The notes beneath the pieces are model-generated. The model made no database searches. It was not told where the DNA came from and saw nothing but the letters and a program-made list of their open reading frames with translations. A DNA stretch of 64,000 bases from an uncultured Eubacterium sp. (lineage in GTDB: Bacteria; Bacillota; Clostridia; Lachnospirales; Lachnospiraceae). Positions 1 to 64,000 of the stretch are shown here, one piece after another (the stretch's first letter is position 1; the number at the start of each line of letters is the position of its first letter). The position numbers and the translations under genes are program-made. The DNA is taken from assembly GCA_947089855.1 (NCBI GenBank), contig CAMUML010000007.1:33517-97516 (forward strand), read 5' to 3'.

Positions 1-609
1 AAAGGGATTTCCGCATTTATCGTAGAAAAAGGGTTCCCAGGGTTTTCGATTGGGAAACACGAAGAGAAAATGGGTATCCGCGCATCTTCCACTTGTGAAT
101 TGATCTTTGAAGACTGCAAAGTACCAAAGGAAAACCTGGTCGGCGAACTGGGCAAAGGGTTTAAATATGCAATGATGACGCTGGACGGCGGCCGTGTCGG
201 CATCGCAGCGCAGGCAGTCGGCATTGCAGAAGGTGCAATTGAAGAAACCGTGAAATATGTCCAGGAACGCAAACAGTTCGGACGCCGCCTGTCCCAGTTC
301 CAGAATACACAGTTTGAACTGGCAAAGATGCGTGCGAATACCGAAGCTGCAAAACTGCTTGTTTACCAGGCAGCCTGTGCAAAAGACGACCATGAAGTAT
401 TTACCCACAAAGCGGCAATGGCTAAATTAGTGGCATCCAACAATGCGTCCGACGTAACGCGCCGTTGCCTGCAGTTATATGGCGGATACGGCTATACCAG
501 GGATTATCCGATTGAACGGATGATGCGCGATGCAAAAATTACGGAAATCTACGAAGGCACATCGGAAGTACAGATGATGGTAATTGCCGGCTGGATGGGC
601 GTGAAATAA
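1..609 (+). CDS. acyl-CoA dehydrogenase, C-terminal part (5' end outside window)
   Basis: The reading frame is already open at base 1 and gives about 202 residues, roughly the last half of a normal 380-residue acyl-CoA dehydrogenase. These FAD enzymes oxidise acyl-CoA or, in anaerobes, reduce an enoyl-CoA with electrons from an electron-transfer flavoprotein. The C-terminal four-helix domain is clear: RKQFGRRLSQFQ, then CLQLYGGYGYTRDYPIERMMRD, and ITEIYEGTSEVQ, whose glutamate is the usual catalytic base. The motifs fit the butyryl-CoA or acryloyl-CoA dehydrogenase group. A LarA-type racemase starts only 24 bp downstream, so a role in lactate or 2-hydroxyacid fermentation (acryloyl-CoA reduction) is possible. 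That is inference, because the upstream genes are not visible. Confidence 0.93.
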   Translation, partial: KGISAFIVEKGFPGFSIGKHEEKMGIRASSTCELIFEDCKVPKENLVGELGKGFKYAMMTLDGGRVGIAAQAVGIAEGAIEETVKYVQERKQFGRRLSQFQNTQFELAKMRANTEAAKLLVYQAACAKDDHEVFTHKAAMAKLVASNNASDVTRRCLQLYGGYGYTRDYPIERMMRDAKITEIYEGTSEVQMMVIAGWMGVK

Positions 610-633
610 ATAAAGGTTCAAAGGTGAGATTTT

Positions 634-1917
634 ATGGATATAAAATTGCCATATTCCAGGGAAGGCATGATGCTGCATCTGGATGAAACATTAGATTATG
701 AAATATTGGAGTCTTCCATCCAATCAATGCCGAAAAGCCAAAAAACGGAAGATGAGATTGTGCTGGAAGCAATGGCCAGCCCGGTGGGTTCGCCGAGGCT
801 ATCAGAACTGGCCGTTGGCAAACAAAAAGTAACCATTATCTGTTCCGACCATACGAGGCCGGTGCCAAGTAAACATATTATCCCGTTTATGCTAAAGGAA
901 ATCCGCGAAGGGAATCCAAAGGCGGACATTACCCTTTTGATCGCAACCGGGTTCCATAGGGCGACAACCAAGGAAGAGCTGGTCCATAAGTTTGGCAGCG
1001 AAATTGTAGAAAAAGAAACAATCGTTATCCATGACAGCCGTGATATGGGGCATATGGTAAGCCTTGGAACATTGCCGTCCGGTGCGCCGCTTTTGATTAA
1101 CGGGATTGCAGCACAGGCAGACCTGCTGGTAAGCGAAGGGTTTATAGAGACACACTTTTTTGCCGGTTTTTCCGGCGGGCGCAAAAGCGTGCTGCCTGGC
1201 GTTTCCAGCCAGGCTACGGTATTAGGCAACCATTGCTCGGCATTTATTGATTCGCCGTACAGCCGTACCGGTATTTTGGAACAAAACCCGATCCACAAGG
1301 ACATGATAGCTGCAAGCAGGATGGCAAAACTGGCGTATATCGTAAATGTTGTAATTGATGCCGACAAAAAAGTAGTCTATGCTACAGCCGGTGATGCCGA
1401 AAAGGCACATGAAGCAGGATGCGGATACCTGCGCCAATATTGCCAGGTAGTGCCAAAAAAACAGGCGGATATAGCGGTTTCAACCAATGGCGGGTATCCG
1501 TTGGACCAGAATATGTACCAGTCGGTAAAAGGTATGACAGCAGCCGAAGCGGCGTTAAAAGACGGCGGTATTATTATTATGGTAGCAAACTGCGGGGACG
1601 GACATGGCGGGGAAGGGTTTTATCAGGCATTAAAAGGCTGTGAAAGCCCGGCTGCTTTGATGGATGAGATTTTGAAGGTGCCGCAGGAGGAGACAAAGCC
1701 AGACCAGTGGGAATACCAGATCCAGAGCAGGATTTTAATGCACCATAAAGTGATTTATGTGATGTGTGGAAAGTACCGCAAAATGGCAGAAGAAATGGGG
1801 TTTGAGACAGCGGACGATGTCAATGCGGCATTAAAGATGGCTTTGGAAGAAAAAGGCAGGGATGCGCATATTGCAGTGATTCCGGATGGGGTTTCTGTGA
1901 TGGTGGTGCCTAAGTAG
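634..1917 (+). CDS. larA: LarA-family nickel-pincer racemase (lactate racemase-like)
   Basis: This 427-residue protein belongs to the LarA/DUF2088 family, which racemises lactate or other 2-hydroxyacids with a nickel-pincer nucleotide cofactor. The family landmarks are present at the numbering used for the Lactobacillus plantarum enzyme. They are SDHTRPVP with Arg75, ATGFHR with His108, and IETHFFAGFSGGRKS with His174 and Lys184, the cofactor-bearing lysine. The start has AAGGTGAG upstream. It follows the acyl-CoA dehydrogenase by 24 bp and is probably co-transcribed with it. A GntR/FadR regulator lies downstream. The cofactor enzymes LarB, LarC and LarE are not in the window. LarA homologues act on several 2-hydroxyacids, so lactate is the best guess, not a certainty. 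Confidence 0.85.
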   Translation: MDIKLPYSREGMMLHLDETLDYEILESSIQSMPKSQKTEDEIVLEAMASPVGSPRLSELAVGKQKVTIICSDHTRPVPSKHIIPFMLKEIREGNPKADITLLIATGFHRATTKEELVHKFGSEIVEKETIVIHDSRDMGHMVSLGTLPSGAPLLINGIAAQADLLVSEGFIETHFFAGFSGGRKSVLPGVSSQATVLGNHCSAFIDSPYSRTGILEQNPIHKDMIAASRMAKLAYIVNVVIDADKKVVYATAGDAEKAHEAGCGYLRQYCQVVPKKQADIAVSTNGGYPLDQNMYQSVKGMTAAEAALKDGGIIIMVANCGDGHGGEGFYQALKGCESPAALMDEILKVPQEETKPDQWEYQIQSRILMHHKVIYVMCGKYRKMAEEMGFETADDVNAALKMALEEKGRDAHIAVIPDGVSVMVVPK

Positions 1918-2305
1918 GGTAGGGATTCCATATATTTTGGCGGATTCCCGGACGCTGGATGGAAGGGCGGCGGGCTGGCCCTACAGGCTTTACATCGTAT
2001 CGTAGTATGCAAAGTTTTCGTTGGCCAGCTATGGCGTTGTTAATAGCCATATACGATAGGCTTCCGGATGGCAGTTTATCTGTATATACATACAACCAAC
2101 ATGATTCAACTCCAAAGGCAGCAGGCCAGCCGGTCAATCCGGCGGGCCTGCTGTTGTTATTCTTGCAAAACCTGCGCCATTGTAATAAAATGGGTATAGT
2201 ATTTATTGAAGTATGTGCAGTGTGGAAAGATAGATAAGATAACTTGGAAGGGGACACTATGTGGAAGGCCATGTGGTGTAGAAGCGTGTATAGCGCAGAA
2301 AGTAA
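1918..2305. other. 388-bp intergenic stretch after larA
   Basis: I see no convincing gene here. It holds a short piece (about 1944-1975) resembling the CCCGGACGCTG repeat found at 14.9 and 16.4 kb, then a GC-rich terminator hairpin at about 2119-2153. The last 140 bp are AT-richer and probably carry the promoter of the GntR-type gene. Small open frames on both strands overlap each other and lack ribosome sites. Confidence 0.5.
2119..2162 (+). terminator. rho-independent terminator
   Basis: The arms CAGCAGGCCAGCCGG and CCGGCGGGCCTGCTG pair around TCAAT and are followed by a T-rich stretch (TTGTTATTCTT). It lies about 200 bp after larA and before the GntR-type gene, and would end the acyl-CoA dehydrogenase-larA transcript. 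Confidence 0.7.
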
Positions 2306-2317
2306 GTGGTTAGCAGG

Positions 2318-3031
2318 ATGGATTATTCAAAATTAAACGGCCAAAAGACATATGAGTATGTATTCAATTATTTTTCAGACCAGATCTTAACTGGAAAATT
2401 AAAATTAAACGATAAGATCCCTACCGAGAGGGAAATTGCGGAAAAGTTAGGGGTAAGCCGCAATTCTATCCGTGAAGTGATGCATATGCTGGAAATTACG
2501 GGGTTGATTGAATGTATGCAGGGGAGCGGCAATTATGTCCGGTGCGACCCGATGGAATATATGCTGAAATCTGTAAATATGGTTATGGCATTGATGCAGA
2601 CAGATTATTCAGAGATTTTCCATATCCGTATCGGGTATGAATATGCAGCAGTACGGCTGGCAATTGAAGAAGCGCAGCCGGAAGAACTGGAAGCAATGCA
2701 CCAGATCCTGCTGAAAATGGACCAGCCGATGAGTTCCAAGGAAAGTGCAAAACTGGACGTGGAATTCCATCATAAATTAGTCAGCGCTTCCCATAACCGG
2801 ATGCTGATCTTATATAATTCCATGCTGTATAACCTGATGGACCAGTTTATCGAAAATTTCCGCACTAAGATACTGATGAATAAAATGCGGGCAGAACTGC
2901 TGCGGCGCTCACACTGGGCGATTTACCATGCCTTGTTAGATAAAGACTTGCAGGCAGCGATGAAAGCATTCGACAAACATTTTAGGATCGTGCAAGACCA
3001 GCTGGATAAATTAATGCAAAAGGAGCCATAG
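2318..3031 (+). CDS. GntR/FadR-family transcriptional regulator
   Basis: This is a two-domain regulator of about 237 residues. The N-terminal winged helix has the GntR signature KIPTEREIAEKLGVSRNSIREV. The C-terminal all-helical FCD domain has DVEFHHKLV plus later histidines (RRSHWAIYHAL, FDKHF) typical of the metal and ligand pocket. FCD regulators usually sense organic acids such as lactate, gluconate or fatty acids, and control adjacent catabolic genes. It could therefore regulate the upstream larA/acyl-CoA dehydrogenase genes, which is inference from position. The ATG at 2318 was chosen. A GTG at 2306 is in frame, and neither has a strong ribosome site. Confidence 0.87.
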   Translation: MDYSKLNGQKTYEYVFNYFSDQILTGKLKLNDKIPTEREIAEKLGVSRNSIREVMHMLEITGLIECMQGSGNYVRCDPMEYMLKSVNMVMALMQTDYSEIFHIRIGYEYAAVRLAIEEAQPEELEAMHQILLKMDQPMSSKESAKLDVEFHHKLVSASHNRMLILYNSMLYNLMDQFIENFRTKILMNKMRAELLRRSHWAIYHALLDKDLQAAMKAFDKHFRIVQDQLDKLMQKEP

Positions 3032-3066
3032 CTGGGCAAGGGATATTGCCTACCTGCCGCAGATAC

Positions 3067-4101
3067 CTATTCCACCGGAATCGTACTAACAACCGCCGTA
3101 CCAGACAGCCTTTCATAAAACAGCCGCTTATGCTGCGCCATCATCACCGCCGCATAAAGGATCCAAAAAATCCACAATAACGGAACAAAACAAACCATAA
3201 CACCCACGCACCCGTACCGGATAGCGTACTGGTACCAGTGTGCCTCCCCGCCGCCAGCAGCTGCAATCCTTGTTTTGGTAATTTTTTTGCCAATCGTCAT
3301 GCCATGAAGCAGGCAGGGCGTCAAAATAAAATACGCAAAGAAAAGCAGGATCTGCAAATACGGGGCATCCATGCCAAACAATGGGATAACAATACCTCCA
3401 GCCAACGCCGCAAAGCCCGCACATAGGAAATCGAAAAACAGGGCGGTCAGCCTGCGGAGCAGCGAGACTTCCTGTCCCCTGCGCAGGCTGTCCGCATCGA
3501 TTTTTGCCCGGGAAGGCAGGATGCTTAAAAATGGTTTGACCATCACATACCCAAGCATACCGCCCAGCGTATTTGCCATCAGGTCATCGACATCGAACAG
3601 GCGGTAGCTCCTGGGATAATAAAAATAAAGCCCCGAAAGCTGTGTCAGTTCAAAAAACAGCGACAGCGCAAAGGTAGACAGCACCGTTTTGCGCAAGGAA
3701 AAGCGGAAGTAATACCGCAGGTAGACGCCGAAAGGCACTGTCATGAAAATATTAAACAGTACTTGGAAAAAAGCCCGGTTCGTAACTAGCTGTAAGTAGG
3801 TATCCGGGTTTCCGGCTTCCCATCCAGATTCCTTAACCATATCCCCAAGAAAACAAAAAGGTACCAGCTGCATCCTAGGGCCGTCCAGCGTTGCCACAAA
3901 TTCCCTGGAAGGCAGCGGCAGGATAACGAGGAAATAAACGCAGATCAGATATAAAATAAAAGAATATACGATCAAGATCCGCAGGCTGAGTACCGACCCA
4001 TATTTGTGGTAATTGTAAACAATATAAGGCATCGTAAATAAAAATGCAATCACAGGGAAAAATAAAATGGCCTGTTTGATCACTTCTACATAAGCCCCCA
4101 T
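3067..4101 (-). CDS. VanZ-like / RDD-domain membrane protein
   Basis: This is a 344-residue integral membrane protein with two recognisable parts. The N-terminal two thirds look like the VanZ family: several membrane helices, the stretch VILPLPSREF followed by MQLVPFCFLGD, and a late FDVDDLMANTLGGMLGY. The last third looks like an RDD domain (RRLTALFFDFLCAGFAAL, later GMTIGKKITKTRI). VanZ proteins are linked to low-level glycopeptide resistance, and RDD proteins to ion transport or unknown functions. The start at 4101 has AGGAAG seven bases upstream. A longer frame to 4194 has no such site. It is convergent with the GntR gene, 35 bp away. Substrate and function are unknown. Confidence 0.75.
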   Translation of the reverse strand: MGAYVEVIKQAILFFPVIAFLFTMPYIVYNYHKYGSVLSLRILIVYSFILYLICVYFLVILPLPSREFVATLDGPRMQLVPFCFLGDMVKESGWEAGNPDTYLQLVTNRAFFQVLFNIFMTVPFGVYLRYYFRFSLRKTVLSTFALSLFFELTQLSGLYFYYPRSYRLFDVDDLMANTLGGMLGYVMVKPFLSILPSRAKIDADSLRRGQEVSLLRRLTALFFDFLCAGFAALAGGIVIPLFGMDAPYLQILLFFAYFILTPCLLHGMTIGKKITKTRIAAAGGGEAHWYQYAIRYGCVGVMVCFVPLLWIFWILYAAVMMAQHKRLFYERLSGTAVVSTIPVE

Positions 4102-4278
4102 AACATCACTTCCTTTATTTTCAATATGCCTGCCTGTTTCGTCCGGGCAGGCTGGCAGCCATTTGGCCCCCTTATCTTTTGCATCATAGCACAAATTAGT
4201 TCCGGGGGCATCTGTTTTGAAAAAATGTTAGGAAAATGTAAGGTAAAGAAAGTAATTAAGCACAGGCAGCCGACAAAC

Positions 4279-4305
4279 GGCAGCAGTGTTTCCAGCACTG
4301 CTGCC
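4279..4305 (-). terminator. hairpin after the TIGR04076-HMA gene
   Basis: The perfect 10-bp stem GGCAGCAGTG/CACTGCTGCC with a 7-nt loop sits 11 bp past the stop codon of the minus-strand gene at 4316-4861. The following bases on the minus strand are only mildly T-rich (GTTTGT), so it is a probable but weak terminator. Confidence 0.55.
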
Positions 4306-4315
4306 GTGCCTATGT

Positions 4316-4861
4316 TTAATCAATACCGCTTACACTGTAATTTTCATATTGTTCCACAGCCATCCGCAGTGCTTCGTCTGGTACAAACACATCTTTTTTT
4401 ACAAACACTTCCGCCCATTTTTTATCCAGCCTGACATCCACATAATCTACGCCAGGGACATCTTCCAGGGAACCTTTGATCTTAGCGGTACAGTTTTCGC
4501 ATACCATGCCGTCGATTTTTACTACTTTATAGTCAAGCCGCTGGATTTTAAAAATCACCGGGCGCGTGCCGTCGTTGCAGCAGGCGATCATCATACGCTC
4601 ATCCTTTGTCCAGCCGCGCATAATGCTGCCGCCCTGCAGGGCTGTATAGATGTACCGGCTGATGCAGTCCCAGGCTTCCGCACATTGCGTGCCGTCGCCT
4701 GCCAGCCAAAAAGTATCTTCGCCGCCGTAGCGTTCAAAAATAAATTCATCTCCTACATGGTAGAACGGGCATGGCCCGGACGTTGCATCTGCGAGGTACG
4801 TTTCCTGGTAGTCGGTGAAACATTTCTTATCAATGACAGTTACTTTGCATTTGTGCTGCAT
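4316..4861 (-). CDS. TIGR04076-like protein fused to a heavy-metal-associated (HMA) domain
   Basis: This is a 181-residue cytoplasmic protein. Residues 1-105 resemble the small TIGR04076 family of unknown function (KCKVTVIDK near the start, GPCPFYHVGDEF at 29-40, with scattered cysteines C60, C66, C94 and C95). Residues 113-181 form a typical HMA fold with the metal motif M119-x-C121-x-x-C124 (IDGMVCENCTAKIKG). HMA domains bind Cu(I), Zn or similar ions in chaperones and P-type ATPases. A ribosome site GGAGG lies 8 nt upstream of the ATG. No metal ATPase is nearby. Metal sensing, trafficking or redox roles are all possible. The fusion is clear in sequence, but the function is not. Confidence 0.78.
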   Translation of the reverse strand: MQHKCKVTVIDKKCFTDYQETYLADATSGPCPFYHVGDEFIFERYGGEDTFWLAGDGTQCAEAWDCISRYIYTALQGGSIMRGWTKDERMMIACCNDGTRPVIFKIQRLDYKVVKIDGMVCENCTAKIKGSLEDVPGVDYVDVRLDKKWAEVFVKKDVFVPDEALRMAVEQYENYSVSGID

Positions 4862-4960
4862 GATATATTCCTCCAGTATCGTTTTTGTTTTTTTATTCTA
4901 CCACATGTCCATAAAATATGCTATGCAAAAATGGTAGTGGATAGAGGAGTATGGAACTTC

Positions 4961-5070
4961 GCCCGTCCATTTAAAGTTGCCTAAAGGCAAGGACGGGCTC
5001 ACTCTCGGCACAATTTACCTGTTGGCCCATGCCATGCAGCGAGGTGCATGGCATGGGTGTGAAAAGTAAG
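4961..5070 (+). repeat. GTTACT-family structured element, modules 2 and 3
   Basis: Module 2 has outer helix GCCCGTCC/GGACGGGC (4961-4968, 4991-4998), an 8-nt bulge ATTTAAAG and inner helix TTGCC/GGCAA. Module 3 has a perfect 13-bp helix CCCATGCCATGCA/TGCATGGCATGGG (5026-5038, 5045-5057) around GCGAGG, followed by the end motif TGTGAAAAGTAAG. Module 1 is missing. The layout matches the elements at 12.7, 41.8 and 46.2 kb although the stem sequences differ. Confidence 0.8.
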
Positions 5071-5076
5071 CTGTAA

Positions 5077-5101
5077 ATTGTGGCCTCCCGGACGCCACAA
5101 T
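5077..5101. repeat. short ATTGTGG palindrome
   Basis: This palindrome starts ATTGTGGCCTCCCGG and ends GCCACAAT, and is followed by AACACCCTA and CTGAACGG. The same outer arms and right flank recur at 46064-46158 with a much longer middle, so this copy looks like an internally deleted form. Confidence 0.65.
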
Positions 5102-5144
5102 ATAAAACACCCTATCTGAACGGCTACGCTTCAGTAAATGGCAT

Positions 5145-5215
5145 TGATTCACGGACAGGAATGCGCATAAGCTGCGCATTCCAGAACATGATTCAGGAGT
5201 GAGGGGCGGTTTTGT
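5145..5215 (-). repeat. partial GTTACT-family element, reverse orientation
   Basis: It contains the hairpin GGAATGCGCA/TGCGCATTCC, then GAACATGATTCAGGAGTGAG and GGGCGGTTTTG. These match the copies at 37.3, 41.2 and 46.2 kb, but the GTTACTATTCAC end is degraded. It overlaps the last codons and the stop of the HD-domain gene. Confidence 0.75.
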
Positions 5216-5714
5216 GAAGAAAACTTCCAAACATTTCCGCGCACAGCTTTTGTCCGGCGGCTGTACGAAAAATATGCGTATAGGCGTGGAGGCAGTTTTC
5301 TTTGGAAAGCCCGTCTTCATAAAGGTTTACCAAAAAATCGGCTTCTACCAGGATCTGATAATCGATGCCATCAATATTTGTGTAGGTGTGGTGGTGGCCG
5401 ACCAGATAACTGACCCGTTTCGTGACATCTGGATCATAGCCAAGTGCATCCAGCATTTTTTCTGCTTCTTTTGGGCCAAGCTGTTCCTGCAAGGGGCCGT
5501 CGCACCTTCCATATGCCTGCTCGGCAGGTTTGATGCCAATATCATGTACGATAGCGGCAGTTTCCAGTATATGTTGGGTATTAGGGTCCAGCCCTTCCAG
5601 CCCTCCGATTAGGCTGGCAAACCCATATACTTTTAAAAAGTGCTGGATCCTTGCCGGGTCGCCGGCATAATAAGTGACCATTGCAGTTAATAATTTGTTG
5701 TTGTCTGCTTTCAT
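5193..5714 (-). CDS. HD-domain phosphohydrolase
   Basis: This 173-residue protein has the metal ligands of the HD superfamily in order: His25 (RIQHFLKVYGFA), His57-Asp58 (AIVHDIG), the His107-109 cluster (VGHHHTY), and Asp126 (LVEADF). HD proteins hydrolyse phosphate esters of nucleotides or related compounds. The substrate cannot be read from sequence. Synteny gives no hint, as its neighbours are a TIGR04076-HMA gene and a divergent chemoreceptor-like gene. An AGGAGG site lies 5 nt upstream of the ATG. The last eight codons (LHKTAPHS) and the stop lie inside an intergenic repeat, so the natural C-terminus may have been replaced. Confidence 0.85.
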   Translation of the reverse strand: MKADNNKLLTAMVTYYAGDPARIQHFLKVYGFASLIGGLEGLDPNTQHILETAAIVHDIGIKPAEQAYGRCDGPLQEQLGPKEAEKMLDALGYDPDVTKRVSYLVGHHHTYTNIDGIDYQILVEADFLVNLYEDGLSKENCLHAYTHIFRTAAGQKLCAEMFGSFLHKTAPHS

Positions 5715-6030
5715 TTCAGCCTCCTTTGCCAGATTTCAATAGATTGTCTTTTCAGTGGCAGCGATATGTGGATGTTTCATAGGTTATTATAATAGAAAAA
5801 GGGCTGGGATACAACGCTATAGATTTTTGATAATATTTACGATTTGCCTTTGGCGGTACTTTTCCACAGTACAGTTGATTTCGCCTCCAAAACAGGTTAT
5901 AATATACACGTGGCTGCCGCCAGTTATGGGTTCCAGGCCGCCTGCGCCCTGCATCCTTTCTTTCCAAAGGCATGCCGCCGGGCAGGCATAAGCAAGCAGC
6001 CTATTTCATACAAACAGGGGGATAAATACC
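5715..6030. other. divergent intergenic region, 316 bp
   Basis: This is the region between the HD gene (minus) and the chemoreceptor-like gene (plus). It contains a good promoter at 5875-5903 and then an untranslated leader of about 115 nt. The leader has GC-rich complementary stretches (GGCTGCCGCC, GCATGCCGCCGGGC) but no riboswitch motif I recognise. Confidence 0.5.
5875..5903 (+). promoter_or_regulatory. sigma-A type promoter
   Basis: TTGATT (5875-5880), a 17-bp spacer, and TATAAT (5898-5903). It lies 128 bp upstream of the GTG start of the chemoreceptor-like gene. Confidence 0.65.
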
Positions 6031-6984
6031 GTGTTCGGAAAAAAACAGGACTCGACAAGAGAATTGGAAGAAAAATTAAATATAGTCCAGATGGAATTGG
6101 AAAACGCCCAGGCAAAGTTAAACAACATGCAAAACTATACCCAGCAGATACTGCCATTTTTTGAATCGCAGATCATCGCACAAAGTGAAATGGACAAAGA
6201 ACTTACGAAAGTAGTCAGCCATGCCTATGATACGATTGAGGGGGTCAGCGACAGCAAACTGGTATTAGAACACCTTGCAATGGAATTAACGACCGTGCGG
6301 GGGCAGTTGGAAGACGAAGAACGGGACAAGAAAAGGATGCTGGAAACTGCCCATAAGCTGCGGGAACAGATGGAAACGATTTCAGAAGAAAATGAGCATA
6401 TGGCAGAACCTGCCGGAATCCTGCAGGATATTCAAAATGGGATGATTGGCGACGCAGGGCTTATCCGCGGCGAATTGGAGCAGATGCAGGAATATGCCAA
6501 GCAGATGACCGTGTCTTCCCTAAACTGTGCGATTGAGGCTGGGCGTATCGGGGAAGCTGGCTTGAAATTTGTAGAAGCGGCAGAAGATGTACGCCTGCTT
6601 TCCGGGGCCTATGAGCGTTCTGCCGCAGAAGCTGCGCACCAGCTGGATGCGATGGAAGAACGGATCAGCCGTTTGGAGCATCAACTGGAGGTATTGGCAA
6701 AATCGTGTAAGGAAAGCGATGCGGCTGTTGTACGTATGGCAAGGGGCATCGCAGAGCAGGAGGCCATATGCAGCCAGGCAGCGGAGCGTATTTATTTGGA
6801 AAAAACGGCCGCTATGTCAGAAAATTTAAAAGAAATTTCTCAAAAACAAAATTCAATTGATGAACTGCAGCATCAGACGCTGGATGAAATTGAAAATATA
6901 GGGGAGAGCTTTATGAGCGAGCAGGAAGCCCGCAAAGGGCTAGAGCAGGTTTTTGATCAGATGATCAAAAATATGCGCGCTTAA
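6031..6984 (+). CDS. soluble chemoreceptor-like (MCP signalling domain) coiled-coil protein
   Basis: This 317-residue protein is predicted to be almost all helix, with heptad-rich stretches at 8-40, 85-120 and 215-250. The region around residues 160-200 (SLNCAIEAGRIGEAGLKFVEAAEDVRLLS) closely mirrors the methyl-accepting chemotaxis core [27 protein letters not shown]. There is no membrane segment and no recognisable sensor domain, so this would be a cytosolic, degenerate receptor. No che gene is in the window. The start is a GTG with GGGGG upstream. A structural or divergent signalling role is possible. Kinase control is not shown. Confidence 0.7.
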   Translation: MFGKKQDSTRELEEKLNIVQMELENAQAKLNNMQNYTQQILPFFESQIIAQSEMDKELTKVVSHAYDTIEGVSDSKLVLEHLAMELTTVRGQLEDEERDKKRMLETAHKLREQMETISEENEHMAEPAGILQDIQNGMIGDAGLIRGELEQMQEYAKQMTVSSLNCAIEAGRIGEAGLKFVEAAEDVRLLSGAYERSAAEAAHQLDAMEERISRLEHQLEVLAKSCKESDAAVVRMARGIAEQEAICSQAAERIYLEKTAAMSENLKEISQKQNSIDELQHQTLDEIENIGESFMSEQEARKGLEQVFDQMIKNMRA

Positions 6985-7126
6985 TTTGCCGGAAAGCGCA
7001 TGGCAAAAACCAACCAGCGGCTTTCAAAAGGCGGCAGCATGGGATTTGGATGGAAAATAACGGGCTGGACGCCGCAATGGAGGCCAGCAGGCAAGTAGAA
7101 AGTATCGTATAGAGGAGGGGAAAGCA

Positions 7127-8110
7127 GTGCCAGGCATAACAAAGGAAAGCAATGCGGCGGCATCGTCCAAAGCAGTTAAAAAAGAGGTATTCTCGTTTTT
7201 ATCCAAAGATGGCAAGACGGACATCCATGCTGTGAAATGGATGCCGCCAGACGGGGAGGTCCGGGCTGTTTTGCAGGTCACACATGGAATGGTAGAGTAT
7301 ATAGAACGTTATGAAGAAGTGGCCCATTATCTGGCGCAGCGCGGGTTTCTGGTTGCGGGGCATGACCATCTTGGGCATGGGGCGTCGGTAAACAGTGAAA
7401 AAGACTGGGGCTATTTTGCAAAGGAGAAGCCTTCGGAAACAGCAGTAGCTGATATATACAGGCTAACACGCATCCTCCGTAGGCAGTACCCGGCATATCC
7501 ATATTTTATCCTCGGGCACAGTATGGGTTCCTTCCTGCTGCGCAGGTATCTGGTATTGCACAGCGGAGCCGTAGACGGCGCTATTCTTTGTGGCACCGGA
7601 AGCCAGCCGGATGCTGCTGTTAGGCTGGGGATGCTTTTGTGCAGGCTGGTTGGAAGCTTGCGTGGGTGGCATTACCGCAGCCGGCTGTTGACACAGGCTT
7701 GTTTTGGCAGGCCATATGCACAGTTTGACAAAACCGGCAAAGAGGTATCCAAAAGCTGGCTGTCTAAAAATGAAGAGAGCGTTACGGCCTATTACAAGGA
7801 TGCGCGCTGTACCTTTACCTTTACTGTAAACGGCTATTATGGCCTGTTTTCGACAATATATTACGATAACCGGATGAAAAATATCCGTAAGATCCGTAAA
7901 AATCTGCCAGTTCTTTTTATCGCCGGCCAGGATGACCCGGTCGGGGATTTTGGGAGGGGCGTAAAAAAAGCTTATGCACAATACCGTAAGGCGGGCATCC
8001 AGGATGTAAAAATAAAGCTTTATCAAAATGACCGCCATGAAATTTTGCAGGAAACAGATAGGGAACAGGTCTTTTCTGATATTTTCCGGTGGTGTTGTAA
8101 GCATATGTAG
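7127..8110 (+). CDS. alpha/beta hydrolase (monoacylglycerol lipase / lysophospholipase type)
   Basis: This 327-residue alpha/beta hydrolase of the Hydrolase_4 group has the full catalytic triad: Ser132 in GHSMGSF, Asp269 or Asp270 in GQDDPVG, and His304 in NDRHEIL. The oxyanion region is RGFLVAGHDHLGHGAS. Such enzymes release fatty acids from monoacylglycerols or lysophospholipids. There is no signal peptide, so it acts in the cytosol or at the inner membrane face. The start is a GTG with GAGGAGGGG upstream. It is 142 bp after the chemoreceptor-like gene and 20 bp before the secreted DUF1002 gene, with which it is probably co-transcribed. Confidence 0.88.
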   Translation: MPGITKESNAAASSKAVKKEVFSFLSKDGKTDIHAVKWMPPDGEVRAVLQVTHGMVEYIERYEEVAHYLAQRGFLVAGHDHLGHGASVNSEKDWGYFAKEKPSETAVADIYRLTRILRRQYPAYPYFILGHSMGSFLLRRYLVLHSGAVDGAILCGTGSQPDAAVRLGMLLCRLVGSLRGWHYRSRLLTQACFGRPYAQFDKTGKEVSKSWLSKNEESVTAYYKDARCTFTFTVNGYYGLFSTIYYDNRMKNIRKIRKNLPVLFIAGQDDPVGDFGRGVKKAYAQYRKAGIQDVKIKLYQNDRHEILQETDREQVFSDIFRWCCKHM

Positions 8111-8130
8111 TTTGACAGGAGGACGAGAAC

Positions 8131-9531
8131 ATGGACAGGCATTGGAAAAAATTTACATCCCTGGCACTGGCAGGCATTGTATCTGGCGCCCTGATGTTGT
8201 CAGGCATATCCGTACAGCCTGCAACGCTGGGTATAGCGGCATTATCTGTATTTCCAGGCAGTTTCACAGGGGCCATTCCGGTACAGGGGGCACAGCAGGA
8301 TGGCGGCGCCCCTGGTATGGAACGGATGGGCGATAATAATGAACCTGGAAGCGGCCAGGATGCAGACAGCGGAAATGGCGCAGATACAGGCACCAATGGA
8401 AACAGTGGAAATGGCGTAGATACAGGCAGCAATGGAACGGATGCAGGGGATGCAGGCAATGGAAGCGGCGGCACAGGCGGAAATGGCGGCCAGCCCACAG
8501 GAAATGAAACAAACGGGGACGGTACAGATACCGATGGCAATAACGGCCAGGCGGGCGGCAGCGGTGCAGACAGCGGCGGCGCCACAGATGGCCAGGGCGG
8601 CACGGATGGCAGCAGTGTAGACGATACGCCCAGAGGGCCAGTCCGCGCAGATATTACCGATGGCACTGAGATAGATGCTGATTTTGTCGACGACCCGCAA
8701 GAAGACGATAAAGTCGTGATTTCTGAAAATGACAAGCCATATTTGGCGCTTGGCGCAGATTTAAATGTCGAACAAAAAAGTACCGTATTGAGCCTAATGG
8801 GGATCGACCCTGCGAATTTGGGCGATTATAAGGTAGCGACGGTCACAAACCAGGAGGAGCATGAATATTTGGATGCATACTTAAGTGCTTCTACGATCGG
8901 TACCAGGGCATTGTCTTCCGTTGTGATAGTAAAACGCGGCAAAGGGGACGGCATCCATATTTCAACGAAAAATATTTCCTATTGTACGGTCGGTATGTAT
9001 AAAAATGCACTGGCAACCGCAGGCCTGGAAGATGCGGACGTCATTGTAGCCGGGCCATTCCCGCTGTCCGGAACCGCAGCGCTGATTGGAGCAATGAAAG
9101 CTTATGCGGATATGGAAGGCGCAGAAATGGATTTGGAAAGCCTGGATGCAGCGATGAATGAGATTGTGGTCACCGGCGAATTAAACGAAAGCATGGGGGA
9201 CGACGCCCAGACGGAAGAATTTATGGCTTATGTAAAACAGCAGGTTCTGGAAGAAGGGAAAAAGGATGCGGCAGGCATTCAGGATATTATCGCGCAGGCA
9301 AGTGAAAAGTTTGATTTTTCGCTTAGTGAGTCCGAAAAAGAAAAGGTTGTTTCCCTGATGCAAAAAATAGGTTCCCTGGACATTGATGTAGACAAACTGC
9401 TGGAACAGGCAGGGTCTATTTATGACTCGCTAAAGGAAATGGAGGAAAATACCGGGATACTGGCAAGTATAGCGGCATTTTTCAAAGGGATCTTAGAGGC
9501 GGTTGTAAACTTTTTTAAAGGGCTGTTTTGA
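8131..9531 (+). CDS. secreted DUF1002 protein with a long Gly/Asn/Asp/Thr-rich linker
   Basis: This 466-residue exported protein has a basic N-terminus (MDRHWKKF) and a hydrophobic stretch (LALAGIVSGALMLSG) forming a signal peptide. Residues about 56-167 are low-complexity GNGADTGTNGNSGNG-type sequence, probably a flexible wall-spanning spacer. Residues about 200-410 match the DUF1002/YpuA family, including LALGADLNVEQKSTVLSLMGI, a stretch around STIGTRALSS, and ADVIVAGPFPLSGTAALIGAM. The C-terminus (AAFFKGILEAVVNFFKGLF) is amphipathic. AGGAGG lies 7 nt upstream of the ATG. The function of DUF1002 is unknown. A strong hairpin terminator follows the stop. Confidence 0.85.
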   Translation: MDRHWKKFTSLALAGIVSGALMLSGISVQPATLGIAALSVFPGSFTGAIPVQGAQQDGGAPGMERMGDNNEPGSGQDADSGNGADTGTNGNSGNGVDTGSNGTDAGDAGNGSGGTGGNGGQPTGNETNGDGTDTDGNNGQAGGSGADSGGATDGQGGTDGSSVDDTPRGPVRADITDGTEIDADFVDDPQEDDKVVISENDKPYLALGADLNVEQKSTVLSLMGIDPANLGDYKVATVTNQEEHEYLDAYLSASTIGTRALSSVVIVKRGKGDGIHISTKNISYCTVGMYKNALATAGLEDADVIVAGPFPLSGTAALIGAMKAYADMEGAEMDLESLDAAMNEIVVTGELNESMGDDAQTEEFMAYVKQQVLEEGKKDAAGIQDIIAQASEKFDFSLSESEKEKVVSLMQKIGSLDIDVDKLLEQAGSIYDSLKEMEENTGILASIAAFFKGILEAVVNFFKGLF

Positions 9532-9571
9532 CCATTATTTGGCAAGGATACTTCATAAGCGTTTGTGGGAA

Positions 9572-9602
9572 GCCTGGCCGGCCGGGGGCCAGGCGCCTTT
9601 TT
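9572..9602 (+). terminator. rho-independent terminator
   Basis: Stem GCCTGGCC/GGCCAGGC, then GCC and a run of five T. It lies 40 bp after the DUF1002 gene. Confidence 0.8.
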
Positions 9603-9645
9603 GTATTTATGCCTTTCGTAACGCAGCCATCAAAAATAATATGGC

Positions 9646-10647
9646 CTATCCGCGCTTCCGGTGCCAGCTGGCCCATCCAAAGGACGGTAGGCTTGGCCGG
9701 TTGGAAACGGCAGGGTTTTGTTCCATAATAACAGCAGCCACTTTGTCCGCCCCTTCTTCATTGGCCACCGGCAGCTGTAAATACAGCCGTTTTTTAGCTG
9801 TAAGATATAAAGTATACGATAGGCGCAGCTGCTTCCTCCATATCAGTTTGTGCAGCACAGCATGCTTATAAACCGATAAAATTTCAGAAATGGGCACGAT
9901 TGCTACGCGGTAAGCCGAAAAGGCAATCAGGTATTGTCTGGTAACCCAAATTTTATCACAGATAGGCTGTGGCGTTTCGCTCCATTCGTCTTCGGCTTCA
10001 GACAGAAGTTGTTTGGCGTCCCCATAGGCACCAAGTTTGCGGTATGCGGCGGATAAGGATGGTGACCAGATACAGGATATGCACAGGCAGGCATCTGCCA
10101 ATGCAAAAGCACCGCTTAGGAAATAAAACCCTAACAGCAGCAGGGACGTCAGTTTGCGGAACCCTGGTTCACTGAGCAGGTAATTAGGCACCTGGCTTTT
10201 TACCCCGTCAACTGTCCAGTTTAAATCGGCTGCAAGCTGGTTTGCCAATGCATCATAATCTCCAAAACCTTCTTCAATCCGCACCCGCACTGGGAGTTTT
10301 TCCAGGTATGCGAGCCCTTCCCTGCAGGATTTTGGGCCTAACAGGACGAGCAGGCAATCCCCGCCTTGGAAGGTATAATAATAGTACCCATCCACATACC
10401 CGAGGAATTTGCGGGTGTATCCAGTAAAATGCAGCTGTTCTAGCGTTGTCGTGATATAAGTGAAATGGCCGTTTTTCAGTTCATGATAAGAAACTTTGGA
10501 AGAGGCCGGTATCGGGGATGCAAGCTGCGTAATCGGGGAAAACAGCCAGAGGGCAGCCAGGGACACCAGGTATAAAGCGGGCAGGATAAGCCTGTTTTTG
10601 TAAGTTTTTTTGATCTGATCGAGGATAACAGTTTGTTTTATATGCAA
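9646..10647 (-). CDS. membrane protein of unknown function
   Basis: I do not recognise the family. The 333-residue protein has a basic start (HIKQTVILDQIKKTYKNR), one membrane helix at about residues 18-40 (LILPALYLVSLAALWLF), an extracytoplasmic or soluble segment with many aromatics (YVDGYYYYTFQGGDCLLVLLG), a second hydrophobic region near residue 170 (LTSLLLLGFYFLSGAFALADACL), and a basic C-terminal part. The start is a TTG at 10647, chosen because GGAGG lies exactly 6 nt upstream. A longer frame reaching 10806 has no such site. A promoter (TTGATT-17-TATACT) lies just upstream. It faces the DUF1002 gene tail to tail. Confidence 0.65.
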   Translation of the reverse strand: MHIKQTVILDQIKKTYKNRLILPALYLVSLAALWLFSPITQLASPIPASSKVSYHELKNGHFTYITTTLEQLHFTGYTRKFLGYVDGYYYYTFQGGDCLLVLLGPKSCREGLAYLEKLPVRVRIEEGFGDYDALANQLAADLNWTVDGVKSQVPNYLLSEPGFRKLTSLLLLGFYFLSGAFALADACLCISCIWSPSLSAAYRKLGAYGDAKQLLSEAEDEWSETPQPICDKIWVTRQYLIAFSAYRVAIVPISEILSVYKHAVLHKLIWRKQLRLSYTLYLTAKKRLYLQLPVANEEGADKVAAVIMEQNPAVSNRPSLPSFGWASWHRKRG

Positions 10648-10677
10648 GGCAAGCCTCCATGTAAATGTTTTGCCTAT

Positions 10678-10706
10678 AGTATAAAGGTGTGGGAAAAAAT
10701 AATCAA
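10678..10706 (-). promoter_or_regulatory. sigma-A type promoter
   Basis: Read on the minus strand: TTGATT (10706-10701), a 17-bp spacer, and TATACT (10683-10678). It lies 31 bp upstream of the TTG start at 10647. Confidence 0.65.
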
Positions 10707-10799
10707 GGGGTGGGGAGGCAGTTTTGGCCTTGCATTCTGTCCTTTGGCAGTATAGAATATGGATAACGGTTAATCGGCCATCAGGCAGGAGGCGGATAT

Positions 10800-10949
10800 A
10801 TGGCAAGGCAGGCAGCGATTGGAATCGAAGATTTTGGGAAAATCATAGAGCGGGGCTGTTTTTACGTGGATAAAACGGCTTTTATCAAAAGTTCCTTAGG
10901 AAGCAGGTTGAAAAATGGAAACATATACAAGTTTTGCCGCCGTTTATGA
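10800..10949 (+). pseudogene. N-terminal remnant of an AAA-ATPase-like / PD-(D/E)XK family gene
   Basis: AGGAGG and an ATG open a 49-codon frame that reads AAIGIEDFGKIIERGCFYVDKTAFIK. This is the typical N-terminus of the large AAA-ATPase-like proteins common in gut anaerobes (normally about 550 residues). The frame stops after about 35 matching residues, and no further family sequence is visible. The remnant overlaps the start of the methyltransferase gene by 35 bp. Its ribosome site and first codons may now act as a leader for the methyltransferase. Confidence 0.6.
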
Positions 10950-11694
10950 CAGCTTTATGGATGACGTGCCTTACCGTGCCTGGCAGGAATATGTAACCGG
11001 CGTCCTGCGGCGGGAAGGGGTCACAGGAGGGCTGGTCTGTGAACTTGGCTGCGGCACTGGAAAGATGACAAGGCTTTTAGCGGAAAGCGGCTATGATATG
11101 ATCGGCGTGGATGCGTCACAGGAGATGTTAAGCATCGCCAAAGGGCAGGAGCCGGAAGGCGGGGGTATCCTGTATTTGGCGCAGGATATGCGTAAGCTGG
11201 AATTGTATGGGACTGTGCGTGCGTTTATCAGTGTCTGCGATTCGATGAATTACCTGTTAAAAGAGGCAGATATGCTGCAGGTATTCCGGCTGGCCAATAA
11301 TTACCTGGATCCGGGCGGGGTCTTTTTATTTGACTTAAATACGGACTGGCAGTTCCGTGAGCAGATGGGCGACCGCACTTTTGTAGAACACCGTCCGCAG
11401 GGTACGCTGATATGGGATAATTTTTACGATGAAGGAGAAAATATAAACGAATATAGCCTGACGCTTTTTATCCGGGAACCGGGCGGGCTGTACCGCAAAT
11501 ATGAAGAGACGCATTATGAGAGGAGTTATGGATTGGCCAGTATTATTTCCCTGCTGGAACAGGCGGGCATGGAGTTTGTAAGCGCCTGCGACGGGGAAAG
11601 CCACGGGCCGGTACGCGAAGATAGCGGGCGTATCTATGTGCTGGCAAGGGAAAGGGGCAAACAGGGGCCGGACATAAATGGATGTGTAAAATAA
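10915..11694 (+). CDS. class I SAM-dependent methyltransferase
   Basis: This 259-residue protein has a Rossmann-type methyltransferase fold. Motif I is VCELGCGTGKM (41-51), the acidic end of strand 2 is GVDASQEML, and motif IV is AFISVCDSMNYL. The rest resembles the UbiE/MerR-associated small-molecule methyltransferases of Firmicutes. The substrate is unknown. The ATG follows GCAGG. The next gene is hslO, 90 bp downstream, and a stable hairpin (11704-11726, GGCGCCA/TGGCGCC) without a T tail lies between them. Confidence 0.88.
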   Translation: METYTSFAAVYDSFMDDVPYRAWQEYVTGVLRREGVTGGLVCELGCGTGKMTRLLAESGYDMIGVDASQEMLSIAKGQEPEGGGILYLAQDMRKLELYGTVRAFISVCDSMNYLLKEADMLQVFRLANNYLDPGGVFLFDLNTDWQFREQMGDRTFVEHRPQGTLIWDNFYDEGENINEYSLTLFIREPGGLYRKYEETHYERSYGLASIISLLEQAGMEFVSACDGESHGPVREDSGRIYVLARERGKQGPDINGCVK

Positions 11695-11784
11695 CGGCAA
11701 ACGGGCGCCAGTGCAGCGTTGGCGCCAGGCGTATGCGTATAAAGGGAAACGTAAGAAAAGGGTAAGGAGGGGGTTTGAGAAGGG

Positions 11785-12669
11785 ATGGAAGGAAAGGATT
11801 ATATCGTAAGGGCGTCTGCGGCAGGCAGTACCGTCCGTGCATTTGCCATTACAGCAAGAGGGCTGGTACAGCAGGCTAGCAGCTGCCATCATACGAGCCC
11901 TGTCATATCTGCGGCATTGGGCAGGCTGCTGGCGGCAGGTGCGATGATGGGTGTTATGATGAAAGGGGAAGATGACCTTTTAACAATCCAGGTTTCGGGC
12001 AGCGGGCCGGTGAAAGGGCTGACAGTTACCGCTGATTCTGCCGGGCATGTCAAAGGCTATGCGCAGGCGCCGCAGGTGGGCCTGCCTGCGAATGCACAGG
12101 GGAAGCTGGATGTAGGCGGTGCGGTTGGCCAGGGTATCTTGCGTGTGATAAAAGATATGGGTTTAAAAGAACCCTATGTGGGTACTGTTCCCTTGCAGAC
12201 GGGGGAAATTGCGGAGGACTTGACCTATTACTTTGCTTCGTCCGAGCAGGTGCCGTCGTCGGTTGGACTTGGCGTATTGGTCGATAAGGACTGGTCCATC
12301 CGCCAGGCAGGCGGTTTTATCATCCAGCTGATGCCGCAGGCAGGCGATGGCGTGATCGAAAAACTGGAAGCAAATATTTCCGGTATCCGCCCGGTAACCG
12401 ATATGCTGGAGCAGGGATTTTCGCCGGAAATGATCTTGGAAACCGTATTGGATGGGCTGGGGCTGGAAATAAAGGAGAAAGTCCAGGCATCGTTTACCTG
12501 CAATTGTTCGAAAGAAAGGGTACAAAAAGCGCTTGCCAGCATCCCGAAAAAAGACATCCAAAGCATGGCTGACGACAAAGAGCCGATTGAGGTTAGATGC
12601 CAGTTTTGCAATACAGCATACCAGTTTTGCGAAGAAGAACTGCGTGAACTGCTTGCGCAGATGGGGTGA
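11785..12669 (+). CDS. hslO: Hsp33, redox-regulated molecular chaperone
   Basis: This 294-residue Hsp33 is a cytosolic holdase chaperone that unfolds and becomes active when its zinc-bound cysteines are oxidised. The N-terminal domain begins RASAAGSTVRAFAITARGLV and contains GSGPVKGLTVTADSAGHVKGY. All four C-terminal zinc ligands are present as C239-x-C241 and C272-x-x-C275 (FTCNCSKERV and RCQFCNTAY). The length is normal. AGGAGG occurs about 15 nt upstream, with AGAAGGG closer to the start. A structured repeat follows the stop. Confidence 0.96.
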   Translation: MEGKDYIVRASAAGSTVRAFAITARGLVQQASSCHHTSPVISAALGRLLAAGAMMGVMMKGEDDLLTIQVSGSGPVKGLTVTADSAGHVKGYAQAPQVGLPANAQGKLDVGGAVGQGILRVIKDMGLKEPYVGTVPLQTGEIAEDLTYYFASSEQVPSSVGLGVLVDKDWSIRQAGGFIIQLMPQAGDGVIEKLEANISGIRPVTDMLEQGFSPEMILETVLDGLGLEIKEKVQASFTCNCSKERVQKALASIPKKDIQSMADDKEPIEVRCQFCNTAYQFCEEELRELLAQMG

Positions 12670-12698
12670 ATATGGGCAAACCAAAAAAGGCCAGCCAT

Positions 12699-12873
12699 GT
12701 TACTATTCACAGCCAATTTGCCCTTGACAAATATTCCAAGTTATGAGGCTGTAAATAGTAACATTCGCAGGCTCATGGAAAGAATTTGCCTTGCAAATTG
12801 GAGCCTGCTCACTCCTGAATCAGCTTGGCAGCCACCTGGACAGCGGGGTGTTCAGGTGGCTGTGAATAGTAAC
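12699..12873 (+). repeat. GTTACT-family structured element, complete three-module copy
   Basis: Module 1 (12699-12762) has 16-bp ends starting GTTACTATTCACAGCC and ending with its near-complement. Module 2 (12768-12807) has outer helix CAGGCTC/GAGCCTG, bulge ATGGAAAG and inner helix AATTTGC/GCAAATT. Module 3 (12830-12861) has a 13-bp helix AGCCACCTGGACA/TGTTCAGGTGGCT around GCGGGG, then GTGAATAGTAAC. It ends 32 bp upstream of nadE. Confidence 0.85.
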
Positions 12874-12905
12874 CCAGCCATATAAAAATAGAAAAGGAGC
12901 AAAAC

Positions 12906-14834
12906 ATGAAGCACGGATATATCAAAGCCGCTGCCCTGTCTCCAAAGGTTAAGGTAGCGGATGCAAAATACAATACACAGCTGATTATCCAGCAGGCGCA
13001 GGAAGCAGCAGGGCAGGGGGCCAAAATCCTCGTTTTTCCGGAACTGTGCATTACTGGCTATAGCTGCGGGGATCTGTTTTTACAGGAGCTGCTATTGCAG
13101 GAAGCCAAAAACGGGCTGTTTGAAATCGCAGAAAAAACAGCGCGGTTAGACGCAATCATTTTTGTAGGCCTTCCGCTTGCATATATGGGAAAGCTCTATA
13201 ATGTAGCGGCTGCGCTCCACCGGGGTGCGGTACTTGGCATCATACCAAAAGTATATTTGCCAAACTATGCGGAATTTTATGAAGCCAGGCATTTTTCCAG
13301 GGGGATGCGCAAGGCCGTACCGGTAGCGTTGCGGGAAGATGCCATTGTACCGATGGGGACAGACCAGATGTTTGTCTGTACTTCAATGCCAAAGCTTCGG
13401 ATCGCAGCGGAAATCTGCGAGGATGTATGGGCACCAAACCCGCCAAGTACCCGGCATGCCCTGGCAGGCGCAGATCTTATCGTAAACCTGTCTGCTTCTG
13501 ACGAGGCGGCTGGAAAAAGCCAATACCGGCGTGATTTGATTGCGGGGCAGTCAGCCAGGCTTTTATGTGGCTATATATATGCAAATGCATCGGATGGGGA
13601 GTCTACCCAGGATGTGGTCTATGCAGGGCAGAGCATGGTTGCGGAAAATGGGGTAATCTTAAAGGAAGCGCCGCGGTTTGGAAATGGGGCGGTGTATACG
13701 GAACTGGATATGGAAAAACTGGATGCAGAACGCCGCCGCATGTCTACCTTTGAACTTGACGGGGCAGCAGATTATACAGCAGTGCCGTTTTCTTTGGATA
13801 TTTCAGAAACAAAACTGACCCGTTTTATTGACCCGGCGCCATTTGTACCAGGCAGGAAAGCAGACCGGGAGAGGCGGTGCGAGGAAATTTTATCAATCCA
13901 GGCAATGGGGCTAAAAAAACGGCTGGAGCATACCGGCTGCCAGTACGCAGTCGTCGGCATTTCCGGCGGTCTGGATTCCACGCTGGCGCTTTTGGTAACC
14001 GCACGGGCATTTGACCTGGCCGGCTTATCACGCAGCCAGATACTTGCCGTAACCATGCCTGGATTCGGCACGACGGACCGGACGTATGATAATGCCGTCA
14101 GCCTCATTGCCAGCCTTGGGGCACAGTTTCGGGAAATAAGCATCCGCGGGGCAGTTACCACGCATTTTTCAGATATTGGCCATGACCCGTCCAAGCATGA
14201 CATTACGTATGAAAACAGCCAGGCAAGGGAGCGGACGCAGATATTGATGGACCTTGCAAACCAGGTAAACGGCCTGGTGGTTGGCACAGGCGATATGTCG
14301 GAGCTGGCGCTTGGATGGGCCACGTATAACGGCGACCATATGTCCATGTACGGGGTCAACGCTTCGGTACCAAAGACGCTTGTGCGCCACCTTGTACGCT
14401 ATTTTGCCGATTCCTGCGGGGATGAAAAGCTGGCCGGTGTCCTATCCGACGTACTGGACACTCCGGTGAGCCCGGAACTGCTGCCGCCGCAAGAAGGGCT
14501 GATTTCACAGAAAACAGAGGATATTGTAGGGCCGTATGAACTGCACGACTTTTTCTTGTACTATGTCCTGCGTTTTGGATATGTGCCGGAAAAAATTTAC
14601 CGGCTTGCAGAGGCCGCTTTTGCGGAAGATTACGATAAGCAGACGGTATTAAAATGGATGAAAACATTTTATAAACGCTTCTTTTCGCAGCAGTTTAAGC
14701 GTTCCTGCCTGCCGGATGGCCCAAAAGTCGGTACCGTAGCAGTATCCCCGCGCGGCGACCTGCGGATGCCGAGCGATGCGCAGGCGCGTATTTGGCTGGA
14801 TGAGGTGGAGCGGATGCAGGGGGTTTCTGGTTAG
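12906..14834 (+). CDS. nadE: glutamine-dependent NAD(+) synthetase
   Basis: This 642-residue bifunctional enzyme makes the last step of NAD synthesis, amidating deamido-NAD with ammonia released from glutamine. The N-terminal nitrilase-type glutaminase has its triad at Glu46 (FPELCITGY), Lys115 (IPKVYLPNY) and Cys171 (AEICEDVWAP). The synthetase half has the ATP-pyrophosphatase loop near residues 351-359 (ISGGLDSTLALL) and later GTGDMSELALGW. The length fits the long glutaminase-fused form. AAAGGAG precedes the ATG. A complete structured repeat lies just upstream and may include its leader. Confidence 0.96.
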   Translation: MKHGYIKAAALSPKVKVADAKYNTQLIIQQAQEAAGQGAKILVFPELCITGYSCGDLFLQELLLQEAKNGLFEIAEKTARLDAIIFVGLPLAYMGKLYNVAAALHRGAVLGIIPKVYLPNYAEFYEARHFSRGMRKAVPVALREDAIVPMGTDQMFVCTSMPKLRIAAEICEDVWAPNPPSTRHALAGADLIVNLSASDEAAGKSQYRRDLIAGQSARLLCGYIYANASDGESTQDVVYAGQSMVAENGVILKEAPRFGNGAVYTELDMEKLDAERRRMSTFELDGAADYTAVPFSLDISETKLTRFIDPAPFVPGRKADRERRCEEILSIQAMGLKKRLEHTGCQYAVVGISGGLDSTLALLVTARAFDLAGLSRSQILAVTMPGFGTTDRTYDNAVSLIASLGAQFREISIRGAVTTHFSDIGHDPSKHDITYENSQARERTQILMDLANQVNGLVVGTGDMSELALGWATYNGDHMSMYGVNASVPKTLVRHLVRYFADSCGDEKLAGVLSDVLDTPVSPELLPPQEGLISQKTEDIVGPYELHDFFLYYVLRFGYVPEKIYRLAEAAFAEDYDKQTVLKWMKTFYKRFFSQQFKRSCLPDGPKVGTVAVSPRGDLRMPSDAQARIWLDEVERMQGVSG

Positions 14835-14954
14835 ATTATTTGGGTATTTGCATAAAACAAGGGGGGGGGCTGGCGGAGGGGGCTGGCTTCCCGGACGCTG
14901 CATGCAGAAGTGGGGAGTTTTTGGCGGTGGGGGATTGGCCTCCCGGACGCTGCA

Positions 14955-15177
14955 TCCAGAAGCGGGGGCTTTCCGGCTATGCCGCTGCGAAATGCAGGAA
15001 CTTCTAAGCATTCTGCGCCAAGGTTAACGTAGCCGGACGAACCGGGGATTGACCCGCCGTCCATGGCGGCAATCCCCTTTTCCGGGCATCCGTGCCCGGA
15101 AATTCTAACAATGACAGAATGCTAAGAAGTTCCAGCATTTCTCCGCAGGCATAGCCGGAAAGCCCCCGTTTCTGCAT
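14955..15177 (+). repeat. long structured palindrome, copy 1
   Basis: Arms of about 60 bp (14955-15014 and 15114-15177) pair almost throughout, including GGGGGCTTTCCGGCTATGCC and its complement and GGAACTTCT/AGAAGTTCC. The centre holds smaller hairpins (GGGGATTG...CAATCCCC and TTCCGGGCA...TGCCCGGAA). The two arms differ at one place (GCTGCGAAATG against TGCGGAGAAATG), which gives the element a direction. Confidence 0.8.
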
Positions 15178-15582
15178 GCGGCTGTTTTTTGGAAACGGTA
15201 TGTATGTGTGGCTTTCCGTTTTTGCTTTTTAACTGATTATTGTGTGTGAATGGTATGTCTTTGCGGAAGTTTCAAGCAAGCATATCATGTATATATTCTG
15301 AAGAAATTGGAGCTCTACACAGCTTGCTTTGTGCCAATGAGTTGTTGAAATTATAGCCGGTGGGGTGCATTGCCGTTAAAATTTTGCTTTCAGTCATTTG
15401 CAATGCGCATAATCTGTACATTGTAGCAATAAAAATGGGGATTTGCATGGCTAAATTCTATCGAATGCACTCCGCCGCTTTTATAATCTTGCGTTCCAAC
15501 GGCATTCATTTAGTAGTATAAAACTGCAAATTCTGTTTGGATGGACGATTGGTACTGCGTGGAAATAATGGGGATGCGGCAC

Positions 15583-15741
15583 CTGCAATTTCTGCTAGCA
15601 CTGAATTTCTGCCCAAAGCTGTATTGCCGTTCAGTGCTAGATTGTCATCCAAAGCTGGGCTGGTGTCAATAGCTGCATTTCCATCTAAAGCTGAGTTGCT
15701 GTCAATAGCTGCATTTCCGTCAATTGGCTGCATTTTTGTCC
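15583..15741. repeat. 18-bp tandem repeat array, about nine units
   Basis: The units start CTG and are 18 bp long (for example CTGCATTTCCATCTAAAG at 15673 and CTGAGTTGCTGTCAATAG at 15691). One unit of 19 bp occurs near the end. Read on the minus strand, each unit encodes a six-residue motif such as AIDGNA, AIDSNS or ALDGNA, within a 97-codon open frame (15506-15799) that lacks a ribosome site. Confidence 0.75.
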
Positions 15742-16028
15742 AATATTGGGTTGTGTCAATTATGGATGAAACTGCATTGTTACGTTGTCTGCCATGCACT
15801 GGCCAAAATAGACAGATGTATCCGAAGGCAAAAGATAGAGCGTGTTTGAAAAATCATTCCTGCCACCTGTACGCTCCATTTTGCGTGATATTTGCGCTAA
15901 ATTCAGGTTACATAGACCGCTATGCGTCCATTTATTTGGCACAAATCTTCCACATATTGTGGCACATACCTGACAGAAGCATTTATCAAACACGTTCTAG
16001 GGCTTGCCAATGATTTCCAAAGATAACC

Positions 16029-16112
16029 GCATCCAAAAGCAGGGCTTACCTAACGTTTCCAAGCACAGCCGTATCCAAAAGCAGGGCTTACCTAACGTTT
16101 CCAAGCACAGCC
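16029..16112. repeat. 42-bp direct tandem duplication
   Basis: Two consecutive 42-bp units (16029-16070 and 16071-16112), each containing ATCCAAAAGCAGGGCTTACC and then TAACGTTTCCAAGCACAGCC, differ at a single position. They abut the left arm of the second long palindrome. Confidence 0.85.
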
Positions 16113-16342
16113 GCATCCAGACGCTGGGGCTTTCCGGCTGTACCTGCGGAGAAATGCTGGAACCTCTTAGCATTCTGACTCTGTCAGAATTTCCGGGCAC
16201 GGATGCCCGGAAAAGGGGATTGCCGCCACGGATGGCGGGTCAATCCCCGGTTCGTCCGGCTACGGAAGCCTTGGCACAGAATGCTTAGAGGTTCCAGCAT
16301 TTCGCAGCGGTACAGCCGGAAAGCCCCAGCGTCTGGATGCAG
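16112..16342 (-). repeat. long structured palindrome, copy 2 (inverted relative to copy 1)
   Basis: The arms (about 16112-16178 and 16276-16342) pair along GGGGCTTTCCGGCTGTACC and GGAACCTCT/AGAGGTTCC. The centre is the reverse complement of the centre in copy 1, with only a few changes. Compared with copy 1, the arms carry paired changes (CTATGCC becomes CTGTACC, AACTTCT becomes AACCTCT) that keep the stem intact. Confidence 0.8.
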
Positions 16343-16478
16343 CGTCCGGAAGGCCAGAACCACTCCACTTGGCCAGAAAGCCCCGGCGTCTGAATGCAGC
16401 GTCCGGGAGGCCCCCCTTGATGTTATGCATCCAACCATTTAAAATTCAAAGCAAATCAAAAAGGAAGAAGTGATCGTT

Positions 16479-17858
16479 ATGGCACGCATAAACAAAGGAA
16501 AATCCCAGCAAATTGACATGCTGCACTCCGGCCTCGCAGATAAAATCCTGCTATTCGCGCTCCCGCTTGCCGTCAGCAGCATCTTGCAGCAGCTATTTAA
16601 TGCTGTCGATATTGCAGTAGTCGGCCATTTTGCCAGCAGCCAGGCACAGGCTGCAGTAGGCTGTAACGGGCCGGTGATCAATCTGCTGCTGAATTTATTT
16701 ATCGGCATCTCCGTCGGTGCAAATGTCGTAATAGCCAATTACATTGGCAGCCAGAAAAAAGATAAAATTTCAGGGGCAGTACATACAGCGATGCTCATTG
16801 CCATTATCAGCGGCCTGATCCTGCTTGTACTGGGCATCGCCGTTTCACGTCCAATGCTGCAGCTTATGGATACGCCGCCGGATGTTTTGGAAGGCGCTGT
16901 TGTGTATCTTAGGATTTATTTTTTAGGTATGCCGTTTATTATGGCCTATAATTTTGGCGCCGCCATCCTGCGCAGTATTGGGGATACGAAACGCCCGATG
17001 TATTGCCTGGTTTTTTCCGGTATGGTCAATGCGGGGCTAAACCTCCTGCTTGTGATCCAGTTTAAGATGGGAGTGGCAGGGGTAAGCATTGCTACGGTTG
17101 TTTCCAATATTATTAATGCGGTATTGATCTTGTTTTTCCTAAGCCGGGAAGAGGAGCCAGTCCGTTTGTCCATCCGCCAGCTGCGTATTCAAAAAGAAGA
17201 ACTGGCCAAGATGCTGCGTATTGGGATGCCTGCCGGGCTGCAGGGGATGGTGTTTGCAGTGGCAAATGCATTTATCCAGACAGCGGTAAATGGATTTGGG
17301 TCCAATGCAGCCGCAGGTTCAACGGTTACCTTAAATTACGAATATGTGAATTATTTTATAATCAGTGCGTTTAACCAGGCGGCGGTAACGTTTACGAGCC
17401 AAAATTATGGTGCTGGGGAGTATGGGCGCTGCAAAAAGATTTTCCGCCTGTGTATGGCATTTAGCCTGGCATTTTCTGCGATGGTAAGCATAGTGGTTTT
17501 GATTGGGCAGGATTTCTTTATCAGCCTGTTTACCACAGACAAGGCGGTTATCGAATATGCCGCTATTAAAATCCAGCGGATGTTTACCTTAAACTGCATG
17601 GTCAGTACTTATGAAATCAGTGGGGCCGCATTGCGGGGGATGGGGTATTCCATGACACCGGCTATGCTGACCGTGTTTGGGACCTGTGTGTTCCGCCTGG
17701 CCTGGATTGCGCTGGTCTGCCAAAAATACCATACGTTTGGCGTGCTGGTCAGTGTCTATCCGATTTCATGGGTGGTTACTGGCGCCGCTGTGCTGGCAGC
17801 TTATTTTATATTGCGCAAAAAGGCGTTTGCGGGGAAAAGCATTGGGTATCCTGCATAA
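16479..17858 (+). CDS. MATE-family multidrug/toxin efflux transporter
   Basis: This membrane transporter of about 459 residues has roughly twelve helices in two related halves. Family features include LPLAVSSILQQLFNAVDIAVVGHF near the start, ANYIGSQKKDKISGAVHTA, and the second-half repeat IGMPAGLQGMVFAVANAFIQ. MATE proteins export cationic drugs or metabolites in exchange for Na+ or H+. The ATG at 16479 was preferred, with AAGGAAG upstream. A GTG at 16470 in the same frame is too close to that site. It follows the repeat-rich desert and ends close to a convergent PAP2 gene. Confidence 0.92.
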   Translation: MARINKGKSQQIDMLHSGLADKILLFALPLAVSSILQQLFNAVDIAVVGHFASSQAQAAVGCNGPVINLLLNLFIGISVGANVVIANYIGSQKKDKISGAVHTAMLIAIISGLILLVLGIAVSRPMLQLMDTPPDVLEGAVVYLRIYFLGMPFIMAYNFGAAILRSIGDTKRPMYCLVFSGMVNAGLNLLLVIQFKMGVAGVSIATVVSNIINAVLILFFLSREEEPVRLSIRQLRIQKEELAKMLRIGMPAGLQGMVFAVANAFIQTAVNGFGSNAAAGSTVTLNYEYVNYFIISAFNQAAVTFTSQNYGAGEYGRCKKIFRLCMAFSLAFSAMVSIVVLIGQDFFISLFTTDKAVIEYAAIKIQRMFTLNCMVSTYEISGAALRGMGYSMTPAMLTVFGTCVFRLAWIALVCQKYHTFGVLVSVYPISWVVTGAAVLAAYFILRKKAFAGKSIGYPA

Positions 17859-17879
17859 AAAAAGCCGCGGCTTGCGGTT

Positions 17880-18641
17880 TTACATCCGCAGCCGCAGCCC
17901 ATCCAGGGCGCGTGTTTTTTTGCGTTTATTTGCAGCAACAATACGTACACGCTGCAGCAGGGCAAATACTTTTTTATATGCCTGCCGGTAGATTGTATAG
18001 TACATAACAACTGCAAGGCCGAAAGCAGTCAGTACATCGAATACGGAATGCTGCTTTAAAAACATGGTAGACAAGATGATCAGGCAGCATAGCAGAAAGG
18101 AAACTATGCGGCTGGCCTTTCCCTTAAAACCGGTAAGGCTGCTGCTTTGCATCAGTGCAATATGGATCCCCAACGAGTTATATACATGGATGCTAGGAAA
18201 TAAATTGGTAGACGTATCTGTTTCATACAGCCACCCAACCAATTCCGTACACCAGTTGTCATGTGCAAATTCATATGGGCGCAGGTAATGGCCGTTAGGG
18301 TAAAGCGTCGATACGATTAAAAATACAGTCATACCGGTAAACAAGAAACCACACATCTTGTAATAGTCTTCTTTGCTTTGGAAGAAAAAATACAACATGC
18401 CTGCTGCGACATAAGCAAACCACAGCAGATAGGGGATAATAAAATATTCACAAAACGGGATTTTTAAATCCACCGGCATTGTAATAATATGGAACTTGTT
18501 TGTAACCGTCTGTTCCAGATAGGCAAACCATGCAAGGTAAAAAATCCAATAAAGCTGCAGCCATGCATGGCGGTAGCGGTGGAAGTAATGTTTTAGGCAG
18601 GAAGCTGCCGGAACTTGTGCGTTTGCTTTGCGGTGCTGCAT
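17880..18641 (-). CDS. PAP2-family membrane phosphatase / phosphotransferase
   Basis: This 253-residue membrane protein has about six helices. Two conserved PAP2 motifs are seen: FPSIHVYNS with His152, and KQHSVFDV with His198 and Asp202. An Arg-Pro pair (121-122) may be the degenerate first motif. It resembles the PAP2_3 group, related to inositol phosphorylceramide synthase-like enzymes, so lipid phosphate hydrolysis or head-group transfer at the membrane is likely. A promoter (TTGTAT-17-TATAAT) lies at 18721-18693. It converges on the MATE gene with 21 bp between them, and the palindrome AAGCCGCGGCTT in that gap may terminate both. Confidence 0.85.
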   Translation of the reverse strand: MQHRKANAQVPAASCLKHYFHRYRHAWLQLYWIFYLAWFAYLEQTVTNKFHIITMPVDLKIPFCEYFIIPYLLWFAYVAAGMLYFFFQSKEDYYKMCGFLFTGMTVFLIVSTLYPNGHYLRPYEFAHDNWCTELVGWLYETDTSTNLFPSIHVYNSLGIHIALMQSSSLTGFKGKASRIVSFLLCCLIILSTMFLKQHSVFDVLTAFGLAVVMYYTIYRQAYKKVFALLQRVRIVAANKRKKTRALDGLRLRM

Positions 18642-18692
18642 TTTTAGACCTTCTTTTCACTAAAATCGATAAACCAGCTCTGTTCTAAGCGC

Positions 18693-18721
18693 ATTATAGC
18701 ATAGGCAATTTTGCCATACAA
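18693..18721 (-). promoter_or_regulatory. sigma-A type promoter
   Basis: Minus strand TTGTAT (18721-18716), a 17-bp spacer, TATAAT (18698-18693), upstream of the PAP2 gene. Confidence 0.65.
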
Positions 18722-18823
18722 GTGGGGAAAATTAAATTAAGGAAGTTTTAATAAAGTTTATGGAAAAAACAAAAAAACATGCAGCGGGCGTATTGGATTT
18801 TGTGCAAAATTAGCATCCCTTGC

Positions 18824-18852
18824 TTTACATAGACAGCGGGGCACAGTATAAT
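18824..18852 (+). promoter_or_regulatory. sigma-A type promoter
   Basis: TTTACA (18824-18829), a 17-bp spacer, TATAAT (18847-18852). It lies 56 bp upstream of the AAA ATPase start. Confidence 0.7.
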
Positions 18853-18908
18853 AATACTTAGGATACCGTATGTTTCCAAGAAATGGATAGTAGAAAGGGC
18901 AATTTTTT

Positions 18909-20150
18909 ATGGGGCATTATATTACCGGGATTTATATTGATGGATTAAGGCATTTGTCAGATATTTACATTGAACTGGATCCTAGCAAGCGGGCAAATTT
19001 GCTTCTTACAGGGAAAAATGGTTCCGGAAAAACAACGGTACTGCGTGCAGTAAGGGATCATCTACGTGCGATAAATGATGGTATGTTGTACAATGTAACA
19101 GAATATTATCCGCAAAAGATGGCTCAATTACAAAAACAAATGGACAATGCGGCGAATGAAACGGAAAAATATGATGCGCAGCTTGCCTTTATGAACTATG
19201 CAAAGAGGTTGCAAACATATGGAAAAGGGGTGCGGGTTGTTTTTAACGATACTACAGATATTGAGGCATTATTTAAAACGGGACGGTTTGTGACTGCATT
19301 TTACGGTGCAGGCCGCAGGACGAGCATTGAGAAACAAAAAGAGATAAAAGAAATCGTACTGGAATACAGCTATTCTATCAATGAAAATCCAGGGGATGTA
19401 TTATTAAATTATCTTGTACATTTAAAAACACAGCAAGCGTATGCTAGAAATGAAGGGGATATGCCGGTAGTGCAGATGATAGACCAGTGGTTTGCACGTT
19501 TTGAGCATGCGTTGAAAGCATTATTGGACAATAAGAGCATCCAGCTAAAGTATAATTATAAGAACTATAATTTTCAAATAATAGAGGAAGGCAGAGAGCC
19601 GTTTGGGTTTGACCAGCTGTCTGATGGCTATTCAGCTGCGGTTCAGATAGCAGCAGACTTGATCTTGCGGATGGAACAAAATTGGCTTCAGGAAGGTAGG
19701 CTGAGTTCTTATGATATGGAAGGGGTCGTATTGATTGATGAATTGGAAACCCATCTGCATATAGGGATGCAAAAGACAATTTTAGCATTTTTAACTGAAT
19801 TTTTTCCGAATATCCAGTTTATTGTGTCGACGCATTCTCCATATATTTTGAATTCGATTGAAAATTGTGTTATCTATGATTTAGAAAACCGTATCCGTAT
19901 GGAAAATTTGTCCGGGTATCCGGCAGAAGGGATTGTAGAAGGCTATTTTGGCGTAGAATCTTATTCAAAATGCCTAATGGAAAAAGTGAAAAGGTATGAA
20001 GCGTTAACATTTAAAAAGGGATTAACGTCAAGCGAACGGGCAGAACGGGCAAAAATTTTGGCAGAAATGCAACAGGTATCTTGGGATTTAGCAAAGGAAG
20101 CAAAAAGCGCATTTGAAGAAATTGAGATGAGAAGGAAACAGGATGATTAA
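18909..20150 (+). CDS. AAA ATPase of the RecF/OLD/PtuA-like type
   Basis: This is a 413-residue SMC-like ATPase of the AAA_21/AAA_15 group. Walker A is GKNGSGKT (35-42). A short helical insert follows (around QLQKQMDNAANETEKYDAQL). Walker B is GVVLIDELETHLH (about 273-285), and the switch histidine lies in FIVSTHSPYIL. The N-terminal strand GIYIDGLRHLSDIYIEL is typical. Such ATPases are often the NTPase half of anti-phage pairs (Septu, retron-associated, Gabija-like), working with a nuclease encoded next door. Here the downstream frame is only a fragment. The gene is AT-richer than its neighbours, which hints at transfer. The defence role is inference. Confidence 0.85.
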   Translation: MGHYITGIYIDGLRHLSDIYIELDPSKRANLLLTGKNGSGKTTVLRAVRDHLRAINDGMLYNVTEYYPQKMAQLQKQMDNAANETEKYDAQLAFMNYAKRLQTYGKGVRVVFNDTTDIEALFKTGRFVTAFYGAGRRTSIEKQKEIKEIVLEYSYSINENPGDVLLNYLVHLKTQQAYARNEGDMPVVQMIDQWFARFEHALKALLDNKSIQLKYNYKNYNFQIIEEGREPFGFDQLSDGYSAAVQIAADLILRMEQNWLQEGRLSSYDMEGVVLIDELETHLHIGMQKTILAFLTEFFPNIQFIVSTHSPYILNSIENCVIYDLENRIRMENLSGYPAEGIVEGYFGVESYSKCLMEKVKRYEALTFKKGLTSSERAERAKILAEMQQVSWDLAKEAKSAFEEIEMRRKQDD

Positions 20151-20250
20151 ATATAGGAGGGAAGATACGGTAAAAGCGCGGGCAGCAGTAACCGCATCCA
20201 GTATTTTTGTTGCATCTTATCGGAAAATTGTTGTAAAAATGGAAATGTAA
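20143..20250 (+). pseudogene. short coupled ORF after the AAA ATPase, possibly a decayed partner gene
   Basis: An ATG overlapping the ATPase stop by 8 bp opens a 35-codon frame starting MIKYRREDTVKARAAV. After its TAA the same frame stays open for another 44 codons to 20385. Translational coupling of this type is usual for partner nucleases of such ATPases, but no HNH, TOPRIM or zinc motif can be seen. It may be a decayed partner or chance. Confidence 0.3.
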
Positions 20251-20407
20251 TTGCAATCGAAAGCCTGGCAACGTATAATATTCTTAAATCACCTGGATAA
20301 AAATTGCCACAAAACTGCACCAAAGCCCGGCAGTGTTCCATTATGGGTGAAAATGTTGCATTTTGCGGCTGAACAAAAAAATTAAGAGGAAAGAGAGGAC
20401 ACTTACA

Positions 20408-21574
20408 ATGCAGGCAGAATTAGTCAAAAAATTTCAAGAGGTCTACGGTGCTAAAGGCGACATCCGTGTTTATTTTGCACCAGGCCGTGTCAACCTGATT
20501 GGTGAACATACGGATTACAACGGCGGGCATGTTTTCCCATGTGCATTGACGATAGGTACATACGGGGTAGTACGCAAAAGGGAAGATAAGGTGCTGCGGT
20601 TCTATTCTATGAATTTTGATCATCTTGGGGTGCTTGAGTCTTCGGTGGAGAATTTAAAGGCAGAAAAGCACGCAGACTGGACGAATTATCCAAAGGGTGT
20701 GATGTGGGCATTCGGCGAAAGGGGGATGAAAGTAGAACAGGGTATGGACCTGCTGCTGTTTGGCAATATTCCAAACGGTTCCGGGCTTTCTTCCTCTGCA
20801 TCGGTGGAGGTGCTTACCGGCTATATTTTGAAAGATTTGTTTGGGTTTGAGGTATCCAACCAGGATCTGGCGCTGATCGGGCAGTATTCGGAAAATAATT
20901 TTAATGGCGTAAACTGCGGTATTATGGACCAGTTTGCAATTGCAATGGGCAAGGCTGAACATGCGATTTTCCTGGATACGGCAACCTTGCAGTATGAATA
21001 TGCGCCGATCAAGCTGGATGGTGCAAAGATTGTCATTTCCTGTACGAATAAAAAGAGGGGCCTTGGGGATTCTAAGTACAATGAACGCCGCAGCGAATGT
21101 GAAACTGCACTGGCGGAAATTCAGGAAGTTGTCGGCATCAACGCGCTTGGCGATTTAAGCGGGGAGCAGTTTGAACAATATAAGCATGCGATTAAGGATG
21201 AAGTCCGTGTAAAACGTGCAAAACATGCAGTATATGAAAACCAGAGGACGTTAAAGGCTGTAGAAGCGCTGAAAAACAATGATGTCGCACAGTTTGGCGC
21301 ATTAATGAACGCATCGCATGTATCGCTTCGGGATGATTATGAAGTGACCGGGGTTGAACTGGATACGATGGTAGAGGAAGCGTGGAAAGTAGACGGGGTT
21401 ATTGGTTCCCGTATGACGGGTGCAGGGTTCGGCGGCTGTACCGTTAGCATTGTAAAAGACGAAGCGGTAGATACATTTATTGAAAAAGTCGGAAAAGCAT
21501 ATCAGGAAAAGATTGGGTATGCAGGAGACTTCTATGTAGTAGAGATCGGCGACGGGCCGTCCAGGCTGGCATAA
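20408..21574 (+). CDS. galK: galactokinase
   Basis: This is a 388-residue GHMP kinase that phosphorylates galactose to galactose-1-phosphate, the first step of the Leloir pathway. The galactokinase signature is GRVNLIGEHTDYNGG (26-40). The ATP loop is GNIPNGSGLSSSASVEV (119-135), and the C-terminal motif is SRMTGAGFGGCTVSIV. The start at 20408 gives the normal length and has AGAGAGGA upstream. A longer frame from 20363 lacks this. It is followed 50 bp later by galT, so the two form a galactose operon. The UDP-glucose 4-epimerase (galE) is not in the window. Confidence 0.97.
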   Translation: MQAELVKKFQEVYGAKGDIRVYFAPGRVNLIGEHTDYNGGHVFPCALTIGTYGVVRKREDKVLRFYSMNFDHLGVLESSVENLKAEKHADWTNYPKGVMWAFGERGMKVEQGMDLLLFGNIPNGSGLSSSASVEVLTGYILKDLFGFEVSNQDLALIGQYSENNFNGVNCGIMDQFAIAMGKAEHAIFLDTATLQYEYAPIKLDGAKIVISCTNKKRGLGDSKYNERRSECETALAEIQEVVGINALGDLSGEQFEQYKHAIKDEVRVKRAKHAVYENQRTLKAVEALKNNDVAQFGALMNASHVSLRDDYEVTGVELDTMVEEAWKVDGVIGSRMTGAGFGGCTVSIVKDEAVDTFIEKVGKAYQEKIGYAGDFYVVEIGDGPSRLA

Positions 21575-21624
21575 AGCAAAGCCTGGGCAGCACTGGCATA
21601 AGGCAGCAAAGGGGGATATGGACG

Positions 21625-23151
21625 ATGATTCAAAATAGTATTTTAAAACTGGCAGATTATGGGCTGGCAACGGGGCTGATCACGCCGGAAGATAAGGATT
21701 ATACGGTAAACCGCCTGTTAGAGCTATTTGAACTGGACGAACTGGAAGATGCGGCAGTGCAGGAACAGGGACCGGCTATGACGCAGGAAGCGGCAGAGGA
21801 ACAGTTAGAAGGCATTTTAAAGGAAATGCTGGACTATGCATATGAAAAAGGCATATTAAAAGAAAACGGCGTGGTATACCGGGATTTATTTGATACCAAG
21901 GTTATGGGCCTGCTTGTACCAAGGCCAAGTGAAGTGATCCGGGAATTTTGCCGGCTGTACAAAGAGGATCCGCGCAAAGCGACCGATTATTTTTATAAAT
22001 TTAGCTGTGATACCGACTATATCCGCCGGTACCGCATTAAGAAAGACTTAAAGTGGACAGCCGATACGGAGTTTGGGCAGCTGGATATTACCGTTAATTT
22101 ATCCAAGCCGGAAAAAGACCCGAAAGCGATCGCAGCAGCAAAACTGGCAAAACAAAGCGGCTATCCGAAATGCCTGCTGTGTAAGGAAAACGAAGGCTAC
22201 GCAGGCCGTGTCAACCATCCGGCAAGGCAAAACCACAGGGTAATCCCAGTTACGATCAATCAGAGCAGCTGGTATTTCCAGTATTCTCCTTATGTATATT
22301 ACAACGAACATTGTATTGTATTTAATGAGAAACATACACCGATGAAGATTGAGCGCGCGACGTTTGGCAAGCTGCTGGATTTTGTAGAGCAGTTCCCACA
22401 TTACTTTGTAGGCTCCAATGCGGACCTGCCGATCGTAGGTGGCTCCATTTTAAGCCATGACCATTTCCAAGGCGGCCATTATGAATTTGCAATGGCAAAA
22501 GCCCCGGTAGAAAAAGAGATTACATTTGCTGGGTTTGAAGATGTAACGGCAGGGATCGTAAAGTGGCCGATGTCTGTGATCCGTATTAGCGCAGGGGACA
22601 AAGGGCGCCTGGTGGAACTGGCGGATAAGATTTTGTTGAAATGGCGCGGATATACAGATGAATCAGCTTTTATATTCGCACAGACCGATGGGGAGCCGCA
22701 TAATACGATTACGCCGATCGCAAGGCAGCGGGATGGCAAATACGAGCTGGACCTGGTGCTGCGCAACAATATCACGACGCAGGAGCATCCGCTTGGCGTC
22801 TACCATCCGCATGCGAACCTGCACCATATCAAGAAAGAAAATATCGGCCTAATTGAAGTTATGGGGCTTGCAGTGCTTCCGGCACGCTTAAAAGATGAAA
22901 TGGCACTGTTAAAAGAGGCGATCTTAAACGGTTCCGACATCCGTGCCGATGAAGTACTGGAAAAACATGCGGATTGGACAGATGCATTCCGTGCAAAATA
23001 CAGCCATATCGATGCTTCGAATATTGACGGGATTATCCGCACGGAGATTGGGCTTGTCTTTTTAGAAGTGTTAAAAGATGCCGGGGTCTACAAATGGACA
23101 GAGGAAGGAAAGGCAGCCTTTTTGAAATTTGTGGATGCGGTAAATGCTTAA
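21625..23151 (+). CDS. galT: UDP-glucose-hexose-1-phosphate uridylyltransferase (class II)
   Basis: This 508-residue GalT of the Firmicutes class transfers UMP from UDP-glucose to galactose-1-phosphate. The length and the N-terminal helical extension are typical of class II. Diagnostic stretches are CLLCKENEGYAGRVNHPARQ, SPYVYYNEHCIVF and GGSILSHDHFQGGHYEF (about 273-289), the last containing the active-site histidine region. GGGGG precedes the ATG. The gene ends 45 bp before a terminator hairpin, which closes the galK-galT unit. Confidence 0.97.
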   Translation: MIQNSILKLADYGLATGLITPEDKDYTVNRLLELFELDELEDAAVQEQGPAMTQEAAEEQLEGILKEMLDYAYEKGILKENGVVYRDLFDTKVMGLLVPRPSEVIREFCRLYKEDPRKATDYFYKFSCDTDYIRRYRIKKDLKWTADTEFGQLDITVNLSKPEKDPKAIAAAKLAKQSGYPKCLLCKENEGYAGRVNHPARQNHRVIPVTINQSSWYFQYSPYVYYNEHCIVFNEKHTPMKIERATFGKLLDFVEQFPHYFVGSNADLPIVGGSILSHDHFQGGHYEFAMAKAPVEKEITFAGFEDVTAGIVKWPMSVIRISAGDKGRLVELADKILLKWRGYTDESAFIFAQTDGEPHNTITPIARQRDGKYELDLVLRNNITTQEHPLGVYHPHANLHHIKKENIGLIEVMGLAVLPARLKDEMALLKEAILNGSDIRADEVLEKHADWTDAFRAKYSHIDASNIDGIIRTEIGLVFLEVLKDAGVYKWTEEGKAAFLKFVDAVNA

Positions 23152-23196
23152 TATATTTCCGGTAATTTCTATGCCTGCCAAGGCATAGGCATTCTG

Positions 23197-23226
23197 GCCC
23201 TTTGCTGTAAGGCAGAGGGCTTTTTA
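23197..23226 (+). terminator. rho-independent terminator of galKT
   Basis: GCCCTTTGC and GGCAGAGGGC pair around TGTAA, followed by five T at 23221-23225. Confidence 0.75.
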
Positions 23227-23300
23227 CAGTTCCTTGCTATTGATGGGCCAGGAATGCGCATTGCCTTTTTCTCCAATAAATAAAAAAGCTGTCCGCTGTA

Positions 23301-23329
23301 ACATTTCGCGGACATTTGCTTGTTATACT
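23301..23329 (+). promoter_or_regulatory. direct-repeat response-regulator box and -10 element
   Basis: ACATTT occurs at 23301 and again at 23312, exactly 11 bp apart. The second copy lies in the -35 region and is followed after 6 bp by TATACT (23324-23329). The same arrangement occurs before the ABC exporter at 26486-26514. This fits two response-regulator subunits binding on one face of the helix and replacing the -35 box. Confidence 0.65.
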
Positions 23330-23355
23330 GTATAAAAATAAAAAGGAGGACAGCT

Positions 23356-24045
23356 ATGAAAAAGATTTTGCTGGTAGAAGACGACACTCTTTTAAATAAA
23401 ACACTGGCTTATAACCTGGTTTCGGAAGGCTACGATACGGTATCGGCCCAAAATGCAAGCGTAGCCGCCGAGTTACTGGCCCAGGCGGAATATGACCTGG
23501 TACTATTAGACATCAACTTGCCGGACGGCAATGGTTATAGCCTGTGTAAACTTATAAAGCCGGAAAACCCTGACACGCTTGTGATTTTCCTGACAGCCAA
23601 TGACCAGGAAAGCGACCAGATACGGGGGTATGAAGCCGGGGCAGTGGATTATATTACCAAGCCTTTTTCCATTGGTGCCCTGCTGCGCAAAATACATGCA
23701 ATGTTCGCTATGCTGGAACACCGGGGGCTGGCAAAGGAACTTTATGATGATGGCAGGCTGTTTTTGGATTTTTCAGAACAGTCCGCCTCGCTGCACGGGA
23801 AGCCGCTTGCACTCTCTACGATGGAGTACCAGATGCTGCACCTGTTTAGCAAACATCCAAAACAGATTTTGACAAGGCAGCAGCTTTTGGAAAAGTTTTG
23901 GGATGCAAAGGAAAATTATGTGGACGAACACACCCTGACGACGTCGATCAGCCGTATCCGGGGTAAGATTGAGGCAGAGGGCGGCACTTATATTAAGACA
24001 ATTTATGGAATTGGGTATCAATGGATGGGAGGCGAGAAGAAATGA
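23356..24045 (+). CDS. OmpR-family response regulator
   Basis: This 229-residue regulator has a receiver domain (ILLVEDD, phospho-acceptor Asp52 in LLDINLPDG, and the conserved lysine in YITKPF) and a C-terminal winged helix (RQQLLEKFWD, TTSISRIRGKIE, IKTIYGIGYQW). The start at 23356 has AAAAGGAGG 5 nt upstream. Its stop overlaps the start of the kinase gene by 4 bp (ATGA). It is the likely controller of the ABC exporter at 26.6-29.7 kb, because both promoters carry the same 11-bp direct repeat. Confidence 0.95.
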   Translation: MKKILLVEDDTLLNKTLAYNLVSEGYDTVSAQNASVAAELLAQAEYDLVLLDINLPDGNGYSLCKLIKPENPDTLVIFLTANDQESDQIRGYEAGAVDYITKPFSIGALLRKIHAMFAMLEHRGLAKELYDDGRLFLDFSEQSASLHGKPLALSTMEYQMLHLFSKHPKQILTRQQLLEKFWDAKENYVDEHTLTTSISRIRGKIEAEGGTYIKTIYGIGYQWMGGEKK

Positions 24046-25070
24046 ATCTGGGACGGATTTCTGTAAAAGGGGTATTCCTGCTGTCCTGTGGCGGTATGGC
24101 AGCTTCCATGCTGGCTATCTGCGCGGTTTTCTTTGCCAAGACAGGTGAACGGCAGGTGTTGATGGCTGGTATACCCCTTACCGCCTGTGCCCTTATCTGG
24201 CTGTTTCTTTTGATGCTGTTTTTCAGCAAACGGCTTTCCATATTTGCGGGAGAGCTGTGCCGGGCAATGGACCAGATGATAAGCGGAAACGAAGAGCCTG
24301 TGCATGCTGCGGACAGTGAGACTCTTTTTGACCGTATCAGCTGCCGCCTCCTTCGGCTGTACGGTATTATGCAGGAAAACCGCCGGAAGGTGGATGCGGA
24401 ACGAAAGGAACTGCAGATGCTGGTATCGGATGTTTCCCATCAGGTAAAAACACCGGTAAGCAACCTAAAAATGGTGGCGGACACGCTGCTGGCAAAGCCT
24501 GTCACAGAAGAAGAACGGCGGGAGTTTTTGCAGGGTATCCGAAGCCAGGCCGATAAGCTGGAATTTCTTTTTCAATCACTCGTGAAGGCATCCCGCCTGG
24601 AAATCGGGACGATCAGGTTGGAAAAGAAAAATGGCCCTCTGGTCGACACGCTGGCAATGGCATGCAGCGGAATTGTATATGCGGCAGAAAAAAAAGATAT
24701 TTCCGTGACGGTAGACTGCCCGGACAGCCTGCGCCTTTCCCATGACAGCAAATGGACGGCGGAGGCTCTATTTAATTTGCTGGATAATGCGGTGAAATAT
24801 ACCCAGGCAGGCGGAAAAATACATCTGTCGGTGGAACAATGGGAAATGTATGTCAAACTGGATGTGTCCGATACCGGCAAGGGTATTCCGGAGAGTAACC
24901 AGGCCGCTATTTTCCGGCGTTTTTACCGGGAGGAAGAAGTACACGGCGAGCAAGGGGTGGGCATTGGCCTTTATCTGGCCCGTGAAATAGTCATGCGCCA
25001 GGGCGGCTACATCAAGGTAGCTTCAAAAGCAGGCAAGGGCTCGACGTTCTCGGTTTTTCTTCCCTGGTGA
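24042..25070 (+). CDS. sensor histidine kinase with a minimal extracellular loop
   Basis: This 342-residue kinase has two membrane helices at about 11-31 and 42-62, joined by only about ten residues. Such intramembrane-sensing kinases usually read the state of a partner ABC transporter, not a ligand. The phospho-acceptor is His133 (VSDVSHQVKTPVSNLK). The ATP-binding domain has LFNLLDNAVKYT, DTGKGIPE and GVGIGLYLAREIV. It is translationally coupled to the regulator. The probable partner transporter lies 1.5 kb downstream, separated by a partial repeat and an aldo/keto reductase gene. Confidence 0.93.
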   Translation: MNLGRISVKGVFLLSCGGMAASMLAICAVFFAKTGERQVLMAGIPLTACALIWLFLLMLFFSKRLSIFAGELCRAMDQMISGNEEPVHAADSETLFDRISCRLLRLYGIMQENRRKVDAERKELQMLVSDVSHQVKTPVSNLKMVADTLLAKPVTEEERREFLQGIRSQADKLEFLFQSLVKASRLEIGTIRLEKKNGPLVDTLAMACSGIVYAAEKKDISVTVDCPDSLRLSHDSKWTAEALFNLLDNAVKYTQAGGKIHLSVEQWEMYVKLDVSDTGKGIPESNQAAIFRRFYREEEVHGEQGVGIGLYLAREIVMRQGGYIKVASKAGKGSTFSVFLPW

Positions 25071-25112
25071 TGATAGGGTGAGGGGCGTGCTGGGCGGTAC
25101 ATGAAAAATTCA

Positions 25113-25172
25113 TATTACTATTCATGGGCCAGGAATGCGCATAAACTGCGCATTCCGTGAGAACATGATTCA
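25113..25172 (-). repeat. partial GTTACT-family element, reverse orientation
   Basis: ATTACTATTCATGGGCC, then the hairpin GGAATGCGCA/TGCGCATTCC and GTGAGAACATGATTCA. Only the module 3 end is present. It lies between the kinase gene and the aldo/keto reductase gene. Confidence 0.75.
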
Positions 25173-25201
25173 CAAATTGATAATGGTGGAGCCTAAAACT
25201 A

Positions 25202-25229
25202 TTGAAATTTCTTTGCACTTCTATATAAT
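25202..25229 (+). promoter_or_regulatory. sigma-A type promoter
   Basis: TTGAAA (25202-25207), a 16-bp spacer, TATAAT (25224-25229), about 97 bp upstream of the aldo/keto reductase start. Confidence 0.6.
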
Positions 25230-25325
25230 AAAAGCATACAAGCAAAGTGTTTTGCGTGTAGACAGTGAACTTGCAATAGGAAAGTCTTTATAAGGAACGA
25301 AATATAGAAAGGGCAGGATAATAGG

Positions 25326-26324
25326 ATGGCAGATGTCTATGTAGCAGATGATAAGCGTTATGAAAAAATGGCGTATAACAGGGTAGGAAATAGTGGCTTG
25401 AAGTTTCCCGCAGTTTCTCTGGGGTTTTGGCACAATTTCGGATCAAAGGATAACTATGACTTGATGAAAGCAATGTGCAGGACAGCTTTTGACCATGGTA
25501 TTACACAGTTTGACCTTGCAAATAATTACGGGCCTGTTTATGGAAGTGCAGAGGCAAATTTAGGCAGGCTGGTGGAGGAGGATTTCCGTCCATACAGGGA
25601 CGAACTGGTGATTACGACAAAAGCTGGGTACGACATGTGGAAAGGCCCTTACGGTGACCATGGCAGCAGAAAGTATTTGATGGCAAGCATCGACCAGAGC
25701 CTTAGGCGCATGAAATTGGACTATGTGGATATTTTCTATCATCACCGCATGGACAAAGAAACGCCCCTGGAGGAGACTATGGTTGCCCTGGCGGATATTG
25801 TAAGGAGTGGCAAGGCGCTTTACGCTGGTGTATCCAATTATGACAAAGAATATACACAAAAGGCAGTGGAACTTCTCAGAAAGCTGCATATTCCTTTTGT
25901 TGTGAACCAGAGAAGGTATTCTATTTTTGACAGGACGATTGAGGAGGACGGAGTAAAGGCGTATTGTAAAGAAGCGGGGGTGGGGATCATCGCATTCAGC
26001 CCACTGGCACAAGGAATGCTAACAGACAAATACCTGCATGGCATACCGCAGGACAGCCGTATTGCGAAAGACCCAAGATTCCTGCATGCTGACAATTTAA
26101 CGGAACGTAGGCTGGAACAAATCAGATGCCTGAATGAACTGGCCGGGGAGCGGGGACAGACTCTGGCACAGATGGCGCTTTCATGGGTCCTGAGGGATAA
26201 CGAAGTCTGCTCAGTATTGATTGGCGCGTCAAAGCCAGAACAGATTGTAGAGAATATTGCTGTGGCGGAGTGTGCAAGCTTTACGCAAGAGGAACTAGAA
26301 AAGATAGAGGAAATCTGTGGATAG
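25326..26324 (+). CDS. aldo/keto reductase (YghZ / L-glyceraldehyde-3-phosphate reductase type)
   Basis: This 332-residue NADPH-dependent reductase has a TIM barrel with the catalytic tetrad Asp63, Tyr68 (FDLANNYGPVYGSAE), Lys99 (ITTKAGYDMW) and His139 or His140 (VDIFYHHRMD). The overall pattern, especially the MWKGPYGDHGSRKYL segment, fits the YghZ (AKR14) group, which reduces small aldehydes such as L-glyceraldehyde-3-phosphate or methylglyoxal. It has its own promoter and terminator, so it seems to be an independent unit lying between a two-component pair and the transporter that pair probably controls. Confidence 0.93.
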   Translation: MADVYVADDKRYEKMAYNRVGNSGLKFPAVSLGFWHNFGSKDNYDLMKAMCRTAFDHGITQFDLANNYGPVYGSAEANLGRLVEEDFRPYRDELVITTKAGYDMWKGPYGDHGSRKYLMASIDQSLRRMKLDYVDIFYHHRMDKETPLEETMVALADIVRSGKALYAGVSNYDKEYTQKAVELLRKLHIPFVVNQRRYSIFDRTIEEDGVKAYCKEAGVGIIAFSPLAQGMLTDKYLHGIPQDSRIAKDPRFLHADNLTERRLEQIRCLNELAGERGQTLAQMALSWVLRDNEVCSVLIGASKPEQIVENIAVAECASFTQEELEKIEEICG

Positions 26325-26388
26325 CGGTGAAAGAGGGAAACCGCACGATCCATAAGCTGTGTATATCTATTTCTGGCAGGGTTTATTG

Positions 26389-26433
26389 AAGAAACCGCAT
26401 GGTGGGGCTTTCTGCCTGGTCGGGTTTCTTTTA
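26389..26433 (+). terminator. rho-independent terminator of the aldo/keto reductase gene
   Basis: AAGAAACC (26389-26396) pairs with GGTTTCTT (26423-26430), with a long GC-rich loop, and the stem runs into TTTT. Confidence 0.6.
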
Positions 26434-26485
26434 AGGAATATCCGGACTTTATAACATTTTGCCCGTATTTTTTTGCCACCGTCGG

Positions 26486-26514
26486 ACATTTCTGTGACAT
26501 TTGGGTTTTACAAT
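26486..26514 (+). promoter_or_regulatory. direct-repeat response-regulator box and -10 element
   Basis: ACATTT at 26486 and 26497 (11 bp apart), then 6 bp, then TACAAT (26509-26514). Spacing and sequence match the box at 23301-23329 upstream of the response regulator gene. Confidence 0.65.
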
Positions 26515-26608
26515 ATCCTTATCAACAGGAAAAAGCCTAGAAGCACCCAGAGGGCTTGCCTGTAGGTCCGCAAATGCAGGACAACGATAAGGAAAGGAGC
26601 ATTTGATT

Positions 26609-27304
26609 ATGAATGTGTTACAAACAATCGGCCTGAAAAAGTATTATGGCAGCGGGCCGAATATTGTCCGCGCCTTAGACGGCGTCAGCCTGTCGGTGGA
26701 GCTGGGGGAGTTTGTGGCGGTGGTGGGAACCTCCGGCAGCGGCAAGTCTACCCTGCTTAATATGATGGGCGGGCTGGATACGCCTACTTCCGGAAGTATC
26801 CTTGTCCGTGGGGACGAATTGGCTAAAAAGAACGATGAGCAGCTGACTATTTTCCGCCGCCGCAACATTGGCTTTATTTTCCAGAACTATAACCTTGTCC
26901 CGATCCTGAATGTCTATGAAAATATTGTCCTGCCGGTGGAGCTGGACGGCGGTACGGCGGATGGGAAATTCATGGATGAGATTGTTGGGATGCTGGCTTT
27001 GGAGGAAAAACTGCACAATATGCCAAATAACCTCTCTGGGGGACAGCAGCAGCGTGTTGCCATTGCCCGCGCACTGATTACCAAACCAGCTATTATTTTA
27101 GCCGACGAGCCTACTGGCAACCTGGACTCCAGGACCAGCGCCGATGTGCTGGGGCTTTTAAAGCGCACCAGCATGGAGTTTAACCAGACGGTTGTTATGA
27201 TTACCCATAACAACGAGATTGCCCAGCTTGCCGACCGCATTGTCCGGATTGAGGATGGCAGGATTGTAACGGGGGAGGTGGCAGATGATGGCATGGCCTT
27301 TTGA
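26609..27304 (+). CDS. ABC transporter ATP-binding protein (MacB/LolD/BceA type)
   Basis: This 231-residue ATPase has Walker [10 protein letters not shown] (about 37-45), the Q-loop [10 protein letters not shown], signature [15 protein letters not shown], Walker [12 protein letters not shown] and the switch VVMITHN. The PTGNLDS and FQNYNL patterns mark the MacB/LolD/BceA group, which works with FtsX-type permeases. It overlaps the permease gene by 20 bp. AAAGGAG lies 9-10 nt before the ATG at 26609. Alanine codons in this and the next gene are mostly GCC, unlike the GCA-rich surroundings. It is probably regulated by the two-component pair at 23.4-25.1 kb. Confidence 0.95.
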
Positions 27305-29681
27305 AAATGATACCAGCCAGGCGGAAAAGAAACTGGCCGGGCGTGGCCTGAAAGCTGACAGGCGCCGGAGCATTTTTGTTATTATTACGGTTGCCCTTGC
27401 CGTCTGCCTTATGGGGGCCCTTTGTTTTATTTATGCAGCACAGCAGATGGAGACCCTGGACCATATTCAGGGGCAGTATCAGGCTGGCTGCAGCGGGATG
27501 GCTTACGAAGAAATGATACGGCTGGCAGATACTGGACAGTTTGAAACATGGGGCTATACCGCAGACGCTGGTACGGTCCGTTACCAGGACAGTGTGTTAA
27601 ATGTCAGCTTTGTAAGCCCTAAGATGATGGAATTGATGGGCTACAGCGAGGTTACTGGGGCTTATCCAAAGGCGGAGGATGAACTGTGTGTAGAGCGGTC
27701 TTTTTTCCGGTATTTTGGCCTTCCGGCAGAAGTGGGCCAGACCATTACCCTGAACATTGGCGGCGGGGAGAAATCCTATACGGTTACAGGCATTTTGGAA
27801 ATGGAAAACAGCAGCCGGATATTTACGGTTTGGATTTCGGAATCGGCCGTGGATACAGGCAGCCATACGGCTCCTTATGAACTGCGGTTCCGTTTTGCCG
27901 GGGGCCAGGGAATGGAGCCCGCCCAGCTTCGGATAGCCATTGAAAGGTTTTTTGCAGAAATGGGCATTCCAAAGGAGCGGACATTTTACAGTTCCAGCTA
28001 CTTTGGGATGTTGGACCTGTATTTGGGAAATGGAATGGAGGTTTATGTCCTGTCAATTTTCATTGCTGTGATCTGTGCAATCGTAATCTATAACATTTTC
28101 TATATCTCTGTAATGGGAAAAATGCGGGAATACGGCCGCTTGAAGGTGCTGGGGGCAACGCCAAAGCAGTTGAAGCGGGTAGTAAAGCGGGAACGGCGTT
28201 TCCTGTCTGCTATCGCAGTCCCGCTTGGATTGGCCTTGGCCGCTGTGGTTGCGTTAATTGCGGTACCAGGTTATTGGCCTTGGCGTGAAAATATCCAGTC
28301 GGCGGTGGCGGTTTCCTTCCTGGCCTATGTTATGGTTTTGATTGCTACCAAAAAGCCCTTGTCTATGGTAGGAAAAGTATCCGCCATAGAATCTATCCGG
28401 ACCACTGCCTATTCCTTACAGCAGGGCCGTAGCGTTTCCAGACAGCTTTACCGCCGCCTGACAATGGCCCGCCTGGCCCGGATGAATTTTTCAAGGAACC
28501 GCAAAAAAGCCTTTATTACAGCCCTTTCCTTAAGCCTGACAGGGATTTTGCTTCTTTGTATTTCCGCCTACGCAAATTCCGTGGACGTAAAAGAAATGGC
28601 CCAGTCCCAATTTGGAGACAGGAGCCAGTACCTTTTGCAATATGAGGATTACACAGGCCAGGAATTTGTTAAGATGCAAAAAGAAAATCCCCTGGGTCAA
28701 ACGCTGCGGGAAGCGCTTGCCTCCATTCCCGGCGTGGATTTTGTTACGGCTTACAGCATGGCCTGCGTGGAAATCCCTGCGGTCAGCAGGATTCCAGGAA
28801 ACAGTGCGCATGAACCTTTTTTTATCCGGGGAATTTCTAAGGAAATGATGGCAGAACGGTATACGGGCGAGGCGGTTTTGGATGGGGATTGGGATTACCA
28901 GCAGCTGCTGGATGGGGACGGTATTTTAGTATGCCCGGCAGACGGCTCCCTAAAAGAGATTTATAAGGCCAGCTATCAGGTTGGCGATAAGGTTACGGTT
29001 TCCTGTTATAATGGACGGACAAAGACGTATACGGTGATGGGGCTGGCTGCGGATGTTCCGATTGGCAATTCGGCCCATTTTTTTATTCTGCCCGAGGAAG
29101 AATTATCCGCCCTTTATCCAGAAATCGGGGATTTTACCGGCTATGTGAATGTACACACAAAGCAGGACAGCAAACAGCTGCGGCAGGCGGTGTTTAGCGC
29201 TGTATCCGATGAGCGGGTGTCAATCTTTGGCCTGGACGATATGGTCAGTAGTTTAAAGGGCAGCCTGCGCGGGGAGTTGGCCCGGGACTACAGTATCCTG
29301 GCATTTATCTTTGTATTTGCCCTGATCAACCTTGCCAACACACTAATTACCAATCTGCTCACTAGGCAGCAGGAGTTTGGTATATTCCAGTCCGTTGGTA
29401 TGAGTGGCCGGCAGCTGTCCCGGATGCTCTCCTTTGAGTGCCTGTATTATGTGGGGATCACATTGCTTGTCACCCTGACGCTGGGGACGGTGTGCAGCCT
29501 GGCTGTGTGCAGGGTTTTTGACCAGATTGGCATGTTCGGGAAACTTACCTATCATTTCCCGGTGCTACCGGTAGTGCTGTTTGCAGCTGCGCTGCTTGTA
29601 GTGCAGGCGGTATTCTCAGTTTGTGCGGTCCGTTATACCAGAAGGCTTTCCCTGGTGGAACGTATCAAGGCAGCAGATTGA
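27285..29681 (+). CDS. FtsX-type ABC transporter permease with two extracytoplasmic domains
   Basis: This 798-residue permease has hydrophobicity suggesting eight helices in two FtsX-like halves. Helix 1 is at about 29-52, then a roughly 200-residue outer domain, then helices 2-4 at about 254-358. Helix 5 is at about 408-432, then a second roughly 200-residue outer domain, then helices 6-8 at the end. FtsX signatures are [16 protein letters not shown] and [16 protein letters not shown]. This differs from classical BceB (ten helices, one large outer domain). Such exporters move or detach peptides or lipoproteins at the outer membrane face. Export of an antimicrobial peptide is a reasonable guess. 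GGGAGG precedes the ATG. Confidence 0.93.
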
Positions 29682-29795
29682 AAAAGTAATCGTAAAGGGA
29701 AGTCCGTATCAAGGCTGCGGAGCAGGGAGTTTTCCAGTGTTGTTTTGCAGTATATGAAAAATAGGTAAGGGTTTTTATATACGGGGGCGGGTATA

Positions 29796-31130
29796 ATGGA
29801 TAAATATTTAGATTTTTTTAATATTTATATTATGGGCGTTATCGAGATATGTTTCCAGTTACATTTTCTGACAAAGATCCTAAGAAAGAAAATATGGCCC
29901 CCTTTTAATTTCATGTTTGCAATATGTGCGGTGGTTATCAACAATTTTGTCCCGGTGGGTACAGCCGCAGGCTTTTTGGCGCTTGTTTTTCTGTTTGCGG
30001 CATATGGGATACTGCTGTGCCATGCGGATTTTAAAGTTTCCCTTTTGTATGCGGCTTTGATAATTGAGATTATACTGCTTTGCTATGGAGTTGTGAATTC
30101 CCTGATAGACCTTTTAAGCCCATGGATGCCTGCTGCTTTCTATCAGGCCGGTATTGCGGTTATGCTGGCCAGCGAAGCGGCGGCATTGGTGCTGGCCAGT
30201 TTTTGTTATTATATGGTGTACCGTTATTTTTCAGGGGATGCCTTTTATACCGTAGCGGAGATGCAGCAAATGTTCCTGGTCTTTATTCCGATTTTGATGA
30301 TATTTATTATGAGCCAGTACATCAATATGGTTGAATTTGAATACCAGTTTGAGGTTTTAGAGGATGGAGGGCCTTCGGGATACCTGTTAAGCCACGGGCA
30401 GATGTTTGCCATGCATGTTTTGGGGCTTGCCAGCCTGTTTTGTATCCTGTTTACGTATAAAAAACTGCAGCAGAATTTCCGCCTTAGTACAGAATTATCA
30501 CTGTTGGAACAAGAGGAGCATTCCTTAAACCAGTATGTCGAGGAAGCAAAAGCCCGTTATGATGAGACAAAGTCATTCCGCCACGATATAAAAAACCATA
30601 TCACAGTAATGAAAGAACTTTTAAAGGGCGGGAAAATGGAAGAGGCGGTAAGCTATATTGAAGATATGGACAGTATGGCGGAAAAAATGTCATTCCCCTG
30701 CAGCACGAATAACCCGGTAGTGGATATTCTGGTGGGAAACAAACTGGGGCTTGCAAAAAGTATGGGGATCCACGTAAACTGTTCCCTCTTTTTGCCATAT
30801 CCTTGCAACCTTCGGGATATTGATATTTGTATTGTCCTGTCAAATGCTTTGGACAATGCCATCCATGCCTGTAAGCATATGGATGCAGGAACCGGAAAAT
30901 ATATCCATGTGTCCGGGCGCATACAGGGGGATTTCCTTATGCTGGAAGTTAAGAACAGCTTTTCCGGAAAAGGTACGTTCAAACAAGGGACGGGCCTTTC
31001 CAATGTAAAAACGGTAGCCGAAAAATATGGCGGTGCCATGAGTATCGAAACAAGAGGGGATGTATTTGTCCTCCACGTACTGCTGATTATTCCACAGTAT
31101 CCGGAAAATATTACACAGCAAATGGGTTAA
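29796..31130 (+). CDS. GHKL-domain sensor histidine kinase (AgrC-like)
   Basis: This 444-residue kinase has about six N-terminal membrane helices (residues 5-230), a coiled segment, and a GHKL-type core. The histidine is His263 in FRHDIKNHITVMKEL. The ATPase part has SNALDNAIHAC and GTGLSNVKTVAEKYGG. This architecture is typical of AgrC, ComD and VirS-like kinases that sense peptides through their membrane helices. It is unusual that the next gene, 50 bp downstream, encodes an OmpR-type regulator and not the LytTR type normally paired with GHKL kinases. GGGGGCGGG lies upstream of the ATG. Confidence 0.9.
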   Translation: MDKYLDFFNIYIMGVIEICFQLHFLTKILRKKIWPPFNFMFAICAVVINNFVPVGTAAGFLALVFLFAAYGILLCHADFKVSLLYAALIIEIILLCYGVVNSLIDLLSPWMPAAFYQAGIAVMLASEAAALVLASFCYYMVYRYFSGDAFYTVAEMQQMFLVFIPILMIFIMSQYINMVEFEYQFEVLEDGGPSGYLLSHGQMFAMHVLGLASLFCILFTYKKLQQNFRLSTELSLLEQEEHSLNQYVEEAKARYDETKSFRHDIKNHITVMKELLKGGKMEEAVSYIEDMDSMAEKMSFPCSTNNPVVDILVGNKLGLAKSMGIHVNCSLFLPYPCNLRDIDICIVLSNALDNAIHACKHMDAGTGKYIHVSGRIQGDFLMLEVKNSFSGKGTFKQGTGLSNVKTVAEKYGGAMSIETRGDVFVLHVLLIIPQYPENITQQMG

Positions 31131-31180
31131 TACGAGGAGCTGGCAGGCATTAACTTTTTATAGGTTGGAGGTAGGGTGCC

Positions 31181-31870
31181 ATGAAAATCTTATTGGTGGA
31201 AGACGATATGGAGATCAGCGCCATGTTAAAAAAAATTTTAGTATCAGAAAATTATGAAGTCATTACTGCTTCAGATGGGGAAAGCGCCTGTGAAAAGTTC
31301 TTTTCCGATGATTTTAGCCTGGTATTGCTGGACCTGATGATACCGAAAAGGAATGGCATGGAGGTCATGGGAAAAATCAGGGAATCCAATACGGTCCCTA
31401 TTATCATTATATCGGCAAAAGACACGGATTCTGACAAAACCCTGGGCCTTGGGCTGGGGGCGGATGACTATATTACGAAACCGTTTTCCGTTACGGAAGT
31501 GTTGGCGCGTATCAAAGCCAATATCAGAAGGACAACCCAGTATGCTGCGGGAGGTTCCATGCGGCAGCCGGTTCTTACAAAAGGGGCCCTGACAATGGAT
31601 CTGAATGATTATTCCGTAAAAAAGCAGGGAAAAGGGATCGAGCTTACTGCAAAAGAGTTTGAAATCCTAAAATTACTGCTGCAGAATCCAAAGAAGGTAT
31701 ATACAAAGGAACAAATCTACTCCCTTGTATGGAACGACATGTATCTAGGGGATGAAAATGCCGTAAACGTCCATATCAGCAGGCTGAGGACGAAAATAGA
31801 GGACAATCCCCGCAGCCCGAAATACATTATTACCGTATGGGGGATTGGATATAAGGCGGGGGATTTGTAA
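31181..31870 (+). CDS. OmpR-family response regulator
   Basis: This 229-residue protein has a receiver domain (ILLVEDD, Asp51 in VLLDLMIPK, YITKPF) and an OmpR-type winged helix (ELTAKEFEILKLLLQNPKKVYTKEQI, VHISRLRTKIE, WGIGYKAGD). It is the likely partner of the GHKL kinase just upstream. Its target genes are not evident, since the next gene is a bile-salt-hydrolase gene with repeats in between. A long hairpin directly after the stop may end transcription. Confidence 0.94.
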   Translation: MKILLVEDDMEISAMLKKILVSENYEVITASDGESACEKFFSDDFSLVLLDLMIPKRNGMEVMGKIRESNTVPIIIISAKDTDSDKTLGLGLGADDYITKPFSVTEVLARIKANIRRTTQYAAGGSMRQPVLTKGALTMDLNDYSVKKQGKGIELTAKEFEILKLLLQNPKKVYTKEQIYSLVWNDMYLGDENAVNVHISRLRTKIEDNPRSPKYIITVWGIGYKAGDL

Positions 31871-31952
31871 GGAACTGCCGTGAAATAACTTGTGCAGGGT
31901 GCTATCGGAGATTTAGACCAGCAAACTGCACAAGTTATTTTGCGGCAGTTCC
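31871..31952. repeat. 82-bp long hairpin with TTAGGAACTG-type ends
   Basis: Two 26-nt arms starting GGAACTGCCG and running into AAATAACTTGTGCA pair at 24 of 26 positions. They enclose a 30-nt loop. It starts on the first base after the regulator stop codon. Related pieces occur at about 56009-56030 and 63937-63960. Without a T tail, it is a weak terminator at best. Confidence 0.75.
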
Positions 31953-32182
31953 TAACTGTGCAGGTACCAAATAGTTAGGAAGACACGAATGGGATCAAGG
32001 CCTGCCGGAGCCTGCGAATGTTACTATTTACAGCCTCATAACTTAGAATATTTGCCAAGAGCAAATTGGCTGTGAATAGTAACAAGTCCAAACGAAATTA
32101 TCTGCTGCAGCTTTCCAGTTACGACAAGGAATATGCAGGGGGTGGGGTATGATTAGGAAAAATGAAATAGGAGGGATTGCAT
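31953..32182. other. intergenic region before the bile-salt-hydrolase gene
   Basis: Together with the preceding hairpin this forms a 312-bp gap. It holds the 64-bp module 1 repeat listed separately and a flank (CGGAGCCTGCGAAT) matching the junction to module 2 in the copy at 12.7 kb. No gene is seen, and no strong promoter stands out. Confidence 0.5.
32020..32083 (-). repeat. GTTACT-family module 1 only, reverse orientation
   Basis: This is exactly 64 bp, like module 1 at 12699-12762. Its reverse complement differs from that copy at about four positions. The ends are GTTACTATTTACAGCC and GGCTGTGAATAGTAAC, with an inner helix ATTTGC/GCAAAT. Confidence 0.85.
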
Positions 32183-33166
32183 ATGTGTACAGCAGCAACT
32201 TACCGGACGAAAGATTTTTACTTTGGGCGTACTTTGGATTATGAATTTTCGTATGGGGAACAGGTGGCTATAACGCCGCGTAATTATTGCTTTCCGTTTC
32301 GGCATTTGGCGGATATGCCGTCCCATTATGCAATGATCGGGATGGCGCATTTGGAAGGGGAATATCCATTGTATTATGAAGCAGTGAATGAAGCAGGGCT
32401 TGGCATGGCGGGTTTGAATTTTGTGGGGAACGCTTATTATCAGGCATGTGTGCAGGATAAGGATAATGTAGCACAGTTTGAATTGATCCCGTGGATCCTT
32501 AGCCAGTGTGCAAGCGTAGGGGAAGCCAGGAGGCTGATTGGGCGTATCAACATTACCGATACGCGTTTTAGCGAGGCATTTGTGCCAGCGCAGCTTCATT
32601 GGATGATTGCGGACCGCAATGAGTGCATTACAGTGGAAGCGGTTAGGGAGGGCTTACAGGTGTATGCCAACCCTGTGGGGGTATTGACGAATAACCCGCC
32701 ATTTAACCAGCAAATGTTCCATTTAAACAACTATATGAAATTGTCGCCGAAAGACCCGCAGAACCAGTTTTCTGACAGGCTGCCGCTGAAGGCGTACAGC
32801 CGCGGTATGGGCGCGATGGGGCTGCCAGGCGACCTATCTTCCCAATCCCGTTTTGTAAGGGCGTCATTTGTAAAACTTCACTCGGTTTCGGGCACGGATG
32901 AGCTGCAAAGCGTCAACCAGTATTTCCATATCCTAGGTTCCGTAGACCAGCAGCGGGGGTGCTGTGAAGTTGGCAGTGGGAAATATGAGGTTACAATTTA
33001 TACCTGCTGCTGCAATGCAGATAAAGGCATTTATTACTATACGACCTATGGCAACCATCAGATTACCGGAATCTGCATGCACGATACAGACCTTTCCGAA
33101 AGCCGGCTTTCCACTTATCCTCTGGAGCAAGGGGAACATATCCTTTACATTCCTGCAAAAATATAG
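32183..33166 (+). CDS. choloylglycine hydrolase family protein (bile salt hydrolase-like)
   Basis: This 327-residue Ntn-hydrolase cleaves amide bonds of conjugated bile salts or, in relatives, penicillin V or acyl-homoserine lactones. After removal of Met1 the nucleophile is Cys2 (MCTAATY). Other family residues are Arg16 and Asp19 (FGRTLDYEF), the Asn79 region (AGLNFVGNAYY), Asn170-171 (VLTNNPPF) and the Arg223/Arg226 region (QSRFVRASF). The start at 32183 puts Cys at position 2 and has GGAGG 8 nt upstream, which decides against the longer frame from 32177. There is no signal peptide. Bile salt hydrolysis is the most likely activity in a gut organism. Confidence 0.88.
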   Translation: MCTAATYRTKDFYFGRTLDYEFSYGEQVAITPRNYCFPFRHLADMPSHYAMIGMAHLEGEYPLYYEAVNEAGLGMAGLNFVGNAYYQACVQDKDNVAQFELIPWILSQCASVGEARRLIGRINITDTRFSEAFVPAQLHWMIADRNECITVEAVREGLQVYANPVGVLTNNPPFNQQMFHLNNYMKLSPKDPQNQFSDRLPLKAYSRGMGAMGLPGDLSSQSRFVRASFVKLHSVSGTDELQSVNQYFHILGSVDQQRGCCEVGSGKYEVTIYTCCCNADKGIYYYTTYGNHQITGICMHDTDLSESRLSTYPLEQGEHILYIPAKI

Positions 33167-33262
33167 TAAAGTATGGTGGAATTATACACGCGGGCTGTGC
33201 TTATTGGCAAATAGTTGCGGCCGCGGGTGTACACATTATCTAGGAAAGAGGAAGAAGGAAGG

Positions 33263-34330
33263 ATGAAACTTTGGGAGAAAAATATTAGAAGGGTCGTACC
33301 TTATGTGCCGGGTGAGCAGCCGGACAAACCGCATATGATTAAGCTCAATACCAATGAAAACCCATATCCGCCTGCCCCGGGCGTGGCAGAAAGCCTGTAT
33401 GCGTTTGATACGGACAGGCTGCGCCTGTACCCGGATGCGTCGGCGGGGGTTTTGGTACGCGCACTTGCAAAGCGTTACCGGGTGCAGGAAGACCAAGTTT
33501 TTGTAGGGGTCGGTTCCGACGATGTACTGGCCATGTCATTTATGACGTTTTTTAATTCGGATAAGCCGATTTTATTTCCGGATGTTACGTATTCGTTTTA
33601 TGACGTATGGGCGGAGGTGTTCCGTATCCCTTATGAGCGGGTACCGCTGGACGGGCAGTTTTGCATCTGCAAGGAGGGCTATTATAAAGAAAACGGGGGC
33701 GTCATTTTTCCAAACCCCAACGCACCGACCGGAGAGCTGGAAAGCCTGGATGATATAGAAGACATTCTTCGGCATAATGAGGATGTTATTGTAATTGTGG
33801 ACGAGGCATATATTGATTTTGGCGGGGAGACGGCACTGCCCCTGCTGGATAAATACGACAACCTGCTCATCGTCCAGACTTTTTCCAAATCCCGTTCCCT
33901 GGCCGGCATGCGCATTGGCTATGCGTTTGGCAGCCGGGAATTGATCGGGTATTTAAATGATGTGAAATATTCGTTCAATTCTTATACGATGGACCATCTG
34001 GCACTGGCAGCTGGGGTGGCTGCCCTGGAAGATGAGGCATATTTCCAGGAAACCATACATAAAATTGTGTCAACAAGGGAACGGGTAAAAGCAGAATTGC
34101 AAACCCTTGGATTTACATGCGGGGACAGCCAGGCCAATTTTTTATTTGCCGCCCACAAAGGGCTGCCTGCCAAAAAGCTGTTTGAGGCATTAAAAGAGGC
34201 AAATATATACGTGCGCTATTTTCAAAAGCCGCGCATCGACAATTACTTGCGTATCACGGTTGGTACTGATGATGAGATGGATGTGCTGTTGGATTTCCTG
34301 CGCGGGTATTTAAAGCAGGAAGGGGTATGA
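33263..34330 (+). CDS. hisC: histidinol-phosphate aminotransferase-like enzyme
   Basis: This 355-residue PLP enzyme belongs to the class I/II aminotransferase (HisC) group, which converts imidazole-acetol phosphate and glutamate to histidinol phosphate. Visible features are LNTNENPYPPAPGV (28-41), GSDDVLAM, NPNAPTGEL, the cofactor contacts Asp180 and Tyr183 (IVDEAYIDFGG), and the PLP lysine Lys209 (TFSKSRSLAGMRIGY). No other his gene is nearby, so it may serve histidine synthesis or aromatic/other transamination. The ATG at 33263 has GAAGGAAGG upstream. The DUF368 gene follows after 46 bp. Confidence 0.88.
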   Translation: MKLWEKNIRRVVPYVPGEQPDKPHMIKLNTNENPYPPAPGVAESLYAFDTDRLRLYPDASAGVLVRALAKRYRVQEDQVFVGVGSDDVLAMSFMTFFNSDKPILFPDVTYSFYDVWAEVFRIPYERVPLDGQFCICKEGYYKENGGVIFPNPNAPTGELESLDDIEDILRHNEDVIVIVDEAYIDFGGETALPLLDKYDNLLIVQTFSKSRSLAGMRIGYAFGSRELIGYLNDVKYSFNSYTMDHLALAAGVAALEDEAYFQETIHKIVSTRERVKAELQTLGFTCGDSQANFLFAAHKGLPAKKLFEALKEANIYVRYFQKPRIDNYLRITVGTDDEMDVLLDFLRGYLKQEGV

Positions 34331-34376
34331 AACGGTAACGGAAGCGAAAATATCGAATCAGGAAATGAGGTGTAAA

Positions 34377-35252
34377 ATGTATATTATTCAATTTATCCGG
34401 GGGTTTTGTATGGCGCTTGCGGACAGCGTGCCGGGCGTGTCAGGCGGAACAATCGCGTTTTTGCTGGGGTTTTATGACCAGTTTATCCGCTCGATCGACG
34501 ATTTGATGCGCGGATCTATGAAAGAAAAAAAAGAAGCGCTGCTATTTTTGGTCAAACTTGGCATCGGGTGGGTATGCGGCATGGTGCTTGCTATTTTGGT
34601 GCTTACAAGTGTGTTTGAGTCAAATATTTATGCGATTAGCTCCATGTTTATCGGGTTTATTTTGTTTGCGGTCCCGATTGTAGCAAAGGAAGAAAAGGAA
34701 GCATTGCTGTCCAATATTCCAGCGGCGTTTTTTATTTTCGTAGGGGCGGCGGCTGTCTGTGCGATTACTTATTTTAATCCGGTTTCTGGCGGGAGCAGCA
34801 TGGATTTGGATCAATTGGATATAAAATTGGGGATTTATATTTTTTTAGCCGGGGCGGTGGCGATCTCTGCAATGGTACTGCCGGGGATTTCCGGTTCTAC
34901 GCTGCTATTGATTATGGGCTTGTATTTGCCGGTCATTACTGCCATAAAGGATATACTGCATTTTGATTTTGGGGCATTTCCGACCGTATTTTTATTTGGG
35001 TGCGGGGTGCTGGTTGGGATATTTTCCGTAGTTAAGATTATCCGCAAGGCGCTTGAGCGGTTCCGGGCGCAGACGATCTACTTGATACTTGGGCTGATGC
35101 TGGGTTCTATTTATGCAGTGGTAAAAGGGCCGGAAACATTGGATAACCCGCAGCCGGCATTGTCCATTGGGACATTTCGTATTTTATTTTTTGTTGTTGG
35201 CGGTATTGTGATTTTGGGGCTGCAGAAACTGAAAGATGTGCGGGAGGCGTAG
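34377..35252 (+). CDS. DUF368 membrane protein, undecaprenyl-phosphate transporter family
   Basis: This 291-residue polytopic membrane protein has the DUF368 signature at its N-terminus: GFCMALADSVPGVSGGTIAFLLGFYDQFI. A second related loop is MVLPGISGSTLLLIMGLYLPV. Members of this family (PopT) have been reported to recycle the lipid carrier undecaprenyl phosphate across the membrane for cell-wall and capsule synthesis. GAGGTG precedes the ATG at 34377. It is 46 bp after the hisC-like gene and converges on the glycosyltransferase gene. Confidence 0.88.
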   Translation: MYIIQFIRGFCMALADSVPGVSGGTIAFLLGFYDQFIRSIDDLMRGSMKEKKEALLFLVKLGIGWVCGMVLAILVLTSVFESNIYAISSMFIGFILFAVPIVAKEEKEALLSNIPAAFFIFVGAAAVCAITYFNPVSGGSSMDLDQLDIKLGIYIFLAGAVAISAMVLPGISGSTLLLIMGLYLPVITAIKDILHFDFGAFPTVFLFGCGVLVGIFSVVKIIRKALERFRAQTIYLILGLMLGSIYAVVKGPETLDNPQPALSIGTFRILFFVVGGIVILGLQKLKDVREA

Positions 35253-35359
35253 GAGTGAATTTAGGCGGGGGTGGATGGCTGCTAGGACACCATACCGCCG
35301 CCCCGCCATCCGGCTGGTTTCCAAAGGCTTTACAGGGATTGCCTATGTTGTAAATGGTG

Positions 35360-37060
35360 TTAATTACAATATTTATATACAATGGCTTCAATATTTCCGG
35401 ATGCAATATCTGCTTCTGTTTCTAGTAGGCTGGAAACAAAATGTTCCATATCTATGAGATTTTCTGTTGTTTGTGCAGATACCCGGTGTTTATGCCATAG
35501 GTCTTTGTGGAGCAAAATCCCCCAGGGTTTCTGTTGGTCTGTAAGGAAACAGATGTGGCTGTTTTCTTGGCTGCTGCCTTTTGAGGCATCTAACATAAAA
35601 TGTATGTTACCGTCTTGGTTATCGATATATTTCCCTCCAGTCAATAGCCAATGGTTGTTTTCCGCAGCTTCATATAATTTTTCACATAATGTTACGTCTG
35701 ATAAATCTTGTGTGCGTACAAACAATAGATAGCTGCTATTAAAATTTTTCTGGGAAGCGTTCCATTCCTGTGCCGTCCATACACGGACTTTTTTTGGATA
35801 CCGTTGTACACATTCCTTTAATAAATACTTTCCTTCGGCTTCCAGCCCAGTATCGATAAATATGATTTCAATTTCCTGTAAGGTCTGGTACAGCAGATTG
35901 GCCATACTTGCCGACATGGTATCGTTGTAGTTTTGGCACAGTGCTATTAGGGTTACTTTTTTATGCAATTCCCCTTCGTTTAAATAATTGTATAATGACA
36001 ATGTATGGTTGGCATCTTGTTCTATAATATGGAATGCGGTGCTTGAGATATGGTATGCATCAAAATATGCTTTTGCTTTTACAAGGGCCTCCTTTCCATA
36101 TTGGCGGATCAAACGGTAGGTGTTCCGGTAGTGTTCGATCAACACAGTAAGGTCCCGGCTCATATCCAGCAGGCCAGTTTCGTTTAAGTTGCCTTCTTCA
36201 TGCATAATATACAATAATTTTTCTATAATTGGAATTTCACCAGAAATATCCGATAATTCAAGGCAAATATCTGGCCGGAGCTCTATCGTTTTATAAAAAA
36301 ACTTTTTCGCAGACAGCACATCCCCATCCGCAATCAATTGTTCCATAGTACGTTTTAATTCCATAGTTTCCGCTTTTTCCCCGATGACGCCAATTTTACC
36401 TTCATAAATGCGGTATTTTCTAGCGGCCGCCCATACATACAGCAGCGATTCAGATAAAAATCCGAAAACCCTTTTTTGGTAGGCATCATACCCGTCAACA
36501 TCCATATGATGCCAGGCTTCATCAAAAATCGAAAACAGCCATGTACAATATTCCTTAAATTTTTCCAATGTTGTGGCCATTAGATTTGCATAACAGCATT
36601 TCGTATCTGCCATTACCTGGCAAAAGGCTGGATAATCGGATGGATATAACTTTTGTATTGCGAGCGCAACAGCCTTTAAATCCTTTTCATTATGGGCAGA
36701 CACAAAATTTACCCAGTTATTATGTTCAGCGCTGAATATAAAGTCTGATAACATAACATCGTGGTCCTTTAACGCTGTTTCATATTCTTTACGGGTCAAA
36801 AATGCCCCTTCCCCATTCAAAAAGTATCTCCTATAATGGCAAATCCCTACAATATCTGCTTGGGTTTCCTGTTTCCAAATCCAATACAAACCGGTCAGTT
36901 CCCCATAATAACAGTTTAAATCCCATATATTGTCCCCACTATCATCGCCAAGATAACCGAAATCCTCACTGGCTGTTGCCTTGCCAACATGCATCGGTAT
37001 ATAAATATCATCCTCCGGCTTGTTAAATTTTTTGTGCGTCATTACATATATCTTTACCAT
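35360..37060 (-). CDS. DUF4422 glycosyltransferase with a C-terminal second domain
   Basis: This is a 566-residue protein. Residues 1-230 match DUF4422, a family of capsule and polysaccharide glycosyltransferases, with KIYVMTHKKFN, IPMHVGKA, YYGELTGLYWIWKQ and VGICHYRRYF. The middle part is helical. Residues from about 375 (KVTLIALCQNYNDTMSASMANLLYQTLQEIEIIFIDTG) resemble the start of a family 2 glycosyltransferase, but no DxD motif is obvious. The gene is clearly AT-richer than its neighbours, which suggests transfer. AAAGAGG precedes the ATG at 37060. No other sugar genes flank it, so the acceptor is unknown. Confidence 0.85.
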   Translation of the reverse strand: MVKIYVMTHKKFNKPEDDIYIPMHVGKATASEDFGYLGDDSGDNIWDLNCYYGELTGLYWIWKQETQADIVGICHYRRYFLNGEGAFLTRKEYETALKDHDVMLSDFIFSAEHNNWVNFVSAHNEKDLKAVALAIQKLYPSDYPAFCQVMADTKCCYANLMATTLEKFKEYCTWLFSIFDEAWHHMDVDGYDAYQKRVFGFLSESLLYVWAAARKYRIYEGKIGVIGEKAETMELKRTMEQLIADGDVLSAKKFFYKTIELRPDICLELSDISGEIPIIEKLLYIMHEEGNLNETGLLDMSRDLTVLIEHYRNTYRLIRQYGKEALVKAKAYFDAYHISSTAFHIIEQDANHTLSLYNYLNEGELHKKVTLIALCQNYNDTMSASMANLLYQTLQEIEIIFIDTGLEAEGKYLLKECVQRYPKKVRVWTAQEWNASQKNFNSSYLLFVRTQDLSDVTLCEKLYEAAENNHWLLTGGKYIDNQDGNIHFMLDASKGSSQENSHICFLTDQQKPWGILLHKDLWHKHRVSAQTTENLIDMEHFVSSLLETEADIASGNIEAIVYKYCN

Positions 37061-37257
37061 TTCTGCCTCTTTCCTTACGTCCGTATTTGTTTTATAACAG
37101 CTTCCCACATAAATTACAGCCTTTTCCTTTTAGAAAACCAATCCCTGCGGTTCCAATAGACTGGCCACCCTGAAAAGAATCTATCATAATTATATTATTT
37201 CAAGGGAATAATGTAAACCTATTTTCCTTGCAGCAGCCACTATCCTAAAAAGCCGTA

Positions 37258-37401
37258 GTTACTATTCACGGCCTGGGGGCCGCTCATAGTAACCATTCGG
37301 GGCGATATGGAAAGTTTGCTTCGCAAAATCGCCCCTCACTCCTGAATCATGTTCTCACGGAATGCGCAGTTTATGCGCATTCCTGGCCCGTGAATAGTAA
37401 C
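37258..37401 (+). repeat. GTTACT-family element, 144-bp three-module copy
   Basis: Starts GTTACTATTCAC and ends GTGAATAGTAAC. Module 1 is a short hairpin CGGCC/GGCCG. Module 2 has outer helix GGGGCGAT/ATCGCCCC, bulge ATGGAAAG and inner helix TTTGC/GCAAA. Module 3 is GGAATGCGCA/TGCGCATTCC. It is the near-identical inverted partner of the element at 41232-41375. Confidence 0.9.
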
Positions 37402-37464
37402 AAGCCGTACCCGTACAGTTGTCAAAAGCTTTCTGGTACGGTTTTAATGGCTGAATTAACTCCA

Positions 37465-37493
37465 TTTACACATCCTCCAAAATCCGCTATAAT
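37465..37493 (+). promoter_or_regulatory. sigma-A type promoter
   Basis: TTTACA (37465-37470), a 17-bp spacer, TATAAT (37488-37493), 43 bp upstream of the response regulator start. Confidence 0.7.
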
Positions 37494-37536
37494 ACCAAAT
37501 ATCCGACAATACTTAAGGAGACAATAAAATACTACT

Positions 37537-38232
37537 ATGCAAAACAAAATATTGATCGTAGAAGACGAACCCGACATCAACAGCCTGTTAGCCAAGATCT
37601 TAAAAGGATATGGCCACCATCCGATACAGGCATACTCCGGGACGGAGGCAGGCCTGCTGCTCAAAAAAGAAGAGCCAGACTTAATCCTGCTTGACCTAAT
37701 GCTGCCTGGCCTTCCAGGCGGGCAGCTCCTTGCACAAATCCGGGAAAACGGCAGCTGTGTGCCGGTCATTATCCTTTCTGCCAAAAATACGCTTGGCGAT
37801 AAAGTCTCTATGCTAACAAACGGTGCAGATGACTATATCACAAAACCATTTGAACCAGAAGAAGTAGCCGCCAGGGTACAGGCTGCATTAAGGCGTAGCG
37901 GCAAAAGCGTACCGGCGGATATGCAGCCAGCGCAGGAAGTGTTGTATTATCAGGGCTTGGAGCTGTATCCAGCACAGCGCAAAGTGGTGCTTGCAGGCAG
38001 GGAACTGGCGCTTACGGCGCATGAGTTTGACATCCTCCACCTGCTGATGCGTACCCCGCAGAAAGTCTATTCCAGGGAAAGGCTGTATGAGCTGGTATGG
38101 CATGGCGGGTATTATGGGGAAAACAATACGGTAAATGTCCATGTCAGCAATATCCGCAAAAAAATAAAAGAGGCAGGCGTTACAGAGGAATATATTAAAA
38201 CTGTCTATGGGATTGGGTTCCAATTAAAATAA
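37537..38232 (+). CDS. OmpR-family response regulator of an ABC-transporter module
   Basis: This 231-residue protein has a receiver domain (ILIVEDEPD, Asp53 in LLDLMLPGLPG, YITKPF) and a winged helix (LTAHEFDILHLLMRTPQKVYSRERL, VHVSNIRKKIK, VYGIGFQLK). The module reads regulator, ABC ATPase, ABC permease, kinase, all on the plus strand. AAGGAG lies about 13 nt before the ATG, a rather long spacing. Three CTTTA motifs at 11-bp intervals just after its stop may be its own binding site in front of the transporter genes. Confidence 0.94.
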   Translation: MQNKILIVEDEPDINSLLAKILKGYGHHPIQAYSGTEAGLLLKKEEPDLILLDLMLPGLPGGQLLAQIRENGSCVPVIILSAKNTLGDKVSMLTNGADDYITKPFEPEEVAARVQAALRRSGKSVPADMQPAQEVLYYQGLELYPAQRKVVLAGRELALTAHEFDILHLLMRTPQKVYSRERLYELVWHGGYYGENNTVNVHVSNIRKKIKEAGVTEEYIKTVYGIGFQLK

Positions 38233-38234
38233 AA

Positions 38235-38290
38235 CTTTATAGCTTCTTTAAAACCTCTTTATGACTTATTAAAAGGAACGGCAGTATCAT
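38235..38290 (+). promoter_or_regulatory. triple 11-bp direct repeat and promoter before the ABC genes
   Basis: CTTTA occurs at 38235, 38246 and 38257, exactly 11 bp apart. The third copy abuts TGACTT (38262-38267), which with a 17-bp spacer and TATCAT (38285-38290) forms a possible promoter. The layout fits binding of an OmpR-type activator next to the -35 box. This is a by-eye prediction. Confidence 0.45.
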
Positions 38291-38416
38291 GGGGGCATCC
38301 GTTGGGGGACAGGGACAGTGTACTCTATATCTGGCATTAAATAATCGCCATCTATATAGTAATAAAGTCTAATTTCTGTCTGGATGGACACTTTGGAAAT
38401 CAGGAGGATGGTAACG

Positions 38417-39340
38417 ATGAATGAATACGTCATAGAGACAATGCAGGCTACAAAATCCTATGGAACGCTCCTTGCGCTTGACCATGTCAATATCCATGTG
38501 AAAAAAGGCATCATCTATGGCCTGGTCGGGGATAACGGCGCGGGAAAAAGCACGCTGTTAAAATTGCTGGCTGGGCAGGTATATGCAACGGAAGGCGGCG
38601 TGCAGCTGTTTGGGCAGTCCCAAGAAGGCCAATTGGAAAAATGCCGCAGGAAGATGGGCTGTATGATAGAAAGCCCGGGGTTCTACCCGAATATGACGGT
38701 AGCACAGATGCTAAAATATTACAGTATCCAAAAAGGGGTGCCTAGTTCCCGGAAAGTACAAGAAATGATGCAGATGGCTGGGATTGTACAAAAGGCTACA
38801 TGCAAGTGCAAGAATCTTTCCTTGGGGCAGAAACAGCGGCTGGGGATTGCAGTTGCAATGATTGGGGAGCCACAGCTTTTAATTTTGGATGAGCCAATCA
38901 ATGGGCTTGACCCTACGGGCATCATTGAATTCCGTGCATTGATGCACCGGCTGAACCAGGAAAAAAATATTACAATATTAATGTCCAGCCATATACTTTC
39001 TGAGCTGGAGCAGCTTGCCGATATGTATGGATTTATGTGCGGCGGCCGTTTGGCAGAGGAAATTACGGCCCGGGCGCTTTTGGAAAAATGCTCCGATTGC
39101 ATTGAAATTATCGTTTCTGATGTTGAGGCATTTGCAGCCAGCCTGGATAAACATTTTCCAAACGAAACATATCAAGTATATCCTGAAAATAAGGTCCGCA
39201 TTACAAAGCCGCAGGCAGAAGCGGAAGTATACAGCAGGCTGGCAGCCGGGGCTGGTACTTATATTACTGGTATGCAGGTTTTAAAAACTTCGCTGGAAGA
39301 TTACTACATGGATTTAAAAGAAAGGGGCAGCCACAGATGA
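38417..39340 (+). CDS. ABC transporter ATP-binding protein (BcrA / lantibiotic-immunity type)
   Basis: This 307-residue ATPase has Walker A VGDNGAGKSTLLK, the shortened signature LSLGQKQRLGIAVAMI, Walker B LLILDEPINGLDPTGI, and the switch ILMSSHILSEL. This pattern (DEPINGLDP, LGQKQR) is typical of BcrA/NukF-type ATPases that export or confer immunity to bacitracin or lantibiotics. The start at 38417 has AGGAGG upstream. Its last codon overlaps the permease start by 4 bp. Control by the flanking two-component pair is inferred from gene order. Confidence 0.94.
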   Translation: MNEYVIETMQATKSYGTLLALDHVNIHVKKGIIYGLVGDNGAGKSTLLKLLAGQVYATEGGVQLFGQSQEGQLEKCRRKMGCMIESPGFYPNMTVAQMLKYYSIQKGVPSSRKVQEMMQMAGIVQKATCKCKNLSLGQKQRLGIAVAMIGEPQLLILDEPINGLDPTGIIEFRALMHRLNQEKNITILMSSHILSELEQLADMYGFMCGGRLAEEITARALLEKCSDCIEIIVSDVEAFAASLDKHFPNETYQVYPENKVRITKPQAEAEVYSRLAAGAGTYITGMQVLKTSLEDYYMDLKERGSHR

Positions 39341-40098
39341 TGAACTATATAAAAAGCGAGTTTTACCGGATTACACATACAAAGGAAATATATGGCGCAA
39401 CGGGCATACTGGTATGCCTGTCCGTACTGTTCCATATCGTCCTCCATTTTTGGGGAGGGCAGTATGCGGTCACTTCCTTTTCCTATAGTTTTTTGGTCAC
39501 GGAACCAATGGTGTTCCCCACGGTAGGGGCAGGGGTTGCATTCAGCCTCTACGAAGGGCACCGGGAAAATGGGATTCTAAAAAATGCAACGGCGTCTGGC
39601 ATTTCAAGGACGAAAATTTTTTCGGGGGAATGTATGGTCAGCATCCTAACGGCAACCATTATGATGTTTGTTGTAGTAGGAGCATGGATTGCGGGGGCGC
39701 AGCTGCTGCTTGGGGAAAAGAAAAGCGGCGTTATATTCCAAATGGAAGAGGTTTTATGGGAAATGACTGCAGCCTATCTCATTTCAGTAGCCAGTGTGGT
39801 TTCTATCATCCTGTTGCTTTGGTTATTGGAACAAAAGCTGACGGCAATCGTTGTCTGGGCAGCAATCTGGTATATTCTGCCGATTGTATTGGAGTATTTG
39901 GGCCTGCGTTTTGAGGCTGCATTCGATATTGTTAACTGGATGCCCTATCATTTCTTTGACAGTATGGTAGTGGGGGACCATGCCGTTACGGTATGGGATA
40001 CTGCCAAAGGCTGGTACAGGTGCCTGGTTTCCGGTGCTGCCGGGACGTTCCTGTTCGTGTGCGCCGGTATCTGCCTGCTGCGGGAAAAAGATTTGTAG
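39337..40098 (+). CDS. ABC-2 type transporter permease
   Basis: This 253-residue membrane protein has about six helices and a short cytoplasmic start MNYIKSEFYRITHTKEIY, typical of lantibiotic-immunity permeases (BcrB/NukE/EpiE-like). It is translationally coupled to the ATPase gene (ATGA overlap), so both form one exporter. The likely role is removal of a peptide antibiotic from the membrane. The substrate is unknown. A D-family repeat separates it from the kinase gene. Confidence 0.85.
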   Translation: MMNYIKSEFYRITHTKEIYGATGILVCLSVLFHIVLHFWGGQYAVTSFSYSFLVTEPMVFPTVGAGVAFSLYEGHRENGILKNATASGISRTKIFSGECMVSILTATIMMFVVVGAWIAGAQLLLGEKKSGVIFQMEEVLWEMTAAYLISVASVVSIILLLWLLEQKLTAIVVWAAIWYILPIVLEYLGLRFEAAFDIVNWMPYHFFDSMVVGDHAVTVWDTAKGWYRCLVSGAAGTFLFVCAGICLLREKDL

Positions 40099-40103
40099 CC
40101 TGG

Positions 40104-40230
40104 AGAGACCGCCAGCCAGGCACTTCCTTGGTTATACTCACCAGCGGTAAAGTTTGCCATATAGCTTGAGGCAGTAATTTATTTTACGGTGTACTAGTAT
40201 CTATTACTGTATATTCTGGCGGTCTGCAGT
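40104..40230. repeat. D-family inverted repeat, long form
   Basis: Outer arms AGACCGCCAG (40105-40114) and CTGGCGGTCT (40216-40225) flank an interior with TATACTCACCAGCGGTAAAG and TTTGCCATATAGC. The arms recur at 60823-60885, and part of the interior recurs inverted at about 55969-56002. It lies between the permease and kinase genes of one module. Confidence 0.75.
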
Positions 40231-40250
40231 ATAGAAAAGGGGAAGATACG

Positions 40251-41213
40251 ATGAAGTACTGCATGTTATTTGCCATATCCTTGCTTGTTGTATTGGCTGG
40301 AGGGTATTTTGCGTTCCGTTACTTTGCCCTTGTTTATGCGCTGCGCCGGATAACTTGCGAAATCGACGATATACGCAAAGACTTGGAGCAAAACCAGATC
40401 GTCCACCTGCCGTTGCCAGACAGGCATCTGGCAGCGTTGTTGTCATCGTTTAATGCAGCGTTGGAAGATATGCAAAAAGAACGCCAAAAATATGTAAAAC
40501 AGGAAAAGGAGTTCCAAAAACAGATAGAAAATATCAGCCATGACCTGCGCACGCCTTTAACCGTTATTTTAGGATATTTAAAATATGCCGTACGGCCAAG
40601 AGGGGGTTATACGGCAGACAGCCAGGAACTTTTGGAAGCCGTAGGCATTGTTGCAAAAAAGGCCGAGTTTATGAAACATCTGGTTGCACAGTTTTATGAC
40701 TATTCCCGCCTACATGCAGGCGATTTTGCACTTGAACTTGGCGCGGTCGATGTCCCGAGGGTTTTAAGGGAGTCGCTTATGGGCAATTACCAGGTATTGG
40801 AGCAGGCACAGCTGGATATTTGTATAGGGATTCCAGAATATCCGATATGGGCAGTCGGCGAAACAGCTGCCCTGGAGCGTATTTTCCTAAACCTGTTCCA
40901 AAATGCAGGCCGATATGCCAGTACTTACCTAAATATTACAGTAGAAGCAAAAGGGAAGGCAGTTGCCGTGGTATTTTGCAATGATACACAGGCGCTTTCC
41001 GAAGAAGACATACCGCATTTATTTGAACGGTTTTATAAGCAGGAACATACAAGGAATAAAGGCGGCACGGGCTTAGGATTAACCATTGCACAAGAGCTGG
41101 CGAAGGGGATGGGGGCGCAGCTGAATGTTACTGCGGTGCGCAAAGGGGAAGGCGGCAGCTGTTTTGAGGTATGTTTTACACTGGATATGAAAGCGGCGTC
41201 TGCGCCCGGCTAG
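40251..41213 (+). CDS. sensor histidine kinase without an extracellular domain
   Basis: This 320-residue kinase has a single clear membrane helix (about 5-28), followed directly by a HAMP-like/coiled linker. The phospho-acceptor is His97 (ENISHDLRTPLTVILGYLKY). The ATPase domain has FLNLFQNAGRYA and GGTGLGLTIAQELAKGMG. With no outer domain, it probably senses through the ABC transporter of its own cassette. GGGGAAG lies upstream of the ATG. An inverted copy of the 144-bp element begins 19 bp after its stop. Confidence 0.93.
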   Translation: MKYCMLFAISLLVVLAGGYFAFRYFALVYALRRITCEIDDIRKDLEQNQIVHLPLPDRHLAALLSSFNAALEDMQKERQKYVKQEKEFQKQIENISHDLRTPLTVILGYLKYAVRPRGGYTADSQELLEAVGIVAKKAEFMKHLVAQFYDYSRLHAGDFALELGAVDVPRVLRESLMGNYQVLEQAQLDICIGIPEYPIWAVGETAALERIFLNLFQNAGRYASTYLNITVEAKGKAVAVVFCNDTQALSEEDIPHLFERFYKQEHTRNKGGTGLGLTIAQELAKGMGAQLNVTAVRKGEGGSCFEVCFTLDMKAASAPG

Positions 41214-41231
41214 TACATCCCGTAACACTTC

Positions 41232-41375
41232 GTTACTATTCACGGGCCAGGAATGCGCATAAACTGCGCATTCCGTGAGAACATGATTCAGGAGTGAGGG
41301 GCGATTTTGCGAAGCAAACTTCCAATATCGCCCCGAATGGTTACTGTGAGCGGCCCCCAGGCCGTGAATAGTAAC
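41232..41375 (-). repeat. GTTACT-family element, 144-bp copy in reverse orientation
   Basis: Its reverse complement matches 37258-37401 apart from a few bases (for example ATTGGAAG against ATGGAAAG in the bulge). With that copy it brackets the regulator-ABC-ABC-kinase cassette as a pair of inverted repeats 3.8 kb apart. Confidence 0.9.
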
Positions 41376-41413
41376 AACACTTCCTACATGGCTATTAAAT
41401 TGCAACGGCGATG

Positions 41414-41442
41414 TTGCAATCTTCCTAAAACTGCTTTATAAT
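41414..41442 (+). promoter_or_regulatory. sigma-A type promoter
   Basis: TTGCAA (41414-41419), a 17-bp spacer, TATAAT (41437-41442), about 97 bp before the rubredoxin start. Confidence 0.7.
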
Positions 41443-41538
41443 AATCCCACTGAGAAACGCGCACTGGCCTTTTGGGATTTTAATCGGACAAGCAGGGCAG
41501 GCGGCAGAATCAGGTGAAACAGGAAGGAGAGAAGAAAA

Positions 41539-41694
41539 ATGAAGTATGTATGTGACGTATGCGGATGGGAATACGATGAAAGCCAGGGCTATCCAGAAGG
41601 CGGGATCGCACCAGGGACGAAATGGGAAGATGTTCCACAAGATTTCAAATGCCCACTTTGCGAGGTAGGAAAAGACCAGTTTTCACAGGCGTAA
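41539..41694 (+). CDS. rubredoxin
   Basis: This 51-residue protein reads MKYVCDVCGWEYDE at the start and FKCPLCEVGKDQF near the end. Both CxxCG/CPLC knuckles that bind the single iron are present (Cys5, Cys8, Cys38, Cys41), as are the conserved aromatic and GTKWEDVP segments. Rubredoxin is a cytosolic one-electron carrier that anaerobes use for oxygen and superoxide detoxification (rubrerythrin, desulfoferrodoxin) and other redox steps. AAGGAGAG lies about 11 nt upstream of the ATG. It has its own promoter and a strong terminator, so it is a single-gene unit. Confidence 0.96.
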   Translation: MKYVCDVCGWEYDESQGYPEGGIAPGTKWEDVPQDFKCPLCEVGKDQFSQA

Positions 41695-41713
41695 AGGGAG
41701 CAAAGCTATGCAT

Positions 41714-41762
41714 GCTGCTGTGCCGGTGCAGGTATTATGCCTGCCGGTGCAGCAGTTTTTTT
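41714..41762 (+). terminator. rho-independent terminator of the rubredoxin gene
   Basis: GCTGCTGTGCCGGTGCAGG pairs imperfectly with CCTGCCGGTGCAGCAG, followed by seven T (41756-41762). Confidence 0.8.
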
Positions 41763-41806
41763 GCGGCTTTTTCCGTAGTACGATACATGTTTGCATCTTT
41801 TTTCAT

Positions 41807-41966
41807 GTTACTTTTCACACCCCAGCCAAAAAGCGGCTGTGCTGTAAAAAGTAACGGCATCCGGCCCATTGGAAGTTCGCCTTTGGCGAAAGGCCGGATG
41901 CATGGCAAGCCGCATTCTTTGGCCCAGACCAAGCAGCGGGTGCTTGGTCTGGGTGTGAAAAGTAAC
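41807..41966 (+). repeat. GTTACT-family element, variant with GTTACTTTTCAC ends
   Basis: Module 1 has inner helix CAGCC/GGCTG between GTTACTTTTCAC and GTAAAAAGTAAC. Module 2 (41857-41901) has outer helix GCATCCGGCC/GGCCGGATGC, bulge CATTGGAAG and inner helix TTCGCC/GGCGAA. Module 3 has the perfect 13-bp helix CCCAGACCAAGCA/TGCTTGGTCTGGG around GCGGG, then TGTGAAAAGTAAC. Stem sequences differ from all other copies while the pairing is kept. Confidence 0.85.
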
Positions 41967-42004
41967 TTTTTCATTCAGAAACCTGTTTTATTTTCCGAGA
42001 TTCC

Positions 42005-42033
42005 TTGAAAGCCAAAGCGTCATACGCTATAAT
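42005..42033 (+). promoter_or_regulatory. sigma-A type promoter
   Basis: TTGAAA (42005-42010), a 17-bp spacer, TATAAT (42028-42033), 94 bp upstream of the hybrid kinase start. Confidence 0.7.
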
Positions 42034-42127
42034 GATACAAGCTGCATTACGGCAAGTGTTGAATACCCGTTTTTTGCAACAGGTTCTTTATCTATAAAAA
42101 TATTGATGGGGGTGGGTAGGGAATAGT

Positions 42128-44698
42128 ATGGTCGAAACGAAAACAACACATTTTTTGACAATCAGCCTTGTACTGGTATCTATCTTTTGTATTCTGATTT
42201 TTAGTATCCAGACAGTTGCTATGAATATGATGGGGGCATCTGCCATCCGGGAGATTGGCGTTATTTATATGTCGGGGATGAGCAAGCAGGTTGCGACGCA
42301 TTTCGGGACGACGATTGAGCTGCGTGTATCCCAGGTAAGGGGGCTGGTGGATGCAGTTCCGCCGGAAAGTATGAAAAGCAATTCTGCGCTGCGGGTGGAA
42401 CTTTCGTATATTGCCCGTTCCAGGGGGTTTGAATGTTTGGCGTTTTATACGGACGACGGCAGGTTTGATATGATATATGGCCCAAAAGTAAAACCGGAAG
42501 TGCCGCAGGCACTTAACCGGGCAATGCAGGTTGGCAAGGAGAGCGTAAGTGCGGCCAGGGATACCGATGGCAAGCAGCTTGTTTTAATGGGGGTGCCTGC
42601 GGTGTATCCATTGGATGGGGGTGAAAAAAGCGCTGCACTGGTAGCAGGGCTTCCAACCAGCTATTTAAGCGATACGCTGGCAGTTAATTTGGACAGCAGC
42701 CTAGTTGAGTACTCTATTATACGCAGGGATGGAACTTATATTTTATGCAGCAGCGGTGCAAAAGGGGAAAACTACTTTGAAAGTATAAAAGACGCCCAGG
42801 ATAAGGACGGCGTGCATCTGGCAAACCGGTATATAGAAGAATTAAAAGCAGCGATGGATGCGGACAGGGATTATGCAGGCGAAGTAGAATTTTCTGGCAG
42901 CCGGCGCAACCTGTACTGTACAGGGCTGCCGGATTCGGAATGGTTTTTGGTTTTGCAGATGCCTTATAATATGCTGGATGTGACCATTGACAGCCTGGGG
43001 AAAAAATGGTCGTTTATTTCCGTTAGTGGCTGTATCCTGATGCTAAGTGCCCTTCTTTTCGTTTTTGCAGGGTATTTCCGCCTGACCAGGAAACAGATGC
43101 ATGAACTGGATGAAGCCAGGCAGTCGGCAGATTTGGCACGGGAACATGCAGAACGTGCAAATAAAGCAAAAAGTGAATTCCTATCGAATATGAGCCATGA
43201 CATCCGTACGCCGATGAATGGTATCATGGGGATGACGACGGTTGCAATCAATAACCTACATAATCCGCCGCAGGTGCGTTCATGCCTAAAACGCATCGGT
43301 GTATCCAGCCGACATCTTCTGGGGCTGATCAATGATATGCTGGATATGTCAAAGATTGAAAGCGGAAGGCTTACGCTGCGTATGGAGCCGCTTTCCTTGC
43401 GGGATGTAATGGAAAATATTATGACCATCATCCAGCCGCAGGTGCATGAAAAAAAGCAGGAATTCAATATTTATGTCTATGGGTTATCAAATGAAAATGT
43501 ATGTTCGGACAGAGTGCGGTTAAGCCAGATTTTATTGAATATCCTAGGAAATGCGGTGAAATTTACACCGGAAAAAGGCAAAATTGAGGTCGGGCTGCGT
43601 GAAAAGCCGTCTCCGAAAGGGAAACGGTATATCCGGTCGAGCCTTTATATTAAGGACAATGGCATCGGTATGTCCCAGGAGTTCCAAAAACGGGTATTTG
43701 ACGCATTTGCAAGGGAAGATCATGGGCGTGTGGAACAGGCTGCCGGAGCAGGTATGGGCATGGCGATTACCAAGTATATCGTAGATGCGATGGGAGGTAC
43801 GATTACGGTAAACAGTGAACCAGGCATAGGCAGCGAATTTTGTATTACGCTGGATATGGAAAAGGCCATGCAGCAGGAGCCTGAGATGGCACTGCCGCAG
43901 CGGGATGTACTGGTATTGGATGATGATGAAAAAGCTTGCGGGATTGCAACAGATATTTTAGCGTCTATTGGCCTGGATGCCGAATATGCCTTAGACCAGC
44001 AAAATGCCAACGAAAAGATCACGCAATTGTATACGGATGCCAAAGGCTATCCAATCGTATTGCTGGACTGGAATATACAAGGGCAGGATGGGATTGGAGT
44101 GGCCAGAAAACTGCGCCAGCGTTATCCAGGTATTACAATTGTACTGCTTTCAGACGGCGACTGGGGCGAATTGGAATCCGAAGCAGAAGAGGCAGGGGTA
44201 GAAGGTTTTATTGCAAAGCCGCTGTTCCGTTCTAGTTTGTATTATGGTTTACGCCAGCTTGTGGAAGCAGAAGTACAGCCAGTACAGGAACAAGAGGAAA
44301 CGGTAGAAATAGATTTATCCGGCAGGCGTGTGCTTTTTGCAGAGGACAATGAACTAAATTGGGAAATTGCCGATGCTACGCTGTCGGAATTTGGGCTGGA
44401 ACTGGACTGGGCGGAAAATGGAAAAGTATGCCTGGAAAAATTTAAGCAGTCGGAAACCGGATGGTACGATGTGGTTTTGATGGACCTTCGGATGCCCGAA
44501 ATGACAGGTTTTGAGGCTGCGGCAGCAATCCGTGCTTTGGAACGGGATGACGCCAAACAGGTCCCGATCATCGCGGTCAGTGCAGATGCATTTGATGACG
44601 ATGTGCAAAAATGCATGGAATGCGGGATGGATGGCCATACATCAAAGCCCTATGACGTGGATGCGATTATTGGCCTTTTAAATAAACATTTGAAATAG
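42128..44698 (+). CDS. membrane-bound hybrid sensor kinase with two receiver domains
   Basis: This is an 856-residue protein. A first membrane helix (about 10-32) and a second (about 297-320) enclose a roughly 260-residue outer domain that looks like a Cache-type sensor. A coiled linker leads to the kinase core with His357 (SNMSHDIRTPMNGIMG) and ATPase motifs (ILLNILGNAVKFTPE, DNGIGMS, GAGMGMAITKYIV). Two receiver domains follow. The first has Asp647 in LLDWNIQG and the second Asp786 in LMDLRMPEMTG. No DNA-binding output is fused. The next gene, 32 bp downstream, encodes a solute-binding lipoprotein, so sugar or nutrient sensing through that protein is likely. Confidence 0.93.
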   Translation: MVETKTTHFLTISLVLVSIFCILIFSIQTVAMNMMGASAIREIGVIYMSGMSKQVATHFGTTIELRVSQVRGLVDAVPPESMKSNSALRVELSYIARSRGFECLAFYTDDGRFDMIYGPKVKPEVPQALNRAMQVGKESVSAARDTDGKQLVLMGVPAVYPLDGGEKSAALVAGLPTSYLSDTLAVNLDSSLVEYSIIRRDGTYILCSSGAKGENYFESIKDAQDKDGVHLANRYIEELKAAMDADRDYAGEVEFSGSRRNLYCTGLPDSEWFLVLQMPYNMLDVTIDSLGKKWSFISVSGCILMLSALLFVFAGYFRLTRKQMHELDEARQSADLAREHAERANKAKSEFLSNMSHDIRTPMNGIMGMTTVAINNLHNPPQVRSCLKRIGVSSRHLLGLINDMLDMSKIESGRLTLRMEPLSLRDVMENIMTIIQPQVHEKKQEFNIYVYGLSNENVCSDRVRLSQILLNILGNAVKFTPEKGKIEVGLREKPSPKGKRYIRSSLYIKDNGIGMSQEFQKRVFDAFAREDHGRVEQAAGAGMGMAITKYIVDAMGGTITVNSEPGIGSEFCITLDMEKAMQQEPEMALPQRDVLVLDDDEKACGIATDILASIGLDAEYALDQQNANEKITQLYTDAKGYPIVLLDWNIQGQDGIGVARKLRQRYPGITIVLLSDGDWGELESEAEEAGVEGFIAKPLFRSSLYYGLRQLVEAEVQPVQEQEETVEIDLSGRRVLFAEDNELNWEIADATLSEFGLELDWAENGKVCLEKFKQSETGWYDVVLMDLRMPEMTGFEAAAAIRALERDDAKQVPIIAVSADAFDDDVQKCMECGMDGHTSKPYDVDAIIGLLNKHLK

Positions 44699-44730
44699 CC
44701 TGGCAACAAGAAAAGGGAAAGGAGGCTGCC

Positions 44731-46032
44731 ATGAAGAGAGTATGCGGTATCATTGTTGCCCTGTTGTCTGTAATGTTTGGGGCCGCTGCATGCAGCGGGA
44801 GGCTGGAAAACGTGGACAATGGTCCAGTAGAAAATATGCAGCAGGAAGTAGAAATTTCCCTTTGGACATTTCCGGTTGGGAACTGGGGAAACCCTACGGC
44901 GGTGGCTAGTTTGCTTACTGGATTTCAAAGGGAGCATCCGGAAATCCATGTTTTTGTGGAATATTTAGACTATGAAGATGGGGATGGGAAAATCAATCAA
45001 GCCATAGCGGACGGCAGCGCCCCGGATTTGGTTTTTGAAGGCCCTGAGCGGCTGGTGGCTGGCTGGGGCGACCAAGGGCGTTTGGTAGACCTGTCGGATC
45101 TGTGGGATACCAGTTGCGCTGGGCAGATTTATGAGAATATCCGGGCCGCATGCCAGCACAAAAATGGTGCATATTATGTGTTCCCAGTCTGTATGTCAGC
45201 CCATTGCATGGCGGTAAACTATGAGCTGTTTCAAAAGGCCGGGGCCCTTTCTTATCTCAATGAAGAAACACATACATGGACGACACAGGATTTTATCAAA
45301 GCGGTCAAAAAACTGTCTGCATATGGGCAGAAGCAGGTAGGTGTGGTTTACTGCAGGAACCAGGGCGGCGACCAAGGCACGCGGGCGCTGGTCAACAATC
45401 TGTACGGAGGTTCTTTTACCGATGCAGGCCATACCCGTTATACCATTAACAGTGGGGAGAATCAAAAAGCACTGCGGCTGCTTTCCCGTTTAGAAGGCAT
45501 TTCGTTTGATGATTCTATGGTAGGGAGCGATGAGATCAAAGCTTTTTGCAGTGGGGAATTGGCAATGGCATTTTGTTGGAATGCTGCGATAGAGATACAG
45601 CAGACTATCCATAACCCGAATTTGGATTTTGACGTGTTCCCAATGGCGTTTCCGACCGATTCTGGAGAACCAAGGCTGCAGGGCGGCATTTATGGGTTTG
45701 GCATTTTTGATAATGGCAGCCGTGAACGGATAGAAGCGGCAAAGGCACTTATCCGGTATATGACGGAATCGGATACAAAATATGAAAGTGTTGTGCAGAT
45801 GTCGTCAAACTGGCCGGTGCGGGATATAGGCGAGGTTTATGAAAATGACCAGTTAATGACAGAATACAGCATATTTATGCCTTATGTAGATGATTATTAC
45901 CAGATTACACCTGGCTGGACAAACGCGCGCATGGCCTGGTGGCAGATGCTGCAAAAAATCGGCAGTGGTGAAGATATAGCAGCCGCGACCAAAGCGTTTT
46001 CCAAGCAGGTAGAAGCCACTCATACAACATGA
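44731..46032 (+). CDS. extracellular solute-binding lipoprotein (family 1, sugar type)
   Basis: This 433-residue exported protein has a lipoprotein signal peptide (MKRVCGIIVALLSVMFGAAAC; lipidation cysteine about residue 21). The mature part resembles carbohydrate-binding proteins of ABC importers, with SLWTFPVGNWGNPTAVASLL, FQREHPEIHVFVEYLDYEDGDGKI, APDLVFEGPERLVAGW, and a late FSKQVEAT. No importer permease or ATPase genes accompany it. It lies directly after the hybrid kinase gene, so it may act as the outer sensory partner of the kinase and not as a transport protein. AAAGGAGG precedes the ATG. Confidence 0.9.
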   Translation: MKRVCGIIVALLSVMFGAAACSGRLENVDNGPVENMQQEVEISLWTFPVGNWGNPTAVASLLTGFQREHPEIHVFVEYLDYEDGDGKINQAIADGSAPDLVFEGPERLVAGWGDQGRLVDLSDLWDTSCAGQIYENIRAACQHKNGAYYVFPVCMSAHCMAVNYELFQKAGALSYLNEETHTWTTQDFIKAVKKLSAYGQKQVGVVYCRNQGGDQGTRALVNNLYGGSFTDAGHTRYTINSGENQKALRLLSRLEGISFDDSMVGSDEIKAFCSGELAMAFCWNAAIEIQQTIHNPNLDFDVFPMAFPTDSGEPRLQGGIYGFGIFDNGSRERIEAAKALIRYMTESDTKYESVVQMSSNWPVRDIGEVYENDQLMTEYSIFMPYVDDYYQITPGWTNARMAWWQMLQKIGSGEDIAAATKAFSKQVEATHTT

Positions 46033-46063
46033 CCCGGAAAATGCCTAACCAGGAACGCTGTTA

Positions 46064-46158
46064 ATTGTGGCCTCCCGGATGCTTAGGGCTTCTTACATTC
46101 CGGAACCGGAACAATGGGACAGGGCCGCCCCCTCATCCGGCGTCCGGGAGGCCACAAT
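46064..46158. repeat. 95-bp ATTGTGG palindrome, long form
   Basis: The outer arms start ATTGTGGCCTCCCGG and end CCGGGAGGCCACAAT. The interior has GTTCCGG-like smaller inverted repeats. The right flank (AACACCCTACCTGAACGG) matches the flank of the short copy at 5077-5101. Confidence 0.75.
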
Positions 46159-46180
46159 GTAACACCCTACCTGAACGGTA

Positions 46181-46328
46181 GTTACTATTCACGGCCTGGG
46201 GGGGGGCCGCTCATAGTAACCTTTCGGGGCGATATTGGAAGTTTGCTTCGCAAAATCGCCCCTCACTCCTGAATCATGTTCTCACGGAATGCGCAGTTTA
46301 TGCGCATTCCTGGCCCGTGAATAGTAAC
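46181..46328 (+). repeat. GTTACT-family element, 148-bp three-module copy
   Basis: Same sequence family and orientation as 37258-37401. Module 1 has a run of nine G where other copies have five. Module 2 (46226-46262) keeps GGGGCGAT/ATCGCCCC with bulge ATTGGAAG. It ends GTGAATAGTAAC at 46317-46328. Confidence 0.9.
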
Positions 46329-46367
46329 GAAGGTAACACTTAAGTAAATAACATGCCGTGAATAGTA

Positions 46368-46396
46368 TTGAAATTTTTTGCAACATCCATTATGAT
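46368..46396 (+). promoter_or_regulatory. sigma-A type promoter of the pur genes
   Basis: TTGAAA (46368-46373), a 17-bp spacer, TATGAT (46391-46396). The -35 hexamer directly follows a degenerate repeat end (GTGAATAGTA), so the promoter is partly built on repeat sequence. It lies about 100 bp before purM. Confidence 0.6.
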
Positions 46397-46497
46397 GGCA
46401 AAGAGGCAAATAAATCATAAATCCAGGGTAGGAAACTAGCCCTAAGCCGTGGATAGTAACAAACGAGCAAATCAAAAGGGTAGAAGGAGGAAGGTTT

Positions 46498-47523
46498 ATG
46501 GATTACAAACATGCAGGAGTAGATATTGAAGCTGGCTACCGGTCCGTTGAATTGATCAAGAAACATGTGCAGGGTACGATGCGCCCGGAAGTATTGACAA
46601 ATCTAGGCGGTTTTTCCGGCGCTTTTTCTATGGGAGCATTTAAAAATATGGAAAAGCCGACGCTGGTATCCGGGACGGACGGCGTTGGGACAAAATTAAA
46701 ACTAGCGTTTTTGATGGACCGGCACAATACAGTCGGGATTGACTGCGTGGCAATGTGCGTAAACGATATTGCCTGTGCCGGAGGGGAACCTTTATTTTTC
46801 CTGGATTATATTGCATGCGGCAAAAATTACCCGGATAAAATCGAAGCGATTGTAAGCGGCGTAGCAGAAGGGTGCAGGCAGGCCGGTGCAGCGCTGATCG
46901 GTGGGGAAACGGCTGAAATGCCGGGCTTTTACCCGCAGGATGAATATGACCTGGCAGGATTTGCTGTGGGTGTGGTAGATGAAAAGGATATTATTACCGG
47001 AAAAACGGTAAAAAAAGGCGACGTATTGCTTGGCCTGGCTTCGTCCGGGGTACATTCCAATGGGTTTTCGCTGATACGCAAGATTTTTAAGGTAGACAGA
47101 GAAACGCTTGCGGTTTATTATGAGGAGCTGGGCAGGACGTTGGGCGAAGCGCTGCTGGTGCCGACAAAAATCTATGTAAAAGCATTGCGGGGCATAAAAG
47201 AGGCTGGGGTGGCCATTAAGTCGTGCAGCCATATTACCGGCGGCGGTTTTTATGAAAACGTACCGCGTATGCTGCCAGATGGCATCCAGGCAGTGATTCA
47301 AAAAAATAGCTATGAAACCCCTGCTATTTTTCATCTGATCGCAAAGGCTGGGGATGTTAATGAGCAGATGATGTATAATACATACAATATGGGCATTGGC
47401 ATGGTGCTTGCCGTGGATGCGGCGGATGCGGACAAGGCGGTAGCAGCGGTCAAAGCAGCCGGTGAAACTGCCTATATCATTGGTGAAGCAGCAGAGGGGG
47501 AAAAAGGAGTCCGGTTATGTTAA
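46498..47523 (+). CDS. purM: phosphoribosylformylglycinamidine cyclo-ligase (AIR synthetase)
   Basis: This 341-residue PurM catalyses ATP-dependent ring closure of FGAM to AIR in purine synthesis. Family stretches include the start [66 protein letters not shown] and [10 protein letters not shown]. The length is normal. AAGGAGG lies about 7 nt before the ATG. It overlaps purN by 7 bp and heads a purM-purN-purD-folA set. PurF, PurL and PurH are not in the window. Confidence 0.98.
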
Positions 47524-48143
47524 AAATAGCAGTTTTTGTATCTGGCGGCGGAACCAACCTGCAGGCGGTTATGGATGCCATTGCAGATGGAAGCATCCGT
47601 AATACACAGGTCGCAGTTGTGGTCAGCAATAAGCCGGATGCCTATGCATTGGAGCGTGCGCGTATGCGTGGCATCAAGCACTGCTGCATGGAGCCAAAAG
47701 CCTACCATAGCCGTGGGGAATTTGGCCAGGCGCTGGTAGATTTGCTGGATGCCGAACAGGTAGATCTGGTGGTGCTGGCAGGCTATCTTGTGATTTTACC
47801 AGAGGTTTTCATACAAAAATACGAAAATAGAATCATAAATATACATCCATCCTTGATCCCGTCTTTTTGTGGCGGAGGCTATTATGGGTTGAAGGTCCAT
47901 GAAGCTGTGCTGGCAAGGGGCGTTAAAGTGACCGGTGCGACGGTGCATTTTGTGGATGAAGGGACAGACACCGGGCCGATCATCTTACAAAAAGCAGTAG
48001 CCGTAAGGCAGGATGATACGCCCAAAGCTCTGCAGCAGCGGGTAATGGAAGAAGCGGAGTGGCAGATTTTGCCAAAGGCGGTGGACCTGATTGCCGCCGG
48101 CAAAGTAACGGTTGCTAACGGCAAGGTACGTATCCTGGAATAG
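47517..48143 (+). CDS. purN: phosphoribosylglycinamide formyltransferase
   Basis: This 208-residue PurN transfers a formyl group from 10-formyltetrahydrofolate to GAR. The N-terminal [17 protein letters not shown] binds the substrate. The active-site segment [15 protein letters not shown] (about 105-119) carries the catalytic Asn-His, and [17 protein letters not shown] supplies the essential aspartate. Translation is coupled to purM. purD follows after 59 bp. Confidence 0.97.
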
Positions 48144-48202
48144 TTAGGGAAATTATATATAAATTTAGAAATACACACACAGGGAATGGAGGCTAAAATT
48201 AT

Positions 48203-49471
48203 ATGAAGATTTTAATTGTGGGAAGCGGCGGCCGTGAACATGCAATTGCATATAGTGCTGCAAAAAGCCCAAAAGTAGATAAAATATATTGCGCGCCAGG
48301 GAATGCAGGGATTGGCAGTCTGGCGGAATGCGTCCCAATCCCGGTTATGGATTTTGAACGGCTGGCAGAATTTGCAAAAGGGCATGTGGACTTTACCATA
48401 ATTGGTTCGGAAGACCCGCTGGTGGGCGGTATTGTGGATTATTTCCGCACGGAAGGGCTAAAAGTGTTTGGCCCAGACCAAAAAGCGGCTATTTTGGAAG
48501 GCTCCAAGGCATTTTCCAAAGACCTGATGAAAAAATACCATATCCCGACCGCAGCCTATGAGACGTTTGACAGCCCAAATGCAGCGGCTGCATACCTGGA
48601 AAATGCTAAGATGCCGGTTGTATTAAAAGCAGACGGCCTGGCGCTGGGCAAAGGGGTATTGATCTGCAATACGCTGGAAGAAGCAAAAGAAGGCGTAAAG
48701 ACGATTATGGAAGACAGGAAGTTTGGCGCTGCGGGCAGCCGGCTGGTCGTGGAAGAATTTATGACGGGCCGGGAAGTGTCCGTACTGTCGTTTGCCGACG
48801 GCAAGACAATTAAGGTTATGAGTTCTGCACAAGACCATAAGCGGGCGCAGGACGGCGACCAGGGGTTAAATACCGGCGGGATGGGCACCTTTTCCCCAAG
48901 CCCGTTTTATACCGCTGAGGTGGACAGCTTTTGCAAAAAGCATATTTACCAGGCGACCGTGGATGCGATGGCAGCGGAAGGCAGGCCGTATACCGGCGTG
49001 ATCTTCTTTGGGCTGATGCTGACAGGGGATGGCCCGAAAGTGTTGGAATACAATGCCCGCTTTGGAGACCCGGAAGCGCAGGTCGTGCTGCCGCGTATGA
49101 AAAATGATATGGTCGAAGTAATGGAAGCCTGTGTGGAAGGCAGGCTGGATGAAGTGGATTTGCAGTTTGAGGACAATGCAGCCGTTTGCGTTGTACTGGC
49201 TTCCAACGGGTACCCGGTGTCCTATGGAAAAGGCTACCCGGTCAAAGGGCTGGAAACATTTGACGGGAAAGACGGCTATTACTGTTTCCATGCAGGAACC
49301 GCCTTAAAGGACGGAAAGGTGGTCACAAATGGTGGCCGCGTGCTTGGCATAACGGCAAAAGGGGACGATTTAAAACAAGCGCGGAAAAAAGCATACGAAG
49401 CTACCGATTGGGTACAATTTGATAATAAGTACATGCGCCATGATATTGGCAAAGCGATTGATGAGGCATAG
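48203..49471 (+). CDS. purD: phosphoribosylamine-glycine ligase (GAR synthetase)
   Basis: This 422-residue ATP-grasp enzyme joins phosphoribosylamine and glycine. Visible features are ILIVGSGGREHAIAY at the start, GSEDPLVGGIVD, the ATP-grasp core KADGLALGKGVLIC, VLSFADGKTIKVMSSAQDHKR, GMGTFSPSPF, and EYNARFGDPEAQVVLPRM. The length is normal. GGAGG lies about 10 nt before the ATG. It follows purN in the same orientation and is 6 bp from folA. Confidence 0.98.
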   Translation: MKILIVGSGGREHAIAYSAAKSPKVDKIYCAPGNAGIGSLAECVPIPVMDFERLAEFAKGHVDFTIIGSEDPLVGGIVDYFRTEGLKVFGPDQKAAILEGSKAFSKDLMKKYHIPTAAYETFDSPNAAAAYLENAKMPVVLKADGLALGKGVLICNTLEEAKEGVKTIMEDRKFGAAGSRLVVEEFMTGREVSVLSFADGKTIKVMSSAQDHKRAQDGDQGLNTGGMGTFSPSPFYTAEVDSFCKKHIYQATVDAMAAEGRPYTGVIFFGLMLTGDGPKVLEYNARFGDPEAQVVLPRMKNDMVEVMEACVEGRLDEVDLQFEDNAAVCVVLASNGYPVSYGKGYPVKGLETFDGKDGYYCFHAGTALKDGKVVTNGGRVLGITAKGDDLKQARKKAYEATDWVQFDNKYMRHDIGKAIDEA

Positions 49472-49477
49472 TAAGGA

Positions 49478-49981
49478 ATGAATCTGATTGCATCAGTGGA
49501 CAAAGGCTGGGGGATTGGCTGCAAAAATAAGCTGCTGGTCCAGATACCGGACGATCTGCGTTTTTTCCGGGAGATGACGACAGGCAAGGTGGTCGTAATG
49601 GGCAGGAAGACAAGGGAAAGCATACCAGGCGGGATTTTAGATGGCAGGGTGAATATCGTACTGACGCACCGCTTGGGCTATCAGGCACGTGGGGCTATGG
49701 TTGTGCATTCGTTGGAAGAATTGCATCAGGAGCTTTTGCAGTATCAAACAGAGGATATTTTTATTGCAGGCGGCGGCAGCGTCTACCGCCAGCTTCTGGA
49801 TATGTGCGACGTAGCATATATCACAAAACTTGATTTTACTTACGATGCGGATGTTTATTTTCCGGACCTGGACCAGCGGCCGGATTGGAAGATCGCGGCC
49901 CGGGGCGATGAACAGGCATATTTTGACATTCTATATGATTTCCGTAAATATGTAAGGGTGGCAGATCCCATTATTGGATAA
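49478..49981 (+). CDS. folA: dihydrofolate reductase
   Basis: This 167-residue enzyme reduces dihydrofolate to tetrahydrofolate with NADPH. Key regions are MNLIASVDKGWGIGCKNKL, the active-site acidic residue in IPDDLRFFREMTTG, VVMGRKTRESIPGG, and the NADPH loop IFIAGGGSVYRQLL. It starts 6 bp after purD, so it is probably expressed with the purine genes that consume folate cofactors. The C-terminus of about 15 residues past YVRV is short and variable, as is usual. Confidence 0.95.
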   Translation: MNLIASVDKGWGIGCKNKLLVQIPDDLRFFREMTTGKVVVMGRKTRESIPGGILDGRVNIVLTHRLGYQARGAMVVHSLEELHQELLQYQTEDIFIAGGGSVYRQLLDMCDVAYITKLDFTYDADVYFPDLDQRPDWKIAARGDEQAYFDILYDFRKYVRVADPIIG

Positions 49982-50027
49982 AAACAGAAAAAAGATAATA
50001 GGAAAGAGGGAGGGGCAAAACGGAACA

Positions 50028-51749
50028 ATGGATATAACAGGAAGGAAGCTATTTGTAAAGGCGCTTCGCGAAGAAGGCGTTGACACCATCTTTGGGTATC
50101 CGGGCGGAATGGTTACGGATATATTCGATGAATTGTATAAACAGGAAGATATACGGATTGTCCTGCCGAGGCATGAACAGGGGCTGATCTTTGAAGCAGA
50201 AGGGTATGCCAGGGCATCCGGTAAAGTCGGCGTCTGCCTTGTCACAAGCGGCCCAGGGGCGACCAATTTGATCACGGGCCTTGCGGATGCGCATTATGAC
50301 AGTATTCCGCTTGTCTGTATTACCGGGCAGGTGCCGCTTGGTTTGATCGGCAATGATGCATTCCAGGAAGTCGATATTGTAGGGATGACCCGTTCCGTCA
50401 CCAAATATGGGGTTACCGTCCGTACACGTAAGGAGCTGGGGACCATTTTAAAAATGGCGTTCCATATTGCGCGGACGGGAAAGCCAGGCCCTGTGCTAGT
50501 CGATATTCCAAAAGACATCCAGATGGAGGCTGGGGACAGCGAGTACCCATCCGAGGTATCTATCCGCGGCTATAAACCAAATGAGGGCGTGCATATCGGG
50601 CAGTTAAAAAAGGCATACCGGCTGTTAAAATCTGCAAAACGCCCGTTGGTTTTGGCAGGCGGGGGGATTTTGATCGGAGATGCGAAAGAGCAGCTTTTAA
50701 AATTCGTAGAGCGTACACAGATCCCTGTTGTAACGACCGTGATGGGCCGCGGCGCGCTTCCGACGAACCATCCGCTGTATCTTGGCAACTCTGGTATGCA
50801 TGGCAAATATGCCTGCAATATGGCAGTCAGCGAATGCGACGTGCTGTTTTCCATTGGAACCCGTTTTAACGACCGCATTACCGGCGACCTGAACGAATTT
50901 GCACCACATGCCAAAATTGTGCATATCGATATTGATACCGCGGCTATTTCCAGAAATGTGGTGGTGGATGTGCCGATCGTAGCAGATGCAAAGCTGGCAT
51001 TGGAAAAGCTGTGTGAATGGGCGGAACGGCAGGATACGGAAAAATGGCGGCAAAAAATCGCACAATGGGATTTGGAAAACCCGTTAACGATGCGAAAGGA
51101 CCGTGGCATGACGCCACAGATGATCATAGAGCATATCAACCAGTCCTATTCGGAAGCGGTCTTTGTAACAGACGTGGGGCAGCACCAGATGTGGGCTTCC
51201 CAATACCTGGAACTTGGGGGCCAAAAGCAGTTAATTACCTCGGGCGGTTTAGGTTCGATGGGGTTTGGACTTCCGGCAGCGATCGGGGCAAAGATCGCAA
51301 AGCCTTATAAACATGTTGTCTGTATTACCGGGGATGGCGGCTTCCAGATGAATATGCAGGAAATGGCGACGGCTATTGTACAAAAGGCGCCAATTACCAT
51401 TTGTATTTTCAATAATTATTTCCTTGGTATGGTACGCCAGATGCAGCAGCTATTTTACGGCAAGCGTTATGCTGCAACTTGCCTGCGCAGGCAGGTGGGG
51501 TGCCCGCAAGCCTGCAAAGGCCCGAATGAGGCGTGCCCGCCGTATGTGCCGGATTTTGTAAAATTTGCAGAATGCTACGGTGCGCATGGATTGCGTGTCA
51601 CGGAGGAATCCCAGATCCAGGAGGCGCTCTACCAGGCAAAACACAATGAAGATGCGCCGACCCTGATCGAGTTTATCATAGCGACGGACGAAATTGTGCT
51701 GCCGATGGTAAAGGGCGGGAATCCAATGAGCGAAATGATCTTAAAGTAA
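50028..51749 (+). CDS. ilvB: acetolactate synthase large subunit
   Basis: This 573-residue ThDP enzyme condenses two pyruvates, or pyruvate with 2-ketobutyrate, in branched-chain amino acid synthesis. Features include DTIFGYPGGMVTDIFDEL, the activating glutamate in LPRHEQGLIFEAEGYARASG, and the ThDP/Mg site GDGGFQMNMQEM (about 435-446). A cysteine-rich insert of about 20 residues (CLRRQVGCPQACKGPNEAC, near 485-503) replaces the short loop before PPYVPDFVKFAECYG. The start at 50028 has GGGAGGGG upstream. A TTG at 49974 would overlap folA and lacks support. ilvN follows after 25 bp. Confidence 0.97.
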   Translation: MDITGRKLFVKALREEGVDTIFGYPGGMVTDIFDELYKQEDIRIVLPRHEQGLIFEAEGYARASGKVGVCLVTSGPGATNLITGLADAHYDSIPLVCITGQVPLGLIGNDAFQEVDIVGMTRSVTKYGVTVRTRKELGTILKMAFHIARTGKPGPVLVDIPKDIQMEAGDSEYPSEVSIRGYKPNEGVHIGQLKKAYRLLKSAKRPLVLAGGGILIGDAKEQLLKFVERTQIPVVTTVMGRGALPTNHPLYLGNSGMHGKYACNMAVSECDVLFSIGTRFNDRITGDLNEFAPHAKIVHIDIDTAAISRNVVVDVPIVADAKLALEKLCEWAERQDTEKWRQKIAQWDLENPLTMRKDRGMTPQMIIEHINQSYSEAVFVTDVGQHQMWASQYLELGGQKQLITSGGLGSMGFGLPAAIGAKIAKPYKHVVCITGDGGFQMNMQEMATAIVQKAPITICIFNNYFLGMVRQMQQLFYGKRYAATCLRRQVGCPQACKGPNEACPPYVPDFVKFAECYGAHGLRVTEESQIQEALYQAKHNEDAPTLIEFIIATDEIVLPMVKGGNPMSEMILK

Positions 51750-51774
51750 CGGCATGGCAGTTAGGAGGATAACT

Positions 51775-52272
51775 ATGAAAAACAGATGGATTGCCCTGTA
51801 TGTGGAAAATCAGGTAGGTGTGCTGGCCAAAGTATCCGGGCTTTTTTCGGGAAAGTCTTACAACCTGCAAAGCTTGACCGTCGGCACGACAGAAGATGCG
51901 ACGATTTCACGTATGACCATCTGCGTGACCAGCGACGACATCACATTTGAACAGATCAAAAAACAGTTGAACCGTATGGTAGAAGTCATAAAAGTCATAG
52001 ACCTTACCAATGTGCCGATCCATATGAAGGAAATTTTATTTGCGAAAATAAAAGATATTACATCTGCCCAGATTGAGGAAGTGTTCCGCATTGCGGAAGT
52101 GTTCAGCGTGCAGGTGGCGGATATTGGAAAAGACAGTGTTATGTTGGAATGTAAGCTAACGGAACGCAGAAATAATGAGCTGATTGACCTTTTAAAATCG
52201 AAATTTCATAATATTGAGATTGTACGGGGCGGGGCAGTAGCGATTGAAGCGATCAGTACATCTTGCAGGTAG
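51775..52272 (+). CDS. ilvN: acetolactate synthase small (regulatory) subunit
   Basis: This 165-residue regulatory subunit has an N-terminal ACT domain (IALYVENQVGVLAKVSGLFSGKSYNLQSLTVG) that usually binds valine for feedback inhibition. A second ACT-like domain follows from about residue 75. GGAGG lies about 7 nt before the ATG at 51775. A longer frame from 51754 has no ribosome site. It forms a pair with ilvB. Confidence 0.96.
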   Translation: MKNRWIALYVENQVGVLAKVSGLFSGKSYNLQSLTVGTTEDATISRMTICVTSDDITFEQIKKQLNRMVEVIKVIDLTNVPIHMKEILFAKIKDITSAQIEEVFRIAEVFSVQVADIGKDSVMLECKLTERRNNELIDLLKSKFHNIEIVRGGAVAIEAISTSCR

Positions 52273-52318
52273 CAAGGTAGTATGCCCCTGCCGCTTGGAT
52301 CGGAATAGGAGAAACGAT

Positions 52319-53209
52319 ATGATAGGATTTCATAGCCTGTCGCTGGGCGACCGGGAGTGGGTAACCCACCGGATGCTCGAAGACGGCAGGCAGGCATGTG
52401 AATATTCATTTGCAAATAATTTTTTGTGGAGCGATATTTACGGCGTAGAAATGGCAAAAGAACAAGGGTGCTTGATCTTCCGGTTTCAGAATAAAAAGAT
52501 GCGGTATTATACGATCCCAATTGGCGCAGGAAACCGTAAAGGGGCATTGGATGCCCTGCTGGAAACGGAACGCGAAAAGGGTGGCCAGCTTGTGCTTGGC
52601 ACCCTGGTAAAAAGCGACCTGGAATGGATGGCATGCCATTACCCAGGACAGTATTCGGCTGAGTCAAACCGCGACGACTATGATTATGTATATTTGACGC
52701 AAAAGCTGTCCACCCTTGCTGGCAGGAAGCTGCATGGGAAACGGAACCATATTGCCCGTTTTAAAGACGGCGGGAACTGGCGCTACCGGGATATGATGCC
52801 GGAAGATGCAGGCGAGTGTATGCGGCTGCTGGACGAATGGAAGGCGGCGGAATCTGAAAACTGGAATGAAGAGATGGAAAATGAGCTGCATATCAACCGC
52901 AAGGCGCTGCGGAACCTGGCGGATTTGGTATTGGACGGCGGAATGCTTTATAAAGGGCAGCGGCTTGTGGCATTTTCCATCGGAGAGCCGCTGAATACGG
53001 ATACGTATGTCGTGCATATTGAAAAAGCATTGGCAAGCGTACAGGGGGCATACCCAATGATCAACCAGCAGTTTGTGCTGCATAACTGCCAGGATTACAC
53101 GTATGTCAACCGGGAGGAAGATACGGGCGATGAGGGGCTGCGTAAGGCAAAACTGTCGTACCACCCGGAACTTTTAGTAGAAAAATACCAAGTGAGGTTC
53201 CACATATGA
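52319..53209 (+). CDS. DUF2156 / phosphatidylglycerol lysyltransferase C-terminal domain protein
   Basis: This 296-residue soluble protein has the DUF2156 pattern, a double GNAT-like fold related to the aminoacyl-transferase domain of MprF and to FemX enzymes. Visible are YSFANNFLWSDIYGVEM near residue 28, KLHGKRNHIARF (about 140-151), and AYPMINQQFVLHN with YVNREEDTGDEGLRKAKLSYHP near the end. Without the membrane part of MprF, the acceptor is unknown, and aminoacyl transfer is inference. AGGAG lies 8 nt before the ATG. It overlaps the GNAT gene by 4 bp, so the two are translated together. Confidence 0.88.
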   Translation: MIGFHSLSLGDREWVTHRMLEDGRQACEYSFANNFLWSDIYGVEMAKEQGCLIFRFQNKKMRYYTIPIGAGNRKGALDALLETEREKGGQLVLGTLVKSDLEWMACHYPGQYSAESNRDDYDYVYLTQKLSTLAGRKLHGKRNHIARFKDGGNWRYRDMMPEDAGECMRLLDEWKAAESENWNEEMENELHINRKALRNLADLVLDGGMLYKGQRLVAFSIGEPLNTDTYVVHIEKALASVQGAYPMINQQFVLHNCQDYTYVNREEDTGDEGLRKAKLSYHPELLVEKYQVRFHI

Positions 53210-54075
53210 TCCGATACGGGGATACAGGAAGCATCCCAAAGCTGAAAACATTGTGGAAAGCTTGCTTTTCGGATGAGGATGCTTACATTGACGCTTTTTT
53301 TGAGGCGATGTATGAACAGGAAAACGTGTTGCTGATAGAGGAAGGAGGGGTGCTGATGGGGGCCTCCTTTTTTCTGCCTGGGGCCTTGTGCCTAAAAGCG
53401 GAAAAAAGGGTAAAACAGGAAAGCTGGACAGGTATCCGCTATGTCTACGCGCTTGCTGTGTACGCGCAATACCGTGGAAAAGGGCTGGCCGGCAGCTTGC
53501 TGCGGGAAGCATACCAAAGGTACCAGGTGCCGCTGGTCGCAGAACCGGCAGAGGAAGGGCTTGTAACCGGTTTTTATGGGCCGGCTGGGTTTTCGGCTTC
53601 CTTTTATTTGGAAAAAGAATACAGGCAGCTGCCGCAATCCGGGCTGCAGGCAGCACAGCTGCCGCCGGTGTATCCGGCGGATGCCAAGGCGTATTGCCGG
53701 ATACGGAATGCATATTTCCGGGGGCCGGGATATGTGGAATGGCCATTGCGCCATGTGGATTTTGCACTGCGGGAACACCGTGCAAACGGAGGGGATGCAT
53801 TGGTTTATACAGGCGGGGGCAAAGAAGGCATCCTGCTGTATTATATGGAAGGCAGCAAGGCGGTCGTAACCGAATCTACGCTGCCTGTACAGGAAATTGC
53901 GGCCATACTTGGATCCTGGCTGTCCGTACCATGCGACGGCATTGAGGTTACAAGCGCATCCTGCGGGGCGCCAGGGGCAGTAAATGGCCGGGATAGCAGC
54001 AAAAACAGGCGCCTGGTTGGAATGGTTTATGGATTACAGCCAATATCCGGATACTTGAATCTGTCCCTTGATTAA
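53206..54075 (+). CDS. GNAT-family N-acetyltransferase
   Basis: This 289-residue protein has an N-terminal GNAT domain. Motif A is YVYALAVYAQYRGKGLAGSLLREA (about 80-103) with the acetyl-CoA pyrophosphate loop RGKGLAG, and FYGPAGFSASFYLEKEY follows. The C-terminal third is less conserved and may be a second, SCP2-like or GNAT-like domain, as in Eis-type enzymes. The substrate is unknown. Coupling (ATGA) to the DUF2156 gene suggests that both modify the same kind of target. Confidence 0.87.
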   Translation: MIRYGDTGSIPKLKTLWKACFSDEDAYIDAFFEAMYEQENVLLIEEGGVLMGASFFLPGALCLKAEKRVKQESWTGIRYVYALAVYAQYRGKGLAGSLLREAYQRYQVPLVAEPAEEGLVTGFYGPAGFSASFYLEKEYRQLPQSGLQAAQLPPVYPADAKAYCRIRNAYFRGPGYVEWPLRHVDFALREHRANGGDALVYTGGGKEGILLYYMEGSKAVVTESTLPVQEIAAILGSWLSVPCDGIEVTSASCGAPGAVNGRDSSKNRRLVGMVYGLQPISGYLNLSLD

Positions 54076-54096
54076 ATAGGAAAAGAGCGGTAGAAT
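54068..54096 (+). promoter_or_regulatory. sigma-A type promoter
   Basis: TTGATT (54068-54073) overlaps the end of the GNAT gene. A 17-bp spacer and TAGAAT (54091-54096) follow. It would serve the diguanylate cyclase gene after a leader of about 115 nt that shows no c-di-GMP riboswitch motif. Confidence 0.5.
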
Positions 54097-54218
54097 AAGG
54101 TAAATATATAGGGTGCGCAGTATTTGTATGGATGCCCTGCAAACAGGCGTACAGGCAGAGGAAGAAGGCTTTTTAGTAAAATCCTTGTTTCGATGCGTTT
54201 TGGTTATAGAAAGGAAGT

Positions 54219-55862
54219 ATGCAAAAGATGAGAAAATGGATTACGATTGCATATGAAGCCTGCGTATGTCTGGCGGCCGCCTTTTTGGCCTATCTGTTTT
54301 GTACCGCCCGCAACGAGCTGTTTACCACAGATGAGGCAGGCAGCTACGAGTTATTGAAAAACCATAAATGGACGCAAATGCTGGACGGCACCGCGCCGCT
54401 TGGGTTTGCCCAGGTATATACATTTACAAAAGATGAGGTTCCAGCAGGCAGCAATGCGCTTGTGTTCCGCAGCATCCATCAGAATGTGTCGGTGTATATA
54501 GAAGGGGCGCTTGTATTCCGGCTGCGGAAGGATTTAGGCAGCTCACCCGGAAAATCGCCCGGCTGCCGCTGGAATACAATTCCGATAAACGTGGACCAGC
54601 AAGGGAAAGAGATCCGTGTAGAGATCCAGCCGGTTTACCAGTCAGTAACGGATATTGTGCCGTATTTTTATGCCGGCACACGTGCTGCCATTTATATGAG
54701 GATTGTCAAAGAAGACCTTTCCGCTATCCTGCTTGGGTTTTTAGCCGTTGTCCTGGGCGTTGGGTTTATGCTGTTTACAGCGTTAAACCGCCATAACCCC
54801 AAATTTGACAAAAGCCTGTTTATGCTAGGGCAATTTTCGTTTTTTATCGGCATCTGGAAACTAATGGATACCAGGCTGTCGGAGGTGCTGGCGCAGCATG
54901 AAGGGATTATTTCCAATGTGGCCTTTTTGGCATTGATGCTGTTGGTTGTGCCTTTTATCCAATATTTCCGGGAACTGTTTGTCTTGAAAGACCACTGGAT
55001 ATGGAATGCAGCTTGCCTGGCCAGTATTTTGGTATTTATCGTTTCCCTGGGTGCACAGATGGCCGGTATTGCAGATTTTAAAGAAACATTATGGATGAAC
55101 CATCTAATACTGCTGTTGGCCGTCCTGATCATGTTCCCGCTATTTTTTATGGAAGTAAAAAAGTCCGGCTGGAGCCATAAACTAAAGGCCGTAGGGGTCA
55201 GTATCGGCGCCTGTTATATCGGGTTTGCAGCAGATATAATCGTATACTACTGGTCGGACGGGGTATATGTTACAGACCTTGGCATTGCCGGGTTTTTAGT
55301 TTATATTATGATACACGGTACCATATCGCTGCTGGATGCCAGACGTCTGATGACAATTGGGCTAAAAGCAGAACAGTATGAACGGATGGCATATTTAGAC
55401 CAGCTCACAGGCCTCCCGAACCGTGCCGCATATGCGCAGGATACGGTATGCAGCGAATTTGTAAAACAGGACAGCCTGATCGTGATGTTTGACTTAAATA
55501 ACCTGAAACATTGCAACGATACGTATGGGCACGAAAAAGGGGATCTGTATATTAAAAGCGGGGCCAGGTTGATCAAGCAGGTGTTCGGGCCCTACGGAAA
55601 ATGCTACCGCATGGGCGGGGACGAGTTCTGCGCAGTATTAAGCCGTAAAACAGAATTGGAATGCGAAAAATTAATTCAAAATTTAAAAAATAGGGCAAAA
55701 GAGTGGGATCAAGTCCACAAAGAAGATTTTTTAATCCAGATTGCAGCAGGGTATGCCGCCTATAACAGCATGGTTGATTTTGATGTTGGCGATACACTGC
55801 GCAGGGCGGATAAGATGATGTACCGGGATAAATTTGAAATGAAGCAGGGGCGGACTGCATAG
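54219..55862 (+). CDS. membrane-bound GGDEF diguanylate cyclase
   Basis: This is a 547-residue protein. A first membrane helix (about 9-28) is followed by an outer domain of about 130 residues (30-165). Then comes a block of about seven helices (165-375), resembling the 7TMR-DISM layout. The C-terminal GGDEF domain starts at LDQLTGLPNRAAYAQD and has the intact catalytic motif G466-G467-D468-E469-F470 (YRMGGDEFCAVL). It should make cyclic di-GMP in response to an outside signal. I see no inhibitory RxxD site just before the motif. ATG codons at 54219 and 54228 are both possible. Confidence 0.93.
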   Translation: MQKMRKWITIAYEACVCLAAAFLAYLFCTARNELFTTDEAGSYELLKNHKWTQMLDGTAPLGFAQVYTFTKDEVPAGSNALVFRSIHQNVSVYIEGALVFRLRKDLGSSPGKSPGCRWNTIPINVDQQGKEIRVEIQPVYQSVTDIVPYFYAGTRAAIYMRIVKEDLSAILLGFLAVVLGVGFMLFTALNRHNPKFDKSLFMLGQFSFFIGIWKLMDTRLSEVLAQHEGIISNVAFLALMLLVVPFIQYFRELFVLKDHWIWNAACLASILVFIVSLGAQMAGIADFKETLWMNHLILLLAVLIMFPLFFMEVKKSGWSHKLKAVGVSIGACYIGFAADIIVYYWSDGVYVTDLGIAGFLVYIMIHGTISLLDARRLMTIGLKAEQYERMAYLDQLTGLPNRAAYAQDTVCSEFVKQDSLIVMFDLNNLKHCNDTYGHEKGDLYIKSGARLIKQVFGPYGKCYRMGGDEFCAVLSRKTELECEKLIQNLKNRAKEWDQVHKEDFLIQIAAGYAAYNSMVDFDVGDTLRRADKMMYRDKFEMKQGRTA

Positions 55863-55904
55863 CAGGACCGGCGGCGGCTTGTATTTGATCCGGTTTCCAT
55901 TTTG

Positions 55905-56030
55905 CCATATATACTGGCGGGCAATAAAATTTGCCAGTAACGTCGGCTCACGGGCGTCAATACAAAAGGCTATATGGCAAATTTTACCGCTCGTGAGTAT
56001 AGCTGGGATTAGGAACTGTAAATAAAATCA
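55905..56030. repeat. D-family fragment followed by an E-family fragment
   Basis: 55969-56002 (GCTATATGGCAAATTTTACC, then GCTCGTGAGTATA) is the reverse complement of the interior of the repeat at 40104-40230 with few changes. A small inverted pair TACTGGC/GCCAGTA lies at about 55912-55939. TTAGGAACTGTAAATAA at 56009-56025 resembles the ends of the hairpin at 31871. Confidence 0.6.
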
Positions 56031-56052
56031 GAAATTAAAGAAAAGGGGCATT

Positions 56053-56766
56053 ATGCAGGATCAATTTGCAAGGACGCGGCTGTTAGTCGGCAGGGAAGGC
56101 GTCGAAACATTATCCCATGCGCATGTCGCAGTATTTGGTATAGGCGGGGTCGGCAGTTATACCGTAGAGGCACTGGCACGCAGCGGTATAGGAAAACTGG
56201 ATTTAATAGATCCGGATAAAGTATGCCTGTCCAATATAAACCGCCAGCTAGTTGCACTTCACAGTACCATTGGCCTGTATAAAGTGGATGTGGCAAAAAC
56301 ACGGATTATGGATATAAACCCCAAAGCCCAGGTAGAAGTATTTAAAATTTTTTATATGCCCAAAACCTGCAGCAGCTTTGATTTTTCAAAATATGATTAT
56401 GTAGTAGATGCGATTGATACCGTAACCGGCAAGCTCGGCCTAGCCATGCAGGCGTATGCGGCGGGGACGCCTATGATCAGCGCGATGGGGGCCGGGAATA
56501 AAATGGATGCGTCAGCTTTTCAGGTAGCCGATATTTATGAGACATCCGTCTGCCCGCTGGCCAGGGTGATGCGCCGGGAATTGAAAAAACTTGGAGTTGA
56601 AAAATTAAAAGTAGTATATTCCCAGGAAAAACCGTTAACGCCGCTTCCCCAGCCAGATGCATACCCTATCCACTGCCAATCCGCCCCTGGCAGCAACGCA
56701 TTTGTACCTGCAGCAGCCGGGCTGGTCATGGCCGGTGAAGTTATCAAAGATCTGTTAACATATTAA
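56053..56766 (+). CDS. tcdA: tRNA threonylcarbamoyladenosine dehydratase (TcdA/CsdL)
   Basis: This 237-residue E1-like ThiF-family enzyme converts t6A to its cyclic form ct6A at position 37 of ANN-decoding tRNAs, using ATP. The ATP fold is VAVFGIGGVGSYTVEALARSGIG (about 25-47). DLIDPDKVCLSNINRQ carries the conserved Asp and Arg. DYVVDAIDTVTGKLGL and ISAMGAGNKMDAS match TcdA, not MoeB or ThiF, and there is no CxxC zinc pair. AAAAGGGG lies upstream of the ATG. Confidence 0.93.
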   Translation: MQDQFARTRLLVGREGVETLSHAHVAVFGIGGVGSYTVEALARSGIGKLDLIDPDKVCLSNINRQLVALHSTIGLYKVDVAKTRIMDINPKAQVEVFKIFYMPKTCSSFDFSKYDYVVDAIDTVTGKLGLAMQAYAAGTPMISAMGAGNKMDASAFQVADIYETSVCPLARVMRRELKKLGVEKLKVVYSQEKPLTPLPQPDAYPIHCQSAPGSNAFVPAAAGLVMAGEVIKDLLTY

Positions 56767-57047
56767 AATTTATAATCGTAAATAAATAAGCAGCTTTTGG
56801 ACAAAGCTTCCAGTATATTACGTATCCTGCTGCATAACCTAAAAATGGATGTTGGCCATGATCCTGTTTGCCGCAGCTTCTTTCAAACGAAAAATTAAAG
56901 CCAATTTAATAACAAAGCAAGGCTAAGGTGGACGGCAGAAAACAGGCCGTTGGCTGGATGTCCTGGCAATGCTTGGGGAAAGCATAAAGAATGATCTGCT
57001 TTCAAGGGCATGTACCAATTAAAAAGCTTAAGAAAAGGGGCAATGAT
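56767..57047. other. intergenic region between tcdA and spoVAC
   Basis: 281 bp with no gene. A forespore sigma factor promoter is expected for spoVAC, but I could not find a convincing -35/-10 pair by eye. No recognised repeat is present. Confidence 0.4.
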
Positions 57048-57515
57048 ATGAAGCAGGAAGAAAAACAGCGCCAGCAGCAGGCATACAATGATTATGTCAA
57101 GCAGGTAACACCAACCAGGAACCTAGCCTGGGCAATGTGCCGGGCATTTCTGCTTGGCGGGGCCATCTGTGTGGTGGGGCAGTTGATACTGGATACAGCA
57201 TTAAACAGGGGGCTTGATAAAGACACCGCAGGCAGCTGGTGCAGCCTTTGCTTAATTTTCATCAGCATCCTGCTGACAGGGCTAAATATTTATCCGGCAT
57301 TTGCAAAATGGGGAGGCGCAGGGGCGCTGGTCCCGATTACAGGTTTCGCAAATTCGGTAGCGGCACCCGCCATTGAATTTAAAAAGGAAGGCCAGGTATT
57401 CGGCATCGGCGCAAAAATCTTTTCGATTGCCGGCCCAGTGATTTTGTTCGGAATCTTTTCAAGCTGGATTTTAGGGGCCATTTATTGGATGGCAGGCCTG
57501 CTTGGGGTAGTATAG
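57048..57515 (+). CDS. spoVAC: stage V sporulation protein AC
   Basis: This 155-residue membrane protein of the SpoVAC/SpoVAEB family has an N-terminal cytoplasmic part (KQEEKQRQQQAYNDYVKQVTP) and about four helices. Diagnostic stretches are CRAFLLGGAICVVGQL, GLNIYPAFAKWGGAGALVPITGFANSVAAPAIEFK and EGQVFGIGAKIFSIAGPVILFG. SpoVA proteins form the channel that moves dipicolinic acid into and out of the spore core. AAAGGGG precedes the ATG at 57048. spoVAD and spoVAE, usually adjacent, are missing here: the next gene is a lysozyme 260 bp away. Confidence 0.95.
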   Translation: MKQEEKQRQQQAYNDYVKQVTPTRNLAWAMCRAFLLGGAICVVGQLILDTALNRGLDKDTAGSWCSLCLIFISILLTGLNIYPAFAKWGGAGALVPITGFANSVAAPAIEFKKEGQVFGIGAKIFSIAGPVILFGIFSSWILGAIYWMAGLLGVV

Positions 57516-57774
57516 CGTATCCCTTTCTGGTGCGGACATTCACTTTGATACACAAGTGCATCCTGGATGCAAGCGGCCGTCCTGCAATACCGCTGCAAAA
57601 TGCAGCGTGCGGGAGGCCAAAATACATAGTACCCCTCCCCGGTTGGTTCCAAAATTTTACAGAATCCTACACGGAAAATAATGCCTTCTTTTTCGTATCA
57701 TTTAAGATAACATTCATAAACGGCTGGTATGATAGGCTGACGGTAAAAAACAAACAAGTAAAAGGAGCTTTTTC

Positions 57775-59571
57775 ATGATGTACAAAAAGAAGATTTTAGC
57801 AATGGCGCTTGGATGTATGCTTGCATGGGGCCTGCCGGCAGAATCTGCCGCCACGCCGGCCCATCTTGTGCAGGCAAGCGGGCAGGTAAATAGCGGCCAG
57901 GCAGCGGGCGCAGGCAGCCTGGATGCAGGGCTTGGCGGCCAGGCACAGGATAACAAAGATTTGCCAAAATCCCCGGAAAACCTGGAACCGGATTGGAACG
58001 ACCCTGATTATGTAAAACGCCAGATGCAGCAGGAAAGCGGCCAGGATGGCCAGGCAGCGCAGTTTTCTATAAGAAGCGCTTCTTCCAATACGACGGTAAG
58101 CCCTTTTACCGGGCTGACTTATACACATGCGGCGCAGGTAAGCGGCAAAAGCGTAACGCATGGGATTGACGTATCCAAATGGCAGGCGGCAATAGACTGG
58201 AATAAGGTAAAGGCGGCAGGTGTTAAATTTGTATTTATCCGGTGCGGCTATACGTCCCTGTCTAAAAATTTTGCCATGTACGAAGACGAATATTTCCGCC
58301 AGAATATACAGGGCGCATACAATGCAGGAATTAAAGTCGGGATTTATTTTTTCTCTAATTCCATTACAGAGGCCGAGGCAAAACAGGAAGCACAAAAAAC
58401 ACTGGACTTGATCGGGCCATATAAGAATTTGATTACCCTTCCGGTCGTCTATGATTTTGAAGCCTTTTCCAACAGTTACCGTGCCTACGGGCTGTCCAAA
58501 GCGCAGGTAACCAAAAATATGATTACATATAATAAAGCGGTCCAGGCAGCCGGATACCGGCCAATGTATTATGGCAGCCCATCTTTTATCAATAGTTCTT
58601 TTGATGTAACCCAGTTAACTGCATATGACTGCTGGCTGGCGCATTATGCGACACAGACCAATTATACCGGTAAATTTTCATACTGGCAGTATTCCAGCAA
58701 AGGCAGGGTAAATGGGATAAATGGGGACGTTGACTGCAACTTCCAATATGGCAACGGGGGCGGGGCGGAAGAACCGGAACCAACCGAACCGGTAGACCCT
58801 CCGGTGATTGTGGATCCCGATGAAGTGGTAGAAGGGCTAGGGCCGGTGGATGGCCTGGCTATGGCGGACCACTCTACATCTTCCATTTCGATCACATGGG
58901 ATGAAGTAGAAGACGCAGCGGGGTATGAAGTCTACCGCAGCAAGTCATACGCAGGTACTTATAAGCTTTTGGATTTTATTGAAGATAATACGCTGACCGA
59001 ATATACAGACGATACGGTTATGGAATCAGAAGGGCGGCAGTATTATTATAAGGTAGTGCCATATATTGTAGAAGGCGAAGATGAGGAAGAGCAGGAGGTC
59101 AAATATGGGGAAGAGTCTGAGATACTGACCGCACATACTAAGCGCCTCCATTCCTTCCGGCTGAAAACAAGTGCAAATGTAAACTTAAGGGAACAGGCTG
59201 GCACCGAATATCCAACCGTTGCAGTGGTTCCAGAAGGGACAGGCCTTCCTTATTATAAATTTACATTATCGACAGCTGATAAAAAATGGTACAAAGTAAC
59301 GTATACAACAAACGGGAAATCCTATACCGGATATTTGTCCGGCAGCTATGTGAAACTTTATACGTATGGAAACACCTCAAAAAAAGTAAATATGCGGGGC
59401 GGGGCGGGCCTTTCTTATAAAGTTAAGCAGGCAATACCAAAAGATACCAAGGTAACGATTTTAAGTACGGCAAAAGATAGCCAGGGGATAAAATGGAGCA
59501 GTGTAAAATATGCGTTGAATTCCAAAGGGTATGCGGGCCACATTCCTTCCAAATACATCATCCGCGTATAA
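57775..59571 (+). CDS. secreted GH25 lysozyme with fibronectin III and SH3 domains
   Basis: This is a 598-residue exported protein. A signal peptide covers about residues 1-30 (KKKILAMALGCMLAWGLPA). The GH25 muramidase domain spans about 125-325, with Asp132 in HGIDVSKWQ and Asp227-x-Glu229 in VVYDFEAF as catalytic residues. A Glu/Pro-rich linker (EEPEPTEPVDPP) leads to a fibronectin type III domain (about 360-445, SISITWDEVEDAAGYEVYRS). Two bacterial SH3 domains follow (about 462-530 and 535-598, each with VNLRE/VNMRGGAG starts). It cleaves peptidoglycan glycan strands at the cell surface, for example in wall turnover. The upstream 260 bp hold a GCAGCGTGCGGGAGGCC repeat fragment. Confidence 0.95.
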   Translation: MMYKKKILAMALGCMLAWGLPAESAATPAHLVQASGQVNSGQAAGAGSLDAGLGGQAQDNKDLPKSPENLEPDWNDPDYVKRQMQQESGQDGQAAQFSIRSASSNTTVSPFTGLTYTHAAQVSGKSVTHGIDVSKWQAAIDWNKVKAAGVKFVFIRCGYTSLSKNFAMYEDEYFRQNIQGAYNAGIKVGIYFFSNSITEAEAKQEAQKTLDLIGPYKNLITLPVVYDFEAFSNSYRAYGLSKAQVTKNMITYNKAVQAAGYRPMYYGSPSFINSSFDVTQLTAYDCWLAHYATQTNYTGKFSYWQYSSKGRVNGINGDVDCNFQYGNGGGAEEPEPTEPVDPPVIVDPDEVVEGLGPVDGLAMADHSTSSISITWDEVEDAAGYEVYRSKSYAGTYKLLDFIEDNTLTEYTDDTVMESEGRQYYYKVVPYIVEGEDEEEQEVKYGEESEILTAHTKRLHSFRLKTSANVNLREQAGTEYPTVAVVPEGTGLPYYKFTLSTADKKWYKVTYTTNGKSYTGYLSGSYVKLYTYGNTSKKVNMRGGAGLSYKVKQAIPKDTKVTILSTAKDSQGIKWSSVKYALNSKGYAGHIPSKYIIRV

Positions 59572-59607
59572 AAACCGACATTTTTCCATGTTTACATGAA
59601 TACGCTA

Positions 59608-59629
59608 ATATGCTAAAATTTTAGCATAT
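59608..59629. promoter_or_regulatory. perfect 22-bp palindrome, candidate operator
   Basis: The half-site ATATGCTAAAA is followed directly by its exact complement TTTTAGCATAT. It lies 34 bp upstream of the start of the YerC/TrpR-like gene, the usual place for an autoregulatory operator of a dimeric helix-turn-helix protein. Confidence 0.6.
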
Positions 59630-59662
59630 GAAGTAATGAAAGATACATAAAGGAGCATGGAA

Positions 59663-59977
59663 ATGAGTAAGAATCTTCAGACAGAAGCGGTTGACCAGCT
59701 ATTTGACGCAGTATTATGCCTTCGGGACCGTGAGGAATGTTATTGTTTTTTTGAGGATGTTTGCACAGTAAATGAGCTGCAGGCGCTGTCCCAGCGTTTT
59801 GAAGTGGCGTTGATGCTGCGGGACGGGCGGACTTATATGGATATTGCAGAAAAAACAGGTGCGTCTACGGCTACGATCAGCCGGGTAAACCGCGCGTTGA
59901 ATTATGGCCATGATGGATATGACTTAGCGCTTGGGCGCCTTAAAGATATGAAAGGGAAGGATCCGCAGTTCAAATAA
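59663..59977 (+). CDS. YerC/YecD family TrpR-related regulator
   Basis: This 104-residue all-helical protein belongs to the TrpR superfamily (YerC/YecD group). The DNA-binding part is LSQRFEVALMLRDGRTYMDIAEKTGASTATISRVNRAL, with a clear helix-turn-helix (YMDIAEKTGASTATISRV). Its ligand is unknown in this group. A start at 59663 leaves a good spacing (7 nt) to AGGAG, whereas the ATG at 59657 is too close. A perfect 22-bp palindrome lies just upstream. A bidirectional terminator separates it from the convergent DUF1836 gene. Confidence 0.93.
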   Translation: MSKNLQTEAVDQLFDAVLCLRDREECYCFFEDVCTVNELQALSQRFEVALMLRDGRTYMDIAEKTGASTATISRVNRALNYGHDGYDLALGRLKDMKGKDPQFK

Positions 59978-59984
59978 AAAGGAA

Positions 59985-60025
59985 GCAGAAACGGCGTATA
60001 TTTGGGGCGCCGTTTCTGCCTTTTC
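59985..60025. terminator. bidirectional terminator
   Basis: GCAGAAACGGCG (59985-59996) and CGCCGTTTCTGC (60008-60019) form a perfect 12-bp stem. TTTT follows on the plus strand, and TTTTTATTTG on the minus strand, so it can serve both converging genes. Confidence 0.85.
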
Positions 60026-60038
60026 ATAAGATAGCAGC

Positions 60039-60674
60039 CTATTTTTTTCGTGTTTCTTTCGTTTTTTTGCTTTTTTCAGCAGGTTTTACTGCCAGTTTTG
60101 CATCAATGATCTTTTCGATCAACATGCGTTTGACGTATACGTCAAAACTGAGCATACATAGAAAGGAAAACAGCTGCAGATTTTCCCGTTCAGTATCTGG
60201 CGCATTGGAAAATGTATGGCTGCTTGTCTGAAACTTCCGGGTTATGTCTTTGGCAAGGATGTCTGCCTCATCTTTTTCCAGCCCAAATACTTCCTCATAG
60301 ATCGCAGTTAGGTCCATCCCCTTTTTAACGGAGAAATACTTGTCTGTAATTGGGTTTAGGATATTTTGTATATCGCTGATGCTGAGGATACTTTTAAAAT
60401 AATAAATAAAGATCAGTATCAGCAGATGTTCCTTGGAATATTTCTTTTTCTCCGGCGGCGGCAGGAGGTTATTTTTGGCATAGTTATTTATCATGGTTTT
60501 GGTTAATATTTTGTCATCTGGGTAGCGTTTTGTTGCAGCAAGCTGGTCATTGATAAATGTAGTAACCTGGTCCATATACAGGTCGATATTTGGTATATCT
60601 TCCGGCTTGATATAGTCAATCCGGTTTAAGCTGGCCAGGATGCTGTTTAAAAGGTCTTTTTCATCAATTGTCAT
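60039..60674 (-). CDS. DUF1836 domain protein (putative regulator)
   Basis: This 211-residue protein is largely helical. The DUF1836 signature is visible as TKTMINNYAKNNLLPPPEKKKYSKEHLLILIFIYYFKSILSISDIQNIL (about residues 58-106). This resembles a MerR-like winged helix followed by a helical segment, so DNA binding is likely, although targets are unknown. The C-terminus is lysine-rich (KPAEKSKKTKETRKK). A promoter (TTGCCA-17-TATAAT) lies just upstream. It faces the YerC gene across a shared terminator. Confidence 0.85.
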   Translation of the reverse strand: MTIDEKDLLNSILASLNRIDYIKPEDIPNIDLYMDQVTTFINDQLAATKRYPDDKILTKTMINNYAKNNLLPPPEKKKYSKEHLLILIFIYYFKSILSISDIQNILNPITDKYFSVKKGMDLTAIYEEVFGLEKDEADILAKDITRKFQTSSHTFSNAPDTERENLQLFSFLCMLSFDVYVKRMLIEKIIDAKLAVKPAEKSKKTKETRKK

Positions 60675-60697
60675 AGTATCACCTCTTTCTGTGATAC

Positions 60698-60726
60698 ATT
60701 ATATAGTAATCAAAACTATATGGCAA
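60698..60726 (-). promoter_or_regulatory. sigma-A type promoter
   Basis: Minus strand TTGCCA (60726-60721), a 17-bp spacer, TATAAT (60703-60698), 24 bp upstream of the DUF1836 start. Confidence 0.7.
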
Positions 60727-60822
60727 GCAGGTGCGTGTAATTTTTTCATTTGTATCTGGCTGCCGTTTTAGGGCTATTCAGAAATTTATACTGCACACCA
60801 GTTAAATTTACAGTATGACCTG

Positions 60823-60889
60823 ACTGCAGACCGCCAGCCAGGCACTTTCTTGGTTAACATTACTGTACATTCTGGCGGTTTGCAGTATA
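60823..60889. repeat. D-family inverted repeat, short form
   Basis: CTGCAGACCGCCAG (60823-60836) and CTGGCGGTTTGCAG (60872-60885) flank GGCACTTTCTTGGTTAACAT and TACTGTACATT. It is a shorter version of the repeat at 40104-40230 and lies just upstream of pcrA. Confidence 0.8.
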
Positions 60890-60917
60890 AGCATGCTTTT
60901 TGGAAAGGATATGTATC

Positions 60918-63290
60918 ATGTATGAAAATATGAATGAGATGCAGATGCAGGCAATCTGCCAGACGGAAGGGCCGGTGCTTGTCCTGGCCGGCGCAGGGTC
61001 GGGCAAGACAAGGGTGCTGACGCACCGTGCAGCCTATTTAATAGAAGAAATAGGGGTTGACCCTTACCATATTATGGCAATTACGTTTACCAATAAGGCG
61101 GCGGGGGAAATGCGGGAGCGTATTGACCAGATCGTGGGGGATGGGGCGCAAAGTATCTGGGTATCTACGTTCCACTCTGCATGTGTGCGGATCTTAAGGC
61201 GGTATATTGACCGTATTGGTTTTGAAACAGGTTTTACAATCTACGATACGGACGATCAAAAGCAGCTGATGAAAGATATATGCCGTAGGATGGAAATTGA
61301 TACTAAGATCTATAAGGAAAAGTCGTTTTTGAATGCAATCTCCCATGCCAAAGATGAGCTGGTTAGCCCGCAGGCGTACCTGGCACAGGCTGAGGGAGAT
61401 TACAATAAGCAGCGTATTGGGCGGGTATATATGGAATACCAGCAAATGCTGCACAAAAACAATGCACTGGACTTTGATGATTTGATTATGAAGACAGTCG
61501 AATTGTTTCAAACAGACGCACAGGTATTGGATAGCTACCAGGAGCGGTTCCGCTATATTATGGTAGATGAATATCAGGATACCAATACGGCCCAATTTAA
61601 TTTTATCCGCCTGTTGGCGTCTAAATATGGCAACCTGTGTGTAGTAGGGGATGACGACCAGTCTATTTATAAATTCCGCGGGGCAAATATTGGAAATATT
61701 TTGAATTTCGAGCAGTATTTTCCAGACGCAGTAGTTATAAAATTAGAACAGAATTACCGTTCTACACAAAATATCCTGGATGCAGCCAACGGTGTGATTT
61801 CCAATAATTTTGGGCGCAAGGAAAAAGCGCTTTGGACGCAAAATGGCGCTGGGGATAAGGTCATATGCAGGCAGTTTGATGCGGCTGGCGATGAAGCTGC
61901 CTATGTAGCTGGCGATATTTTAGAAAAAATGCGCGTTGGGGGCTGCCGCTACCAGGACTGCGCTGTTTTATACCGGACCAACGCACAGTCGCGTTTGTTT
62001 GAAGAATGTTTTATATCCGAAAATATCCCATATAAAATTGTAGGCGGCATAAATTTTTACGCAAGAAAAGAAATCAAAGACCTTTTGGCCTATTTAAAAA
62101 CGATCGACAATGCCAAGGACGACTTGGCAGTGCGCAGGGTTATCAATGTGCCAAAGCGCGGTATCGGTGCAACAACGCTTTCACGGGTGCAGGCGTATGC
62201 AAATGAACAAGGGATCAGCTTTTACCAGGCACTGCGTATGGCGGCCGATATTCCGTCGCTTAACAACCGCGCGGTTGCCAAAATAGAGCCGTTTGTGGCC
62301 TTTATCCAGGCAATGCGTTCCAAAACGGGGCTAATCCCGCTGTCAGATTTACTACAGGATATTATTGATGCAACCGGCTATGTAAGGGAACTGGAGGCAG
62401 AAGGGACAGATGAGGCACAGTCCAGGATTGAAAATATTGAAGAGCTGCAGGGCAAATTGCGCATGTATGAGGAGAAGGAAGCGGAGCCTACGCTTTCTGG
62501 ATTCTTGGAAGAGGTTGCATTGGTAGCGGATATAGACAGCCTGGAAGAAGGGACGGACTACGTTGTTTTAATGACGCTGCACAGTGCCAAAGGGCTGGAA
62601 TTTCCCAATGTTTACCTGACTGGGCTGGAAGACGGGTTGTTCCCAAGCTACCTGTCCATTACAAGCGACAATGCGATGGAAGAACTGGAAGAAGAGCGGC
62701 GGCTTGCCTATGTAGGGATTACGAGGGCAATGGAACACTTAACGCTTACCTGTGCCAGGCAGCGTATGGTACGTGGTGAAACGCAGTATAATAAAATGTC
62801 GCGGTTTATTAAAGAAATCCCACCCTATGTATTGGACAGCACGGTGCGCAGGCCGTTGCGGATGCCGGAACAGTCTACATCCAGGCAAAGGGCGCGCGAA
62901 TTATTCCATGCAAAGCCAACGGCAATGGCGTATGCAGGCAGTACGCTATCCTCGATGCCAGGCCCAGACGGCATACCGCCTTCCATGCCAGGCGCCGGCG
63001 GCGTATCTAGCCATATGCCGGGTGCAGGGTATCCGGCAGCGTCAGATAGCAGCGGCATGCCTGCTGCTATGCCTGGCGCCTGCGGTTTGGCAGGGGCCGA
63101 TGATGCAGTGGTACGTAAGAAGCTAGGGTACGGAGTAGGCGATATGGTACAACACCGGAAATTTGGCGAGGGGAAGGTAGTAAAGATCGTTTCCGGCGGG
63201 CGTGACTATGAAGTAACTGTTGAATTCGGGCAGGCTGGCATCAAAAAGATGTTTGCAATGTTTGCAAAATTAGAAAAGATAGTGGAATAG
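60918..63290 (+). CDS. pcrA: ATP-dependent DNA helicase PcrA/UvrD
   Basis: This 790-residue superfamily 1A helicase unwinds DNA in excision repair, rolling-circle replication and removal of RecA. Motif I is GAGSGKTR (25-32), motif II VDEYQDTN (about 216-223), then GDDDQSIYKFRGAN and LEQNYRST, with LMTLHSAKGLEFPNVYLTGLEDGLFPS and YVGITRAM near the end. The C-terminal Tudor-like segment (GDMVQHRKFGEGKVV) that contacts RNA polymerase in Firmicutes is present. Between these, residues about 675-720 form a linker with repeated MPG units. The start at 60918 has GAAAGGAT upstream. Confidence 0.97.
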   Translation: MYENMNEMQMQAICQTEGPVLVLAGAGSGKTRVLTHRAAYLIEEIGVDPYHIMAITFTNKAAGEMRERIDQIVGDGAQSIWVSTFHSACVRILRRYIDRIGFETGFTIYDTDDQKQLMKDICRRMEIDTKIYKEKSFLNAISHAKDELVSPQAYLAQAEGDYNKQRIGRVYMEYQQMLHKNNALDFDDLIMKTVELFQTDAQVLDSYQERFRYIMVDEYQDTNTAQFNFIRLLASKYGNLCVVGDDDQSIYKFRGANIGNILNFEQYFPDAVVIKLEQNYRSTQNILDAANGVISNNFGRKEKALWTQNGAGDKVICRQFDAAGDEAAYVAGDILEKMRVGGCRYQDCAVLYRTNAQSRLFEECFISENIPYKIVGGINFYARKEIKDLLAYLKTIDNAKDDLAVRRVINVPKRGIGATTLSRVQAYANEQGISFYQALRMAADIPSLNNRAVAKIEPFVAFIQAMRSKTGLIPLSDLLQDIIDATGYVRELEAEGTDEAQSRIENIEELQGKLRMYEEKEAEPTLSGFLEEVALVADIDSLEEGTDYVVLMTLHSAKGLEFPNVYLTGLEDGLFPSYLSITSDNAMEELEEERRLAYVGITRAMEHLTLTCARQRMVRGETQYNKMSRFIKEIPPYVLDSTVRRPLRMPEQSTSRQRARELFHAKPTAMAYAGSTLSSMPGPDGIPPSMPGAGGVSSHMPGAGYPAASDSSGMPAAMPGACGLAGADDAVVRKKLGYGVGDMVQHRKFGEGKVVKIVSGGRDYEVTVEFGQAGIKKMFAMFAKLEKIVE

Positions 63291-63360
63291 GCAGCTATTT
63301 TTGTCTATTTATTAAAAATTAATAAAATGCAAATATTTTACTCGCTATCTGGAAAAGATA

Positions 63361-63369
63361 TGTTATAAT
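63361..63369 (+). promoter_or_regulatory. extended -10 promoter
   Basis: TGTTATAAT combines the TGn extension with TATAAT. No good -35 is present at 17 bp. It lies about 60 bp upstream of the small acidic protein gene. Confidence 0.5.
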
Positions 63370-63429
63370 AGGGAAGATTAAGAAAAGTGCAGCATCTGTA
63401 CTTTAAAATGAGCGGAAAGGAGAAGAAAC

Positions 63430-63768
63430 ATGAATCGGTTAGACGAATTGCATGGCTTACTGTCTGAAAATGTAGCAAAGGTTGGGGATCTTCTGAAAAA
63501 AGAAGACGAAACCGAAAAGAAAAAATGTAAAACCGTATGGGTTTTTGCAGCGCTCGGCATCCTTGCAGTGACAGCTGCTGCAGCCTATGGTTTGTACCGT
63601 TTATTCAAGCCAGATTATCTGGAAGACTTCGAAGATGACTTTGACGATGATTTCGACGATGATTTCTTTGAAGATGAAGAAGAAAAAACGGAAGAATCTG
63701 CTGAAAAAGATGAAAAAGCAGAAGACGCAGAAGACAATACGATTACAGATGAAATGACAGAAGAGTAA
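63430..63768 (+). CDS. small membrane protein with a very acidic C-terminus
   Basis: I do not recognise a named family with confidence. The 112-residue protein has an N-terminal cytoplasmic segment (MNRLDELHGLLSENVAKVGDLLKKEDE), one membrane helix at about 36-58 (TVWVFAALGILAVTAAAAYGLYRLF), and a tail made mostly of Asp, Glu and Phe. The tail repeats DFEDDF/DFDDDF (64-82) and then runs EEEKTEESAEKDEK. Similar short anchored acidic proteins follow pcrA or other housekeeping genes in Lachnospiraceae. Their function is unknown. AAAGGAGAAG precedes the ATG. A hairpin terminator follows. Confidence 0.75.
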   Translation: MNRLDELHGLLSENVAKVGDLLKKEDETEKKKCKTVWVFAALGILAVTAAAAYGLYRLFKPDYLEDFEDDFDDDFDDDFFEDEEEKTEESAEKDEKAEDAEDNTITDEMTEE

Positions 63769-63820
63769 TTATAAATTACCAGCAAAGTAATCAGAAAAAG
63801 GTAATCAGGAGCGAAAGGAA

Positions 63821-63855
63821 AACTGGCCGGAAAGCAATTTCTGGCCAGTTTTGCT
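63821..63855 (+). terminator. rho-independent terminator
   Basis: AACTGGCC (63821-63828) pairs with GGCCAGTT (63843-63850), and the stem runs into TTGC. The tail is short, so it may be weak. Confidence 0.6.
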
Positions 63856-63865
63856 GTGTAAAGCA

Positions 63866-63915
63866 TAAGGCACTTTCTTGATTACATTACTGTACATTCT
63901 GGCAGTTTGCAGTAT
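63866..63915. repeat. D-family repeat, right half only
   Basis: GGCACTTTCTTGATTACATT then ACTGTACATTCTGGCAGTTT and GCAGTATA match the interior and right arm of the repeat at 60823-60889. The left arm is missing. Confidence 0.7.
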
Positions 63916-63936
63916 AACTGATTTTTGAGTGGTTTA

Positions 63937-63960
63937 AAAGTTATTTTTGAACAGTTCCTA
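63937..63960. repeat. E-family fragment
   Basis: AAAGTTATTTTTGAACAGTT followed by CCTAA resembles the right arm of the long hairpin at 31871-31952. Confidence 0.45.
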
Positions 63961-63979
63961 AGCAAGTCGGCGATCAAAA

Positions 63980-64000
63980 GTTACTATTCACGGGCCAGGA
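63980..64000 (-). repeat. GTTACT-family element cut by the window end
   Basis: GTTACTATTCACGGGCCAGG runs to the last base and matches the first bases of the copy at 41232. Orientation is reverse relative to the copy at 37258. Confidence 0.8.

Follow-up and report, generated by a model that had tools for sequence, protein, structure and literature searches.

Covarying hairpin modules in mini-transposons with a predicted IS66-type mover, from the genomes of Lachnospiraceae

Elements in the window

The window, i.e. the whole 64,000-nucleotide stretch of the uncultured Eubacterium sp. contig that was analysed, carries five complete copies of a short repeat, along with truncated copies and fragments (Table 1). 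The end pattern was matched 17 times with at most one mismatch, against 0.62 matches expected, and none of 100 shuffles reached 17. A chance origin of the repeated ends was ruled out by these window shuffles, together with a reversed-pattern control and the duplication controls given below.

A first-pass annotation, made from the letters only, had described three hairpin modules between inverted ends at six positions. This layout was recovered at the five complete copies, one of them in reverse, but not at 4961, where the copy starts at module 2, without a 5′ end or module 1, and closes with a degenerate 3′ end (GTGAAAAGTAAG); this element gave an R1 match of 62.9 bits. The copy list was right for the complete copies but lacked the partial ones at 5151, 25115, 32020 and 63980. 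Because the copies at 37258, 41232 and 46181 are near-identical and belong to one subfamily, the window holds only four different module-3 stems. The letters quoted for these stems were correct, but their description as fully paired fails at 12699, which has one G-T pair; the loop at 41807 reads GCGGG and is thereby one base shorter than the quoted GCGRGG.

Table 1. Copies and fragments of the element in the window, with module boundaries, flanking target duplications and the basis of detection where recorded.
Feature	Position	Strand	Modules and ends	Flanking duplication	Basis
Truncated element	4961..5070	+	module 2 4961-4998; module 3 5026-5057; degenerate 3′ end 5059-5070		fold
Decayed subfamily-A fragment	5151..5230	-	module 3, linker, part of module 2		direct and inverted repeats
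Subfamily B, complete, 175 bp	12699..12873	+	modules 12699-12762, 12767-12808, 12829-12861; 3′ end 12862-12873	8 bp, CCAGCCAT	
Subfamily-A fragment	25115..25172	-	3′ end, module 3, linker in part		direct and inverted repeats
Subfamily-B module 1, truncated copy	32020..32083	-	module 2 stump at 32008-32019		inverted repeat
Subfamily A, complete, 144 bp	37258..37401	+	modules 37258-37293, 37299-37335, 37359-37383; 3′ end 37390-37401	8 bp, AAGCCGTA	
Subfamily A, complete, reverse	41232..41375	-	module 3 41250-41274; module 2 41298-41334; module 1 41340-41375	8 bp, AACACTTC	
Subfamily C, complete, 160 bp	41807..41966	+	modules 41807-41855, 41856-41901, 41923-41953; 3′ end 41955-41966	8 bp, TTTTTCAT	
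Subfamily A, complete, 148 bp	46181..46328	+	modules 46181-46220, 46226-46262, 46286-46310; 3′ end 46317-46328	imperfect, GAACGGTA/GAAGGTAA	
Further copy, start only, cut by the window end	63980..64000	-			end-pattern match

Element architecture and target duplication

Complete copies without inserts measure about 130-175 bp (most fall at 132-175 bp), and a few with inserts measure 206-266 bp. Each comprises, in this order, module 1, module 2, a linker, module 3 and the 3′ inverted end. Module 1 is a hairpin formed by the 5′ inverted end and a reversed copy of it on the inner side. Module 2 is a bulged hairpin with a variable stem of 8-12 bp, a bulge of 7-8 nt (ATNNRAAR), an inner stem and, mostly, a triloop, and module 3 is a plain hairpin with a variable stem, a CA...TG closure and a loop that mostly reads GYNNR.

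In the genome of origin, the ends GTTACTWTTCAC were counted 309 times as exact matches (155+154), compared with 1+0 for the reversed pattern, which corresponds to ~150 copies. Duplications were counted on 90 of 119 matches; each of the 90 had a second end in the locus, with at most 3 mismatches, and had not been counted before. A perfect 8-bp target duplication was present in 48 of these 90 two-ended copies (shuffled control, 0.5) and one with a single mismatch in a further 23 (shuffled control, 0.4), the duplicated sites varying in sequence. One subfamily-A copy is nested, with its own duplication, in a subfamily-B copy (L015), and a viral contig carries one copy with the duplication CTTAAAAG.

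Being short, multi-copy and gene-less, with terminal inverted repeats, target-site duplications and ends in common with an autonomous transposon, the elements are identified by their sequence features as a superfamily of non-autonomous mini-transposons (MITEs) of Lachnospiraceae. This transposon character had been missed in the first-pass annotation; its remark that it could not match the repeat to a family known to it agrees with Rfam, in which nothing exceeded the threshold on the elements searched. Some short copies have an 8-bp duplication of their own and consist of module 1 alone (L036, L040, L054) or show internal deletions (L109, L110). They could mean that modules 2 and 3 are dispensable, or they may be later deletions, which is conceivable because the inner end and the 3′ end form direct repeats.

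An IS66-type partner

The partner frame P0001 matched Pfam DDE_Tnp_IS66 (E 5.4e-11, 42.9 bits; cut-off 23.1) and is flanked by GTTACTTTTCACACCCACGCCAGA ends. In related bacteria, IS66-type elements have the ends GTTACNNTTCA[CG], and inverted ends of this type, with no more than 3 mismatches in 24 positions, were present in 12 of the 20 examined relatives. The partner is called IS66-type by its transposase only, because its ends begin GTTAC and not GTAAGC. From the transposase and the common ends, we infer that an IS66-type transposase would move the MITE in trans.

An 8-bp target duplication is typical of the IS66 family. Perfect ones were found at the IS66-type elements L159, L161 and L162, a 7-bp one at L154 (= L051), and the left flank is missing at L173; an 8-bp duplication was absent at 7 of the 12 insertion sequences (IS) with ends (L155-L157, L164, L167, L171, L172). 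In L051, the transposase gene is preceded by a small open reading frame (ORF). Transposase remnants adjoin the ends in G007, G008 and G010. In the genome of origin, no autonomous partner was seen at C11 (L031), where an end pair lies 1 kb apart and the right end closes an ordinary 144-bp copy, and a 2.4-kb end pair in G009 (L101) held no IS66-like frame among the frames of at least 120 residues.

The ends of autonomous IS showed neither module 2 nor module 3 (18 ends of 9 elements, with folds judged by eye), and R1 gave only weak matches of 13-23 bits there; the transposase can therefore move its own element without these modules. In the genome of origin, a draft that is 89.7% complete, IS66 transposases were found as fragments only, so that the mover of its many copies was not found there.

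Genome searches and sequence sets

The covariance-model search proposed in the first-pass annotation recovered the core within the genus in 12 of 13 genomes and within the family in 19 of 150, own genome included; across genomes the stems differ, while bulge and loop are the same. A wider search gave a match in 4 of 341 genomes, with absence being weak evidence at only 11 candidates scored per genome, compared with 150 in the 13-genome and 25 in the 150-genome search. Not every first-look candidate was scored in these searches, and the numbers of copies are therefore minimum values.

The fold set comprised 91 of 107 model matches, excluding 15 weaker antisense matches and a weak separate match (L217:56-121). 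The parser was given 109 distinct copies, of which 8 were dropped (5 at module 2, 3 at module 3) and 101 kept, followed by merging of identical copies into 88 rows. For a 108-row set, 5 of 28 wider matches were left out by hand, three of them without clear ends (L281, L284, L285) and two that show the core (L294, and L278 with a decayed 3′ end); L307 was added, and L273, L274 and L292 were lost at parsing. The parsers accepted only bulges that start with AT (in the 88-row set also GT) and carry one of four dinucleotides at positions 6-7; the conservation of these letters is thus in part a product of the parsing. Stems were aligned on bulge and loop, and by model; MAFFT alignments misregistered them.

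Covariation and selection on the fold

Covariation beyond phylogeny was significant for 20 column pairs in the 108 distinct rows, 19 of which are predicted pairs. In an arm-swap control with 12 distinct stems each, own arms paired at 7.4 and 7.6 positions out of 8, compared with 3.1 and 3.5 for swapped arms. Doubly changed cells numbered 249, compared with 63 in shuffles. Copying alone was ruled out by the arm-swap control and the tree-based null, and these sequence comparisons support the earlier claim that a fold is under selection and that the repeats are not simply copied.

The ratio of broken to doubly changed pairs was 94.0:55.2 on the tips of the tree; internal branches, which add up to a similar length, gave 21.0:96.5, a contrast towards which parsimony leans by slightly favouring paired ancestral states. 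Because broken pairs fall mostly on terminal branches, pairing is kept in spreading lineages and decays in resident copies.

The fold had originally been put down to RNA or single-stranded DNA. A structured non-coding RNA (a regulator, terminator or processing site) that rides on the IS66-type MITE and is selected as a transcript would fit the stable folds, the conserved bulge and loop, the recurring linkers and the strong covariation of base pairs, and MITE transcripts typically have stable stem-loops according to the available part of a review (PMC10969869). However, G-T was no commoner than A-C (37.0 versus 43.5 events), and it was rarer in the elements (6 of 812 cells) than in tRNA (17 of 326), a small control of 15 tRNAs pre-filtered by ARAGORN; RNase P class B gave 0 of 31 over the cut-off, and tRNA served as the RNA control. 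Orientation to co-directional genes likewise showed no clear preference in a small sample (6 same, 5 opposite; 5 and 4 without doubly listed rows), pairing is lost in resident copies, and the elements searched had no Rfam family over threshold. We regard this explanation as unlikely, and RNA is disfavoured as the selected molecule. The G-T counts and the contrast between tips and internal branches favour a fold that is selected at the level of DNA and serves propagation.

Template switching (quasi-palindrome correction), by which the arms would be copied onto each other with no selection on the fold, appears somewhat less probable still. Double changes are common (about 77), and in one reverse copy (L210:13-132) the bulge has been filled in to leave a perfect palindrome, as correction would give. 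Resident copies should be corrected too, yet 94 pairs were broken on tips versus 21 on internal branches; moreover, the process would erase the bulge, whereas the parser rejected 5 of 109 distinct copies at module 2, L210:13 alone because of a filled bulge, a count that is partly built in as the parser looks for the bulge. Arm-to-arm correction may nevertheless supply double changes that selection then keeps. That the hairpins serve to make insertions harmless, e.g. as two-way insulators, with intact copies surviving insertion more often, is highly improbable: it accounts for the intactness of young copies and agrees with 24 of 32 sampled rows being intergenic by crude ORF calls (22 of 30 without the doubly listed L015 and L301), but action through RNA would tolerate G-T pairs, and scored neighbour pairs (2 of 22 convergent, 9 of 22 divergent) are unlike terminator use.

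Comparison with known elements

Integron attC sites, IS200/IS605 elements and REP hairpins are recognised through their DNA fold, in which the stem letters are arbitrary and the unpaired bases fixed, by a tyrosine recombinase or an HUH enzyme acting on one strand, and without 8-bp duplications; here, in contrast, the ends and duplications are consistent with a DDE transposase, and no preference for one strand was apparent. The elements resemble MITEs mobilised in trans by IS in being short, non-coding and multi-copy, with autonomous-type ends and a duplication of fixed length. They differ in their modules 2 and 3, which recur across genera, covary and were not observed at the examined IS ends.

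BOX, RUP and SPRITE of pneumococcus, compared by description, are likewise small MITE-like repeats with stem-loops, and BOX is modular; a core that covaries across the family while its stems change is not known to us from any of them. The BOX and SPRITE motifs are treated in the MITE review, the available part of which does not mention IS66 (PMC10969869). The bcr1 and other Bacillus cereus repeats are described, in the accessible text, as mobile, interspersed and 100-400 bp long, with a TTTAT motif linked to their mobility and a mechanism that may be site-specific (PMC6542083), and bcr1 appears with a conserved-structure score in excerpts of a stem-loop survey (PMC2267715); the present elements differ in their varied 8-bp duplications, which are not of the TTTAT kind, and in their IS66-type ends.

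With classic IS66, the partner has in common the DDE_Tnp_IS66 transposase and, in some copies, the 8-bp duplication. For Pseudomonas, the available text reports IS66 members whose ends read GTAAGCG... and which carry tnpA, tnpB and a transposase gene, as well as an unrelated 161-bp MITE that has a 4-bp repeat and lies next to an IS66 element (PMC12888890); compared by transposase and ends, the partner differs in having ends that begin GTTAC.

The Rfam TD-2 RNA (RF03162) gave a sub-threshold match of 42.1 bits (gathering score 48.7) across two tandem copies in L265, with which it has in common the succession of hairpin, spacer, hairpin and end-hairpin. TD-2 exceeded the gathering score in 0 of 13 genomes, and a literature search on it returned nothing.

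Discussion

We consider it probable that the repeat is an IS66-type-mobilised MITE whose propagating copies need the pairing of modules 2 and 3 at the DNA level. Copies that propagate would require pairing inside these modules on no particular strand. As to the role of the fold, we infer that a cruciform or hairpin would most likely shorten and kink the ~150-bp core, by which the two element ends could meet; the transposase complex or a host protein may make contact at the conserved bulge and loop. After insertion, the fold would no longer be needed by the copy and would decay.

More tentatively, the spread of this DDE-transposase mini-element might depend on a folded-DNA core in which two hairpins of free sequence and fixed unpaired letters are read as shape. 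Recognition of a cruciform or extruded hairpins by the transposition machinery would then parallel that of attC by integron integrases, the enzyme here being a classical DDE transposase.

The core of a MITE is often seen as passive filler, whereas the core described here is common to several genera and keeps its pairing and unpaired letters while the stem letters turn over. The covariance model now serves to annotate a repeat that occurs at ~150 places in one genome and has no Rfam family over threshold. If the proposed explanation is true, a DDE-transposon derivative would be under selection for its DNA shape, and its numerous natural variants of the stems would constitute a ready-made mutational scan.

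Copies, ends and anatomy

The repeated layout reported in the first-pass annotation was confirmed. With up to one mismatch allowed, the end pattern had 17 matches in the window, where 0.62 were expected. All six places listed there were read and folded: five hold complete elements, with GTTACTWTTCAC at one end and the reverse complement of this sequence at the other, and the copy at 4961 was without the 5' end and module 1. The order of parts was common to all subfamilies read. Module 1 consists of the 5' end and its inner reversed copy. In module 2, a free-sequence stem is followed by a one-sided bulge (ATNNRAAR) and then by an inner stem with a short loop; in module 3, a free-sequence stem is closed by CA...TG, with a loop that is mostly GYNNR. 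The linker in other genera is often CTGAATCA...TTCTTACG (e.g., loci L272, L279, L280 and L282). Coordinates are collected in the table.

Coordinates of the elements and associated features
Feature	Location	Strand	Score
Subfamily A element	window 37258..37401		
Subfamily A element	window 41232..41375	-	
Subfamily A element	window 46181..46328		
Subfamily B element	window 12699..12873		
Subfamily C element	window 41807..41966		
TwoAYGGAY RNA (RF01731)	window 14982-15148	-	108.8 bits
TwoAYGGAY RNA (RF01731)	window 16144-16310	+	101.5 bits
Long hairpin	window 31867-31956		
Truncated copy	window 32020		
Insert with ends CAATGTCATTWACTTAAG	L019 1501-1766		
Insert with ends CAATGTCATTWACTTAAG	L032 505-770		
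Insert with TAGTACACCGTAAAATAAATAACTGG and its inverse	L005 1207-1512		
Small frame	L051 ~920-1130		
MITE of this family	L159 2390-2497		
Autonomous IS66-type element	L159 2505-4808		
Copy with filled-in bulge	L210 13-132	-	
TD-2 match	L265 326-425	-	42.1 bits

The exact end pattern occurred 309 times in the own genome, against once for the reversed control. It was present in 27 of 61 genomes (own one counted), with high counts only within the genus (G009, 140; G007, 76; G012, 39; G001, 25; G008, 21); beyond it, counts were at most 5, close to the control, and several congeners were likewise low (1 to 4 each). R1, a covariance model of the hairpin core (modules 2 and 3) built from seven sequences, located the core at E up to 0.001 in 12 of the 13 genomes that represent the genus. 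Across the family, 19 of 150 genomes had it (own one counted), each from a different genus. Loci were read from all 18 other family genomes with a match: the core lay between recognisable ends in 14 (G014, G015, G025, G074, G093, G103, G114, G128, G146, G147, G166, G175, G182 and G183), G127 had a clear core with a decayed 3' end, and clear ends were not seen around the match in G135, G142 and G144. The wider model R2, applied across the class with strict filters, was positive in 4 of 341 genomes, own one counted, all of the same family. A copy on one IMG/VR contig had an 8-bp duplication, and its pair of stems was different again.

Comparison with Rfam returned no described family above threshold, whether for the window elements or for the loci with related copies (9 + 9), and no match at E up to 1 for the stretch 36900-42200. 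One notable match, to TD-2, fell below its threshold of 48.7 bits and spanned two tandem copies; TD-2 exceeded threshold in none of 13 genomes. A MITE with this core was not described in the parts of the literature searched.

Mobility and the transposase partner

The elements are transposons. Window elements are flanked on both sides by repeated 8-mers (CCAGCCAT, AAGCCGTA, AACACTTC and TTTTTCAT), and among the 90 two-ended copies (of 119 matches) an 8-bp duplication was perfect in 48 and had one mismatch in 23, with shuffled flanks giving 0.5 and 0.4, respectively; matching flanks of 7 were found once, and of 5, 6, 9, 10 or 11 never. At L015, a subfamily A element is nested in a subfamily B element with the duplication TTGACAAA. 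Lone module 1 copies with duplications were found at L036, L040 and L054, and other internal deletions at L109 and L110. The inner end is a direct repeat of the 3' end, so that module 1 can be all that remains after a deletion between the two.

Other repeats were also observed. The own-genome inserts with ends CAATGTCATTWACTTAAG lie within subfamily A elements, are palindromic and flanked by copies of ATTCACGGG (9 bp), have similar pieces in L097 and L103, and apparently constitute another mini-transposon family. A third palindromic insert, in L005, also lies within a subfamily A element. In the window, the long hairpin (37-nt arms, 86% complementary) is directly upstream of the truncated copy, and pieces with CAGTTCCT recur near 23225 and 63950. 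Both TwoAYGGAY RNAs lie inside an inverted repeat (length 259 bp, complementarity 89%, separation 903 bp).

A partner was reached via widely spaced end pairs in congeners. At L051 (genome G005), GTTACTTTTCACACCCACGCCAGA and its near-perfect inverse flank a 585-residue open frame that matches Pfam DDE_Tnp_IS66; between the left end and this gene is a small frame of ~70 codons with, by eye, a coiled-coil look. A scan of named genomes yielded 24 relatives, and MITE-type inverted ends, with at most 3 of 24 positions mismatched, were present in 12 of the 20 examined for ends (L154–L157, L159, L161, L162, L164, L167, L171, L172 and L173). The 8-bp duplication was perfect at L159, L161 and L162 and was 7 bp at L154; it was not found at seven of the 12, and the left flank of L173 was missing. 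When ends were compared, variation in the first 12 bases of the IS paralleled that of the MITEs, and transposase pieces adjoin ends in G007, G008 and G010. In the draft assembly of the own genome (89.7% complete), IS66 transposases were found only as fragments. Neither module 2 nor module 3 was seen on folds of 18 ends from nine IS, some with hairpins of their own; several of the IS ends had R1 scores of 13–23 bits, the best E being 0.0015. At L159, the autonomous element begins 7 bases past the 3' end of the MITE. Pseudomonas IS66 members, as described in PMC12888890, have three genes and ends GTAAGCG..., which differ from those of the partner, so that the latter is classed as IS66-type by its transposase and not by its ends. 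The elements very likely form a superfamily of MITEs whose partner is IS66-type.

Probable selection on the hairpin core

Across 32 representatives, 94.6% of 979 cells were paired, compared with 67.2% after shuffling, and both sides had changed in 249 cells, compared with 62.8 (0 of 500 shuffles as high); sliding the partner columns by 1–3 destroyed this signal. A tree-based null, implemented in our own script in the manner of R-scape, gave seven significant column pairs for 88 rows, all among the 28 predicted, and 20 for 108 rows, of which 19 were predicted and one lay beside a predicted pair. Because the alignments were fitted to bulge, loop and pairing, and hence lean towards structure, arms were also swapped between elements with different stems; of 8 positions, 3.1 and 3.5 then paired, as against 7.4 and 7.6 with the elements' own arms. 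The interpretation given in the first-pass annotation is partly supported: the selection on a fold that it proposed is backed by covariation and arm swap; of its two options, RNA is less likely than DNA, and the transposon nature of the elements goes beyond that reading.

Double changes have a real alternative source in template switching: the module 2 bulge of the L210 copy is filled in, which makes a perfect palindrome of the kind expected from quasi-palindrome correction. Ratios of broken to doubly changed pairs were 86.0:20.3 on tips (resident copies) and 14.6:56.6 on internal branches of the 88-row tree, and 94.0:55.2 and 21.0:96.5 in the 108-row tree, whose total branch lengths were 6.36 (tips) and 6.48 (internal); the ancestral reconstruction carried a small penalty on unpaired states, which somewhat favours this contrast. 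For 108 rows, Fisher's p was 7e-14, from rounded counts of events that are not independent. On these ratios, pairing is lost in resident copies and was kept in lineages with descendants, and the hairpin core is likely under selection in spreading copies.

Changes from Watson–Crick pairs led to G-T in 37.0 and to A-C in 43.5 instances, and G-T and A-C occupied 6 and 5 of 812 cells, respectively (32 representatives, minus the outermost module 2 pair). G-T occurred in 17 of 326 pairs of 15 tRNAs from the retrieved DNA, a small control whose finder rejects bad pairs. By crude ORFs, 22 of 30 rows were intergenic (24 of 32 with two doubly listed rows), with nine sites between divergent and two between convergent neighbours; relative to co-directional neighbours, five elements had the same and four the opposite orientation (6 vs 5 with the doubly listed rows). 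These results favour a strand-blind DNA requirement over a transcript, and selection on the hairpin core is more likely at the DNA level than at that of RNA. There, the core may have a role in drawing the ends together or marking them for transposition.
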